A stretch of 44,680 bases of DNA from an uncultured Bacteroidaceae bacterium (lineage in GTDB: Bacteria > Bacteroidota > Bacteroidia > Bacteroidales > Bacteroidaceae): positions 1 through 44,680 of the forward strand of contig CAJOEI010000014.1 in assembly GCA_905233465.1 (NCBI GenBank). The letters run 5' to 3'. The stretch's first letter is position 1. Each line of letters begins with the position of its first letter. Positions 1 through 44,680 of the stretch are shown here, piece after piece. The notes beneath the pieces were generated by a model, which saw only the letters and a list, made by a program, of their open reading frames with translations, ran no database searches and had not been told where the DNA came from. A program made the translations under genes and the position numbers.

Positions 1-1
1 C

Positions 2-694
2 GTGCTGCCCCGTCAGGTCCACGGCACACGCATCGCTACCGTCACGGACGATCTGTTGCATGACGGTTCCTCGGCGCTCGACGGTGTCGATGCCCTCATC
101 ACCCGACTGCCCAATACATGCATTGGAATCTCTACGGCCGACTGTGTCCCCATCCTTCTCTACGATATGCGCACCTCGGCCGTGGCCGCCGTCCATGCCG
201 GTTGGCGTGGCACGGTGGCGCGCATCGCCTCGCTCACGGTGGCTGCCATGAACGAACGCTTCGGCACTCGTCCTGCAGACCTCCGGGCCGTCATCGGTCC
301 GAGCATCGGACCTTCAGCTTTTGAGGTCGGCGACGAGGTGTGCGACGCCTTTTCCTCGGCCCGCTTCCCGATGTCGGACATTGCCTTTCAGGCTCCGCCC
401 TTGCATCCACAGCCGTCGGACGTGGTGCCTTCTGTGTCTCCCTGCTCGTCATCTGCTGTGCAGGCTTGTCCGGCGGATCGTCATGGCGCATCAGCCCCCG
501 TTCTGCGCTGGCACATCGATCTCTGGAAGGCCAACGCCTATGACCTCGTCGCAGCCGGTGTCCCCGCCTCCTCAGTCTACACGTCAGCCCTCTGCACCTA
601 CACGCTTCACGCTCGCTTCTTTTCTGCCCGCCGCCTCGGCATCCACAGCGGTCGTATCTTTACGGGCATCATGTTGAAGAAGTCAGCCGGGTGA
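2..694 (+). CDS. pgeF: PgeF/YfiH-family protein, 5'-truncated by the window
   Basis: The reading frame enters from the left edge, so the N-terminus is missing and the first codon shown is not a start. The product belongs to the PgeF/YfiH (DUF152, polyphenol-oxidase fold) family: bacterial members edit peptidoglycan precursors, and related proteins act on purine nucleosides. The metal/catalytic landmarks are visible in order: the VHGTRIA histidine, the TADCVPILLYD cysteine, and AVHAGWRGTVARI. The C-terminal part (HIDLWKAN, then a CTYTL..FFSARR segment) is also typical. Unusual is a proline/serine-rich stretch of roughly 35-40 residues (about nt 385-510) between the FEVGDEV and WHIDLWKAN blocks, which are normally close together; the frame stays open through it. 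The TGA stop lies inside the left arm of the terminator that follows. Confidence 0.9.
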   Translation: MLPRQVHGTRIATVTDDLLHDGSSALDGVDALITRLPNTCIGISTADCVPILLYDMRTSAVAAVHAGWRGTVARIASLTVAAMNERFGTRPADLRAVIGPSIGPSAFEVGDEVCDAFSSARFPMSDIAFQAPPLHPQPSDVVPSVSPCSSSAVQACPADRHGASAPVLRWHIDLWKANAYDLVAAGVPASSVYTSALCTYTLHARFFSARRLGIHSGRIFTGIMLKKSAG

Positions 695-718
695 CCTCTT
701 TCAGTCACCCGGCTGACT
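681..718 (+). terminator. Intrinsic terminator of pgeF
   Basis: A perfect 15-bp stem (AGTCAGCCGGGTGAC with its complement), an 8-nt loop and a following TTTGTTT tract. The pgeF stop codon is inside the left arm, so the hairpin begins before the gene ends. Confidence 0.9.
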
Positions 719-740
719 TTGTTTACGAGCCTATGTGTAT

Positions 741-828
741 AGGCCTATGACCCTATGTATGTAGGCCAACGACCCTATGTGTGTAAGCCAATGGCCCTAT
801 GTGTGTAGGCCAACACACATAGGTGTGT
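741..828. repeat. 22-bp tandem repeat, four units
   Basis: Four consecutive 22-nt units begin at 741, 763, 785 and 807. The first three follow AGGCCAACGACCCTATGTGT closely; the fourth keeps the flanks but has a rearranged centre. A partial fifth copy (CCTATGTGTAT) lies just left. The period is not a multiple of three, so any frame through it changes at each unit. The tract overlaps the 3' end of the frameshifted gene at 753-1116. Confidence 0.85.
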
Positions 829-1116
829 TTCAGATGGGGCGTTTTTGCTATCTCGTCGTCGATGACGTCGCCCTTCGTGTTCTCACGTCCGTCGGAGCCT
901 ATTTCTACGATGTTGCACCGGACGCCGACGTAGAGCTGAGGCATGCCGATGGTGAAGTCGCTCTCGGCTTCCTGCGTCACCGTGACGGGCATTTTGACCA
1001 TCTGTGCCTCGGTCGGGTTCTCCTCGTTGGTCACGTAGCAGTCGACGATGCACGTTCTGCGCCTGCAGTCCTGTCGCACAGAGTGCAATCAGCAGGGCTG
1101 TCAGTTGTACTTTCAT
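753..1116 (-). pseudogene. Small secreted protein, frameshifted, running into the repeat
   Basis: From the ATG at 1116 the frame encodes a clear signal peptide (MKVQLTALLIALCATGLQAQ), then turns into arginine-rich nonsense. The next frame opens at about the same point (near 1055) and reads as ordinary protein, starting TCIVDCYVTNEENP and continuing through VTVTQEAESDF, MPQLYVGVRC and IEIGSDGRE-like segments. A single-base change near 1050-1060 would join them into a protein of roughly 100 residues with a signal peptide. The second frame then runs through the 22-bp repeat and stops at 753, so the native stop has probably been lost. A near-consensus -7 box (TACCCTTG, 1152-1145) lies upstream. 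I do not recognise the family. It could be a decayed gene, a sequencing error, or less likely a programmed shift. Confidence 0.6.
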
Positions 1117-1196
1117 TCTTTCCTTTTTTTAGATGATTGCGCCGCAAGGGTACAAAGAATTGGCAACATACCATCCTTTTCTGTCAAAAAAAAGGC

Positions 1197-4100
1197 TTAT
1201 TTCACGAGTAATTTCTGACCGTTTCTTATATAGATGCCTTTAGCAGCACGGCTCAACCTACGCCCGCTAAGATCATAGACGTCGTCAGATGCCTGTTTCG
1301 CATCTACCCCTTTCACCTTTTCGACGCCATCGACATCGCCTACGTAGATGAGGCGGAAGTTGTCGAAGCAAGTCCAGTCGTACACCGAAGGTGCAAAATG
1401 GCGCAAGCCAATGCGCAGATCGCCTGTCTCGGAGAGTACAAAGTCGAGATGCTGGGAATAGTGGCCGTCCGTGAATGCCTTGTTCGCAGTAGCGACGTTA
1501 TCGGGGTAGGTGTAAGGATTGTAGGTGTAAGGCACGCCGGCATCGAACAGCGACAACATGGATGTGGCAGCGTCTGCGGCATAGACTTCTGCCAACTCCT
1601 CCGTGCCCATCGTGTGGCGCAGCCATGCATTCTGAATATTACCGTTGCGATAGAAGCCCTGCCATTCCAACCGATAGTGTCCGGCGGGCATATTCTTCAG
1701 CACCTGGTAGGTGTCGAATATCTGGTAGTAATGCTCAGCCACGGTGCCGGGCGCTGCGCTGAAGGGCGTTCCTTCCCATCCTGTGCCGCCATCGGCGAAA
1801 TCAGGATTCCGTAGCAGCGCAGTGATATCCACCTCGGTGCCGCCTCCGATGAGGGCGACGGCATCAGCACTGGGTTCTGTGTCGGGCACGGGTTGCAGGG
1901 CTTGGCATTGTGTGCCCTTGGCGGCAGCCTCGGCATAGAGAGCGCGTGCATGCTCTGGCGTCAGCGCGCTATCGTAGAAGCGCAAATCATCAAAGAAGAC
2001 ATCGGACATGCGGGCATCGGCAGCAAAGGGACTGCGTCCCAACCACGCCTTGGTCGTGCTCACGAGTGTAAGCGGCGAAGCGTTAGGAGCGGCAGTGCCA
2101 CGCAGCTGTCCGTCGATAAAGAGGCGTACGGCTGCGGCGTCGGCACTGACGGTGATGTTGTGCCACTGTCCTTGGCTGAGACCGGCAGCGGATCCGGCCT
2201 TGCATGTGCCAGAGCGCACCTTCTCGAAGTACCAATTGCTGTTGCCGCCCTGATTGATGATTCCGACGTAGCTCGATGTGCCGTTGTTGACGTTCCACGC
2301 CCAGCAGTAGTCGTTCAGATGGCCCGGTGCCGCAGGCATGATGTTGATACTGACACTGTAAGCCTCGCCGTTAATGATGTTGCAGATGGCTTCTGCTGCG
2401 TCGTGGCCAAGGTCAAAGTAGCCCTCTGACTCGGCGGCTGTTCCAGTGTAAAGTGCTGTGCCGCTGTCATCGAGCTGCATGATGGCAGCGCCGCCCTTCA
2501 ACGAACCGCTGAAGGTTGCTACATCGTCGGCCGGTTGTCCGGCATCGAAGCTATAGCTGATGGCTGCCGAGGGAGGAGCGACGGTGGTCTGACTGACATC
2601 GGCGCTGACGCCAGAGAGGGGTATGGTCATCACCGAGAGGGAGTAGGCCGGAACGGTGTATGCGAGCTGGCCGTTGGAAGCCGTGAGGGTGCGATCCTTT
2701 GGGCTGACCTTCATGGGGTTGTCCATCGAGTTCTCGGCATAGTTGTCGTGGTTGCTCATCACACGCACCTTTGCCTGACCGCTGATCGAGGCATCGCTGA
2801 AGCGGAAAGTGGCAGGTATGTCGGCGCCATTGTAGTTGATGACCTTGACGATGGCGGCATCTTCGGTCTCGTTGAGGGCAGCACAGAGATAGAGGCTCTG
2901 TCCGCCAGCGGCAGAGAGGGTGACTGTATGCACAAGCTCGTCATCGATGTAACAGCGTGCTGTGAGTCCACTGCGCACAATCTTGAGGTGATAGGTCTGG
3001 CCTGTCTCAATGGTGCCGCCGGTCGTGGCGAGGGTAGTCTTGGTGCCGCCGATGGCTTGTTCGATGCCGTGGCGTGTGTTGCCCCACCCGCCGAGGTTCC
3101 ACCAGGCGTAGTTATTGCCGTCGGCATAGGCGAAGCATACGATGAAGCCCTCGTCACCGCTGTTCTTGACGGCATCCAGCTCGATGGTGCAGTTGTCGGT
3201 GATGACATCGAAGATGCGCGATGTGCCGCGGGTGGAGGCGGGGGAGTTGAAGGACCCGACAGGGAAACCGTCAAGCACACGGCCGTCGGCGGCGGTGACG
3301 CGGATGTTGGTGTAGGTGACGTCGGTGCCCCATGAGCCGAGTCCGAACCGTGTGCCTTGTGCGAGGTTGACGCTGTTGCCGGTCTCCGTCCACGTGATGT
3401 TCTGATGACCGACATTCGACGACATCATCTGCTGCGCCCAGTAAGACGGGGTGCCGAAGGAGGAATGGGCGTTGTAATGGATCATATCGGGCCGCCATTG
3501 TGCCTCGTTTTCATTCATGAAAATGGGTGCATAGGAAGTCATCACGCAGACGTCGCTGTTGCGCTCCATGCCGGCCATGTAGATGGCTTCGCCGAGGGCA
3601 GCCTTCAGGGTGCCGTTCACGCCATAGTCCTGGGTGACGGCGTACTCTCCGTTATAGACTTTGTTGCTCGAACGGCTGTAGTTATCGTACTTATGATACA
3701 TGGATGCGAACCAGTCGGGCGAGCGGTAGAAGTGCTCGTCGATGACCTCCAAGGGGTAAGGATTGCGCCAAGTGGGATAGTCGGAACCCCAGTCGCTGTT
3801 GCCTATAAGGGTCATCTCGGGATAGCGTGCCTTAATGGCTTGGTAGAACTTATAGTAACGCTCGGCATAGTGGTCGCTCTGGTCGCGGTTGTCGGTGGAG
3901 GTGTAGTTGTAGTTCTCGTTGCCGATTTCCAGCAGTCGCAGGTTGAAGGGTTCGGGATGACCTGCCGCGGCACGCTTGGCACCCCAGTAGGTGTTGACAT
4001 CGCCGTTGGCATATTCGATGGCGTCCAGCGCCTCCTGAATGAAGCCTTCGATGTGCTGATAGTCCTGGAACCATCCGTGTCCCATGCCCACGTTGACCAC

Positions 4101-4979
4101 GAACAAAGGCTCCGCGCCCAGGTCTTCAGCCAATTGCAAGAACTCGTGGTATCCCATGCCGTTGGAGACGGGATAACCCCAATGGCTGTTGTAGATTCCC
4201 AAGCGTTCCTCGACGGGTCCTACGGTGTGACGCCACTGATAGCGGTTGCCGCCCTCGATGTAGCATCCACCGGGGAAACGCATGAAGCGCGGGTGGAGCG
4301 CTGCCAGCTTCTCAGCCAGGTCACGGCGCATACCGTTCTCGCGATTCTTGAACGTCGGAGGCATCAGGCTCACGCAATCCAGATAAATGGTTCCGGCCTT
4401 GCTGCCACGAATGGCGAACCAGCCGAGCTGGTAGCTGCCTGTGGCCGTGATGTCGGCGGTGTATTTCTTCCATTGTCCAGCCTCACTGACGTGCACCGAG
4501 GTGTGCCCGAGGTCGGCACCCTCATAGCTCTCGAGCGTCAGCGTGACATCGCCCGTCCAGTTGTTGGCCGTCCGTACCCAGAAGGAGGCACGGTAGTTCT
4601 GACCGCGGACGATGTTAATCCCCCAGAAACCAATGTTGCGTGTGCCGTCGCCAGCCTTGGTGAGGTTGAGATGCATGGCACGTTTCTGTGCGGCGCTGAG
4701 CAGGTTCTGCGACGAGATGCTGAAGGTGGCGTCGCCAATGGTCCACCAGTAGTCGGGATTTCCACTATTCTCTTCCATGGAACCGTTGCGGATGAGCTCG
4801 GCATAGAGCCCGCCGTCGCCCGCATGGTTGATCTCCTCGTAGAAGATGCCATAGTGCAGCGGACCGATGATGGGACCACGCTGCGCGGTGGAGAAATTGA
4901 ACGTGGGCTGCGCCGCTGCCGGGAGCAGGAAGAGAGACGTACAAAGCAGGATTAAGAAGGAAGAAACAAATCTACGCAT
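1197..4979 (-). CDS. Secreted multidomain GH51-type alpha-L-arabinofuranosidase
   Basis: A 1260-residue enzyme that should remove arabinofuranosyl groups from arabinoxylan, arabinan or similar glycans outside the cytoplasm. Order of parts: signal peptide (residues 1-23, ending AAA-Q); GH51 catalytic barrel starting near 30 and holding a CBM4-like insertion at about 75-205; acid/base Glu355 in EIGNENY and nucleophile Glu445 in VYNGEYAV; a beta-sandwich with a DUF1080/laminin-G look at about 530-700; a LamG/concanavalin-like domain at about 805-1010; a further jelly-roll at about 1045-1215; and a C-terminal tail (YDLSGRRLS, then GIYIRNGQKLLVK) of the kind used for type IX-like sorting in Prevotella. 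A consensus -7 box lies 20 nt upstream. It is probably transcribed alone. Linkage preference cannot be read from sequence. Confidence 0.92.
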   Translation of the reverse strand: MRRFVSSFLILLCTSLFLLPAAAQPTFNFSTAQRGPIIGPLHYGIFYEEINHAGDGGLYAELIRNGSMEENSGNPDYWWTIGDATFSISSQNLLSAAQKRAMHLNLTKAGDGTRNIGFWGINIVRGQNYRASFWVRTANNWTGDVTLTLESYEGADLGHTSVHVSEAGQWKKYTADITATGSYQLGWFAIRGSKAGTIYLDCVSLMPPTFKNRENGMRRDLAEKLAALHPRFMRFPGGCYIEGGNRYQWRHTVGPVEERLGIYNSHWGYPVSNGMGYHEFLQLAEDLGAEPLFVVNVGMGHGWFQDYQHIEGFIQEALDAIEYANGDVNTYWGAKRAAAGHPEPFNLRLLEIGNENYNYTSTDNRDQSDHYAERYYKFYQAIKARYPEMTLIGNSDWGSDYPTWRNPYPLEVIDEHFYRSPDWFASMYHKYDNYSRSSNKVYNGEYAVTQDYGVNGTLKAALGEAIYMAGMERNSDVCVMTSYAPIFMNENEAQWRPDMIHYNAHSSFGTPSYWAQQMMSSNVGHQNITWTETGNSVNLAQGTRFGLGSWGTDVTYTNIRVTAADGRVLDGFPVGSFNSPASTRGTSRIFDVITDNCTIELDAVKNSGDEGFIVCFAYADGNNYAWWNLGGWGNTRHGIEQAIGGTKTTLATTGGTIETGQTYHLKIVRSGLTARCYIDDELVHTVTLSAAGGQSLYLCAALNETEDAAIVKVINYNGADIPATFRFSDASISGQAKVRVMSNHDNYAENSMDNPMKVSPKDRTLTASNGQLAYTVPAYSLSVMTIPLSGVSADVSQTTVAPPSAAISYSFDAGQPADDVATFSGSLKGGAAIMQLDDSGTALYTGTAAESEGYFDLGHDAAEAICNIINGEAYSVSINIMPAAPGHLNDYCWAWNVNNGTSSYVGIINQGGNSNWYFEKVRSGTCKAGSAAGLSQGQWHNITVSADAAAVRLFIDGQLRGTAAPNASPLTLVSTTKAWLGRSPFAADARMSDVFFDDLRFYDSALTPEHARALYAEAAAKGTQCQALQPVPDTEPSADAVALIGGGTEVDITALLRNPDFADGGTGWEGTPFSAAPGTVAEHYYQIFDTYQVLKNMPAGHYRLEWQGFYRNGNIQNAWLRHTMGTEELAEVYAADAATSMLSLFDAGVPYTYNPYTYPDNVATANKAFTDGHYSQHLDFVLSETGDLRIGLRHFAPSVYDWTCFDNFRLIYVGDVDGVEKVKGVDAKQASDDVYDLSGRRLSRAAKGIYIRNGQKLLVK

Positions 4980-4999
4980 AATGAGGATATTTTAGTGCA

Positions 5000-5007
5000 C
5001 AAAGATA
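5000..5007 (-). promoter_or_regulatory. -7 promoter box of the GH51 gene
   Basis: TATCTTTG on the minus strand, matching the Bacteroidota TAnnTTTG element, 20 nt upstream of the ATG at 4979. Confidence 0.75.
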
Positions 5008-5060
5008 CGGAAATTCGTCATTCTGTGCTTAAAATACGATGATTTTTTAATGATTATTAG

Positions 5061-5237
5061 TTACTCCAATCCTCGTCCCAGTGGCTCGGCACCGTGCTTC
5101 TCGCGTACACGTATCTCAGCTAGTGCCCCGTTCATCATGATAAGGTCAAAGATACTCTCCTTGCCCCCGTGCAATACGTGGACATGTATCGGCTCGTGCT
5201 CGAAGAACTCTCTTAACTTATTAGACGGCAAGCGTCT
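5061..5237 (-). pseudogene. DUF4160-family remnant
   Basis: An open frame with no start codon (a stop at 5240-5238, then open to TAA at 5063-5061) reads LREFFEHEPIHVHVLHGG, then ESIFDLIMMNGALAEIRVRE. This matches the middle of DUF4160 proteins, small toxin-antitoxin-associated proteins with an EHxPxHxHV motif. Both the N-terminal strand and the C-terminal helix are missing, and no partner gene is nearby, so it is a relic of an accessory gene. The opposite-strand ORF over the same DNA has no recognisable content. Confidence 0.6.
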
Positions 5238-5247
5238 TTATACAGAT

Positions 5248-5276
5248 AGGAGCACCCGATGACCTCGGATGCTCCT
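5248..5276 (+). terminator. Hairpin with T-tract on the plus strand
   Basis: A 12-bp stem (one G-T pair) built on AGGAGCAYCCGA with a 5-nt loop, followed on the plus strand by TTTGTTTT. It sits 8 nt beyond the stop of the minus-strand lipoprotein gene, so it may end transcription in both directions, although the T-tract favours plus-strand transcripts. Confidence 0.55.
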
Positions 5277-5283
5277 TTTGTTT

Positions 5284-6111
5284 TCAGTAGCGGTCTTCGA
5301 TTTCGTCTTCCTTGTCCTCAATATAGTCCACAAACCGCTCGCGCAGAGATTTGGGTATTGAGCTGTCATTCTTGACGCGCTTCTCGATGCCCCACAACTG
5401 GTCCTCGATTTGCTTGGCCCTCTTGCCGTTGTCGTTGCGCAAGGCTCTGTCGTACTGGGCCAACAGACCGTAAATGCCATACTTCTGGCAGAGGCCGTCA
5501 AGGGTCATCGGATATTGCTTGGGAGTGCTTGCGGCAGTGGATCCTGTGGACTCTGTGCTGGCCTGTATGGTGGATGTCTGGTCTACCGTTGCCTGCGACT
5601 CAGTCCCAGCATCACCCTCTGTTGTGGTGGAGAGCAGGGTTGAGTTGAAGTCCATGCGTACGCCCTTGGTGTTCTCCAACAGCTGAGTAGCATCTTTGGC
5701 GGACATATATTTCTTGTCCGCGTCCATGATTGAGAACACGATGAGGCGCTCCACGTTGTCGCCGGCGTTGAACACAGGAAGCAGGTTGGGAAGGTCCTCG
5801 GCAGAGAGGATAAGACCGTCGCGCAGGCGTATGCCCTTGTCATCCAATGGTACGATGTCGATGGAGAGGTCATCGAACGAAGCATTGACCTCCTTGCGGA
5901 TTGGTACGACAGCCTGAATGGTCCACTCAGAGCTGTTCTCGGGGTTCTGAACAGTGTAGAGCTTGACGTCTGCACCGAGACTGAATGCTGAGAATGCGTT
6001 GCCTGCAAACTCTACGGTGTTCTTAGGAATATAAGTCTCCGTGGGCTTCTCGGATGTGCATGCGCAAATGATTGCGGCAGCAATTACTGATAGTGCAAAA
6101 AACTTTTTCAT
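5284..6111 (-). CDS. Predicted lipoprotein of unknown function
   Basis: A 275-residue protein with a lipoprotein signal (KKFFALSVIAAAIICAC; acylated Cys at residue 18). A mixed globular domain spans about 30-160 and includes WTIQAVVPIRKE and IVFSIMDADKKYMSAKDA. A Ser/Thr/Gln-rich linker follows (about 165-205), then a helical C-terminal part with many charged residues ending in KEDEIEDRY. I do not recognise the family. It starts 6 nt after the fucO stop on the same strand, so it is probably the last gene of the beta-propeller glycosidase/acyl-CoA synthetase/FucO operon, but its role there is not evident. Confidence 0.8.
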   Translation of the reverse strand: MKKFFALSVIAAAIICACTSEKPTETYIPKNTVEFAGNAFSAFSLGADVKLYTVQNPENSSEWTIQAVVPIRKEVNASFDDLSIDIVPLDDKGIRLRDGLILSAEDLPNLLPVFNAGDNVERLIVFSIMDADKKYMSAKDATQLLENTKGVRMDFNSTLLSTTTEGDAGTESQATVDQTSTIQASTESTGSTAASTPKQYPMTLDGLCQKYGIYGLLAQYDRALRNDNGKRAKQIEDQLWGIEKRVKNDSSIPKSLRERFVDYIEDKEDEIEDRY

Positions 6112-6117
6112 AATCTA

Positions 6118-7272
6118 TTAAAGGATTTGGTGATATAGGTCTATGATGTCCTGCTTGGTCACTGGACGCGGGTTGCCCGGAGTGCAGACATCGTTGAAGG
6201 CTTGGTCAGCGAGTGCAGCAATGTCGCTCTCCTTAATACCCAGGTCTGTCAGACGCTTGTTGGTTCCAACGCGTGCGCTAAGGTCTTCAATGGCCTTGCA
6301 TGCGGCCTCGGCAGCCTCGTCGACACTCATGCCGGCCTCATATACGCCACATGCCTTGGCGATATCCACGTACTTGGCTTTGGCAGCAGGCATATTGAAA
6401 CGCATCACGGTTGGCAGAAGCATGGCGCAGGCTACGCCGTGGGGGACATCAAAGAGAGCTGAAAGCGGATGTGCCATGCCATGATCCACACCGAGTCCGA
6501 CGTTGGAGAATGCCATGCCCGCTACGTACTGAGCAACGGCCATACCATCACGTCCGACAGGGTTCTTGGGGTCCTCAACGGCGATGGGCAGGTTGCGGTA
6601 GATCATCTCTATGGCCTTGATTTCGAACATATCGCTGAGCTCCCATGCGGCCTTGGTGATGAGGCCCTCGATGGCGTGGGTCATGGCGTCCATGCCCGTG
6701 GCGGCAGTCAGGCCCTTGGGCAGCGAATACATCAGCTCGGCATCCACGATGGCCACACAAGGTATGTCGTTGGGGTCCACGCACACCATCTTGGCTTGGC
6801 GGGTCTCGTCGATGATGACGTAGTTGATGGTTGTCTCGGCTGCCGTTCCGGCAGTGGTTGGCAGTGCGATGATGGGCAGCGACTTCTTCTTGGTGTCGGC
6901 CACGCCCTCCAACGAGATGATGTCGCTGAACTCGGGGTTGTTCACCACGATGCCGATTCCCTTGGCGGTGTCCATGCTCGAGCCACCGCCGATGGCAACG
7001 ATGAAGTCAGCCCCAGCCCGCTTGCATGCCTCAATGCCGTTCTTCACGTTTGTCACTGTGGGATTAGGCTTCACGTCGTCGAAGATTTCATACTTGATAT
7101 CGGCCTCGTCCATCACGTCGAGCACCATTTTGGCCACGCCAAACTGCATCAAGCCCTTGTCGGTCACCACCAATGCTTTCTTGAAGCCCAGACGGGCCAC
7201 TACGCCGGGCAGCTCCTTGCGAGCGCCGGGTCCGAAGTAAGACACTTCGTTAAGGATAAATCTGTTAACCAT
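6118..7272 (-). CDS. fucO: Lactaldehyde reductase (group III iron-dependent alcohol dehydrogenase)
   Basis: Product of 384 residues, colinear with E. coli FucO, which reduces L-lactaldehyde to 1,2-propanediol with NADH during fucose or rhamnose fermentation. The NAD-binding GGGSSMD loop is at 95-101. The metal ligands are all present: Asp195 and His199 (GMDAMTHAIEG), His264 (VDHGMAHPL) and His278 (PHGVA). PTTAGTAAE and NVGLG are also conserved. A close relative of different aldehyde specificity cannot be excluded, since no fuc isomerase, kinase or aldolase genes are in the window. The ATG at 7272 comes 2 nt after the end of an 84-bp heptad repeat tract that fills the whole space from the upstream stop codon, so translation starts directly out of the repeat. 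Confidence 0.92.
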   Translation of the reverse strand: MVNRFILNEVSYFGPGARKELPGVVARLGFKKALVVTDKGLMQFGVAKMVLDVMDEADIKYEIFDDVKPNPTVTNVKNGIEACKRAGADFIVAIGGGSSMDTAKGIGIVVNNPEFSDIISLEGVADTKKKSLPIIALPTTAGTAAETTINYVIIDETRQAKMVCVDPNDIPCVAIVDAELMYSLPKGLTAATGMDAMTHAIEGLITKAAWELSDMFEIKAIEMIYRNLPIAVEDPKNPVGRDGMAVAQYVAGMAFSNVGLGVDHGMAHPLSALFDVPHGVACAMLLPTVMRFNMPAAKAKYVDIAKACGVYEAGMSVDEAAEAACKAIEDLSARVGTNKRLTDLGIKESDIAALADQAFNDVCTPGNPRPVTKQDIIDLYHQIL

Positions 7273-7274
7273 TA

Positions 7275-7358
7275 GTTTATAGTTTAAAGTTTAAGGTTTA
7301 ATGTTTCAGTTTTAAAGTTTCAAGTTCCAATTTTCAATTTTCAATTTTCAACTTTCAA
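7275..7358 (-). repeat. Heptanucleotide tract between acd and fucO (12 units)
   Basis: Twelve consecutive 7-nt units without a slip, consensus TTGAAAM drifting to TTTAAAC and ending TATAAAC next to the fucO ATG. The first unit contains the TGA stop of the acyl-CoA synthetase (AAT TGA, 7357-7355). The tract fills the stop-to-start spacer. Confidence 0.9.
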
Positions 7359-9445
7359 TTCTCTATGAGTATGCGTGCATCGACGGCCACGATGTCGTCA
7401 CCATCTGCCAGCAGGGGATTGATGTCCATCTCCTTGATTTCGGTTGCGAAGCGGAGCAGGGTGGAAAGGCGCACGATGATGTCGACGTATTTCTGTTCGT
7501 TGATGCCAGCCTGCCCGCGAGTGCCTTGAAGGATTTTATAACCGCGCAGCGAGTGTATCATGGAGTAGGCCTCGCCGTAGCTGAGCGGTGCCAAGCCGGA
7601 GCGTACGTCCTTCAGCACTTCGACGAAGATACCCCCGAGGCCGCACAGCACCACATGGCCGAAACGCTCCTCATATTTGGCTCCAATAAACAGTTCAGTT
7701 CCGCCAAGCATCTTCTGCACCATGACACCTGTGGCACCATCTATCTGCATCATGCGCTGGAACTCCAGCGTGAGGTGTTCGGGCGTTCGTATGTTGAGTG
7801 CTACGCCTCCGACGTCGCTCTTGTGGATAGGTCCCACGACCTTAGCCACGACGGGGTAGCCTATACGCTCTGCAAAGGCCACGAGTGCATCCTTGTCGTC
7901 AGAGACCATCTCGGGCACCATAGGTATGCCGGCACATGAGAGGATTTCACGCACAGTCTGTGGCGGCAAATAGCCATTTCTGTCAATGGTAGAGATGACC
8001 TTGTGCAGTCGGGGTATGTCGATGCCGTAGAGCTGCACCTCGGGCGGTGCGGGCTGCGGCGTGTGCATAATTTGCGAGAGTGCCGTGGCCAACGTCACCT
8101 CGTCTGAGAAATTGACGTGCCCTTTCTGCAGAAACTCTGCCACCTCGGGGCCTGCAGTGTGCTGGCTGGGCAGTACGGGGAATATAGGCTTGCGGCACGA
8201 GAGGATCTTCTGGTGCAAGGTTTCGTAGGCCTCGTAGAGCGTTGTCAGACCAGGTGTGCCATAGATGACGGCGATGGCGTCGACGTTGTCAAACTTGTTT
8301 TCGCAATAGTCTATGGCCATGCCAAGCTGCTGAGCACCTCCCGTGGCCAGGATGTCGATGGGGTTGGATACGGCGGAACCGGGCAAGAGTTTCTCCTTCA
8401 ACTCCTCGGCCAGCGGCCCCTCTATCTTCGGCACATTCAGTCCGCCTTTTGAGAGGGCATCGGTGAGCATCACTCCAGGCCCCCCGGCATGTGTGACGAT
8501 GGCGATGTTGAGAGTTGAGAGCTGAAAATTGAAAGTTGAAAGTTTATAGTGGGCCGTCACCATGAATATGCATCCTGCCGTGGTCAGCTCCTCGCGGCTA
8601 AAGCATCGCACTATGCCGGCCTTTCGGAACAGCGCCTCCACGGCAGCGTCGCTGCTGGCTATGGCCCCTGTGTGGCTCGATGCTGCGCGGCTGCCGCTCT
8701 CGCTGGAACCTGCCTTGATGGCGGCTATGCGACAACCTTTGCGGATGAGCGAACTGGCGTGGAAGAGCAGCTTGTCGGGGTTAGCGATGTTCTCGATATA
8801 AAGTAGCTTGACGTGTGAATCGGTTTCTGCATTAAAATGCTCGTCCATGTATTGCAGCACGTCCTCGATGCCTATCTGCTTGCCGTTGCCGATCGACCAT
8901 ACGCTGTTGAACTGCAAGCCTTTAATGACCGCGCTCTCGAGGATGAACACCGCAGTGGCGCCTGAGCCGCTGATGAAATCTACACCTTTGGGGTTCAGCG
9001 TCGGGATGGGTTTGGTGAACACCGAGTGGTGGTGGCGTGTGAGCAGTCCGATGCAGTTGGGCCCGATGAGTGAGGCACCGAATTCGGCGCAGGTGTCGAG
9101 GATGCGCTGTTCCATCTCGGCACCTGCCTGTGTCTCCTCGCCGAAACCCGCGGAGATGATGATAAAGGCCTTGGTGCCTTTCTCGCTCGCAAGTATCTGG
9201 ACTGTGTCGGGGCACAGTTTGGCGGGTATGACGAGGATGGCCAGTTCTGTTGGCGGTAGCTCGCGGACATCATGAAACACCTTGATGCCCTGCACCTCAT
9301 CCTCCTTGGGATTCACCACGCGCATGGTGCCCTGGTAGCCTCCTTGCAAGATGTTGCGCACGACGGCACCACCAGGCTTGTGGATGTTGTTGGAGCCACC
9401 GATGACGACGATGCTTTGTGGATATAGTAGTTCGCGATTTATCAT
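7355..9445 (-). CDS. ADP-forming acyl-CoA synthetase, fused alpha-beta type
   Basis: A cytoplasmic enzyme of the acetate/acyl-CoA ligase (ADP-forming) family, which converts acyl-CoA, ADP and phosphate into the free acid, CoA and ATP. Order of parts: CoA-binding Rossmann domain (SIVVIGGSN near the start); ligase/flavodoxin-like domain with the catalytic histidine in AASSHTGA; second flavodoxin-like domain (AIVTHAGGPGVM); C-terminal ATP-grasp subunit (PVVAKVVGPIHKSDVGG). I take the ATG at 9445 (696 residues), 2 nt after the upstream stop, because alignable sequence begins there (MINRELLYPQSIVVIGG); the frame is open to 9505. Residues encoded by 8508-8549 (YKLSTFNFQLSTLN) are an in-frame heptad tract in the linker before the second flavodoxin domain. 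The stop codon also comes from a heptad tract. With FucO it could link sugar fermentation to substrate-level ATP. Confidence 0.88.
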   Translation of the reverse strand: MINRELLYPQSIVVIGGSNNIHKPGGAVVRNILQGGYQGTMRVVNPKEDEVQGIKVFHDVRELPPTELAILVIPAKLCPDTVQILASEKGTKAFIIISAGFGEETQAGAEMEQRILDTCAEFGASLIGPNCIGLLTRHHHSVFTKPIPTLNPKGVDFISGSGATAVFILESAVIKGLQFNSVWSIGNGKQIGIEDVLQYMDEHFNAETDSHVKLLYIENIANPDKLLFHASSLIRKGCRIAAIKAGSSESGSRAASSHTGAIASSDAAVEALFRKAGIVRCFSREELTTAGCIFMVTAHYKLSTFNFQLSTLNIAIVTHAGGPGVMLTDALSKGGLNVPKIEGPLAEELKEKLLPGSAVSNPIDILATGGAQQLGMAIDYCENKFDNVDAIAVIYGTPGLTTLYEAYETLHQKILSCRKPIFPVLPSQHTAGPEVAEFLQKGHVNFSDEVTLATALSQIMHTPQPAPPEVQLYGIDIPRLHKVISTIDRNGYLPPQTVREILSCAGIPMVPEMVSDDKDALVAFAERIGYPVVAKVVGPIHKSDVGGVALNIRTPEHLTLEFQRMMQIDGATGVMVQKMLGGTELFIGAKYEERFGHVVLCGLGGIFVEVLKDVRSGLAPLSYGEAYSMIHSLRGYKILQGTRGQAGINEQKYVDIIVRLSTLLRFATEIKEMDINPLLADGDDIVAVDARILIEN
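8508..8549. repeat. Heptad tract inside the acyl-CoA synthetase gene (6 units, 42 bp)
   Basis: Six 7-nt units, TTGARAR-like on the plus strand and YTTTCAA in the gene's sense. Forty-two bases are exactly 14 codons, so the frame is kept. The encoded peptide carries LSTFNFQ, the heptapeptide that a pure CTTTCAA repeat gives in every frame. Confidence 0.9.
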
Positions 9446-9447
9446 AT

Positions 9448-10980
9448 CTAAAAACTGATTTGCTGCTGCTCGTATGGTTGCAGGGCTGGCACGGAGATAG
9501 TCCATTCCTGTCCATTGCTGTCTGTGATGGTCATCTGCTGCGGTGTGGATGTAGTAAGTCCGAAGTTACCTACATCGACATATCGCTTGCCGTCTTTCTC
9601 GACTGGTGCGGAAGCAGAAAGCACGGCGGGCTGGTAGTTGATGTATGGCAGTTTGGCATAGCCCCATAGTAGTTTGCCCTGCTTGGTGCGTCCGATGAGC
9701 TTGGGGGCCCACTCTTGTTCGTCAATGCCACAGCCTTTGGCCGCGAAGGTAACAATGAGGTCGTTGCCTTCGACGCGTGTTCTCACAGCTCGTGCTCCAC
9801 GTCCGAAGTTCACTTCCTTGTAACTCCCGAAGATTAGGCTCTTTACGTCGACCTCGTCGGTTGGCGTGAAGTCCTTTTCGCCTTTGATGCGCAGTTCTAT
9901 CGTCTTGGTCTTGTGATTGATGGGATTTCGGTTAAGCACTTCAAGCAGCAACCCTTTGTTCATGGCGATGCAGATGTTCTTCGAGCTGTGTGTGTCGTTG
10001 GGTTGGTCTTCGTTCTTGAGGGTGTCTATAACGGCGAAGTTCATTTGCAGCACTCGTCCATGCTGGTCTTGAAAGACTTTTGGGCGTTCGTATTTGAACC
10101 ATGGCTCGGTGGTGCCGTCGGCATGTCGCGAAAACGCGTATGTATATGCTTCACCAGGTTCCACTATCCAGTGTAGTCCGTCTAATGAGCGTTGGTACCA
10201 TGCGATGCGTCCCAGCCAGTCGTTGACGACAAGGTGGTACTGCAGTTCATCTTTCCACACCACGGGATCTTCGAATTCGCCCTGCACTGGCGGGTAGATG
10301 CGCTGTGAGGTTATCTGCTGCCACCTCTGTAGACCGTCGCGACTTATCCACACGCCTCCGCCTCGGCACACCATGAGTCTGGAACCGTCGTCTCTGCGGC
10401 AAAATGTGAGATTACTCAGCCCTTCGATAATTTTGTATCCTCGTGGATCGAACTGGAATCGTCCGAACATCCACGGTCCTTGTGGATTGTTGGCTATGTA
10501 GTAGCCGTCAATGGTGTACACGACGATGCGACCGTCGTCGAGCATATATGCTTCAGGGTTGTGCCCCTTGCCAATACTGTTTTGAATCTTGTACGGTCCG
10601 CTGAGGTTGGTGCTGGTGGCATGAAAGACTGTGGAGTTGGCCCAGAACATGTGTCCCCGAGGGCTGTTCTCCGGCCATCCGCAGACATACATGTGATATA
10701 GTCCGTCGTTATGCTGCAGAATGTTGCCTCCCCAGAAGCTGATGCTGTCGTTCTCGATGCCATTGTCGATGTAGCGCATACGCACACTTTCTGTTCCCCA
10801 GTTAGCTCTCGACAGACGACTTTGTGGCATTGTGGTGAAGCGGTCCATGTGTCGTCCGCCGACAACGAGTTTTTCCCATTCTGCGGGTCGCGGTCGCTCT
10901 TGCACCTGTGCAGCAACTGGGCTGGTTCGGAGGCATGAAAACAAAAATGCAAACGAAAAAAGTAAATTATTAGTGGACAA
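9448..10980 (-). CDS. Secreted five-bladed beta-propeller glycoside hydrolase (GH43/GH117-like)
   Basis: A 510-residue protein with a signal-peptide-like N-terminus (LLFSFAFLFSC..SPVAAQ). Short repeated blade sequences follow: WGGNILQHNDGLYHMYVCG; FWANSTVFHATSTNLSGPY; GHNPEAYMLDDGRIVVY; GEFEDPVVWKDELQYHLVVND; and WFKYERPKVFQDQHGRVLQM. The acidic residues in GHNPEAY, EFEDPVVW and YERPKVF are where GH43-clan enzymes keep catalytic and modulating carboxylates. The exact family is uncertain. The only usable start is a TTG at 10980, which lies inside a heptad tract; no ATG occurs in frame until past the signal peptide. It is the first gene of the acd-fucO operon, so its sugar product may feed that pathway. 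Confidence 0.78.
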   Translation of the reverse strand: MSTNNLLFSFAFLFSCLRTSPVAAQVQERPRPAEWEKLVVGGRHMDRFTTMPQSRLSRANWGTESVRMRYIDNGIENDSISFWGGNILQHNDGLYHMYVCGWPENSPRGHMFWANSTVFHATSTNLSGPYKIQNSIGKGHNPEAYMLDDGRIVVYTIDGYYIANNPQGPWMFGRFQFDPRGYKIIEGLSNLTFCRRDDGSRLMVCRGGGVWISRDGLQRWQQITSQRIYPPVQGEFEDPVVWKDELQYHLVVNDWLGRIAWYQRSLDGLHWIVEPGEAYTYAFSRHADGTTEPWFKYERPKVFQDQHGRVLQMNFAVIDTLKNEDQPNDTHSSKNICIAMNKGLLLEVLNRNPINHKTKTIELRIKGEKDFTPTDEVDVKSLIFGSYKEVNFGRGARAVRTRVEGNDLIVTFAAKGCGIDEQEWAPKLIGRTKQGKLLWGYAKLPYINYQPAVLSASAPVEKDGKRYVDVGNFGLTTSTPQQMTITDSNGQEWTISVPALQPYEQQQISF

Positions 10981-11010
10981 CGGTAAATGGTAAATGATAA
11001 ATAGCTAATG
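10976..11010. repeat. Heptad tract at the start of the beta-propeller gene (5 units)
   Basis: Five 7-nt units on the plus strand, core GTAAATG. The unit at 10976-10982 contains the reverse complement of the TTG used as start. The tract lies in the presumed 5' leader, between the -7 box and the start. Confidence 0.7.
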
Positions 11011-11022
11011 TATTGTCGGCTG

Positions 11023-11030
11023 CAAAGCTA
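11023..11030 (-). promoter_or_regulatory. -7 box of the glycosidase-acd-fucO operon
   Basis: TAGCTTTG on the minus strand, a match to TAnnTTTG, 42 nt upstream of the TTG start. Confidence 0.65.
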
Positions 11031-11081
11031 AGAATAAAGTTTGGAAGTGTGATATGGAGCAGGAATAAAAAAATGCTAAAA

Positions 11082-11111
11082 AACGTGAACGTAGACGTGA
11101 ACGAAAACGAA
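11082..11111. repeat. Hexanucleotide tract (5 units)
   Basis: Five consecutive 6-nt units of the form AACGTG/AACGAA, just upstream of the -7 box at 11118. This is a different period from the heptads; the minus strand would encode an alternating arginine pattern. Confidence 0.65.
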
Positions 11112-11117
11112 TTTGTG

Positions 11118-11125
11118 TATTTTTG
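11118..11125 (+). promoter_or_regulatory. -7 box of the cupin gene
   Basis: TATTTTTG, a match to TAnnTTTG, 30 nt upstream of the ATG at 11156. recG probably shares this promoter. Confidence 0.6.
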
Positions 11126-11155
11126 CAGACGCGAAGACCTATTAAGAAAACTATT

Positions 11156-11686
11156 ATGAATAAAAAAGTTCTATGGATGCTTGCCGCCATCCTGATAATT
11201 TGCGGCGTTGCGATAGCTGGTTATTGCTATGGTGTGAGTGCCAAGTCGGACGGATGCGGCTGTGCCGAGCCCTGTGAACTGCCTGCTTGCGAGAAGACAC
11301 TGGCAGACTGCGTGGCGAATACAGAGGTGGTGAGTACAGAACTCATCCGCACCTCTCAGAGCTGGGACGGTGTGGAACTGCCGGACTACTTCCAGGGCCG
11401 CCCCGAACTGGTGGCCGTGAAGTATGTCTTCCCCGCTGGTAAGAAGCTGGGTTGGCACCACCATGTGGCAATGAACTACGGCGTGCTGACGCAGGGCGAA
11501 CTGACCATCATCGGTCTGGACGGTCAGACGAAGGTGGTGCACGAGGGTGAGGCCGTTGTGGAGATGGTAGGCACCGTACACCACGGCGAGAACCGCGGCA
11601 CAAAGGACGTCATACTCTATATGTTCTACCTCTCGCAGAAGGACTTACCCCTGGCCGTACAGCACCCGGAGATACCGCTTGAGTAA
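11156..11686 (+). CDS. Membrane-anchored cupin-domain protein
   Basis: A 176-residue protein. One hydrophobic segment (residues 5-25) should anchor it in the inner membrane or act as an uncleaved signal. A short Cys-rich stretch follows (CGCAEPCELPAC, about 33-44), then a cupin-2 barrel with KLGWHHHVAMNYGVLTQGEL and the second motif HHGENRG. The histidine cluster HHH plus a later His suggests a metal site. I prefer the ATG at 11156 to the frame opening at 11123, because it follows the promoter at normal distance and begins the hydrophobic helix. It ends 6 nt before recG, so the two are probably co-transcribed. Substrate unknown. Confidence 0.85.
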   Translation: MNKKVLWMLAAILIICGVAIAGYCYGVSAKSDGCGCAEPCELPACEKTLADCVANTEVVSTELIRTSQSWDGVELPDYFQGRPELVAVKYVFPAGKKLGWHHHVAMNYGVLTQGELTIIGLDGQTKVVHEGEAVVEMVGTVHHGENRGTKDVILYMFYLSQKDLPLAVQHPEIPLE

Positions 11687-11692
11687 AGGGCA

Positions 11693-13873
11693 TTGGACCT
11701 CTCTACCCCCATAACCTATTTGCCTGGCGTGGGGCCCGCACGCGCCAAATTGTTGAACGACGAACTGCACATCCGTACGTTCGACGACCTGCTGCATTAT
11801 TTCCCATACAAGCATATCGACCGCTCACGGCTGTACTATATTCACGAGCTGACGGCCGACATGCCATTTGTGCAGGTGCGAGGCGAGATACTGAGCTACG
11901 AGGAGAGCGGTGAGGGTCGCAAACGTCGCTTGATAGCACACTTCACCGACGGACAGAGCATCATCGACCTGGTGTGGTTTCATCCTGCCACTTTCGGATG
12001 GATACGCCGCAGCTATCCTGTGGGCAAACTCTTCATAGCCTTTGGCCGTCCAAATGTCTTTGGCCATCGACTGAACATAGCACATCCCGACCTTGATCCC
12101 GCCGAGATGTTACAACTGGGTAAGATGGGGCTGCAGCCATACTACCACACCACGGATCGCATGAAGCGTGCCGGCCTCAACAGCCGTGCCATAGAGAGGC
12201 TGACGAGGACGCTGCTGAGCCCCCATCCTGCCTCCCCCAAGGGGGAGGAGAATGGACAATTGACCGCTCGGCCCGAAGGGACGCTTTCCTCAGAAAAAAT
12301 GAACAATGGTCAATGGCCAAAGGACTATCTTCCACAATGGTTGATAGAGCGGCTATCGCTTATGCCATTAGGTCAGTCGCTACGTGCATTGCATTATCCC
12401 GAGAGCGCCGACGAACTGCGTCGCGCCACCTATCGCCAGAAGTTCGAAGAACTACTCTTCATCCAACTTAACATACTTCGGCTGACGCGCACGCGCCAGC
12501 AGGTGGTGCACGGACGGATATTCAATCGTGTGGGACCGGTGTTCAACGACTTCTACCACAATCACTTGCCCTTCATGCTGACCAATGCCCAGAAACGTGT
12601 CATACGCCAGATGCATGCAGACATGTGCTCCGGCCATCAGATGAACCGCCTGCTGCAGGGCGACGTGGGTTCTGGCAAGACGCTGGTGGCCCTGATGACG
12701 ATGCTGATAGCGGTGGACAACGGCTGTCAGGCTTGCCTGATGGCTCCGACCGAGATTCTGGCCGAGCAGCATTATGCCACGTTCCGCGACATGCTCAGCG
12801 GTGTGGATGTGCGGGTGGAGCTGCTCACGGGTGCCGTGAAAGGCAAGCGCCGCCGCACTCCAATCCTCGAGGGCACACAATCGGGGCAGGTGAATATTCT
12901 CATCGGCACGCACGCTGTATTGGAGGAGAATGTGGCTTTCGCCCAACTGGGGCTGGTGGTTATCGATGAGCAACATCGCTTTGGCGTAGCACAGCGTGCA
13001 CGCCTGTGGCAGAAGAACGACACGCCGCCTCATGTGCTCGTGATGACGGCAACGCCCATACCCCGCACGCTGGCCATGACACTCTACGGCGACCTCGACG
13101 TGAGCATCATCGACGAACTGCCGCCGGGTCGCAAGCCCATCGCCACGCGGCATCTGTGGCAAGAGCAGAAGGAAACACTCTATCGCGGAGTGGCGGCCGA
13201 GATAGCCTGCGGCAGACAGGTGTATGTCGTCTACCCGCTCATCAAAGAAAGCGAAAAGATTGACCTGCAGGACTTAGAAGCGGGCTACGAAGAGTGGTGC
13301 AACAGGTTTCCCGAGTTACGCATCGCCTGTGTGCACGGCCGCATGACGAGTCAGGAAAAGGAACGGCAGATGTCCGGCTTTGTCAGCGGTGAGACACAAA
13401 TCCTGGTTGCCACAACGGTCATCGAGGTCGGGGTCAATGTGCCTAATGCATCGGTGATGGTCATACAGAATGCCGAGCGCTTCGGCTTGGCACAGCTGCA
13501 TCAGCTGCGCGGGCGTGTGGGCAGAGGTGCCGAACAGAGCTATTGCATCCTTGTGACAAAATACGAACTGGCAAAGGAAACACGCCAACGCATCGACATC
13601 ATGTGCCAGACCAATGATGGTTTCGAAATTGCAGAAGCCGACCTGCGACTGCGCGGCCCTGGCGACATCGAAGGCACACAACAAAGTGGCACTGCCTTTG
13701 ACCTTCACATAGCTAACATCGCACGCGACGGACAGCTGGTGCAGCTGGCACGTGACACCGCCAACGAAATTCTTGATGCCGACCCCAACCAAAACCTGCC
13801 ACAGAACGCAATGATGTGGCAACACCTCGCAAGTCTGGGCAAAGAGGCAATTGACTGGAGTAATATTTCATAA
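11693..13873 (+). CDS. recG: ATP-dependent DNA helicase RecG
   Basis: The 726-residue RecG remodels stalled replication forks and branched DNA. Present are the N-terminal PGVGPARAKLL helix-hairpin-helix, the wedge/OB domain, Walker A GDVGSGKT (323-330), APTEILAEQH, the DEQH box (425-428), TATPIPRT and the QLHQLRGRVGRG motif. A TTG at 11693 is the only start that keeps the N-terminal domain, 6 nt after the cupin stop. The unusual part is residues about 177-210 (nt 12219-12320), a low-complexity stretch between the wedge and helicase domains. It corresponds to a G/C palindrome plus short heptad runs inserted in frame, and would account for a protein about 30 residues longer than I expect for this group. 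Confidence 0.95.
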   Translation: MDLSTPITYLPGVGPARAKLLNDELHIRTFDDLLHYFPYKHIDRSRLYYIHELTADMPFVQVRGEILSYEESGEGRKRRLIAHFTDGQSIIDLVWFHPATFGWIRRSYPVGKLFIAFGRPNVFGHRLNIAHPDLDPAEMLQLGKMGLQPYYHTTDRMKRAGLNSRAIERLTRTLLSPHPASPKGEENGQLTARPEGTLSSEKMNNGQWPKDYLPQWLIERLSLMPLGQSLRALHYPESADELRRATYRQKFEELLFIQLNILRLTRTRQQVVHGRIFNRVGPVFNDFYHNHLPFMLTNAQKRVIRQMHADMCSGHQMNRLLQGDVGSGKTLVALMTMLIAVDNGCQACLMAPTEILAEQHYATFRDMLSGVDVRVELLTGAVKGKRRRTPILEGTQSGQVNILIGTHAVLEENVAFAQLGLVVIDEQHRFGVAQRARLWQKNDTPPHVLVMTATPIPRTLAMTLYGDLDVSIIDELPPGRKPIATRHLWQEQKETLYRGVAAEIACGRQVYVVYPLIKESEKIDLQDLEAGYEEWCNRFPELRIACVHGRMTSQEKERQMSGFVSGETQILVATTVIEVGVNVPNASVMVIQNAERFGLAQLHQLRGRVGRGAEQSYCILVTKYELAKETRQRIDIMCQTNDGFEIAEADLRLRGPGDIEGTQQSGTAFDLHIANIARDGQLVQLARDTANEILDADPNQNLPQNAMMWQHLASLGKEAIDWSNIS
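12231..12319. repeat. Composite palindrome + heptad element inside recG
   Basis: CCTCCCCCAAGGGGGAGG (12231-12248) is followed by two 7-nt units (12251-12264, AATKGAC) and, after a spacer, three more (12299-12319, ATGGTCA type). Similar palindrome-plus-heptad combinations occur at 13894-13950 and 31348-31430. The frame of recG stays open through it. Confidence 0.7.
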
Positions 13874-13893
13874 AGTTATGAGCCCATCCCCTA

Positions 13894-13950
13894 CCCCTCC
13901 CCAAGGGAGGGGAGAAGGAAAGGAAGGAGAATGTAAAATGTGAAATGGAG
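13894..13950. repeat. Composite palindrome + heptad element after recG
   Basis: A CCCCTCCC/GGGAGGGG palindrome with CAA centre (13894-13912), then three 7-nt units (AATGTRA-like, 13930-13950). The flank GAGCCCATCC upstream of the palindrome is nearly the same as that upstream of the recG copy. The palindrome could also help end recG transcription, but no T-tract follows. Confidence 0.6.
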
Positions 13951-14037
13951 TGTTAAAAGTACACGGTCAAAGGCTAAAAAATCAACATTTTAGCACTTTT
14001 TTCATAGGATTCTCTTGTTTCTCTTGGTGACACATTA

Positions 14038-14045
14038 TATCTTTG
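14038..14045 (+). promoter_or_regulatory. -7 box before the 38-codon ORF
   Basis: TATCTTTG, an exact match to TAnnTTTG, 54 nt upstream of the ATG at 14100. Confidence 0.65.
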
Positions 14046-14099
14046 CATCGTATAACTGGGAATAGTCCCTCATTTGTTAACCTCTTAAACCGAACTGTC

Positions 14100-14216
14100 A
14101 TGAAACGCCCTAAACTTATGTTCAACCAAGAGGAGTACGAGCTCGACAACTACCTCAACGAAGATGACGACCGTTATTACGAGAACTCAAGCAATACCTC
14201 AATCTGGTATAGTTAG
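14100..14216 (+). CDS. Small acidic protein, 38 residues
   Basis: An ORF with its own consensus promoter: ATG at 14100, stop at 14214-14216. It starts MKRPKLMFNQEEYELDNYLN, then has a run of Asp/Glu/Tyr (EDDDRYYEN) and a polar tail ending SIWYS. It is strongly acidic after a basic N-terminus, with no signal or membrane segment. It overlaps the end of the convergent ispD gene by 4 nt. I do not recognise a family. Support comes from promoter spacing and protein-like composition, not homology. Confidence 0.55.
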   Translation: MKRPKLMFNQEEYELDNYLNEDDDRYYENSSNTSIWYS

Positions 14217-14908
14217 AGAGTTGAGACAAGAGCTTCGGCTACTATGACATCGAAGGGAGTAGTGAGCTTGATGTTCTCACGATTGCCTTCAACAAGACCT
14301 ATGTTTTGCCCCGCTGCCTCCACCACGCTGGCATCGTCGGTGAAGGTGTCGCGATAGGGTTGGCGGTATGCCAACCTAAGCAACTCAATGTCAAAGACCT
14401 GCGGTGTCTGCACGAGGCAGTAGCGTGAACGGTCGCGTGTGACGGAGCGACCGAGCCCTTCGGCTGGCTCGGGCAAGAGTTCGCGCAGAGTCTCCACCAC
14501 GGGCACCACTGGCACTACGGCCTGCTGTGTGCGTGCCGCCTCATAGCAACGCCGTATCACATCCACACTCACAAAGGGTCGCACGCCATCGTGCACACCA
14601 ACATATCCGGCCTCGGCGGTGATGGCTCGCAGGCCGTTGCTGACGCTGTGGAAACGCGTCTCCCCGCCAGTAACAACGGTGTGCTGTAGGGTGAAAGCAT
14701 GTGCACGACACAACTCATCCCAGGTCTGCAGCTGTGCCGCGGGCAATACCACCACCAATCCGATGTCAGGAATGGCGCGGCGGAAAACCTCCAATGTATG
14801 CATCAGCACGGGGCGACCGCCCAGCAGCATGAACTGCTTGGGCGTGTCGCCTCCCATGCGTGTGCCGCGTCCGCCGGCAACGATGATGGCAAAGTTATCG
14901 CACTTCAT
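14213..14908 (-). CDS. ispD: 2-C-methyl-D-erythritol 4-phosphate cytidylyltransferase
   Basis: The third-step enzyme of the non-mevalonate isoprenoid pathway, joining CTP and methylerythritol phosphate. It has the nucleotidyltransferase P-loop-like AGGRGTRMGG near the N-terminus, PKQF, GVHDGVRPFV and TPQVFD, and ends with the expected TDDASVVEAAG and NIKLTTPFD segments. I use the ATG at 14908 (MKCDNFAIIVAGG, 231 residues) rather than the open frame to 14941. That start overlaps the end of the upstream DJ-1 gene by 14 nt, indicating coupled translation. It converges on the 38-codon ORF. Confidence 0.95.
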   Translation of the reverse strand: MKCDNFAIIVAGGRGTRMGGDTPKQFMLLGGRPVLMHTLEVFRRAIPDIGLVVVLPAAQLQTWDELCRAHAFTLQHTVVTGGETRFHSVSNGLRAITAEAGYVGVHDGVRPFVSVDVIRRCYEAARTQQAVVPVVPVVETLRELLPEPAEGLGRSVTRDRSRYCLVQTPQVFDIELLRLAYRQPYRDTFTDDASVVEAAGQNIGLVEGNRENIKLTTPFDVIVAEALVSTL

Positions 14909-15446
14909 TCCAGAGCATGCCGGCGCGCAACTGGTCGGCACAAGCCTTGTCGCGCAGACGTTCTACGATAGCGTATCCAAACTCAAATACTGCGGCCGGG
15001 CCTTTGCCGGTGATAAACTGCCCATCAGCCTCGACCAATGCACCGGTGCATGTAGCACCTTGCAGTTCGCCCTCGAAGCCAGGGTAGCAGGTGGCACGCT
15101 TGCCGCTGAGCAGTCCCAGACGGCCAAGCACCAGTGGTGCAGCACAGATGGCAGCTATGGGCCGGCCGATATAGGCATGGTCGCGCACGCGCTCTACGAG
15201 CGTTGCGGAGTCGGCCATGTTCGTAGCACCGGGCATGCCACCGGGCAGTATGAGCATCTCTGCCGTGGCAAAGTTGACTTCATTGATGGTGGTATCAGCT
15301 TCCACACGAATGCCGTGGGCGCCAACCACGGTACGCTGATTGGTGATGGATACGATCTTGAGTTCAATACCTGCGCGACGCAGGATGTCGGCTGTGCCGA
15401 GGGCTTCTATTTCCTCGGTGCCTGTTGCAAAAAAAAGATAAACCAT
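14895..15446 (-). CDS. DJ-1/PfpI-family protein
   Basis: About 183 residues of the DJ-1/ThiJ/PfpI superfamily. The EEIEA glutamate near the N-terminus and the nucleophile-elbow cysteine in AAICAAPLVLG are both present, with LPGGMPGA between them. Relatives act as protein or nucleotide deglycases or chaperones; the old 'thiazole biosynthesis' label rests on weak evidence. I chose the ATG at 15446 (MVYLFFATGTEEIEALG); a GTG at 15458 would add four residues. It lies between the CotH-like gene and ispD on the same strand, with a heptad tract in the space before it. Confidence 0.85.
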   Translation of the reverse strand: MVYLFFATGTEEIEALGTADILRRAGIELKIVSITNQRTVVGAHGIRVEADTTINEVNFATAEMLILPGGMPGATNMADSATLVERVRDHAYIGRPIAAICAAPLVLGRLGLLSGKRATCYPGFEGELQGATCTGALVEADGQFITGKGPAAVFEFGYAIVERLRDKACADQLRAGMLWNEVR

Positions 15447-15471
15447 AGTTTTGGGCACGGCCTGCGGCCGT

Positions 15472-15499
15472 AGTTGAAAGTTTAATGTTTAATGTTTAA
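15472..15499. repeat. Heptad tract between the CotH-like and DJ-1 genes (4 units)
   Basis: Four 7-nt units on the plus strand (AGTTGAA then TGTTTAA type), immediately 3' of the CotH-like stop codon (15504-15502). Confidence 0.75.
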
Positions 15500-15501
15500 A
15501 G

Positions 15502-16893
15502 TTATTTTAGGTATTTCTTGCCTTTTCTTACGTACACACCCCTACGTAACTCAGATATTGATGAAGGACTCGTGAGACGGAAGCCGTTTAGTGTGTATAT
15601 AGCATCATGCGTCTGTGGCATGCCGGACAGCTCCGCTGCCACGACATCGTCCGTCATCATAGCTTGATGGAGCCACGCCTCATGCTGCCTTAGCCAGCTA
15701 ATGGCATCGTTGATGTTGTCATCCACAGAGGAACTGACATAGTTCCATCGCTCAAACTCGTAGGGGCGCGAAGCTTGCAGGCTGAGGGCTGTGGGCGAGG
15801 TGCGGAAGTCCTCGAGATAACCTATCAGGTCGTCAAACAGATGCGGTCCGATTTCTTGCCAAAGGCGACGGTATTCATCAAGGAAACCAGTATTGACATT
15901 ATTGGTTAATACCTTGAAATAGAAGAATGTATCATTGTGCGCACGCGACCATTCGTCTGTGGAGAGTTTCATTATGGAATCGAAATCCCATAGCGTTGAC
16001 ATTGAGACGAGCGTGGTGTCGCTGTCATCGTACTTGGTGATGAATATGTTCGACCCGGCACCGTCCTTGCTGCCAAGGATGTCGTGTGCGAGGAGCCATC
16101 GGGCAAATGAGCGCACGTCGATGCATGACATATATGTGCCGTCCGTGATGGCGTTCTCAACATATTTCACAACACTGGCAATATATGTCAGCTGCGGAAC
16201 GACGACATCTTTGTCATCGGGATATTTGAACGTGAAGTACTTGCCATCTGGTGTACGCAGATACCTGTCCTCGTTCCACCAATATGGGTCACACTCCAGG
16301 ATGAAGCCACTTTTGGCTACGTTAATGCGGCATCGCGGATTCCGTCTGATGGTCTCGGTGAGCATGTATATCCCACGGTAGTCGCCATTGAAGAAGACGT
16401 TCACATACTCATAAGCGGGCGTATATGCCATGCCGATAAGCTGGTTGACCTTGTTGCCAATCATGGTCTTGAGGGAACTGTTGCCGTCACGTATGAGTGC
16501 CCAGTGCCTGTCATCATAGCGATGGTCACCTCTTGAGAGCATGTCAGAGGCTTTCTCCAGCCTTATCTTGAAAGGCTTTTTGTCGGAATAAGCACTGGTG
16601 TTGCCCCGAATCTTGATGGTCATTCCGCTGATGCCATCAGCATAACGTCCGCTGTCATACAACGTGTCGCCAAGATGGACGATATATACCCTGCCAGGAA
16701 CTTTTGTGGCATTGTTTATACTTTTGCCAAAAGCTCCTTCGGGAGGATAGACATAGTCACAAGTAGGTTCCTCGCCGCCCACCGTCTCTATGAACAATGT
16801 CGGCAGTCCGAGGGAGATTATCATGTCTGCGCTGAAGCTCGCATGACATGAGAAAGAGACGACAAGCAATGCTATGGTCGCGAATAGTCTCAT
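15502..16893 (-). CDS. Secreted CotH-kinase-family protein
   Basis: A 463-residue protein with a signal peptide (MRLFATIALLVVSFSCHA). The CotH-kinase-like domain carries RGNTSAYSDKKPFKIRLEK, NKVNQLIGMAYTPAYEYVNV, YRGIYMLTETI and LAHDILGSKDGAGSNIFI, with a WDFDS motif. CotH proteins of spore coats are atypical protein kinases; in Bacteroidales the fold is common in secreted proteins of unknown substrate. The C-terminus (IYTLNGFRLTS, then GVYVRKGKKYLK) is the Prevotella-type sorting tail also seen on the GH51 enzyme. It starts 9 nt after pdxJ, so it is probably in that operon. Confidence 0.85.
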   Translation of the reverse strand: MRLFATIALLVVSFSCHASFSADMIISLGLPTLFIETVGGEEPTCDYVYPPEGAFGKSINNATKVPGRVYIVHLGDTLYDSGRYADGISGMTIKIRGNTSAYSDKKPFKIRLEKASDMLSRGDHRYDDRHWALIRDGNSSLKTMIGNKVNQLIGMAYTPAYEYVNVFFNGDYRGIYMLTETIRRNPRCRINVAKSGFILECDPYWWNEDRYLRTPDGKYFTFKYPDDKDVVVPQLTYIASVVKYVENAITDGTYMSCIDVRSFARWLLAHDILGSKDGAGSNIFITKYDDSDTTLVSMSTLWDFDSIMKLSTDEWSRAHNDTFFYFKVLTNNVNTGFLDEYRRLWQEIGPHLFDDLIGYLEDFRTSPTALSLQASRPYEFERWNYVSSSVDDNINDAISWLRQHEAWLHQAMMTDDVVAAELSGMPQTHDAIYTLNGFRLTSPSSISELRRGVYVRKGKKYLK

Positions 16894-16902
16894 CTATCAG
16901 TA

Positions 16903-17619
16903 CTATGGCATCAGACAGGCTTTGTATCTGCGTATGGTCTCTTCAAGGCCCAAGTACAATGCGTCGCAAATGAGGGCGTGGCCTATGCTGACCTCGTCAG
17001 TCCAAGGTATACGCTGTCTGTAGTATGCCAGATTCTGCAGACTTAAGTCGTGGCCGGCATTCAGTCCGAGGCCCAAAACGCGTGCAGCCTCGGCAGCACG
17101 TACAAATGGTGCTATTGCCGCCTCACGGTCGGCGGCATAGGCAGCAGCATAGGGCTCGGTATACAGCTCCACGCGGTCGGCACCGGCACGAGCAGCGTAT
17201 TCAACCATCTCCGGGTCAGCCCCGACGAAGATGCTGACGCGTATGCCCGCCTCGCGGAAACGATGGGTCACGTCAGTTAGGAAGTTGAGGTGCGTGCGTG
17301 TGTCCCAACCGTGGTTGGAAGTAATCTGGTCGTGGCCATCTGGAACAAGTGTCACCTGCGTGGGTCGCACATCCAAGACAAGGCTGATGAATTCCGAAAT
17401 GGGATTGCCCTCGATGTTGAACTCCGTTGTCAGCAGCGGCCGCAGCTGGCGTACGTCGGCACGGCGGATGTGCCGCTCGTCGGGACGGGGATGTACTGTG
17501 ATGCCGTCGGCGCCAAAGCGCTCGCAGTCCTGTGCCACACGCAGCACATCGGGATTGTTGCCTCCGCGCGCATTGCGTAAAGTGGCAACCTTATTGATAT
17601 TTACGCTGAGTTTTGTCAT
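16903..17619 (-). CDS. pdxJ: Pyridoxine 5'-phosphate synthase
   Basis: PdxJ condenses 3-amino-2-oxopropyl phosphate with deoxyxylulose 5-phosphate in vitamin B6 synthesis. The product is 238 residues from the ATG at 17619 ([20 protein letters not shown]). It shows the [11 protein letters not shown] segment, [17 protein letters not shown], the active-site ELYTEPYA and [12 protein letters not shown]. An in-frame ATG at 17655 is rejected because it overlaps the -7 box. ispD, in the same run of genes, also depends on deoxyxylulose phosphate, so the operon groups two users of this precursor. Confidence 0.95.
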
Positions 17620-17652
17620 GTTATATAGCCGGTTTGTATCGCATTTGCGGGG

Positions 17653-17660
17653 CAAAGATA
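17653..17660 (-). promoter_or_regulatory. -7 box of pdxJ
   Basis: TATCTTTG on the minus strand, 33 nt upstream of the ATG. The heptad tract at 17670-17704 occupies the region where the -33 element would lie. Confidence 0.75.
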
Positions 17661-17669
17661 TGGAAAAAT

Positions 17670-17704
17670 AGTTTATTGTTTAATGTTTAGCTCTCAAAGT
17701 TTGA
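17670..17704. repeat. Heptad tract in the pdxJ/nadK divergent promoter region (5 units)
   Basis: Five 7-nt units, WGTTTAW with one CTCTCAA. The last unit (AGTTTGA) carries a TTTG at 17700-17703, 21 nt before the nadK -7 box, which is the consensus -33 spacing. Confidence 0.75.
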
Positions 17705-17732
17705 AGATTCCTGACATTTTTACCTATCTTTG
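17700..17732 (+). promoter_or_regulatory. Promoter of nadK (-33 TTTG, -7 TATCTTTG)
   Basis: TTTG at 17700-17703 and TATCTTTG at 17725-17732, 21 nt apart. The ATG of nadK is 25 nt downstream. The -33 element is part of the heptad tract. Confidence 0.75.
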
Positions 17733-17757
17733 CGCCCGAAACCAACACCTATTACTT

Positions 17758-18642
17758 ATGTCAAGGCTTCGTTTTGCCCTTTTCGGCAACATCTATCAGG
17801 CCAAGAAGGCCGCTGCCGTGCAGCAGATACTGGATTTGCTGCAGCAGCGTGGCGTGGATCTGGCGTTAGATGAGAAGTTCTTGCACTTCGTGCGCGACGA
17901 CCTTCACATCCGTGTTCCCGATGGCGTAAGCACCATTGACGGCGATGACTTTGTGGCAGATGTGGCACTTAGTGTAGGTGGCGACGGCACATTTCTGGAG
18001 ACGGCACGCCGCGTGGGAGCCAAGCCCATGCCAATACTTGGTGTGAACATAGGGAGGATGGGATTCCTTGCCGACTTCACGCCAGCAGAGCTTGCCGATG
18101 CACTCGATGCTATCCTTTGCGGCGACTTCCAGACCGAAGAACGCTGTGTGCTGCAACTTGAGTATGACCACGGTTCGCCAGAAGGCTATCCCTATGCGCT
18201 GAACGAGGTGGCTGTGCTCAAACGTGACGTCTCAGCCATGCTGAGCATACAGGTGAGCATCAACGGTGAATACCTGACAACATATCAGGCCGACGGTATC
18301 ATCATCAACACGCCAACAGGCTCCACAGGCTATGCTCTGAGCGTTGGCGGACCTATTATGCAACCCGGCAGCCACACAATGGGCCTTGTGGCCGTGGCGC
18401 CACATTCACTCACAGTGAGGCCCGTGACACTCACAGATGATGCCGTCATATCCTTGCGGGTGAAGTCACGCAACCATCAGTTCCTCGTCTCTCTCGATGG
18501 ACGCAGTGAGAAGTGCTATGAGGACGTATGCCTCACCATACGGCGCGCACCATATTATATTAAGGTGCTGAAGCGTCCGGGCCAAACCTTCTTCCACACC
18601 TTGCGACACAAGCTGATGTGGGGACAGGACGTGAGGAATTGA
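17758..18642 (+). CDS. nadK: NAD kinase
   Basis: Phosphorylates NAD to NADP with ATP or polyphosphate in the cytosol. The product is 294 residues from the ATG at 17758 (MSRLRFALFGN), chosen because it follows the promoter; the frame itself is open from 17683. GGDGT (residues 74-78) and NTPTGSTGYALSVGGPI are diagnostic, with LNEVAV and the APHSLTVRP segment. The TGA stop lies within the first unit of a heptad tract (TTGACAG), and the next gene starts where that tract ends, so the pair is probably co-transcribed with translation passing across the repeat. Confidence 0.96.
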   Translation: MSRLRFALFGNIYQAKKAAAVQQILDLLQQRGVDLALDEKFLHFVRDDLHIRVPDGVSTIDGDDFVADVALSVGGDGTFLETARRVGAKPMPILGVNIGRMGFLADFTPAELADALDAILCGDFQTEERCVLQLEYDHGSPEGYPYALNEVAVLKRDVSAMLSIQVSINGEYLTTYQADGIIINTPTGSTGYALSVGGPIMQPGSHTMGLVAVAPHSLTVRPVTLTDDAVISLRVKSRNHQFLVSLDGRSEKCYEDVCLTIRRAPYYIKVLKRPGQTFFHTLRHKLMWGQDVRN

Positions 18643-18666
18643 CAGTTGAAAAATGAAAGTTGAAAG
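18639..18666. repeat. Heptad tract between nadK and the ABC exporter (4 units)
   Basis: TTGACAG, TTGAAAA, ATGAAAG and TTGAAAG, followed in register by TTGCTTA. The nadK TGA is in the first unit and the exporter's TTG start is the first three bases after the last unit. Confidence 0.85.
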
Positions 18667-20382
18667 TTGCTTATCGATTCTAAATATAGTACACGTGAGC
18701 TGCTGACCTGGTTTGGACACATCCTGTGGTCAGTGCGCTTGCAGTCGTTCATCAACATGATGAGCGGTGTGGTGCGTGTGGCGTTGGACTTCGCATTCAT
18801 CTGGGCTACCAAGCAAGCCATCGACATTGCCACACACAGTTCACAGCCAGTGGCCAGTGACCAGCTTTCAACATTCAGTTTCCATCTAACAACTCTATCC
18901 GAAGCAGGCATACTGCTTGTTGTCATCATGCTCCTGCAGATGTCACTGGGTTATGCAGGCCGCTGGATAGCTGCCTTGTTGGGTGTAGAGGCACAAAACC
19001 GCATGCAGCGTCGCCTCTTTGAGCATCTGCTGCGCAGCGAATGGCGAGGCCGTGAGGTGCGACACAGCGGCGACGTGCTCAACCGCCTTGTCAGCGACAA
19101 CACCACCGTGGTCAGCGTGATGACCGACACGCTGCCGCAGGCTCTAGCGGTGACGGTACGCCTCATAGCGGCATTCTTCTTCCTCTATTCGATGGACGCT
19201 ATGCTGGCAGTGGGAGTGACGCTGATACTACCCATCTTCATCCTCCTGAGCAGGTTGTATATTAATCGTATGCGTGCCCTCACACGCGAGGTGCGACGCA
19301 CAGACAGCCAGATACAGTCAACACTGCAAGAGGGAATACAGCACAGGTTAGTGCTAAAGACGCTGGAGCGCATGCCCACTATGGCAGATGTACTTGCCAA
19401 GCAGCAAGCTAATTTGCGAATGCTGGTGCGTCGCCGCACTGTGTTCTCGTCAACATCAAACCTCGTGCTGAACATGGGTTTCGGCAGTGCATATCTGCTG
19501 ACTTTCCTGTGGAGCGTCTACCGCCTGAGCGACGACACCATCACCTTCGGCATGATGACTGCCTTCATCCAGCTATGCGGACAGATACAAGGTCCGTTCC
19601 GTGAGCTCACACGTTTCATCCCCACCATCATAGGCAGCTTCACTGCAGCAGAACGACTGATTGAGCTGGAAGAAGTACCAGAAGAAGCCGACGGTCAGCC
19701 GCTGCGCTTCACCTCAGAGGCTGGCATACGCGTCACAGACGTAAGCTACGCCTATGATGCCAACAGCCGCCTTGTGCTCGAACACCTTAACATAGACTTT
19801 GCGCCAGGCACCAGCACAGCCGTGCTGGGTGAGACAGGTGCCGGCAAGACAACGCTCATACGCCTCATCCTGGCGCTGCTGCACCCCGACAGCGGCCATG
19901 TGGAGATTTATGATGCCGGCCACAGCATGGAAGTCAGCGCACGCACACGCTGCAACCTCGTCTATGTGCCTCAGGGCAACTCACTCTTCAGCGGCACAGT
20001 GCGATGGAATCTGCTAATGGGCAAGCCCGACGCTACCGACGAAGAGCTACATCAGGCTCTGCAGGTTGCCTGCGCCGACTTCATCCAACAGTTGCCACAG
20101 GGTTTGGACACATACGTGGGAGAAGGTGGGGCAGGACTCTCAGAAGGTCAGGCACAGCGCATTGCTATAGCTCGCGCGCTGCTGCGACAAGGCAATATCC
20201 TGCTTCTTGACGAAGCCACGAGTGCGCTGGATCAACAAACAGAACACCGCCTGATAGACAACCTCCTACAGCACAATGACCGACTCGCTGTGAAGCCAAC
20301 ACTCATCTTCATCACACACAGGCCCGCAGTGGTTGACAAGTGTACACAGGTGATAACGCTCAAGAAGCATGGCATTCATTAG
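18667..20382 (+). CDS. ABC exporter, fused membrane and ATPase domains
   Basis: A 571-residue half-transporter: membrane domain with about six helices (30-320), then an ATPase domain with Walker A GETGAGKT (388-395), Q-loop PQGNSLFSG, signature LSEGQ (491-495), Walker B ILLLDE (511-516) and switch histidine in FITHRP. The substrate cannot be told; the closest general class is lipid/drug/peptide exporters. TTG at 18667 is the only start: an in-frame TGA lies 4 nt upstream at 18661-18663, and the next Met would delete helix 1. Residues about 61-77 (VASDQLSTFSFHLTTLSE) are encoded by an in-frame heptad tract, in the external loop between helices 1 and 2. The peptide resembles the insert in the acyl-CoA synthetase. 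Confidence 0.9.
   Translation: MLIDSKYSTRELLTWFGHILWSVRLQSFINMMSGVVRVALDFAFIWATKQAIDIATHSSQPVASDQLSTFSFHLTTLSEAGILLVVIMLLQMSLGYAGRWIAALLGVEAQNRMQRRLFEHLLRSEWRGREVRHSGDVLNRLVSDNTTVVSVMTDTLPQALAVTVRLIAAFFFLYSMDAMLAVGVTLILPIFILLSRLYINRMRALTREVRRTDSQIQSTLQEGIQHRLVLKTLERMPTMADVLAKQQANLRMLVRRRTVFSSTSNLVLNMGFGSAYLLTFLWSVYRLSDDTITFGMMTAFIQLCGQIQGPFRELTRFIPTIIGSFTAAERLIELEEVPEEADGQPLRFTSEAGIRVTDVSYAYDANSRLVLEHLNIDFAPGTSTAVLGETGAGKTTLIRLILALLHPDSGHVEIYDAGHSMEVSARTRCNLVYVPQGNSLFSGTVRWNLLMGKPDATDEELHQALQVACADFIQQLPQGLDTYVGEGGAGLSEGQAQRIAIARALLRQGNILLLDEATSALDQQTEHRLIDNLLQHNDRLAVKPTLIFITHRPAVVDKCTQVITLKKHGIH
18849..18897. repeat. Heptad tract inside the ABC exporter gene (7 units)
   Basis: Seven 7-nt units in a row, each beginning CA (CAGTGGC, CAGTGAC, CAGCTTT, CAACATT and so on). 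It is degenerate but in strict register and in the open (CAA, not TTGA) orientation relative to the gene. Confidence 0.75.
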
Positions 20383-20486
20383 CAAGACCGTTTTCGCGGC
20401 AGTTTACAGCTCTTAAAGTATGTCAAGAAATATGGGGTCTGCTGTGCTTTGTCCTACTATCATTGGGCCGTAAACTTAAGAAAGAG

Positions 20487-20494
20487 TACCTTTG
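20487..20494 (+). promoter_or_regulatory. -7 box of the SulP gene
   Basis: TACCTTTG, a match to TAnnTTTG, 58 nt upstream of the ATG at 20553. Confidence 0.65.
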
Positions 20495-20552
20495 CACCAT
20501 GTTTCACAAATGGTAGGTTCACGTGAGGACATACCAATTATCATTGGCTACT

Positions 20553-22259
20553 ATGAGACCCATTATCCTAAGCAGCTTAAAGCATTACAATCGCGAAACA
20601 TTCATCAAAGACCTTCTTGCGGGCATCATCGTCGGCATAGTGGCGCTGCCGCTGGCTATAGCATTTGGTATAGCTTCGGGCGTGACGCCAGAACAAGGTA
20701 TCATCACCGCCATCGTAGCGGGATTCGTAATCTCACTGCTCGGTGGCTCAAAGGTGCAAATCGGCGGTCCGACAGGAGCTTTCATCGTAATCATTGCGGG
20801 CATCATCGCCCAATACGGCATCCAAGGCCTGATGGTGGCCACAGTGCTGGCGGGCTGTCTGTTGATTCTGCTGGGAGCATTGCGGCTCGGCACCATCATC
20901 AAATACATACCCTACCCCATTGTCGTGGGTTTCACCAGCGGTATTGCCCTCACCATCTTCACCACTCAGGTGCAGGATTTGCTGGGGTTGACAATAAACG
21001 GTTCTGTGCCCGCCGACTTCATCAGCAAATGGGTGTGCTACGCACAGAACATCACCAGCATCGATGTTTGGAGCGCCATCGTGGGCATCGGCTCTGTGGT
21101 CATCATAGCCATGTGGCCTATGCTGAATCGTGTGCGCTATGTCGGCGGCCGGTTGTCGTCGCTCAACAAGATTCCCGGCTCTCTGGTGGCTATCATAGTG
21201 ATGACGATTGCAGTACTCATCCTCAAGGCCCACGGTCTGGCCACCAGCGTGGACACGATAGGTGACCGATTCACCATCAACGCCTCGCTGCCAGCACCCG
21301 CCGTGCCGGCGCTGTCGTGGGAAGTAGTGCGCTCGCTCTTTGCTCCCGCCCTGACCATAGCCGTGCTGGGAGCTATAGAATCGTTGTTGTCGGCCACTGT
21401 GGCTGACGGTGTCATCGGTGACCGCCACGACAGCAACCAGGAACTCATCGCACAGGGTGTGGCCAACATCGTTTCGCCCATCTTCGGCGGCATACCTGCC
21501 ACGGGAGCCATAGCACGCACGATGACCAACATAAACAACGGCGGTCAGACACCTATTTCTGGCATCGTACACGCCGTGGTGCTGCTACTCATCTTCTTGC
21601 TACTCATGCCCTTGGCACAATACATACCCATGGCGTGTCTGGCTGGTGTGCTGGTCATCGTCAGCTACAACATGAGCGGCTGGCGCACATTCAAGCAGCT
21701 GATGAAGAATCCCAAGTCGGATATCTCAGTGCTGCTCATCACGTTCCTGCTCACCGTAATCTTCGACCTCACAGTGGCCATTGAGGTAGGACTGATGTTG
21801 GCATGCTTGCTCTGTATGCGCCGCATGGCAGAGACAACGCAGGTCAGCGTGCTCACCGACGAGATAGACCCGGCTACGGAAGTGGACTTCGAGGCCACCA
21901 ACCTGGAACACTTCCGCATTCCAGACGGATGCGAGGTTTATGAAATCAACGGTCCCTTCTTCTTCGGCATCGCCAACCGCTTTGAGGAAATCATGGGTCG
22001 TGCACATCGCCGACCCAAGGTGCGCATCATACGCATGCGTAAGGTGCCCTTTGTGGACAGCACCGGCATGCACAATCTGGAGAACCTCATTGCTATGTCT
22101 CGCTCACAAGGCATACATATCATCCTCTCAGGCGTGCAGCCCAAGGTGCGTGAGGTGCTCATGCATAACGACTTCGGCAGCATAGTGGGCGAAGACAATA
22201 TTCAGCCGCATATCAACGCCGCTCTTGAGAGAGCAAAGGAAGTGCTGAATGAAAAATGA
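20553..22259 (+). CDS. SulP-family anion permease with STAS domain
   Basis: A 568-residue inner-membrane transporter for an anion such as sulfate or bicarbonate. The membrane part begins FIKDLLAGIIVGIVALPLAIA and contains the family motif VQIGGPTGAF and the ATGAIART segment; about 10-14 hydrophobic segments run to residue ~410. The C-terminal STAS domain follows (IPDGCEVYEINGPFFFG, VPFVDSTGMHNLENL). The ATG at 20553 fits the usual start; a GTG at 20523 would add ten residues. Anion specificity is not readable; no carbonic anhydrase is adjacent. The trkH gene starts 38 nt downstream, so the two may be co-expressed. Confidence 0.92.
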   Translation: MRPIILSSLKHYNRETFIKDLLAGIIVGIVALPLAIAFGIASGVTPEQGIITAIVAGFVISLLGGSKVQIGGPTGAFIVIIAGIIAQYGIQGLMVATVLAGCLLILLGALRLGTIIKYIPYPIVVGFTSGIALTIFTTQVQDLLGLTINGSVPADFISKWVCYAQNITSIDVWSAIVGIGSVVIIAMWPMLNRVRYVGGRLSSLNKIPGSLVAIIVMTIAVLILKAHGLATSVDTIGDRFTINASLPAPAVPALSWEVVRSLFAPALTIAVLGAIESLLSATVADGVIGDRHDSNQELIAQGVANIVSPIFGGIPATGAIARTMTNINNGGQTPISGIVHAVVLLLIFLLLMPLAQYIPMACLAGVLVIVSYNMSGWRTFKQLMKNPKSDISVLLITFLLTVIFDLTVAIEVGLMLACLLCMRRMAETTQVSVLTDEIDPATEVDFEATNLEHFRIPDGCEVYEINGPFFFGIANRFEEIMGRAHRRPKVRIIRMRKVPFVDSTGMHNLENLIAMSRSQGIHIILSGVQPKVREVLMHNDFGSIVGEDNIQPHINAALERAKEVLNEK

Positions 22260-22297
22260 CAGCGAACATTTGCACTTGACGTTTGAGGTTAACCGGA

Positions 22298-23755
22298 ATG
22301 ATTGACTGGAAACTCATATTTAAGATACTTGGCAAGTTGCTCTTCCTCGAAGCTGCAGTTATGTCAGTCTGCATCGTGATGTCGCTGTGCTATCACGAAT
22401 CCGATGCTTCGGCTTTCGGACTGGCTGTGGTGGTGACATCCATCGTAGCATGCTTGCTGCAGTATCTCGGTCTGAGGACTACCAACAATCTCAATCGTCG
22501 CGATGCATATCTCGTGGTGACATTGTCGTGGATTGTCTTCAGTTTCTTCGGAGCCATACCCTTCGTGGCCAGCGGCTATCTGACGAGCCCCACTGATGCC
22601 TACTTCGAAACGATGTCAGGCTTCACCACCACTGGCGCATCACTCATCGACGATGTAGAGAGCCTGCCACATGCATTGCTCTTCTGGCGCTCCACAACAC
22701 AGTGGATAGGCGGTCTGGGCATCGTCTTCTTCACCATTGCCATCATACCATCGCTCATCGGAGGTGACATCAAAGTCTTCTCTGCCGAGGCCACAGGTCC
22801 TATACGCAGTAAGCTGCATCCACGCTTAGGCACACAGGCCAAATGGATATGGGGCATCTACCTGTTCCTGACGGTGGCATGTGCTTTCCTTTTCTGGATT
22901 GAGGGGATGAGCGTTTTCGACAGCATCAACTATGCCATGACTGTCACCGCCACTGGCGGTTTTGCCACACACAACTCCAGCACGGGGTTCTTCCATAATC
23001 CATACATTGACTATACTGCAATAGTCTTCATGTTTCTCTCGGGCATTAGCTTCTCGCTGCTGTATCTCACTGCTTTCCGTGGACGCATGCGCGAATTCTT
23101 GCGTAATGCCGAGCTGCGACTGTTCCTGTTGCTCATCGCCAGCGCGACTTTGATGATTATGGTCATACTCATCTTCTCGTGCCAATACAGCTTTGCCGAT
23201 GCTCTGCGCTCGGGGTTGTTCCAAGTGGTATCATTCATCACCACCACAGGCGTCTTCAACGACGATGCCGGACAATGGCCGCATATCACTTGGGTCATAC
23301 TCTCCGTGCTGATGTTCTTCGGCGGTTGTTCGGGCAGCACAGCAGGTGGGTTTAAGTGCATCCGCGGCGTGATGGTGCTTGAGATCATACGCAACGAACT
23401 TAGACGCGTCATACATCCGCGCGCAGTATTGCCTGTCAGAGTCAACAACACTACAGTTCCCTTTACATCACAATCCGCATTAATGGGTTACTTTGCCCTA
23501 TACCTGCTCCTGTGCCTTGTCACATATTTCATTATGATCATAACCGGAGTCGACAGCACAAACTCCATCACCATAGCTCTTAGCTGCGCCAGCAACGTTG
23601 GACCCACACTGGGGCTTGAGATTGGTCCGACAATGTCGTGGGCCATACTGCCCGACATCGTCAAATGGATGCTCTCGCTGCTCATGCTTATGGGCCGTCT
23701 GGAGATTCTCAGCGTTGTCGTCATCTTCACGCCATCATTCTGGCAGGGACACTAA
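22298..23755 (+). CDS. trkH: Potassium uptake protein TrkH
   Basis: A 485-residue inner-membrane K+ channel-like subunit. The four selectivity-filter loops are visible as FTTTGAS, TATGGFATH, TTTGVFND and SNVGPTLG, and FFGGCSGSTAGGFKCIR is the family signature. The ATG at 22298 is preferred over a TTG at 22283. The partner NAD-binding subunit TrkA is not in the window. The gene follows the SulP permease closely and precedes the purF-like gene by 51 nt. Confidence 0.95.
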   Translation: MIDWKLIFKILGKLLFLEAAVMSVCIVMSLCYHESDASAFGLAVVVTSIVACLLQYLGLRTTNNLNRRDAYLVVTLSWIVFSFFGAIPFVASGYLTSPTDAYFETMSGFTTTGASLIDDVESLPHALLFWRSTTQWIGGLGIVFFTIAIIPSLIGGDIKVFSAEATGPIRSKLHPRLGTQAKWIWGIYLFLTVACAFLFWIEGMSVFDSINYAMTVTATGGFATHNSSTGFFHNPYIDYTAIVFMFLSGISFSLLYLTAFRGRMREFLRNAELRLFLLLIASATLMIMVILIFSCQYSFADALRSGLFQVVSFITTTGVFNDDAGQWPHITWVILSVLMFFGGCSGSTAGGFKCIRGVMVLEIIRNELRRVIHPRAVLPVRVNNTTVPFTSQSALMGYFALYLLLCLVTYFIMIITGVDSTNSITIALSCASNVGPTLGLEIGPTMSWAILPDIVKWMLSLLMLMGRLEILSVVVIFTPSFWQGH

Positions 23756-23806
23756 ATTCATATCACCCTCGCATAGCGACCACTTACATATAAACAACTT
23801 TCACTC

Positions 23807-25255
23807 ATGGGCGGCTTTTTCGGAACCATCAGCACACGGCCGTGTATCACGGACCTCTTCTACGGCACAGACTACAACTCCCACCTTGGGACCAAGCGTG
23901 GTGGCTTAGCGACATATTCAGAAGAGAAAGGCTTCTTCCGCAGCATACACAACCTCGAAAGCAACTACTTCCGTACACGCTTCGAGAGCGAACTGACCCA
24001 CTTCAAGGGCAACAGCGGCATAGGCGTCATCTCCGACACTGACCCGCAACCCATCATGGTCAATTCACATCTGGGCAAGATGGCCATCGTCACTGTGGCC
24101 AGGATAAACAACCTGCAGGAACTCACGGCAGAGCTGCTGGCTCAGGGTGAACATTTCTCCGAGATGTCATCGGGCAAGACAAACCCAACAGAGCTCATCA
24201 CCATACTGATAACACAGGGCAAGAGCTTCACCGAAGGCATAAACAACGTCTTCAACCGCATACAGGGCTCATGCTCCATGCTGATTCTCACTGAGAACGG
24301 CATCATTGCCGCACGCGACCGTCTGGGCCGCACGCCGATAGTGCTCGGACACAAAGACGGAGCTTGGGCTGCCACCAGCGAGAGCACGGCGTTCCCCAAT
24401 CTGGACTATGATATAGACCGTTTCCTGGGCCCGGGTGAGATAGTCCGCATCACCGCCGACGGCGTCGAACAAATGCAGGCACCGGGGCAGGATATGCAGG
24501 TGTGTTCGTTCCTGTGGGTCTACTATGGCTTCCCAACGTCGACATACGAAGGCCGCAATGTCGAGGCCATGCGCCACTCGTGCGGCTACCACATGGGTCA
24601 GCATGACGACACTCAGGTAGACACCGTTAGCGGCATCCCAGACTCCGGCGTAGGTATGGCGACAGGCTATGCCGAAGGCATGGGTGTGCCATATCGCCGT
24701 GCAATCTCCAAATACACACCCACATGGCCGCGTAGCTTCATGCCGGGCAACCAGCTCACACGCAACCTCGTGGCCAAGATGAAGCTCATTCCCAACAAGG
24801 ATGCCTTGGAGGGCAAACGATGCCTTTTCTGCGACGACAGCATTGTGCGAGGCACACAGTTGCGCGACAACGTGCGAGGACTCTTCGACCTCGGAGCAAA
24901 AGAAGTGCACATGCGCATCGCCTGCCCGCCACTCATCTACGGATGCCCCTTCCTGAACTTCTCGGCATCGAAATCCGACCTCGAGCTTATCACCAGACAA
25001 GTGATCCGTGACCTGGAGGGCGAACACGACACATCCACAGGCGGCATGGGTGCCGAAGCCACCACACCCAGCGACATCCTGCAGGAATATGCCCGCACCG
25101 ACTCACCACGCTATCGCGCCATGGTCGAGGAGATAGGCCGCAGGCTTGGGCTCACCTCACTGAGATTCAATACATTGGAAATCCTCATCAAGTCCATAGG
25201 ACTTCCTAAGGATCAAGTCTGCACACATTGTTTCGACGGCAGCAGCCACTTCTGA
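23807..25255 (+). CDS. purF: Amidophosphoribosyltransferase-like protein lacking the N-terminal cysteine
   Basis: A 482-residue protein of the PurF family, which makes phosphoribosylamine from PRPP and glutamine. The N-terminal class II glutaminase fold is present (LGTKRGGLATY, with a KTNPTE helix), but residues 1-4 are MGGF, where active enzymes have Met-Cys-Gly and use that Cys as nucleophile. The phosphoribosyltransferase part looks intact: PDSGVGMATGYAEGMG and PRPP loop FCDDSIVRGTQL. Cysteines in ACPPLIYGCPF and the C-terminal VCTHCFDGS fit iron-sulfur ligands of Bacillus-type PurF. It could use ammonia directly, be regulatory, or have another role. I recall similar MGGFFGT proteins in Bacteroidales, so this is unlikely to be a sequencing error. 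The symbol is by family only. It converges on the S4 gene (9 nt apart). Confidence 0.8.
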   Translation: MGGFFGTISTRPCITDLFYGTDYNSHLGTKRGGLATYSEEKGFFRSIHNLESNYFRTRFESELTHFKGNSGIGVISDTDPQPIMVNSHLGKMAIVTVARINNLQELTAELLAQGEHFSEMSSGKTNPTELITILITQGKSFTEGINNVFNRIQGSCSMLILTENGIIAARDRLGRTPIVLGHKDGAWAATSESTAFPNLDYDIDRFLGPGEIVRITADGVEQMQAPGQDMQVCSFLWVYYGFPTSTYEGRNVEAMRHSCGYHMGQHDDTQVDTVSGIPDSGVGMATGYAEGMGVPYRRAISKYTPTWPRSFMPGNQLTRNLVAKMKLIPNKDALEGKRCLFCDDSIVRGTQLRDNVRGLFDLGAKEVHMRIACPPLIYGCPFLNFSASKSDLELITRQVIRDLEGEHDTSTGGMGAEATTPSDILQEYARTDSPRYRAMVEEIGRRLGLTSLRFNTLEILIKSIGLPKDQVCTHCFDGSSHF

Positions 25256-25264
25256 CTTAGGGCT

Positions 25265-25720
25265 TCATTGCTCGTCGTCGTCCATATCAAAGTCGAAATC
25301 GGCAAAGAACATCGGAGCGTCCACAGCCTCGTCGCGAAAGTCGTCGAGGGCACGGCGCTCCTTTTTCGTGGGTCGTCCTGTGCCGCGGGCACGACCGATA
25401 AAACCGCTTATACGGTTGATTTCCAGCAGTTCCAACTGCTCGGGCGCTGTAACATTCTCGAGAATCTCAGGCAATAGACGCGCCCCCACGCGGCGTTCTA
25501 TGGCTTGAAGGATGCGAAAGCTATACGTCACAGGCGGCTTGCGCACATCAATGATGTCGCCAGCCTTGACGCTGCGCGATGGCTTCAGCGGCACGCCGCC
25601 GAGGCTAATTTGCCCCTTCTTGCACGCCGCAGCAGCCATAGTGCGCGTCTTGTAGATGCGTGCTGCCCACAGCCATTTGTCAATGCGGGCAACAGTCCCG
25701 CCGTTTCCGTTCTCGTTCAA
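25265..25720 (-). CDS. S4-domain RNA-binding protein (HslR/RqcP type)
   Basis: A 151-residue protein with an N-terminal S4 domain (ARIDKWLWAARIYKTRTMA, then ACKKGQISLGG), as in Hsp15 and RqcP, which bind stalled 50S subunits with peptidyl-tRNA. The C-terminal tail is basic, then Asp-rich (DFDFDMDDDEQ). The only start is a TTG at 25720-25718: a TGA lies two codons upstream and no ATG or GTG precedes the S4 core. That TTG is inside a heptad unit. It is the last gene of the rplY-pth-S4 operon, and Pth and RqcP-like proteins both act on stalled peptidyl-tRNA, so the grouping makes functional sense. Confidence 0.88.
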   Translation of the reverse strand: MNENGNGGTVARIDKWLWAARIYKTRTMAAAACKKGQISLGGVPLKPSRSVKAGDIIDVRKPPVTYSFRILQAIERRVGARLLPEILENVTAPEQLELLEINRISGFIGRARGTGRPTKKERRALDDFRDEAVDAPMFFADFDFDMDDDEQ

Positions 25721-25778
25721 TGTTCAATAGTCAATGGTCAACCTCCAATGATCAATGGTCAATGCTCAATGTTCAACG
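25716..25778. repeat. Heptad tract joining pth and the S4 gene (9 units)
   Basis: Nine 7-nt units without slips, GTCAATG type on the plus strand (TTGACCA in the operon's sense). The unit at 25765-25771 holds the pth TGA stop and the unit at 25716-25722 holds the TTG start of the S4 gene, so the tract overlaps both coding ends. Confidence 0.9.
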
Positions 25779-26350
25779 GCCGCCGTTTTCTTATTCAGTT
25801 CATTCATCGCAAATTGCGGCCCGGCGAGGCAAAAAGTCTTGATGGCACCGATGACGTCAGGTATGCGTGCATCAATAGCCTCAGCATCCTCGGGTGAGAA
25901 ACGTCCAAGCACAAAGTCAACCTGTGCGCCACGAGGAAAATCATTGCCTATGCCCACGCGCAAGCGGTAGAAGGCCTGTGTGCCCAGAATCTGGGCTATA
26001 TGCTTCAAGCCGTTATGCCCCGCATCGCTGCCGCCCGGCTTCATGCGCATCGTGCCCACAGGCAGCGCCAAATCGTCTACGACAACCAGCAGATGCGACA
26101 ATTCGATCTTCTCCTGCTGCATCCAATAGCGCACGGCATTGCCACTGAGGTTCATGAAGGTGGAGGGCTTGAGCAGAATCAGCTGACGCCCCTTCACACT
26201 GGTGCGTGCGACAAAGCCATAGCGACGGTCCTCCCACGCCACACCCTGCTCCTTGGCCATAGCTTCCACGACGCGGAAGCCTGCGTTGTGACGTGTGCCT
26301 TCATAGTCAGGGCCGATGTTGCCAAGCCCCACGATGAGAAACTTTTCCAT
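25766..26350 (-). CDS. pth: Peptidyl-tRNA hydrolase
   Basis: Pth frees tRNA from peptidyl-tRNA released by stalled ribosomes. The product is 194 residues from the ATG at 26350 ([22 protein letters not shown]), with the catalytic His in TRHNAGF and further landmarks [22 protein letters not shown] and [11 protein letters not shown]. The frame is open to a TTG at 26440 within a heptad tract, but 30 extra residues there have no counterpart and the ATG is better. The last codons (VEH, stop) come from the first units of the downstream heptad tract. Confidence 0.95.
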
Positions 26351-26410
26351 AGGGATAGAAGAAATTGGCTGCGCAGTGCGTCCGCGCAGCCAATCTGTCA
26401 GTCTTGTGAT

Positions 26411-26494
26411 AATTCCCAATTTTGTAATGTGAATTGTCAATAGTGAATTCTCAATTGTCAGTTGTCAGTCGTGAATTTTCAACTTTCAACTTTC
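26411..26494. repeat. Heptad tract between rplY and pth (12 units)
   Basis: Twelve units of 7 nt in one register (AATTGTC, AATTCTC and AACTTTC types on the plus strand), ending 7 nt from the rplY stop. As at 7275-7358 the total is 84 bp. Confidence 0.85.
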
Positions 26495-26501
26495 AACTGC
26501 A

Positions 26502-27104
26502 TTATGCCTCAGCCTCCTCAGCACTTGCAGCGCTGCGAGCGTTACGAGTCATCTTCACCTGACATACCACGACGCTGGGTGATGTGACGAGTTCGAGTCC
26601 CTCGAAGCTCAGCTCACCGACCTTGATGGTCTTGCCAAGCTGGAGCTTGGTGACGTCGATGTCCAGACGCTCGGGAATAGCAGTATGCACAGCCTTAACC
26701 TTGAGCTTACGCACGCTGGCGGAGAGCTTACCACCGGCACGCACGCCCTCTGCCAGACCATTGAGGCGGATAGGCACTTCCATGACGATGGGCTTCTCGT
26801 CGGTAATCTCGTAGAAATCAACATGCAGCACGTTGTCCTTCACGGGGTGGAACTGAGCTTCCTTCATCACAGCCTTGCACTGACGGCCGTCGATGGTAAG
26901 CAGCACGGTGTAAATGTCAGGAGTGTAGATGAGCTTGCGCAACTCATCGGCAGCAACAGTAAACGACTGAGCCACGGGCAGACCGTTCTCGCCACGCTTC
27001 TCGCCATAGATGTTGCAGGGAATGAGGCCCTGTGCACGCAGCTGCTTAGCTGCCTTCTTGCCACTCTCGGAACGGGCAGTGCCCTTGATTTCGATTGTCT
27101 TCAT
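26502..27104 (-). CDS. rplY: 50S ribosomal protein L25 (Ctc form)
   Basis: A 200-residue L25 of the long CTC type that binds 5S rRNA: an N-terminal L25 barrel (IEIKGTARSESGKKAAKQLR, IPCNIYGE, TVLLTIDGRQ, HVDFYEI) and a C-terminal TL5-like beta domain (VPIRLNGLAEGVRAGGKLS, PERLDIDVTKLQLG), then a short Ala/Glu tail. It heads the rplY-pth-S4 operon. Its -7 box is at 27298-27291, so the mRNA should carry a leader of about 180 nt that includes an 83-bp heptad tract. Confidence 0.95.
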   Translation of the reverse strand: MKTIEIKGTARSESGKKAAKQLRAQGLIPCNIYGEKRGENGLPVAQSFTVAADELRKLIYTPDIYTVLLTIDGRQCKAVMKEAQFHPVKDNVLHVDFYEITDEKPIVMEVPIRLNGLAEGVRAGGKLSASVRKLKVKAVHTAIPERLDIDVTKLQLGKTIKVGELSFEGLELVTSPSVVVCQVKMTRNARSAASAEEAEA

Positions 27105-27177
27105 TGTGATTTTTTTGTTTTTGTGTTACTATAAATGAAGTTTATTCTGCTTCATTCGCCATCACACTGGCCAGTCT

Positions 27178-27260
27178 AATTGTCAATTTCAATTTTCAAT
27201 TCTCAATTGTCCATTGTCCATTGTGAATTGTGAATTGTCCATTGTCCATTTTCAATTCTC
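27178..27260. repeat. Heptad tract in the rplY leader (12 units)
   Basis: Twelve units in register except for one 6-nt unit at 27185-27190: AATTGTC, CATTGTC, CATTGTG and AATTCTC types on the plus strand. It lies between the rplY -7 box and the rplY start, hence in the transcribed leader. The rest of 27105-27445 holds the two divergent promoters and no gene. Confidence 0.88.
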
Positions 27261-27290
27261 CCCGGCGTGTGCTTTTGATGAAAGCGGGCG

Positions 27291-27298
27291 CAAAGGTA
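27291..27298 (-). promoter_or_regulatory. -7 box of the rplY-pth-S4 operon
   Basis: TACCTTTG on the minus strand, exact TAnnTTTG match, followed by GCGCC as at several other promoters here. Confidence 0.7.
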
Positions 27299-27406
27299 CG
27301 ACAAAAAAGTGGATTATTGACAGTTAGCAGATGAAAGTTTTGTATCGCAGGGGCTAAGTTAAAGGTTTTTAACATCTGACGACCGAAGTCTATAGACAAA
27401 AAAAAC

Positions 27407-27414
27407 TAACTTTG
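27407..27414 (+). promoter_or_regulatory. -7 box of the 1342-residue secreted protein gene
   Basis: TAACTTTG, 31 nt upstream of the ATG at 27446. Confidence 0.7.
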
Positions 27415-27445
27415 CACCGCAAAGACCACATAAACTCTACTAACT

Positions 27446-30400
27446 ATGCGAACTACAATGCTAACAACGCTGCTCATGGCGGCCATAGCAGCAGTGGCAC
27501 AGAACGATGTCACATCCACCTATCTGATGAATCCCAGTTTCGAGGCTGATGCTGCGGCATGCACCGATGGCGTGCGTGTGAGCGAAGGCTCCGAGGGCTT
27601 GCGCGGATGGAACGTGGCCTCCATCACCGCCTGGCAGACCACACGTCCGTCCAAACAGCTGCTCATCACCGCCGACTGCTCCACCGACAACGGCTTTGGC
27701 AAGACACAGATAGCCGATGGCACATACGCCCTGTTCCAGCGCGAGGGATGGAACAACTCGTCATCATCCATCACACAGACCACAACGGCTGCCGTGCCAA
27801 AGGGCAAATACCAGCTCACGGCTGCCTACAAGGCCTTCTACGCCAACAGCGCCACATCATCGGCCAAGCTGAGTGTGAAGCAGGGTTCGCAGACGCTGGG
27901 TGCAGCCACACTCACCTTTGCTGCCGGCAGCGCTGGCTGCATGAGCGGAGCTTGGCAAGAGGCCACAGTGCAGTTTGAGGTCACAACCTCAGCGACACTG
28001 ACCATTGCAGTAAACATCGACTGGGTGAGCGGCGGCAGCCAGCTGGCTCTCGACAACATACACCTACAGACCTTGCCCGATGACACACCTATCGTGGACC
28101 TCACTCCGCAGAGCGGCGTCAGCGAGGGCAAGATCACCCACGACTTCGTGGGCGAGGCCGAGATGATGCAAGACCTGCTGCAGATGCTGGCTAACTCCAC
28201 GCGCTATGCCAAGAACATCTGGTTCCAGTGCGTCGCCCCCAACAGCGAAGGCGAGACCTGCGGCTACTTCAAGGGCAACAGCGCAGGCCAGAGCAACGAA
28301 GACGGCGTGCGCACCAACGCTGATTTCGCGATGATATGCGCCTTCCTATGCAAATACGCTCAGGGCAAGGTGGGCCTGCCGGCAGGCGTCTCGTGGACCG
28401 ACATACACCATATGGCCAAGGACGCACTTGTGTTCGGTTACTCCACACATAAGGCCAACAAGCTGAAAGTCACGGCCGACAACAAATATTGGGGCAGCAC
28501 TGCCACCAACGATGCCGTGTGGGAAAGCTCCCTGTGGACTATGTCATTGGCCTACGCAGCATGGTTCCTCAATGACGAACTCACCTATGCCCAACGCGCG
28601 CGTATATATAATATGGTGAAAGCCGAATGCAACTACGAGCTCAACAGAAGCATACCCACAGGCTACTCCGGCGACACCAAGGCCGAGGAAAACGGCTGGG
28701 AAGCTGACGTGCTGGCTTGTGCCCTCGGCCTGTATCCCGACGACACTCTGGCACCACAGTGGTTCGCACGGCTGCGCGAGTTCGCTATCAACAGCTATTC
28801 CCACAGCTCGGATGCATCCAACAACACGGTCATCGACCCCACCTACGACAGCAAGACAGTGGCACAGCTATACAAGGGCGCCAACCTCTATGACGACTAC
28901 ACCCTGCAGAACCACAACTACTTCCACACCTCCTACCAGAACGTGGTGATGCAGGAGTTGGGCGAGGCACATCTGGCCATGCTGCTGTTCCAGGGAAGCA
29001 CGTCGCCAAAGTGGCAGACCCGTGCGCTGATGCACAACCAGCAGCAGGTGATGGACGAGGTGCTGTGCCGTCTGGCGCTGAGCGACGGCGAACTGGCGAT
29101 GCCTAACGGCAACGACTGGAGCATGTTCCTCTACGACCAGATCACCAGCTACTCCACTGCCGCATGCTTCCTGCGCGACAAGAATGCCCTGATGCTTGAG
29201 AACATGGCCTATAAGTACATCAAGGCCCGCCAGCAGACCACTGGCGACGGCTCATGGCTGCTGCGCTCAGACATCGGGCCGCGACGCATGGGCGTTGAAG
29301 GCCACCGCGTGATGATGACCTATCTCATGCACCTGCAGGCATCAACAGCCAATATGCAGCCCACCACATGGAATGACTTCTGTGCACAGCATCAGCAGGC
29401 ATACGTCTTCCCCGCACAAAACATAGTCCGCACTATGTCCAACGACCGCTTTGTGTGCTTCTCATGGAGCGACGGCCTAAAGAGCTATACCGGCTATTTT
29501 GCCGACAACACCCCCGACAAGAACAAAATCGTCATCCCCTACAAGGCCAACAACACTGGCAACCTGATAGGCTGGTACGATGTCAGCGGCAAGAGCACCA
29601 ATGCCACTGCCGAGGTCAAGGGCGTATATGCCCTCGACGACAATGCCTTCACTATGAACGGCCGCCTGAAGACCAACGACAACACCCTGGAAAACAGCTT
29701 CGTCATCGCAGCGACTAAGGGCAACGCCGTGGTCTATATGAACAACGTCCGCGCAGCATCAGCCGCCACAGTGACAGGCCGACGCGCTGGCATGCTGGCC
29801 ATCAGCGTCGACGAGCTCACGGCCACGCAACGAACCATCTACAGCGCTGCAGGACAGATGACATCCGACGGCGCATCCACACAAACCATTGCCTCACCTT
29901 GGGCCAACATAGACAACCACCTCGGCATCATCACTTTGGGCGGCACAGGACGCATGGCATTTGGCGAGCGCGCCAATTCCAACAGCATCATGGCCGCCAA
30001 GCTATACCCCATCTATTCCACCGGCAGCGAGGCTTTCGCAGCAGGCGCCAACATCGACCGCTCGGCTGTGATCTACTACAGCCGCGTCAGCAGCACAGAG
30101 ACACAGGCACTGCAGGCCAAGGCTGAGAGCCTCGTTCAGCAGCTGCCTGACGGCTGGAACGCCATACGCTTTGCCGACGCCGACGGCACGCCCTATCTGC
30201 TGGCTGCCAACCTCGGAGGCACAGGGCGCGCACATATCAGCGGACTCGCCACAGCAGACGGAGCACCGGTGCTCACCGAAGAGACCATCATCCACAACGG
30301 ACAGAGCGAGGCTACGCTCATCCTCGACCGCGACCACTCGCTGCTGCAGCCCCTGACGCTCACCGTTAGCGGCGATGCCGAAGTGATAGCACGCCTCATT

Positions 30401-31474
30401 TCCCCGCAGACCGACCCCACGCTGGCCACGATACGTACCCGCGGCAACCAGACACAGAACATCACCCTGCACGCGCGCATCTCCGCTACCCAAACCGTGA
30501 GCAAGCAGCTCACCGTGGAGCCCAACGGCACATATCTCATCACGTTAGACAACAATCAGCTCGGAGCACAGCGGCAGGACGACGAGCCATCAGAGGACAA
30601 CGTGTGGCGCGACATCACCTCACGCTACCTGCAGAACCCGGGCTTCGAACTCGACCAGACATGGGGCACCACAGGCAACATCACCCTGGGCGGAGTGACC
30701 TACAACCCTTGCTACACACAGAGCGTGGCAGCTGCCTCGGCCGACTTCCCACAGGTGCTGCCCGTTCAAGGCTGGACGGCAGAGAACACCCTCGGCACGG
30801 CATCCAAATTTGCCGTGATGTATTCCATGCCATACAGCGAGACACAGTATTGCGTCTCGCCATCCAATATCGGCAACAGCGCCAGCATCATGAGCTTCCC
30901 CGCACGCTATGCCGACATCGCCGCAGAGCGCTGCCTGAGCATCCTCAACTCATGGACATCAGGCAAGAACGCCATCTCCCAGCGAGCCACACTGCCCAAG
31001 GGACAGTACCGCGCCAAGATGCTTGTGCAGTACGTCTGCCCCAACGAGAACGGGCGCCCTTCCGTCGACGTCATAAACACCTCCGGCGGCAATGTCAACA
31101 CCTCGCTCTGTGGCGTAGCCTACGGCAGCAACACATCCTATGCCTATCCATCAGCAGCCAACACATGGGAGGAACTCGTCATCCCTTTTGATCTGTCCGA
31201 GACAACGGAAGTCACCTTCCGTCTCGGACTACAGACCTCGCAGGCACAAGGTGCTGCCAACAACACCCGCCTCTATGTCGACGCCCTCCGCCTGCTGGCC
31301 AACAAAGACACCACAGTCGGCATCAAGGAGCTCAATGAACAAGAACTGTCCCCCTTGGGGGACCACAGTGGGCTTGTCTACAACCTCGCCGGACAAATTG
31401 TAAATCGTAAATCGTCAAATCGTAAATTACCATGCGGTATCTACATCATTGGCAAGCATAAGGTTGTAAAATAG
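27446..31474 (+). CDS. Large secreted protein, probably glycan-active, catalytic family not recognised
   Basis: A 1342-residue protein. Parts: signal peptide (TTLLMAAIAAVAQ); a jelly-roll, CBM-like domain at about 20-210 opening with STYLMNPSFEAD; an alpha-helical region at about 225-640 with an aromatic/histidine cluster (LQNHNYFHTSYQNVVMQELG near 487, GEAHLAMLL, ENGWEADVLACALGLYPDD, SDIGPRRMGVEGHRVMM); a beta-rich region at about 660-1040 as in the beta-sandwich of polysaccharide lyases; a second jelly-roll at about 1055-1300 starting SRYLQNPGFELD, echoing the first; and a C-terminal sorting tail ending GIYIIGKHKVVK. The helical barrel plus beta-sandwich order resembles PL8- or PL21-type lyases or heparinase-like enzymes; this is inference. 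The tail contains a C5-TT-G5 palindrome and a CGTAAAT tract in frame. Confidence 0.75.
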   Translation: MRTTMLTTLLMAAIAAVAQNDVTSTYLMNPSFEADAAACTDGVRVSEGSEGLRGWNVASITAWQTTRPSKQLLITADCSTDNGFGKTQIADGTYALFQREGWNNSSSSITQTTTAAVPKGKYQLTAAYKAFYANSATSSAKLSVKQGSQTLGAATLTFAAGSAGCMSGAWQEATVQFEVTTSATLTIAVNIDWVSGGSQLALDNIHLQTLPDDTPIVDLTPQSGVSEGKITHDFVGEAEMMQDLLQMLANSTRYAKNIWFQCVAPNSEGETCGYFKGNSAGQSNEDGVRTNADFAMICAFLCKYAQGKVGLPAGVSWTDIHHMAKDALVFGYSTHKANKLKVTADNKYWGSTATNDAVWESSLWTMSLAYAAWFLNDELTYAQRARIYNMVKAECNYELNRSIPTGYSGDTKAEENGWEADVLACALGLYPDDTLAPQWFARLREFAINSYSHSSDASNNTVIDPTYDSKTVAQLYKGANLYDDYTLQNHNYFHTSYQNVVMQELGEAHLAMLLFQGSTSPKWQTRALMHNQQQVMDEVLCRLALSDGELAMPNGNDWSMFLYDQITSYSTAACFLRDKNALMLENMAYKYIKARQQTTGDGSWLLRSDIGPRRMGVEGHRVMMTYLMHLQASTANMQPTTWNDFCAQHQQAYVFPAQNIVRTMSNDRFVCFSWSDGLKSYTGYFADNTPDKNKIVIPYKANNTGNLIGWYDVSGKSTNATAEVKGVYALDDNAFTMNGRLKTNDNTLENSFVIAATKGNAVVYMNNVRAASAATVTGRRAGMLAISVDELTATQRTIYSAAGQMTSDGASTQTIASPWANIDNHLGIITLGGTGRMAFGERANSNSIMAAKLYPIYSTGSEAFAAGANIDRSAVIYYSRVSSTETQALQAKAESLVQQLPDGWNAIRFADADGTPYLLAANLGGTGRAHISGLATADGAPVLTEETIIHNGQSEATLILDRDHSLLQPLTLTVSGDAEVIARLISPQTDPTLATIRTRGNQTQNITLHARISATQTVSKQLTVEPNGTYLITLDNNQLGAQRQDDEPSEDNVWRDITSRYLQNPGFELDQTWGTTGNITLGGVTYNPCYTQSVAAASADFPQVLPVQGWTAENTLGTASKFAVMYSMPYSETQYCVSPSNIGNSASIMSFPARYADIAAERCLSILNSWTSGKNAISQRATLPKGQYRAKMLVQYVCPNENGRPSVDVINTSGGNVNTSLCGVAYGSNTSYAYPSAANTWEELVIPFDLSETTEVTFRLGLQTSQAQGAANNTRLYVDALRLLANKDTTVGIKELNEQELSPLGDHSGLVYNLAGQIVNRKSSNRKLPCGIYIIGKHKVVK
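31348..31430. repeat. Composite palindrome + heptad element in the sorting tail of the secreted protein
   Basis: GTCCCCCTTGGGGGAC (31348-31363), then, 32 nt on, CGTAAAT-type units (31396-31430) with one 8-nt unit (31417-31424). Without the extra base the sense frame would reach TAA; with it the frame stays open through VNRKSSNRK. Confidence 0.6.
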
Positions 31475-31521
31475 ACGCACTGCACGCAACAGCACAAGGC
31501 AATTGATAGCAGCCATACATC

Positions 31522-31573
31522 GTCCGCACGACCCAGTTGCACCGACCGGTCAACGCAGCTGGGTCGTGCGGAC
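31522..31573 (+). terminator. Large inverted repeat after the secreted protein gene
   Basis: Perfect 15-bp arms (GTCCGCACGACCCAG, 31522-31536, and its complement 31559-31573) around a 22-nt centre. No T-tract follows, so termination is likely but not certain. Confidence 0.6.
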
Positions 31574-31703
31574 AACCTTGCTGCATCGACTATAACTCCA
31601 TTTAACTACCTCCCATTTAAACTTCAAACTGCAGCAACGCTACCTAAACACGTTGCAAATCAGCCTGTTACATATTTTAACAAATTAGCAGTAAAAGGCC
31701 CGG

Positions 31704-31858
31704 GGGTTAGCGGTTGATGATCCAGGAAGTTTGCACTTTAACATCCGGGACTTTCACGTAAATCTTCCAGGATCATTTTCCGCTAACCTCCGGATGTTTT
31801 CGTGCCAACTTGTGGATGTTGTAGTCCTAACCTCTGGATGTTGCTACGCGACCCAAAT
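31704..31858. repeat. Degenerate 22-bp tandem repeat (about 7 units) with internal inverted repeat
   Basis: Unit starts at 31704, 31726, 31748, 31771, 31793, 31815 and 31837; all are 22 nt except one of 23. The consensus is roughly GATGTTTTCGTGCCAACYTC, with later units beginning GATGTT. The first unit (GGTTAGCGG then ATGATCC) is an imperfect inverted copy of the fourth (GGATCAT then CCGCTAACC). It lies in the 530-bp gene-free stretch 31475-32004, the rest of which holds two hairpins. Confidence 0.75.
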
Positions 31859-31950
31859 CCTAAAAAATCAAAAATATAATGTAAGAACAGATATGCATAA
31901 TGTTTAAGGTTCTTTATAGGCAAGCGACCAAGGTCGAACGGAAAGACGAC

Positions 31951-31980
31951 AGCGGCTGCATCCACAAAGATGCAGCCGCT
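31951..31980 (-). terminator. Hairpin after the 227-residue membrane protein gene
   Basis: Perfect 12-bp stem (AGCGGCTGCATC, loop of 6, complement) 24 nt downstream of the minus-strand stop at 32005. No long T-tract; probably a terminator. Confidence 0.6.
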
Positions 31981-32004
31981 GTTTGAAAGTAGAAAGGTGC
32001 TCTA

Positions 32005-32688
32005 TTATTCGATGACTTCGGCCTCCTTGTCAGCCAGGATGAAGTAGGCGACAACAGACATGAAGTTTATGATTACCTCTGCAAAGAAGAGACCGACGCA
32101 GCAGGCACATAGGCCGACGATGGCAATACCTACGGCTGTCAGGCCAAGCAGGAAGAGTTCCCAGAAATGACCGCGGGTGATGTCCCAAGAACGACCGAAG
32201 GCCTCAGCGAAGGTCACATCCTCTGTGGCTGCAATAAGCGGAGTGAACCACCAGCGAATGGTCAGGAAGAGACCTGGAATGATGCACAGGGTATAGCCAA
32301 AGACAAGTGCAAAGCCCAGAACAATCTCCACACCGAGGAAGAGACCGAACTTGGTGAGATCCACCTTCAGCGCCTCACCCAAGTTACCCTCTTCGTAGGG
32401 GCGGCCTTTGACCATGACGTTGACAAGCATCCGATAGGTGATGAAGCCGATGTATGTGGTCACAAACAGCACGATAATCATCATCAGAGGACTGAATGAG
32501 TTGGAGATAGCTTCAAAGACCTCTTGGGGATCGGGGTTCTGACCCAGCGAGCTCAGGGCCGTGGGATCGCCACCGCTGAAGCTGCTGATTACACCACTGA
32601 TTAGTGAAAGGATGAGAAACACGGGCCAGTGCTTGACGGCCAAGTCCCATGAACGAGAGACGATGTCTCCGATGAATAGTTTTTTCAT
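32005..32688 (-). CDS. Multi-pass membrane protein of unknown function
   Basis: A 227-residue protein with an amphipathic start (MKKLFIGDIVSRSWDLAVKH) and about four to five membrane segments: WPVFLILSLISGVISSF, FSPLMMIIVLFVTTYIGFIT, FGLFLGVEIVLGFALVFGY, a proline kink IIPGLFLTIRWWF, and a C-terminal pair ending VVAYFILADKE. The layout and AFGRSWDITRGHFWELF resemble DUF975/GPDPase-membrane-domain proteins. No catalytic motif is visible. It lies directly downstream of a DUF2752 gene, with a short heptad tract between. Some DUF2752 loci pair with such proteins, but the function is unknown. Confidence 0.8.
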   Translation of the reverse strand: MKKLFIGDIVSRSWDLAVKHWPVFLILSLISGVISSFSGGDPTALSSLGQNPDPQEVFEAISNSFSPLMMIIVLFVTTYIGFITYRMLVNVMVKGRPYEEGNLGEALKVDLTKFGLFLGVEIVLGFALVFGYTLCIIPGLFLTIRWWFTPLIAATEDVTFAEAFGRSWDITRGHFWELFLLGLTAVGIAIVGLCACCVGLFFAEVIINFMSVVAYFILADKEAEVIE

Positions 32689-32701
32689 AACAGGGAAAAT
32701 G

Positions 32702-32729
32702 AATTGTTAATTATAAATTTTGAATTAAA
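32702..32729. repeat. Short heptad tract before the membrane protein gene (4 units)
   Basis: AATTGTT, AATTATA, AATTTTG and AATTAAA in register; the last unit overlaps the TAA stop (32727-32725) of the DUF2752 gene. Confidence 0.6.
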
Positions 32730-32973
32730 ATAAGTGCAGATTCCTCACCACGCCCCAAGCCACCAATAGACAGAAGAGCACGGCAGCGGCACGCGGCGAA
32801 AGGCCTCCTTGCCACCAGCACCACAGGGCAAGCAACGGGGCACACACGAAGAGAAAGGGATTGAGCCAGAATGCCTCTGCCACATGCCCGTGCAGCAGAG
32901 CGAGCACCATGCGCTGCCCACCACACATGGGGCAATCTAAACCGGTTACAGAATGGAAGAGACAAGGTAGCAT
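32725..32973 (-). CDS. DUF2752 small membrane protein
   Basis: An 82-residue protein with the DUF2752 signature: GLDCPMCGGQRMVLALLHG (the CPxCGxxR motif), then AFWLNPFLFV, and two to three hydrophobic segments. Family function is not established; the paired cysteines could bind metal or form a disulfide. The ATG at 32973 gives the usual family length. A longer overlapping frame ending at 32711 reads as nonsense. It is flanked by heptad tracts on both sides, between the outer-membrane barrel gene and the 227-residue membrane protein gene, all on the minus strand. Confidence 0.85.
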   Translation of the reverse strand: MLPCLFHSVTGLDCPMCGGQRMVLALLHGHVAEAFWLNPFLFVCAPLLALWCWWQGGLSPRAAAVLFCLLVAWGVVRNLHLF

Positions 32974-33019
32974 TTTTTCTCTTTATGCTTATAACATCCC
33001 ACGAGTGACCCAGGAAAAC

Positions 33020-33089
33020 AGTTGAAAGTTGAAAGTTGATAATTGAGAATGCTCAATGGTCAATGGTCAATGGTCAATGCTCAATGGTC
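33020..33089. repeat. Heptad tract with internal orientation switch (10 units)
   Basis: Ten 7-nt units in one register. The first four read TTGA on the plus strand (AGTTGAA type); the next six read TCAA (AATGGTC type), so the tract is roughly palindromic. The TGA stop of the barrel protein gene (33090-33088) is at its right end. Confidence 0.88.
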
Positions 33090-33774
33090 AAAATCGATAT
33101 CCGACGCCAACGACAGCCACGACACGAGGACCCAGTTCACCACTATATCCGTGATCTGTGTACTTGGTGTCGAGTTCTTTTGTTGTGGTGTACTTCCAGT
33201 AGCCCTCTGCCTTGGCAAAGAGATGGTCGTTGAAACTGTATTGAATACCTGCACCGATGTTCAGACCAAAGGCACCCTCCTTCTGTGAGCCGTCGGTGCC
33301 AGCGGGATAGGGTTTGTCGGCCTTGAACTGCGCATGGCTGAAGGTGCCACCCAAGAGGGGATAGATTTCCAGCCGCTCGGCCACCTCAATGAGATAGTGC
33401 AGGTTGAGGTTGATATCCCAAGCAGCCCAGTTCTTGCGTCGCAGATAACCATTGTAGGCGGCCTCGATGCGGAAGTCGTCAGTGGCAAAGAACTGCAAGT
33501 TGGCGCCGATGCCGAAGGCCACCACGGGGTCGTTCGTGCCGGTGTTGAAGTTGACGCCCACAGCCCAGTGGTTGGCACGGTCGTCATACGAACTGTAGTA
33601 GTGGTGGTAGTAATGCTGCTCCGGCTGGCGTGCAGCAGCAGGCTGCGCGGGTTCGGAGGAGGTGGTGGTGCGCTGTGTGTGGGGTTCTACCACAATAGGC
33701 TCTTGGGCCAAACACTCTGAACTGATGGCGAAAAGTGCGACAGCAGAGAGTGTGATGAGTGATGAAAGTTTCAT
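33088..33774 (-). CDS. Outer-membrane beta-barrel protein
   Basis: A 228-residue porin-like/OmpA-barrel-type protein. It has a signal peptide (LITLSAVALFAISSECLAQ), then a disordered Thr/Pro/Gln stretch with a His/Tyr cluster (EQHYYHHYYSSYDD, about 53-66). Alternating strands of an eight-stranded barrel follow (WAVGVNFNTG, VAFGIGANLQFF, FRIEAAYNGYL, AWDINLNLHYLI, FGLNIGAGIQYSF, VAVVGVGYRF). The last residue is Phe, the usual signal for barrel insertion by the Bam complex. The stop codon directly after that Phe is supplied by a heptad tract. Function beyond outer-membrane structure or adhesion cannot be read. Confidence 0.85.
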   Translation of the reverse strand: MKLSSLITLSAVALFAISSECLAQEPIVVEPHTQRTTTSSEPAQPAAARQPEQHYYHHYYSSYDDRANHWAVGVNFNTGTNDPVVAFGIGANLQFFATDDFRIEAAYNGYLRRKNWAAWDINLNLHYLIEVAERLEIYPLLGGTFSHAQFKADKPYPAGTDGSQKEGAFGLNIGAGIQYSFNDHLFAKAEGYWKYTTTKELDTKYTDHGYSGELGPRVVAVVGVGYRF

Positions 33775-33815
33775 GATGTAGGGTTTTTATTTGAACATTT
33801 TTGTCATTTCGATTG

Positions 33816-33823
33816 CAAAGATA
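33816..33823 (-). promoter_or_regulatory. -7 box of the barrel protein gene
   Basis: TATCTTTG on the minus strand, 41 nt upstream of the ATG at 33774. Confidence 0.7.
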
Positions 33824-33888
33824 TATGTTTTTTACACAATCCGGCACAAAAAAACATCATTTTGTGCATCAATGTACGAATTATTGCC

Positions 33889-33896
33889 TATTTTTG
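33889..33896 (+). promoter_or_regulatory. -7 box of the tatA-tatC operon
   Basis: TATTTTTG, 22 nt upstream of the tatA ATG; a TTTG at 33862-33865 is a possible upstream element, with spacing slightly longer than usual. Confidence 0.65.
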
Positions 33897-33918
33897 TCGC
33901 GACAAACACTTTTAAGCA

Positions 33919-34095
33919 ATGATTGGAACACCTGAAATTATCCTTATTGCCATCGTAGTGCTGTTGCTCTTTGGCGGAAAAAAGATTCCCGAACTCATGA
34001 AGGGACTGGGCCGCGGCGTGAAGAGCTTCAAAGATGGCATGAAAGGCATCGATGACGAAACGGCATCATCTGCCAAAGACGCTACGAAGGAATAA
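33919..34095 (+). CDS. tatA: Sec-independent protein translocase TatA
   Basis: A 58-residue protein with the complete TatA layout: short N-terminus (IGTPEI), one membrane helix ([12 protein letters not shown]), the hinge [15 protein letters not shown], an amphipathic helix ([10 protein letters not shown]) and a short acidic/polar tail. With TatC it forms the pore for folded proteins. No separate TatB is seen, so this appears to be a two-component TatA-TatC system. It ends 21 nt before tatC. Confidence 0.93.
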
Positions 34096-34116
34096 CCCGG
34101 CATCATCACCCAAGTC

Positions 34117-34872
34117 ATGGCAGAACAGGATACATTCTGGGGCCATCTGGAGGCTTTGCGCCTCACCCTGCTGAAGATGCTTGCTGCGGCAACGGTGCTG
34201 GCCGTGGCCGCTTTCTGCCTCAAGGACTGGCTCTTCGGTTTCGTGCTGTGGCCCCTGCACGATGACTTCCCGACATATCGCGCGCTGGACATCGAGGCCA
34301 TTCCGCTGCAACTCATCAACACGCAGCTTACAGAGCAGTTCATGGCCCACATCAAGGTGGCATTTGTGGCTGGCGTGGTGGCGGCATCACCATATCTGGT
34401 GTATGCATTGTTCAGCTTCGTTGCGCCAGCGTTGTACGAGAACGAGCTGCGTGTGTCCAAGCGCCTGATAGCTGCATCATATTTGGCGTCATGCACGGGA
34501 ATGGCTGTCAACTACCTGATTGTCTTTCCACTGACGGTGCGCTTCCTCGGGTCATACCGCGTCAGTGCCGAGGTGATGCCGATGCTCACGCTGTCGGGAT
34601 ACATCGACACGTTGCTGGTGATGAGCCTGGCCTTCGGGATGGTATTTGAGATGCCTGTCGTGGCTTGGCTTATGGGCCATTTCGGACTACTGAAATCCGA
34701 ATGGATGAGTCGCTATCGTCGCCACGCGATTGTTGCTATACTCATTGTGGCGGCCGTCATCACCCCCACAACAGATATGATTACGCTGTCTGTCGTAGCG
34801 CTGCCAATATGGCTGCTATATGAAGTCAGCATACTGCTGGTGCCGAAGACTGCATGCCAACCACCCGCATGA
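34117..34872 (+). CDS. tatC: Sec-independent protein translocase TatC
   Basis: A 251-residue six-helix inner-membrane protein that recognises twin-arginine signal peptides. It begins AEQDTFWGHLEALRLTLLKM (the family HLEELR-type motif), and has TEQFMAHIKVAFVAGVVAASPY, FVAPALYENE, and the FGMVFEMPVV segment in the middle helices. It follows tatA and precedes fmt by 45 nt on the same strand. Confidence 0.95.
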   Translation: MAEQDTFWGHLEALRLTLLKMLAAATVLAVAAFCLKDWLFGFVLWPLHDDFPTYRALDIEAIPLQLINTQLTEQFMAHIKVAFVAGVVAASPYLVYALFSFVAPALYENELRVSKRLIAASYLASCTGMAVNYLIVFPLTVRFLGSYRVSAEVMPMLTLSGYIDTLLVMSLAFGMVFEMPVVAWLMGHFGLLKSEWMSRYRRHAIVAILIVAAVITPTTDMITLSVVALPIWLLYEVSILLVPKTACQPPA

Positions 34873-34917
34873 GCACCCGCCACCACTATATTCTTAACTA
34901 CTAACTCTCTATTTTAC

Positions 34918-35892
34918 ATGCGAATAATATTCATGGGCACACCGGACTTCGCCGTGGCATCGCTGCAACGACTTGTTGAAGCAGGATGCGACGTCGTGGC
35001 CGTAGTGACAATGCCCGACAAAGCCATTGGGCGCCATCACGACACATTGCAGCCCTCACCCGTAAAACGATATGCCACAGAGCACGACATACCCGTACTG
35101 CAGCCAGAGCGACTAAAGGATGAAGCTTTTCTGGAACAGCTGCGCAGCTACAAGGCCGACCTGCAGGTCGTAGTGGCCTTCCGCATGCTGCCAGAGGTGG
35201 TATGGGCCATGCCCCCGGAAGGTACTTTCAACTTGCACGCAGCGCTGCTGCCCGACTATCGTGGCGCAGCACCCATCAACTGGGCCATCATCTGCGGCGA
35301 GACCAAGACAGGCGTGACAACATTCTTCCTTGACCACGACATAGACACCGGACGCATCATCCACCGCGTGGAAGAGCCCATAAGCCCCACCGATGATGCC
35401 GGCACGGTGCACGACCGCCTGATGGTCATAGGCGCCGACCTTGTGCTGCAGACCGTGCGCGACATCGAGGCTGGCCGAGCCGAGGCTGTGGATCAGGCTG
35501 CATTCGCACCTGCCGCAACACTGCACGCGGCCCCGAAGCTATTTCGCGAGAACACAGAGATACGCTGGAGCAGCCACACCCCACAGACGGCATACAACTT
35601 CATCCGCGGATTGTCGCCTTATCCCGGAGCATGGACAACACTGCAGACGGCCGACGGCCGCGCCACTCAGCTCAAGGTCTATGCTTCAACCGTCGACATC
35701 TCGGGCAGCGCAACAGCTATCGCGCTGACTGACATACAGTTGGCTGGAAAAAGGCGCATGGCAGCAGCCGACTTCGTGCGAGGCGCACATCTTGAAGGGG
35801 CAAAACTCATTGAAACACCCAGTAATGAGGGTGAAGCACAACGGGAATGGTTAATCAATGTTAAAAACAACGCCATAGAAGTACTTTTATGA
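34918..35892 (+). CDS. fmt: Methionyl-tRNA formyltransferase
   Basis: Formylates initiator Met-tRNA with 10-formyl-tetrahydrofolate. The product is 324 residues. The formyltransferase fold begins MRIIFMGTPDFAVASLQRL, with the catalytic region FNLHAALLPDYRGAAPINW and TTFFLDHDIDTGRI; the C-terminal OB-like domain contains FIRGLSPYPGAW. Typical family length and start. Likely co-transcribed with tatAC. Confidence 0.96.
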   Translation: MRIIFMGTPDFAVASLQRLVEAGCDVVAVVTMPDKAIGRHHDTLQPSPVKRYATEHDIPVLQPERLKDEAFLEQLRSYKADLQVVVAFRMLPEVVWAMPPEGTFNLHAALLPDYRGAAPINWAIICGETKTGVTTFFLDHDIDTGRIIHRVEEPISPTDDAGTVHDRLMVIGADLVLQTVRDIEAGRAEAVDQAAFAPAATLHAAPKLFRENTEIRWSSHTPQTAYNFIRGLSPYPGAWTTLQTADGRATQLKVYASTVDISGSATAIALTDIQLAGKRRMAAADFVRGAHLEGAKLIETPSNEGEAQREWLINVKNNAIEVLL

Positions 35893-35934
35893 CACCATAA
35901 TACAATATTCCTGAAAAAAACGCATACCTTTGCC

Positions 35935-35942
35935 GACAACTT
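35935..35942 (+). promoter_or_regulatory. -7 box of the sigma factor gene
   Basis: TACCTTTG, 74 nt upstream of the ATG at 36017. Confidence 0.65.
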
Positions 35943-36016
35943 TTTAACATATTATTCATCAATATTCATTGCCTATCGACAGACATTACTCCTAAACCAA
36001 CATTATTCGGACAGTA

Positions 36017-36607
36017 ATGCAAAACTTATCGCAAGCGACAGACGAGCAACTCGTCAGTCTCTATGAGCAAGGCAATGATGCAGCTTTTGACCAGCTTTTA
36101 GCTCGTTACCAGCAGAAATTATATTCCTATATCCTCTCCTATGTGCGCGACGAGGATATAGCCAATGACATTTTCCAGGAAGTCTTTATCAAAGCCATAA
36201 CGCATATCCGTTCACACAAGTATGTGGACAAGGGACGCTTCCTGCAGTGGCTCATGCGCATGGCACACAACATGATGATTGACCTCTTCCGCCACCAACA
36301 GACATTCCCGATGGTGCGCACCGAAGAGCAGGGCAGCGAACTCAGAAACAATATTCATCACTCTGACGACAGCATCGAAGAATCAATCGTCAAGGAGCAG
36401 ACACTCGCTGAGATTGAGCAACTCATAACACTGTTGCCGCAACCGCAGCAAGAAATCGTAAGGCTAAGAATTTACGACAACATGCCTTTCAAACAGATCG
36501 CCGAGCTCAAAGGCTGCAGCATCAACACGGCACTGGGTCGCATGCGATATGCTGTGCTCAACCTCCGCCGCATGGCTGCCAACAGAGATCTGCACATGGC
36601 ATTATAA
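36017..36607 (+). CDS. RNA polymerase sigma-70 family factor, ECF-like
   Basis: A 196-residue two-domain sigma factor. Region 2 runs from about 20 to 95 (NDAAFDQLLARYQQKLYSYI, DEDIANDIFQEVFIKA, RFLQWLMRMAHNMMIDLFR). A linker with a Glu-rich stretch follows, then region 4 at about 135-190 (LPQPQQEIVRLRIYDNMPFK, IAELKGCSINTALGRMRYA). No anti-sigma gene is adjacent, unlike the SusCD-linked ECF systems of the order, so it is probably one of the stand-alone, conserved factors. Target promoters unknown. Confidence 0.93.
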   Translation: MQNLSQATDEQLVSLYEQGNDAAFDQLLARYQQKLYSYILSYVRDEDIANDIFQEVFIKAITHIRSHKYVDKGRFLQWLMRMAHNMMIDLFRHQQTFPMVRTEEQGSELRNNIHHSDDSIEESIVKEQTLAEIEQLITLLPQPQQEIVRLRIYDNMPFKQIAELKGCSINTALGRMRYAVLNLRRMAANRDLHMAL

Positions 36608-36631
36608 CATTTGCATATAATTTATCCTTGA

Positions 36632-36663
36632 GAGGCTGTGTCAAAAATCATTGGCACAGCCTC
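36632..36663 (+). terminator. Terminator-like hairpin after the sigma factor gene
   Basis: 9-bp stem (GAGGCTGTG, complement 36655-36663) with a 14-nt loop, followed by ATTTCTCTT, 25 nt after the stop codon. Confidence 0.65.
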
Positions 36664-36677
36664 ATTTCTCTTCCTCA

Positions 36678-36756
36678 ACGAATTATACGAATAATACGAA
36701 TATTGTAACGCGATTTATCAAGTGCTTATAAATTCGTAAAATTAGAATAATTCGTT
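36678..36756. repeat. 9-nt tandem units with distant inverted copy
   Basis: Three 9-nt units (ACGAATTAT, ACGAATAAT, ACGAATATT) at 36678-36704; the first 10 bases AACGAATTAT (36677-36686) recur inverted at 36747-36756. AT-rich, between convergent gene ends. Confidence 0.6.
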
Positions 36757-36766
36757 GCGTAAAATT

Positions 36767-37789
36767 TTAGAAAGCAAGTGTATCAAACGTTTTGCGGCGA
36801 CGTAGATAGTAATCCGCCAAAAGGCTGGACGACAACTGTTCGGGAATTGGATCAACAACGGTTGCATTGAGGTTGGCTGTGCGATCGGCCTCGAAGTCAG
36901 GGCGCATGCGCCGGAACTCACGGCGCGCACGCCATACGGCTGCACAGCTGGCCACCTCACCCTTAAGCAGGAAGACCAACGAGGCAAGGGCATCAAGCCA
37001 GAAGCGGATGAAGAACACCCGGCGCAGCCTCGAAGCCGGCAGGTTCTTGTAGAGCAGCAACAGATTGTTGCGGAAATTGAGGAATGTCTTGCGCGGATTC
37101 TCCTTTGGCAGCGTGCCGCCACCGACATGATACACCACACTGTCAGGCACGCACACCAACCGCCATCCACGTGAACGCAGACGCCAGCAGAGGTCTATCT
37201 CCTCCTGATGCGCAAAGAAACGTCCGTCCAATCCGCCCACATCCCAGTACACCTTAGAACGTATGAGCAATGCCGCTCCCGTGGCCCAGAAGACATCACG
37301 CACGCTGTCATACTGACCGGCATCGGCCTCCACGCTGTCGAAGATACGTCCTCGACAGAAAGGATAACCCAGCGAATCAATATATCCGCCTGCAGCACCG
37401 GCATATTCGAAGTGGTCACGGCTGTGCTCCGCCAACAGCTTGGGCTGGCACGCGGCCACTTCGGGATGGGCATCCATATACTTGAGCATAGGCAACAGCC
37501 AACCCGAAGGTGTCTCTACATCCGAATTCAGCAGCAGATAGTACTCATAGCTGCCGGTGAGCCGATGCAGAGCCTGATTGTAGCCCTCGGCAAAGCCGTA
37601 GTTGCGCTCCATAGCCACCACTTCCACATCAGGGAACTCATTGGCGAGCACCGTGAGGCTATCGTCGGTAGAACCATTGTCTGCCACGATGACCTTTGCC
37701 AGCGATGCGGGTGATGATGCTATCACGCTGGGCAGGAAACGCCGCAACATCGCGACGCCATTCCAATTCAATATGACGATTGCTATCAT
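36767..37789 (-). CDS. Family 2 glycosyltransferase
   Basis: A 340-residue cytoplasmic or membrane-associated GT2/rhamnosyltransferase-like enzyme: IAIVILNWNG start, VIVADNGSTDDSL, ERNYGFAEGYNQAL, metal-binding LLLNSDVE, acceptor/base region GALLIRSKVYWDVGGLDGRF followed by EEIDLCWRLRSRGW, and a C-terminal tail with hydrophobic helices that may touch the membrane. Likely adds a sugar to a surface polysaccharide or lipopolysaccharide; donor and acceptor unknown. The ATG is one base after the mtaB stop (TAG-A-ATG), indicating coupled translation. Confidence 0.92.
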   Translation of the reverse strand: MIAIVILNWNGVAMLRRFLPSVIASSPASLAKVIVADNGSTDDSLTVLANEFPDVEVVAMERNYGFAEGYNQALHRLTGSYEYYLLLNSDVETPSGWLLPMLKYMDAHPEVAACQPKLLAEHSRDHFEYAGAAGGYIDSLGYPFCRGRIFDSVEADAGQYDSVRDVFWATGAALLIRSKVYWDVGGLDGRFFAHQEEIDLCWRLRSRGWRLVCVPDSVVYHVGGGTLPKENPRKTFLNFRNNLLLLYKNLPASRLRRVFFIRFWLDALASLVFLLKGEVASCAAVWRARREFRRMRPDFEADRTANLNATVVDPIPEQLSSSLLADYYLRRRKTFDTLAF

Positions 37790-37790
37790 T

Positions 37791-39131
37791 CTATTGTTCT
37801 ATTTTCAACGCTGTGCCATCGGCGTTCCATTGGCCAAGACGCAAGTCCATTATCTTGTTGTCCAGACCCGCCGCGGCATTCTCCAGTTCTATCTTGATGT
37901 AGTTGTCCGTGAAGCCGCTGTAGCAGCCCGCCTTGCGCGAGTGCTCCAGTAACACGGGACGTTGTGTGCCGATGTATCGGCTGTAAAAGTCATGCAGTTT
38001 CCTGTCGCTTAGGGCCAACAGACGCTGACTGCGTTCGTGCTTCTCTTCGGGTGCTACAGCATGGGGTATGCGCAAAGCGGCCGTACCGGGTCGCTCGCTG
38101 TAGCTGAAGACATGAAGCTGCGAACAGGGCAACGCCTCAAGGAAACATTCCGTCTCCGCAAAGTAGTCCTCGGTCTCGCCTCGTGTGCCTACAATGACAT
38201 CAATGCCGATAAAGGCATCTGGCATCAGCTCGCGCACGCGCGCGATCTTATTATAAAATAATGCAGTGTCGTAGCGACGGTGCATCAGTTTCAGCACAGC
38301 GTCCGAACCAGACTGCAACGGGATGTGGAAATGCGGCATAAAGGCACGGCTCGCAGCACAGAACTCCAACACCTCATCCGTCAACAGATTTGGTTCAAGG
38401 CTCGATATGCGATATCGCTCTATGCCATCCACAGCATCCAGGGCACGCAGCAAGTCGATGAAGCTTTCACCAGTAGTGTGGCCATAGTCGCCGATATTAA
38501 CACCCGTGATGACAATCTCCTTGCCGCCTTCTGCGGCTGCCGTGCGGGCTGCATCCACAAGTTGGGCTATGCTGCCGTTGCGACTGCGGCCGCGAGCAAA
38601 GGGTATGGTGCAATAGGTGCAATAATAGTCGCATCCGTCCTGCACCTTCAGGAAGAAACGAGTACGCTCACCGCGCGAGCACGACGGAACAAAGCGAGTG
38701 ATATCCTTTGTCCGCGTGGCGGCATAGTGTTCGTGTGCCACAAGCAGCCGCTCATCACTGCCCATCGGCAGCCGCTCAGCTATATATCGCATGATGTCGC
38801 CCTTCTCGTTTTGTCCAAGCACAAGGTCAACACCCTCGATGGCGGCCACACGCTCGGGCTGCAACTGAGCATAGCAGCCTGTGACGATGACCAGAGCTCC
38901 AGGATGGCGACGCACCAGCCGATGTATGGCCTGACGGCATTTGTGATCAGCGACCTCCGTGACACTGCATGTGTTGACGATGCAGATATCAGCACACTCC
39001 TTCTCACCGACACGACGCACACCAGCATCCTCCAAGCGGCGGGCGATGGTGGCAGTCTCGGCAAAATTCAGTTTGCAGCCCAGCGTATAGTAGGCTGCCG
39101 TGCGACCTTCGAAAAGTCCTGTTTGTTCCAT
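37791..39131 (-). CDS. mtaB: tRNA t6A37 methylthiotransferase MtaB
   Basis: A radical-SAM enzyme that converts t6A37 to ms2t6A in tRNA. It has the N-terminal UPF0004 domain with cluster cysteines (YTLGCKLN, VNTCSVTE, VTGCYAQ), the radical-SAM motif CDYYCTYCTIPFARGRSR, HIPLQSGSD, and a C-terminal TRAM domain. The ATG at 39131 (MEQTGLFEGRTAAYYTLGCK, 446 residues) is preferred to one at 39152, because the latter lies upstream of, and its codons overlap, the -7 box TAACTTTG. The box ends only 8 nt before the chosen ATG, so the mRNA is probably leaderless or nearly so. Confidence 0.94.
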   Translation of the reverse strand: MEQTGLFEGRTAAYYTLGCKLNFAETATIARRLEDAGVRRVGEKECADICIVNTCSVTEVADHKCRQAIHRLVRRHPGALVIVTGCYAQLQPERVAAIEGVDLVLGQNEKGDIMRYIAERLPMGSDERLLVAHEHYAATRTKDITRFVPSCSRGERTRFFLKVQDGCDYYCTYCTIPFARGRSRNGSIAQLVDAARTAAAEGGKEIVITGVNIGDYGHTTGESFIDLLRALDAVDGIERYRISSLEPNLLTDEVLEFCAASRAFMPHFHIPLQSGSDAVLKLMHRRYDTALFYNKIARVRELMPDAFIGIDVIVGTRGETEDYFAETECFLEALPCSQLHVFSYSERPGTAALRIPHAVAPEEKHERSQRLLALSDRKLHDFYSRYIGTQRPVLLEHSRKAGCYSGFTDNYIKIELENAAAGLDNKIMDLRLGQWNADGTALKIEQ

Positions 39132-39139
39132 TCGGGATG

Positions 39140-39147
39140 CAAAGTTA
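39140..39147 (-). promoter_or_regulatory. -7 box of mtaB
   Basis: TAACTTTG on the minus strand, 8 nt from the chosen start codon. This predicts a transcript starting at or within a few bases of the ATG. Confidence 0.6.
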
Positions 39148-39288
39148 GCCATTTATTTGGAGCAAGTGGGAATTGTATTAGTTTTTTAACATTTCTTATA
39201 CATTTGATTACTAACGGTTTATGCAAATGATGCAAAAAAAAATTAAAAAAAAGTTGCTAAAAGTTATTCTCATATCATAAAAAGTGTG

Positions 39289-39296
39289 TACCTTTG
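39289..39296 (+). promoter_or_regulatory. -7 box of the small lipoprotein gene
   Basis: TACCTTTG followed by GCGCC, with long A-tracts at 39232-39253 that could act as an UP element. The leader is about 50 nt. Confidence 0.7.
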
Positions 39297-39353
39297 CGCC
39301 AGTTTAAGAAGCAAATGATTGTTTTACAGAATTAATTAATCCTAAAAAAGAAA

Positions 39354-39560
39354 ATGAAAAAGGTTGCATTTATGTTCGTTGCCGCTATGGCAATGTCTTT
39401 CGCAGCATGCACTGGCAACAAGACCGCTGCTACTGATGCAGTAGATTCTCTGGACGCCGCTATCGACGAGGCCGTTGAGGTCGTTGAGGAGGTAGCTGAC
39501 AGCGTTGCTGCCGAGGCTGACAGCGTAGTCGTTGAGGCTGCTGAGGTCGTTGCTGAATAA
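39354..39560 (+). CDS. Small acidic lipoprotein, 68 residues
   Basis: Lipoprotein signal MKKVAFMFVAAMAMSFAAC with the acylated Cys at 19. The mature part is about 50 residues of Ala, Val, Glu and Asp with a loose repeated pattern (AVDSLDAAIDEAVEVVEE, then EVADSVAAEADSVVVEAAEV), predicted as one amphipathic helix with no basic residue past the lysine near position 23. The A-tract promoter, tight codon use and own hairpin downstream suggest a highly expressed gene, in the way of Lpp-like envelope lipoproteins; that comparison is inference from size and composition only. Confidence 0.85.
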   Translation: MKKVAFMFVAAMAMSFAACTGNKTAATDAVDSLDAAIDEAVEVVEEVADSVAAEADSVVVEAAEVVAE

Positions 39561-39607
39561 GCGAAAGACCATTTCATGCGCTGACGAACATCAGCACACG
39601 AATTAAA

Positions 39608-39641
39608 GGGAGAGGGAGCTCGATTGAGAGTTCCCTCTCTC
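39608..39641 (+). terminator. Hairpin after the small lipoprotein gene
   Basis: A 12-14-bp stem around GAGAGGGA and TCCCTCTC with loop GATTGA and two G-T pairs, 48 nt after the stop codon. No T-tract follows; it could also be an mRNA-stabilising structure. Confidence 0.6.
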
Positions 39642-39670
39642 GCTGTTAAGCACCAAAGTGCCACATAAAA

Positions 39671-39702
39671 AAGGGGCTGTGTCGGATGCGACACAGCCCC
39701 TT
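39671..39702 (-). terminator. Intrinsic terminator of rpsF-rpsR-rplI
   Basis: 14-bp stem (AAGGGGCTGTGTCG and complement), loop of 4, followed on the minus strand by a run of T, 26 nt beyond the rplI stop. Confidence 0.9.
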
Positions 39703-39727
39703 GCGGTTATCAGAAAGGATATCTGAA

Positions 39728-40288
39728 TTATGCTTCCTCAGCAGGAGTCTCGTCGAGCTCCCCCACTTCCTCTTCAACGGGAGCTTCCTCCTCGACCTCG
39801 GCCACAGCCTCAGCGGGAGCTACGGGAGCCTCTTCGGGTTCGGGAACATTCTCGGCAATCACAGTCACAGGAATCTCTACAGTAACCTCCTTGTGCACAC
39901 GCACTGTGACCACGTGGTCGCCCACGCTCTTGATGTCACGTGCAGTGATGAGGCGACGGTCAATCTCAAAGCCCTGCTTTGCGAGCTCGTCGGCAACCAT
40001 GACATTATTCACGCTACCATAGATGGTGCCGTTGCGGCTCACCTTAGCTGCGATGACAATCTTCACCTGTGCCAGCTTGTCGGCCAAGCTCTGGGCATCA
40101 GCCTTCTGCTTCTCCAGCTTCTTTGCCTTCTGCTTGAGCTCTTCAGCCAGCTGCTTCTTGGCGCTCTCGGATGCAATAACGCCCTTACCGGTGGGAATAA
40201 GGTAGTTGCGGCCATAGCCGGACTTCACCTCTACTATATCGTGCTTGTAACCCAAGCCGATAACGTCTTCTTTCAGAATGATTTCCAT
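39728..40288 (-). CDS. rplI: 50S ribosomal protein L9 with long acidic tail
   Basis: A 186-residue L9, which binds 23S rRNA near the L1 stalk. The normal protein is residues 1-147: N-domain MEIILKEDVIGLGYKHDIVE and GYGRNYLIPTGKGV, the long connecting helix, and C-domain GTIYGSVNNVMVADELAKQG. Residues 148-186 are an added Glu/Ala/Pro/Val tail with no Lys or Arg (e.g. EPEEAPVAPAEAVAEVEEE). L9 is usually about 150 residues, so the tail is an extension. Last gene of rpsF-rpsR-rplI. Confidence 0.96.
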   Translation of the reverse strand: MEIILKEDVIGLGYKHDIVEVKSGYGRNYLIPTGKGVIASESAKKQLAEELKQKAKKLEKQKADAQSLADKLAQVKIVIAAKVSRNGTIYGSVNNVMVADELAKQGFEIDRRLITARDIKSVGDHVVTVRVHKEVTVEIPVTVIAENVPEPEEAPVAPAEAVAEVEEEAPVEEEVGELDETPAEEA

Positions 40289-40310
40289 ATTCTTATTCCT
40301 CCTTTGTTAA

Positions 40311-40574
40311 TTATTTCATCATGTCGGTTACGAAGGGCAGCAAAGCCAGATGGCGTGCACGCTTTACGGCCTGTGCCACGCGGCGCTGATACTTCAGCGA
40401 AGTGCCTGTGATGCGACGGGGCAGAATCTTGCCCTGCTCGTTGAGGAACTTCTTGAGGAACTCGGGATCCTTGTAGTCGATATACTTGATTCCACTCTTC
40501 TTGAAGCGGCAGTATTTCTTCTTCTTGGTGTCGACAGTAGGTGGTGTCAGATAACGTATTTCAGACTGTGCCAT
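40311..40574 (-). CDS. rpsR: 30S ribosomal protein S18
   Basis: An 87-residue S18, which pairs with S6 on the 30S platform. It has [40 protein letters not shown] and [11 protein letters not shown], all standard. The single Cys is in the usual zinc-ribbon-derived position, without the further cysteines of zinc-binding forms. It starts 4 nt after the rpsF stop. Confidence 0.97.
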
Positions 40575-40578
40575 GATG

Positions 40579-40920
40579 TTAATCCTCCTTCTTTGCTAAT
40601 TTGTTTCTACGCTTCTCAGCATATTCGGCTGCATACTTCTCGTTCTTGACAGTGATGTAGCGCAGGACGCGCTCGTCGCGACGGTAGTTGACCTCCAGCT
40701 TGCTGATGAGCTGAGGATCGGCCTTGAACTCCAACATGGCATAGAAGCCAGTGCTCTTCTTCTGGATGGGGTAAGCGAGCTTCTTCAGACCCCACTCTTC
40801 CTCGTTCAGGATCTCGGCACCACCATCGGTGAGAATACCCTTGAACTTGGCGACCGCTTCCTTTGTCTGTTCGTCAGACAAAACGGGAGTTAGGATGAAA
40901 ACGGTTTCGTACTGATTCAT
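40579..40920 (-). CDS. rpsF: 30S ribosomal protein S6
   Basis: A 113-residue S6. It begins [20 protein letters not shown], with [20 protein letters not shown] and the [12 protein letters not shown] segment. First gene of the ribosomal operon, with a complete promoter upstream and a 46-nt space between the -7 box and the ATG. The leader begins with a small palindrome (CGCAAAAATGCG, 40952-40963). S6:S18 autoregulation through the leader is known in other phyla, but I cannot assign that element here. Confidence 0.97.
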
Positions 40921-40966
40921 AATGTGTTAAGTGAATAAATAAATGTTATTTCGCAAAAATGCGGTG

Positions 40967-40996
40967 CAAAGGTAGCTTTTTTCTGCCAACCGACAA
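40967..40996 (-). promoter_or_regulatory. Promoter of rpsF-rpsR-rplI
   Basis: TACCTTTG (40974-40967) with TTG (40996-40994) upstream at a spacing of 19 nt, as in the Bacteroidota consensus. Confidence 0.75.
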
Positions 40997-41131
40997 GGCT
41001 TTATGTCATATTTTCTTCAAAAAAACTTAAAAATATGGTCGTCACATGAACTTTTTCCTTCAAACATTTCCGTGATTGGACAAAAATATTTTACTTTGCA
41101 AAGAAAATGTACTCAAAACAACAATAACACA

Positions 41132-41317
41132 ATGAAACTCTATTCCGGAATCATCCTCGCCATCGTGGGAGCTCTGCTCCTTGTCCTCAGCTACTTCACT
41201 GGCCTGGTAGACTACAACTTCGTACAGGGATTGGCAGTGCTGTGCATCATCGCTGGCATCGGCACACACATCTATGTTAACTACAAGAAGCCACAGTACA
41301 CGGCAGATGCCGAGTAA
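41132..41317 (+). CDS. Small two-helix membrane protein, 61 residues
   Basis: MKLYSGIILAIVGALLLVLS is the first membrane helix, a short loop FTGLVDYN follows, and GLAVLCIIAGIGTHIYV is the second; the tail is polar (NYKKPQYTADAE). The ATG at 41132 is chosen because the extra upstream residues of the open frame (from 41003) cover the promoter-like region (TTACTTTG near 41091). Small proteins of this layout are common in Bacteroidales, but I know no function. Followed by a strong terminator. Confidence 0.8.
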   Translation: MKLYSGIILAIVGALLLVLSYFTGLVDYNFVQGLAVLCIIAGIGTHIYVNYKKPQYTADAE

Positions 41318-41358
41318 GCCTTAAGCTTGTACCAGCCCAATAAGGCTCTTCACACCCT

Positions 41359-41396
41359 GCGACAGCGGGCGAACCTCACCGTTCGCCCGCTGTCGC
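41359..41396 (+). terminator. Intrinsic terminator of the small membrane protein gene
   Basis: Perfect 16-bp stem (GCGACAGCGGGCGAAC and complement) with loop CTCACC, then GTTTACG. Confidence 0.85.
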
Positions 41397-41475
41397 GTTT
41401 ACGAACATAAACAGATTACAAAAATTATTTGGACACTTTTTGCCCACAACATGCACGCGAACAAATAATTATTTA

Positions 41476-41483
41476 TATCTTTG
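41476..41483 (+). promoter_or_regulatory. -7 box of the POT transporter gene
   Basis: TATCTTTG, exact TAnnTTTG match, 45 nt upstream of the ATG at 41529. Confidence 0.7.
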
Positions 41484-41528
41484 CCCCCAAATCGAGAAAT
41501 CCTAAATCATTAAATATCTAATCAAATC

Positions 41529-43055
41529 ATGTTTGAGAATCAACCCAAGGGTCTATGGGCTCTGGCCCTGGCCAACACAGGCGAGCGCTTCGGCTACTAC
41601 ACCATGCTCGCCGTCTTCGCCTTGTTCCTGCAAGCCAACTTCGGCTTCGCCACAGGCACGGCAAGCACCATCTACTCCACATTCCTCATGCTCGTTTACT
41701 TCCTACCTGTCATCGGCGGCATCGCTGCCGACCGCTGGGGCTTCGGCCGCATGGTGACAACGGGCATACTGATTATGTTCATCGGCTATCTGCTGCTCTC
41801 CATTCCCCTTGGCAGCGACTGGATTGCCATAGCCGTTATGGGCATCGCATTGGTGCTGGTGAGCCTTGGCACAGGTCTGTTCAAGGGCAACCTGCAGGTG
41901 ATGGTGGGACGCCTCTACGACGAGGCGCAGTTCGCCAACCGACGTGATGCGGGTTTCTCGCTCTTCTACATGGCTATCAACATCGGAGCCATGTTTGCTC
42001 CCACAGCGGCCATAGCAATCATGAACTGGGCACAGACATCGCTGGGTGTGAGCGAAGCTGACTCCTACCACTTCGCCTTCGGAGTGGCCTGCGCATCGCT
42101 CATCGTCAGCATAGCCATCTACTACGCCTTCCGCAGCTGGTTCATACATGTGCTTGCCGGCGAAGGCAAGAAGGCCGACAAGGCAGCTGTGGCAGACAAC
42201 CTGACACCCGCCGAGACCAGGGAGCGCATCATCTGCCTATGTCTGGTGTTTGCCGTCGTTATCTTCTTCTGGATGGCATTCCATCAGAACGGTCTGACGC
42301 TGACCTTCTTTGCTCGCGACTACACGCAGACATCCAGCACAGGCGTGCAGAGCATGATGTTCGACGTCACAAATCTTGTTGCATGCATCTTCATCGTCTA
42401 TGGTTTGTTTGGCTTCTTCCAGAGCAAGACGGCCAAGGGCAAGGGTTTATCCACAGTGCTCGTGGCAGCAGCAGCGGCCTATCTCGCATGGCAATACTCT
42501 CGTCTCAGCGGCGAGGTGCAAGTGTTTGCTCCCATCTTCCAGCAGTTCAACCCCTGTTTTGTCGTGATGCTCACACCAGTCAGCGTCGGCGTATTCAGCT
42601 GGTTGGCAAAGAAGAATCTTGAGCCCAGCAGCCCTAAGAAGATTGGTCTGGGCATGTTGGTGGCCGCCTGCGGTTTCTTCATCATGATTGGTGCCAGCCT
42701 GGGACTGCTTGCCCCCGAGGCACAGGCAGCAGCCATCGAAGCCGGTGGCGATGTGACACGCGTCTCGGCCAACTGGCTCGTGAGCACATATCTCGTCCTG
42801 ACCTTTGCCGAGCTCCTACTCTCCCCCATCGGCATATCCTTCGTCTCTAAGGTGGCTCCACCGAAGTACGCAGGACTGATGATGGGCCTCTGGTTTGCCA
42901 GCACAGCCATTGGCAACTTCCTCGTCCAAATCCCAGGTCTGCTATGGGGAGCCAATGTGCAGCTCACCTACATCTGGCTTGTGCTCGCAGGCATATGCCT
43001 CATTAGCGCTGTCTTCATCTTCTCCATCCTCAAGAAGCTGGAGAAAGTCGCATAA
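41529..43055 (+). CDS. Proton-coupled oligopeptide transporter (POT/PTR family)
   Basis: A 508-residue, 12-14-helix inner-membrane symporter that takes up di- and tripeptides with protons. The family motifs are present: NTGERFGYYTM (proton-coupling ExxERFxYY type, here GERFGYY), GGIAADRWGFGRMV, and FSLFYMAINIGAM (FYxxINxG). The C-terminal half ends with a VSKVAPPKYAGLMMGLWF segment, also conserved. The ATG at 41529 follows a good promoter. A GH27 gene starts 40 nt after it, possibly on the same transcript. Confidence 0.92.
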   Translation: MFENQPKGLWALALANTGERFGYYTMLAVFALFLQANFGFATGTASTIYSTFLMLVYFLPVIGGIAADRWGFGRMVTTGILIMFIGYLLLSIPLGSDWIAIAVMGIALVLVSLGTGLFKGNLQVMVGRLYDEAQFANRRDAGFSLFYMAINIGAMFAPTAAIAIMNWAQTSLGVSEADSYHFAFGVACASLIVSIAIYYAFRSWFIHVLAGEGKKADKAAVADNLTPAETRERIICLCLVFAVVIFFWMAFHQNGLTLTFFARDYTQTSSTGVQSMMFDVTNLVACIFIVYGLFGFFQSKTAKGKGLSTVLVAAAAAYLAWQYSRLSGEVQVFAPIFQQFNPCFVVMLTPVSVGVFSWLAKKNLEPSSPKKIGLGMLVAACGFFIMIGASLGLLAPEAQAAAIEAGGDVTRVSANWLVSTYLVLTFAELLLSPIGISFVSKVAPPKYAGLMMGLWFASTAIGNFLVQIPGLLWGANVQLTYIWLVLAGICLISAVFIFSILKKLEKVA

Positions 43056-43095
43056 GACCGTCTTTTCTTACAATCTATAAATACCAACTTCAATC

Positions 43096-44670
43096 ATGAG
43101 AGTATATAGCACCATCATGGCACTGGCCGTAGCGGTCACTGTCATGGCCCAACGCACACCCACAATGGGATGGAGTTCGTGGAACACCTTTGCACTGAAC
43201 ATCAATGAACAGCTTATACGCCAGCAAGCCGATGCCATGCACACAAGCGGCCTGCAGGCAGCTGGCTACAAATACGTCAACATTGACGACGGCTACTGGA
43301 ATGGCCGTGACGAACGGGGACATCTGCGCCTGAACGAGGAGCTGTTCCCGATGGGCATGCGTCCGCTGGTGGACTATATCCACTCTCTTGGGCTGAAAGC
43401 AGGCATCTACAGCGACGCCGGCGACAACACCTGTGGCAGCGGCGAGAAGCATGCGTGGGGACGCGGCGTGGGCTTCGCCGGCCACGAGGAAGAGGACTGC
43501 CGCCTGTATTTCGACGACTGGGACTTCGACTTCATCAAGGTGGACTACTGCGGCGGCGCACACATGGGGCTCGACGAACGCGAGCAATACTCCAAGATTG
43601 GTGCCGCCATCAAATCATGCAAGAAGCAGGACATCGTGTACAACATCTGCCGCTGGGCCTTCCCTGGCACATGGGCAGCAGGCGTGGCCGACTCGTGGCG
43701 CACCACGGGCGACATCTACAACGCCTGGCCCAGCGTGAAAGGCATCCTGGCCGAGAACCTCTACTTGAGCGCCTATTGCAACAACGGTCACTACAACGAC
43801 ATGGATATGCTTGAGGTAGGCCGCTCGATGACCGCCATCGAAGACCGCACACACTTCGGCATGTGGTGCATCATGGCATCGCCCCTGCTCATCGGCTGCG
43901 ATATGTCCACCATCCGTCCCGAAGCGCTGGAGTTGTTGTGCAACAAAGACCTCATCGCGCTCAACCAGGACCCGCTGCATCTGCAGGCATACGTTGCCGC
44001 CAAGAGCGGTGAGGTCTATGTGCTCGTCAAGGACATCAAGCGTCTGCAGGGCCCTGAACGCGCTGTGGCATTCTACAATCCCAGCGACGAGGTGCAGCAC
44101 ATCAACATGCCTTGGGGCACTGTCGACATGAGCGAGGTGCAGACAGTGTATGACTGCTTCAGCCACGAAGCCATTGACGGTCTTCGCGAGACGGCAACAT
44201 TGGAGTTGCAACCCCACGAGACGCGCATCTTCACCATCAAGGGTCGCCGCCAGCAACGCACACACTACGAGGCCGAGACAGCCTTCATGAGCCAGTATCA
44301 GGAGCTGCGCAACAATCAGCAAGCCATCAGCGGCATCTATGAGGCACGCGACGGCGCATCCGGCGGCTACGTGGCACGCTGGCTCGGCAACGACGCCTGG
44401 AACGACATCATCTGGCGCAACGTTTGGGTAGACCGCGCAGGCACATACCAGCTGACCCTGAAGTACTATTGTGGCGAGGCACGTCAAATGCAGGTGGATG
44501 TCAACTCCAATCCCGCGGTAACCATCGAAACCAACAGCACAGACTGGTCTGTGGCCGCCACAGCTACGACGACCGTCAAGCTGCGCAAAGGTCAGAACAC
44601 CATTCGCCTCTACAATGCAGACGCATGGATGCCGGACATCGACTATATGGACATCACACTCGTAAAATAA
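43096..44670 (+). CDS. Secreted GH27 alpha-galactosidase with C-terminal carbohydrate-binding domain
   Basis: A 524-residue enzyme that removes terminal alpha-galactose (galactomannan, raffinose-type sugars) or possibly a related sugar. Signal peptide VYSTIMALAVAVTVMAQ; catalytic barrel from RTPTMGWSSWNTF; substrate loop NIDDGYW; nucleophile Asp in FIKVDYCGG; acid/base Asp in SWRTTGDI; the C-terminal beta domain holds AVAFYNPSDE and ETRIFTI. A CBM35-like domain at about 395-524 starts HYEAETAF and ends DIDYMDITLVK. Unlike the GH51 enzyme it lacks the 'GIYI...K' sorting tail, so it is probably periplasmic or released by another route. Confidence 0.94.
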   Translation: MRVYSTIMALAVAVTVMAQRTPTMGWSSWNTFALNINEQLIRQQADAMHTSGLQAAGYKYVNIDDGYWNGRDERGHLRLNEELFPMGMRPLVDYIHSLGLKAGIYSDAGDNTCGSGEKHAWGRGVGFAGHEEEDCRLYFDDWDFDFIKVDYCGGAHMGLDEREQYSKIGAAIKSCKKQDIVYNICRWAFPGTWAAGVADSWRTTGDIYNAWPSVKGILAENLYLSAYCNNGHYNDMDMLEVGRSMTAIEDRTHFGMWCIMASPLLIGCDMSTIRPEALELLCNKDLIALNQDPLHLQAYVAAKSGEVYVLVKDIKRLQGPERAVAFYNPSDEVQHINMPWGTVDMSEVQTVYDCFSHEAIDGLRETATLELQPHETRIFTIKGRRQQRTHYEAETAFMSQYQELRNNQQAISGIYEARDGASGGYVARWLGNDAWNDIIWRNVWVDRAGTYQLTLKYYCGEARQMQVDVNSNPAVTIETNSTDWSVAATATTTVKLRKGQNTIRLYNADAWMPDIDYMDITLVK

Positions 44671-44680
44671 CAACCACATT

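Follow-up and report, generated by a model that had tools for sequence, protein, structure and literature searches.

Heptanucleotide tandem repeats and a dispersed hairpin-heptad family in an uncultured Bacteroidaceae bacterium

Introduction

The STRR sequences of cyanobacteria are heptanucleotide repeats. A heptanucleotide excess has been reported in many bacteria, and TAACTGA heptamers have been described in five Bacteroidetes (PMC4679880). Polymerase-contact length has been proposed as the reason for the 7-nt step (Mrazek 2007, as cited in PMC4679880 and PMC4692102). The TAACTGA unit provides stops in all frames in one orientation, and some sets of it overlap stop codons while some lie within ORFs (PMC4679880; PMC4692102). 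The repeats analyzed here resemble the heptanucleotide simple repeats described in these reports, including TAACTGA of Beggiatoaceae, in that period 7 is the commonest, most tracts are intergenic, and the distribution among species is patchy. However, TAACTGA is one fixed unit, positioned in Maribeggiatoa mostly just before starts, whereas 73 unit types occur here and a subset is associated with a covarying hairpin. Neither TAACTGA nor a rotation of it is among the 25 commonest of the 73 units.

Dispersed elements offer a second set of comparisons. The GGACCGG element of G. metallireducens, with four tandem heptanucleotides and 49 copies, is likewise dispersed between and within genes; it differs in sequence, and the available text of its description mentions no separate hairpin (PMC2700814). 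The REP, BIME and REPIN sequences share with the composites described below a short hairpin, dozens of copies, and an organization into singles, direct arrays and inverted pairs (PMC3733652, PMC3116915). By contrast, the genome studied here has no match to a RAYT, and its hairpins carry a heptad array as a tail. The CGTC REPs, which are said to lack a dedicated RAYT, have stems of 8–9 bp and loops of 4–5 (PMC3733652), whereas stems of 5 or 6 bp are found in 70 of the 75 composites examined here (loops of 2–4 allowed). Within the Bacteroidales, the BrickBuilt MITE of Porphyromonas gingivalis also combines a tandem repeat with inverted-repeat ends in a dispersed element; however, its unit is 23 nt long, and its 19 copies are described as always intergenic (PMC4596501). 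The heptanucleotide excess in bacteria is already known; the hairpin-heptad family is a new form of such repeats. The initial annotation of this DNA knew of no described Bacteroidales family; none of this kind was found in the literature searched.

Results

The window is the whole 44,680-nucleotide stretch of DNA that was analyzed; its source is a rumen bacterium. All 15 heptad tracts listed in the initial annotation can be read in it (Table 1), and 12 of them were called by segment scoring at period 7 with a lenient cut-off (score 9), those at 12251–12319, 13930–13950 and 32702–32729 falling below it. The shuffles yield a mean of 0.3 and a maximum of 2 tracts (20 shuffles); at a strict cut-off (score 14), seven tracts remain in the window and none in the shuffles. 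TRF (score ≥30) identified 7-nt arrays at the same 12 sites. Segment scoring called no period-7 tract in the window beyond the 15, which agrees with the reported absence of tracts from the first 7 kb and last 11 kb, save for one minimal TRF row, an unlisted two-copy 7-nt array at 35646–35660 (score 30). Among periods 4 to 13 other than 7, none gives a segment in the window at the strict cut-off; the lenient one gives four each for periods 9 and 12, and one each for 6 and 10. An Rfam scan of the window produced no match at gathering scores, and a tRNA search of the window found none. The last unit of the tract at 7273–7358 holds the stop codon (7355–7357) of the gene at 7355–9505.

Table 1 Heptad tracts in the window. 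Gene calls are those of a simple script.
Positions	Strand	Feature	Context	Basis
7273–7358	.	12-unit heptad tract, GTTTAAR to TTTCAAT	fills junction of two minus-strand genes	
8507–8549	-	heptad tract	inside acyl-CoA ligase-like gene 7355–9505	Pfam; alignment
10976–11010	.	short GTAAATG heptad tract	divergent gap per own gene calls	TRF, segment scoring
12251–12319	+	GC-rich core CCGCTCGGCCCGAAGGGACGC with heptads on both sides	in RecG, reading frame kept	direct reading, alignment
13930–13950	.	three weak units, below lenient cut-off		segment scoring
15453–15503	+	composite: GGGC, hairpin ACGGCCTGCGGCCGT (15457–15471), heptads AGTTGAAAGTTTAATGTTTAATGTTTAAAGTT (15472–15503)		
17670–17704	.	weak GTTTAAT heptads	divergent pdxJ / NAD-kinase gap	TRF, segment scoring
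18639–18669	+	TTGAAAG heptads	first unit contains NAD-kinase stop TGA (18640–18642)	
18846–18864	.	weak heptads	within ABC-transporter ORF	TRF, segment scoring
25715–25778	-	TTCAATG heptads	peptidyl-tRNA hydrolase / S4-domain gene junction; pth stop 25766–25768 inside tract	
26411–26498	-	heptad tract	ribosomal protein L25 / pth junction	segment scoring, relative comparison
27178–27260	-	12-unit tract	presumed L25 5' leader, downstream of TACCTTTG box	
31395–31430	+	heptad tract	in frame near C-terminus of 1342-aa ORF	segment scoring
32702–32729	.	four weak AATTNNN units, below lenient cut-off		direct reading, segment scoring
33020–33091	-	10-unit tract, AGTTGAA then AATGGTC	holds stop of minus-strand gene 33088–33774	

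The same period dominates a 444,680-base sample of the genome, in which period 7 gives 67 segments and block shuffles give 0. Periods 8 and 22 give 19 and 12 segments, the harmonics 14, 21 and 28 give 31, 18 and 13, and the remaining 34 tested periods give 0–10, with 26 of the 40 tested periods giving 0–4. Eight periods were shuffled in the genome sample, and the unshuffled ones serve as a second control. The proposed excess of 7-nt periodicity over a shuffled background is thus borne out, with other periods as controls and with shuffling in blocks of 50 or 60 bases rather than by dinucleotide. The pattern TTGANNNTTGANNNTTGA has 312 matches in the whole genome; its reversed control is high (226) because heptads match the reversed pattern too.

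The period is far steadier than the sequence, as had been claimed: the 532 units counted fall into 73 distinct canonical ones, and different units occupy the same junction in sister species. That the period itself is under constraint is borne out only in part: periods 8, 9 and 10 also occur, by reading even at the same junction in other species. Because neighboring units are the most alike, with identities of 0.83, 0.76, 0.71, 0.70 and 0.69 at lags of one to five units (14 tracts), units have probably been gained by slippage.

Three tracts of the list lie inside genes as insertions that keep the reading frame. The insert in the acyl-CoA ligase-like protein adds about 10 residues to a linker and is missing from the 13 other matches shown in the alignment, and that in the 1342-aa ORF is missing from L021, the one relative compared. 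The RecG insert occupies a length-variable linker (residues about 187–209), and the 11 sister RecGs shown all lack this same insert; although it scores below the lenient cut-off, heptads flank its core, which by reading appears to resemble cores between heptads in genome G018 and elsewhere in this genome. Rickettsia palindromic elements are palindromes inserted in frame in genes; the RecG insert, likened to them by description only, shares the in-frame insertion and differs by its heptads. The source assembly, with 57 contigs and a completeness of 84.76%, seems to derive from a metagenome, which would fit an assembly or binning artefact; however, such tracts are present in independent assemblies of the genus and genes stay open across the in-frame inserts, which makes an artefact exceedingly improbable.

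A subset of the tracts forms a dispersed composite, in which a GC hairpin is followed by AGTTTAAAG heptads. The whole genome contains 43 strict copies, compared with 0 for the reversed control. A covariance-model search of the whole genome yields 103 matches, the weak ones without a clear hairpin, and a pattern search of the genome sample yields 16 composites. The stems covary: 13 cells are changed on both sides, compared with 3.0 ± 1.3 in shuffles, and none of 500 shuffles reaches this value; the number of further pair types shows no excess (6 versus 5.5; 239 of 500). REP and REPIN hairpins carry a GTAG or CGTC (or TGTC, CCTC) tag at one end. In the composite, the end away from the heptads is mostly RGAC; the opposite strand thus has GTCY following a stem whose last base is T, and GTAG occurs only spanning the hairpin and the first heptad. 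The alignment A1 leaves out 5 of 38 composites with irregular heptads or stem (L159:1574, L159:3918, L161:1375, L164:1502 and L173:8165), which favors the consensus. Composites form direct arrays in L159, with a spacing of about 59 nt, and inverted pairs. In the window, the hairpin of the composite at 15453–15503 is positioned 10 nt from the ATG of a minus-strand DJ-1 family gene (14895–15446), and the stop of a CotH-kinase gene at 15502 is within its heptads.

It is conceivable that every tract grew in place from a short seed by local slippage, and that the hairpins are unrelated neighbors. Unit identity drops with distance, and most tracts lack a hairpin: a GC hairpin is present within 35 nt of 14 of 65 tracts, so that most tracts are unexplained by the composite. 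These 14 are nevertheless an excess over intergenic points drawn at random, of which 244 in 3000 have such a hairpin (p 0.0008). A TTGACAATTGAA-like singlet, read between L25 and pth in four sisters (L028, L034, L039 and L047), could be such a seed. However, purely local slippage is refuted for the composite subset by the fixed order of hairpin and heptads in the strict copies and by an identical 30-mer (four heptads, one variant) at seven loci, and it is unlikely as the whole explanation. For this subset, the same evidence does not support the earlier statement that the repeat is not a transposed element.

RAYT-type or reverse-transcriptase mobilization that has since ceased, or whose gene lies outside the assembled sequence, would account for the REP-like anatomy and for the tandem and inverted pairs of composites. 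However, profile searches of this approximately 85% complete genome gave 0 matches to Y1_Tnp (PF01797; 25 genomes searched) and 0 to RVT_1, and the presence of RVT_1, in four of eight element-rich and five of eight element-poor genomes, does not track element number; such mobilization is very improbable. Because this incomplete genome has no match to a Y1 transposase or a reverse transcriptase, the hairpin composite would have moved by a copying route that is left unnamed. Two further candidates were rejected because neither distinguishes element-rich from element-poor genomes: SbcD exceeds the cut-off in two of eight rich and two of eight poor genomes, and Y-family polymerase is found in six of eight and seven of eight, respectively.

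Among 61 genomes of the same genus, matches to the TTGA-heptad pattern range from 0 to 451 per genome, and eight genomes have none. Composite-model matches correlate with this load (Spearman 0.67, 61 genomes), the two measures not being independent because the model itself contains heptads. Two of the seven species in a panel are nearly empty, G016 with no period-7 tract in 60 kb and G058 with one in 40 kb. At orthologous junctions of sister species the tract is present, absent, or replaced by different units. At the gldL-gldM-like junction, compared in 30 species, the repeat differs between species, and by reading the period sometimes seems to differ as well. L021, whose L25 is the most similar among the relatives, has no counterpart of the tract at 26411–26498 in its L25-pth junction. 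In 100 sister genomes, taken from a larger group, RecG identity reaches at most 79%; close strains are therefore absent from the comparison, and slippage was not directly seen.

Tracts of this genome accumulate at gene ends: 23 of 44 stop edges have a tract within 10 nt, compared with 13.3 ± 2.0 for randomly placed tracts (at most 20 in any of 500 draws). In G018, stop edges are in excess (7 versus 3.6) and starts are also raised (4 versus 1.4); the 35 genus loci show no stop-edge excess (5 versus 4.2). TTGA heptads give TGA in all frames because 7 is not divisible by 3; however, the idea of an all-frame stop cassette was abandoned for too little support outside this genome, the TTGA-sense, antisense and tied orientations at abutting stops numbering 12, 9 and 2 in this genome, 2, 0 and 5 in G018, and 2, 0 and 3 at the genus loci.

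Composites could also be cis-acting regulatory leaders, heptads and then hairpin, that tune how housekeeping genes are translated or how stable their mRNAs are. In a discovery set of 49 composites (30 pattern matches and the 19 best of the 37 model matches in the sample, the remaining 18 being by reading mostly heptads without hairpin), an ORF start is located 0–29 nt from the hairpin in 31, and at exactly 7 nt in 8 of the 31. The tract side, for which the test was slightly stricter in excluding ORFs truncated at the stretch end, has a start in 6 of 49. Stems of 6 bp mostly face starts (36 starts, 9 stops) and those of 5 bp mostly stops (4 starts, 11 stops; Fisher p 0.0003), a split defined after seeing the data. 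At the gldL-gldM-like junction, a GC hairpin is positioned 6–7 nt before the ATG in this genome, G055, G056 and G057, with different stems; however, 26 of the 30 species have no GC hairpin at that position. Furthermore, 26 additional composites, from 20 stretches chosen from the model matches listed, are near random expectation: 9 pass the start test (tract side 3), compared with 581 of 2000 random intergenic points (p 0.33). A start-codon rule for all composites, strong in the discovery set, is thus not reproduced overall, and a general leader function is distinctly improbable. By stem, the test was passed by six of nine 6-bp, two of fifteen 5-bp and one of two unclassed additional composites; by gene call, the nine 6-bp ones comprise two starts, two stops and five without a gene seen. 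The start-codon link holds for one composite subfamily only. It is quite unlikely, though conceivable, that composites are orientation-coded punctuation of gene junctions, with 6-bp stems approximately 7 nt before starts, 5-bp stems just after stops, and stems and heptads rewritten in concert in each species, as though an RNA- or DNA-binding factor that reads them evolved alongside.

The TACCTTTG box upstream of the tract at 27178–27260 is presumably a promoter, and 12 of 36 rows have a called heptad tract immediately 5' of the TAnnTTTG box of L25. As a general explanation, promoters were rejected, since the lag-7 excess in pooled promoters is only modest: 101 promoters of this genome give 0.334, compared with 0.296 at lag 6 and 0.300 at lag 8, and 14 promoters of G023 give no excess. 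The tracts themselves account for part of the excess, as do repeated L25 loci in the genus set.

Discussion

The explanation favored here, with a probability of roughly 0.55, is that the 7-nt tandem arrays are resized by slippage and that hairpin-tailed composites have multiplied in the genome by copying. Slippage in 7-nt steps would both make and resize the arrays, selection may set the sites at which they survive, after stop codons and in protein linkers, and the subset with a GC hairpin would spread as a single unit.

The hairpin-heptad composite would add to the known elements a REP-like family that lacks an evident transposase. On the question of why bacteria favor 7-nt repeats, the one proposal met in the earlier reports is polymerase contact length (PMC4679880, PMC4692102). 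The wide range of heptad load within the genus, together with junctions that are readable across 30 species, makes this question testable through the comparison of rich and empty sister species.

Period-7 arrays in the window, genome, and genus

The initial annotation listed 15 tracts of tandem 7-nucleotide units (heptads) in the window. All 15 can be read at their positions; 12 of them reach the lenient cut-off (9) of period-7 segment scoring and seven the strict cut-off (14), with the remainder falling below. Block shuffles of the window yield 0.3 period-7 segments at the lenient score and none at the strict score. A 444,680-base sample of the source genome, composed of the window and 20 stretches of 20 kb, contains 67 segments with period 7, 19 with period 8, and 12 with period 22; periods 14, 21, and 28 are harmonics. 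The sister genome G023 contains no tandem repeats with periods of 2–30 at the same score in 89,474 bases. Counts of the strict TTGA-heptad pattern in 61 genomes of the genus, including the source genome, range from 0 to 451 per genome (median 26), and eight genomes have none. Period 8 ranks second in frequency among short periods, and ten period-22 segments are found in the sister species G018.

The closest named relatives according to ribosomal protein L25 are MAGs from the rumen and other ruminant guts, labelled Bacteroidaceae, Bacteroidales, or Prevotellaceae. The comparison extends to sisters no closer than G002, which has the highest RecG identity (79%) among 100 genomes drawn from the genus.

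Coordinates of repeat features in the window and in other stretches
Stretch	Position	Feature	Remark
Window	15453-15503 (+)	Composite element	Beside DJ-1 family gene
Window	7355, 18642, 25766, 33088	Gene ends	Stop codon itself within a heptad
Window	730-828	22-nt tandem repeat	Not heptad-built
Window	31785-31843	22-nt tandem repeat	Not heptad-built
L010	15308-15405	Octad array	AAATCGTG
L006	4339-4414	Octad array	AGTTCAAA
L020	9218-9302	Octad array	AATAACGT
L008	17839-17965	Second hairpin family	Adjoining heptads
L018	580-668	Second hairpin family	Adjoining heptads
L013	near 16359	Second hairpin family	Adjoining heptads
L171 (source genome)	534-1514	Era	Apparent insert
L165 (source genome)	3925-5556	GuaA	Apparent insert NCKLSNCK

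Anatomy and placing of the tracts

The 532 units represent 73 canonical heptads, foremost AAAGTTG, AAACTTT, AAAATTG, AACATTG, and AATTCAC. Identity is highest between neighbouring units (0.83) and declines to 0.69 at a distance of five units (14 tracts), as copying from adjacent units would predict. In the two-layer mechanism favoured here, slippage in 7-nucleotide steps is the probable source of the gain and loss of arrays.

Among 65 merged tracts of the source-genome sample, 45 lie in intergenic gaps and nine within called genes, the other 11 being at stretch ends or unplaceable. Tracts abut 23 of 44 stop-codon edges, in excess of the 13.3 ± 2.0 obtained by random placing, and 9 of 46 start codons, fewer than the expected 13.4. 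The corresponding numbers in G018 are seven stops (3.6 expected) and four starts (1.4 expected). Abutment at 35 loci from the genus does not differ from random placing.

Three tracts of the window form in-frame inserts. The tract in the CoA-ligase gene adds approximately ten residues that are missing from the 13 other proteins shown. The RecG tract is located in a length-variable linker, and its insert is present in none of the 11 sisters shown. The tract near the end of a 1342-residue open reading frame (ORF) is missing in the related locus L021. Translations of the housekeeping proteins Era and GuaA contain apparent in-frame inserts encoded by hairpin or heptad DNA; that of Era is rich in proline and glycine, and the Era family match is split into two stretches.

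Orthologous junctions

The junction between the genes for L25 and peptidyl-tRNA hydrolase (pth) was compared at 46 loci, with unreadable junctions marked as such. L021, the relative whose L25 is most similar, lacks the source-genome tract, different heptads occupy the junction in L035, L036, L038, and L041, and L025 has an octad array. In the L25 leader, heptads of differing sequences follow a common TACCTTTG box in 4 of 36 rows (the source genome, L027, L041, and L042). Immediately 5′ of this box, in the L25 promoter region, a tract is called in 12 of 36 rows, and reading of the L021–L065 alignment reveals an AACTTTC-like 7-nucleotide rhythm in many species, with changing letters. The N-terminus of pth varies strongly between species in the same series and, by reading, is seemingly encoded in part by a CCCTCCC hairpin family.

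Upstream of a gene beginning MPVKKR, which we take to be gldM, 6 of 30 species have a called period-7 tract, the source genome not being among them at that score. Repeats discernible by eye are 9-nucleotide-like in G008, G005, and G013 and 10-nucleotide-like in G042 and G053; separate period analysis backs the non-7 periods of G013 and G042. No repeat is visible by eye in, for example, G045, G009, G069, and G071 among the 30 species read.

A composite hairpin-heptad element

Tract flanks contain a recurring GC hairpin immediately 5′ of AGTTKAAAG heptads, with the composite consensus RGAC-ACGRCC-TGC-GGYCGT-AGTTTAAAGTTTAAGGTTTAAAG. The stem shows covariation, and bases pair in 99% of its cells. 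Both sides are changed in 13 cells, compared with 3.0 ± 1.3 in shuffles and reached by none of 500 shuffles, a count that may be inflated by related copies; the six further stem pair types are not outstanding relative to 5.5 in shuffles.

With up to two mismatches, CGGCCNNNGGCCGNAGTTKAAAG has 43 copies in the source genome, none in another 15 genus members, and one in nine genomes from other families of the order (reversed control, none). A covariance model, with at most 105 candidates scored, has at least 103 matches in the source genome, the weak ones including heptads without the hairpin. It has 56 matches in G018, 44 in G056, and 22 in G058, and one or more in 38 of 61 genomes. Other species have similar heptads with altered stem letters, such as CGAGC/GCTCG or CGGGC/GCCCG. 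Seven loci of the source-genome DNA examined share one and the same 30-mer, composed of four heptads (one of them variant), and L159 contains the composite in direct arrays spaced approximately 59 nucleotides apart. This copy family, the common 30-mer, and the direct arrays point to dispersal of the composite as one unit rather than independent slippage at each site. In the second layer of the favoured mechanism, hairpin and heptads are probably copied together. The source genome (2.54 Mb in 57 contigs, 84.76% complete, the window being contig C14) has no matches to Y1 transposases or reverse transcriptases. Possession of a candidate gene for reverse transcriptase, SbcD, or Y-family polymerase does not distinguish eight element-rich from eight element-poor genomes.

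Inverted composite pairs (hairpin-heptads … heptads′-hairpin′) in L177, L188, L106, and L180 resemble REPINs. The second hairpin family of the table, CCCCTCCC...GGGAGGGG, is frequently located beside AATGGAC-type heptads; by reading, its inverted copies recur near the L25 terminator in sister species.

Position of the composite relative to genes

In a discovery set of 49 elements (19 from the sample and 30 from a pattern), an ORF starts within 29 nucleotides of the hairpin in 31, most commonly at a distance of seven nucleotides (eight elements), and on the tract side, tested slightly more strictly, in six. Ten downstream genes were assigned by NCBIfam: metK, glyS, aroC, guaA, era, gpmI, gdhA, glyA, an LptF-like permease, the match of which falls below the cut-off, and the DJ-1 family gene of the window. 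A second set of 26 elements has nine ORF starts on the hairpin side and three on the tract side, compared with 581 of 2000 random intergenic points, and thus no overall excess. The second set is rich in a variant with a 5-bp stem; the ORF-start test was passed by six of nine 6-bp stems and two of fifteen 5-bp stems. When the 75 elements are pooled, the hairpin side faces 36 starts and nine stops for 6-bp stems, and four starts and 11 stops for 5-bp stems (p 0.0003; gene seen for 60 of 70 classed elements, five further elements unclassed). This split is post hoc, and the difference is provisional.

RNA folding forms the hairpin in the leader of the window (−11.7 kcal/mol, z −1.7) and in the gldM-like leader of the source genome (−11.3 kcal/mol, z −1.8), and neither energy is significantly lower than those of shuffles. 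For the G056 leader, the energy is −7.0 kcal/mol (z −0.2).

Relation to known repeats

Published sources describe TAACTGA heptamers in Beggiatoaceae, cyanobacteria, and five Bacteroidetes (PMC4679880), GGGNATC heptamers of Xanthomonas and Nostoc (PMC4692102), heptanucleotide elements of Geobacter (PMC2700814), GTAG and CGTC REPs (PMC3733652), and a tandem-repeat MITE of P. gingivalis (PMC4596501). According to PMC4679880, Mrazek et al. 2007 ranked heptanucleotides first in abundance among repeat classes in most genomes and proposed the polymerase-length idea. The literature searched, with most subscription papers outside its reach, contained nothing closer. The kind of repeat is already known, and its hairpin-tailed form, varying by species, appears to be new.
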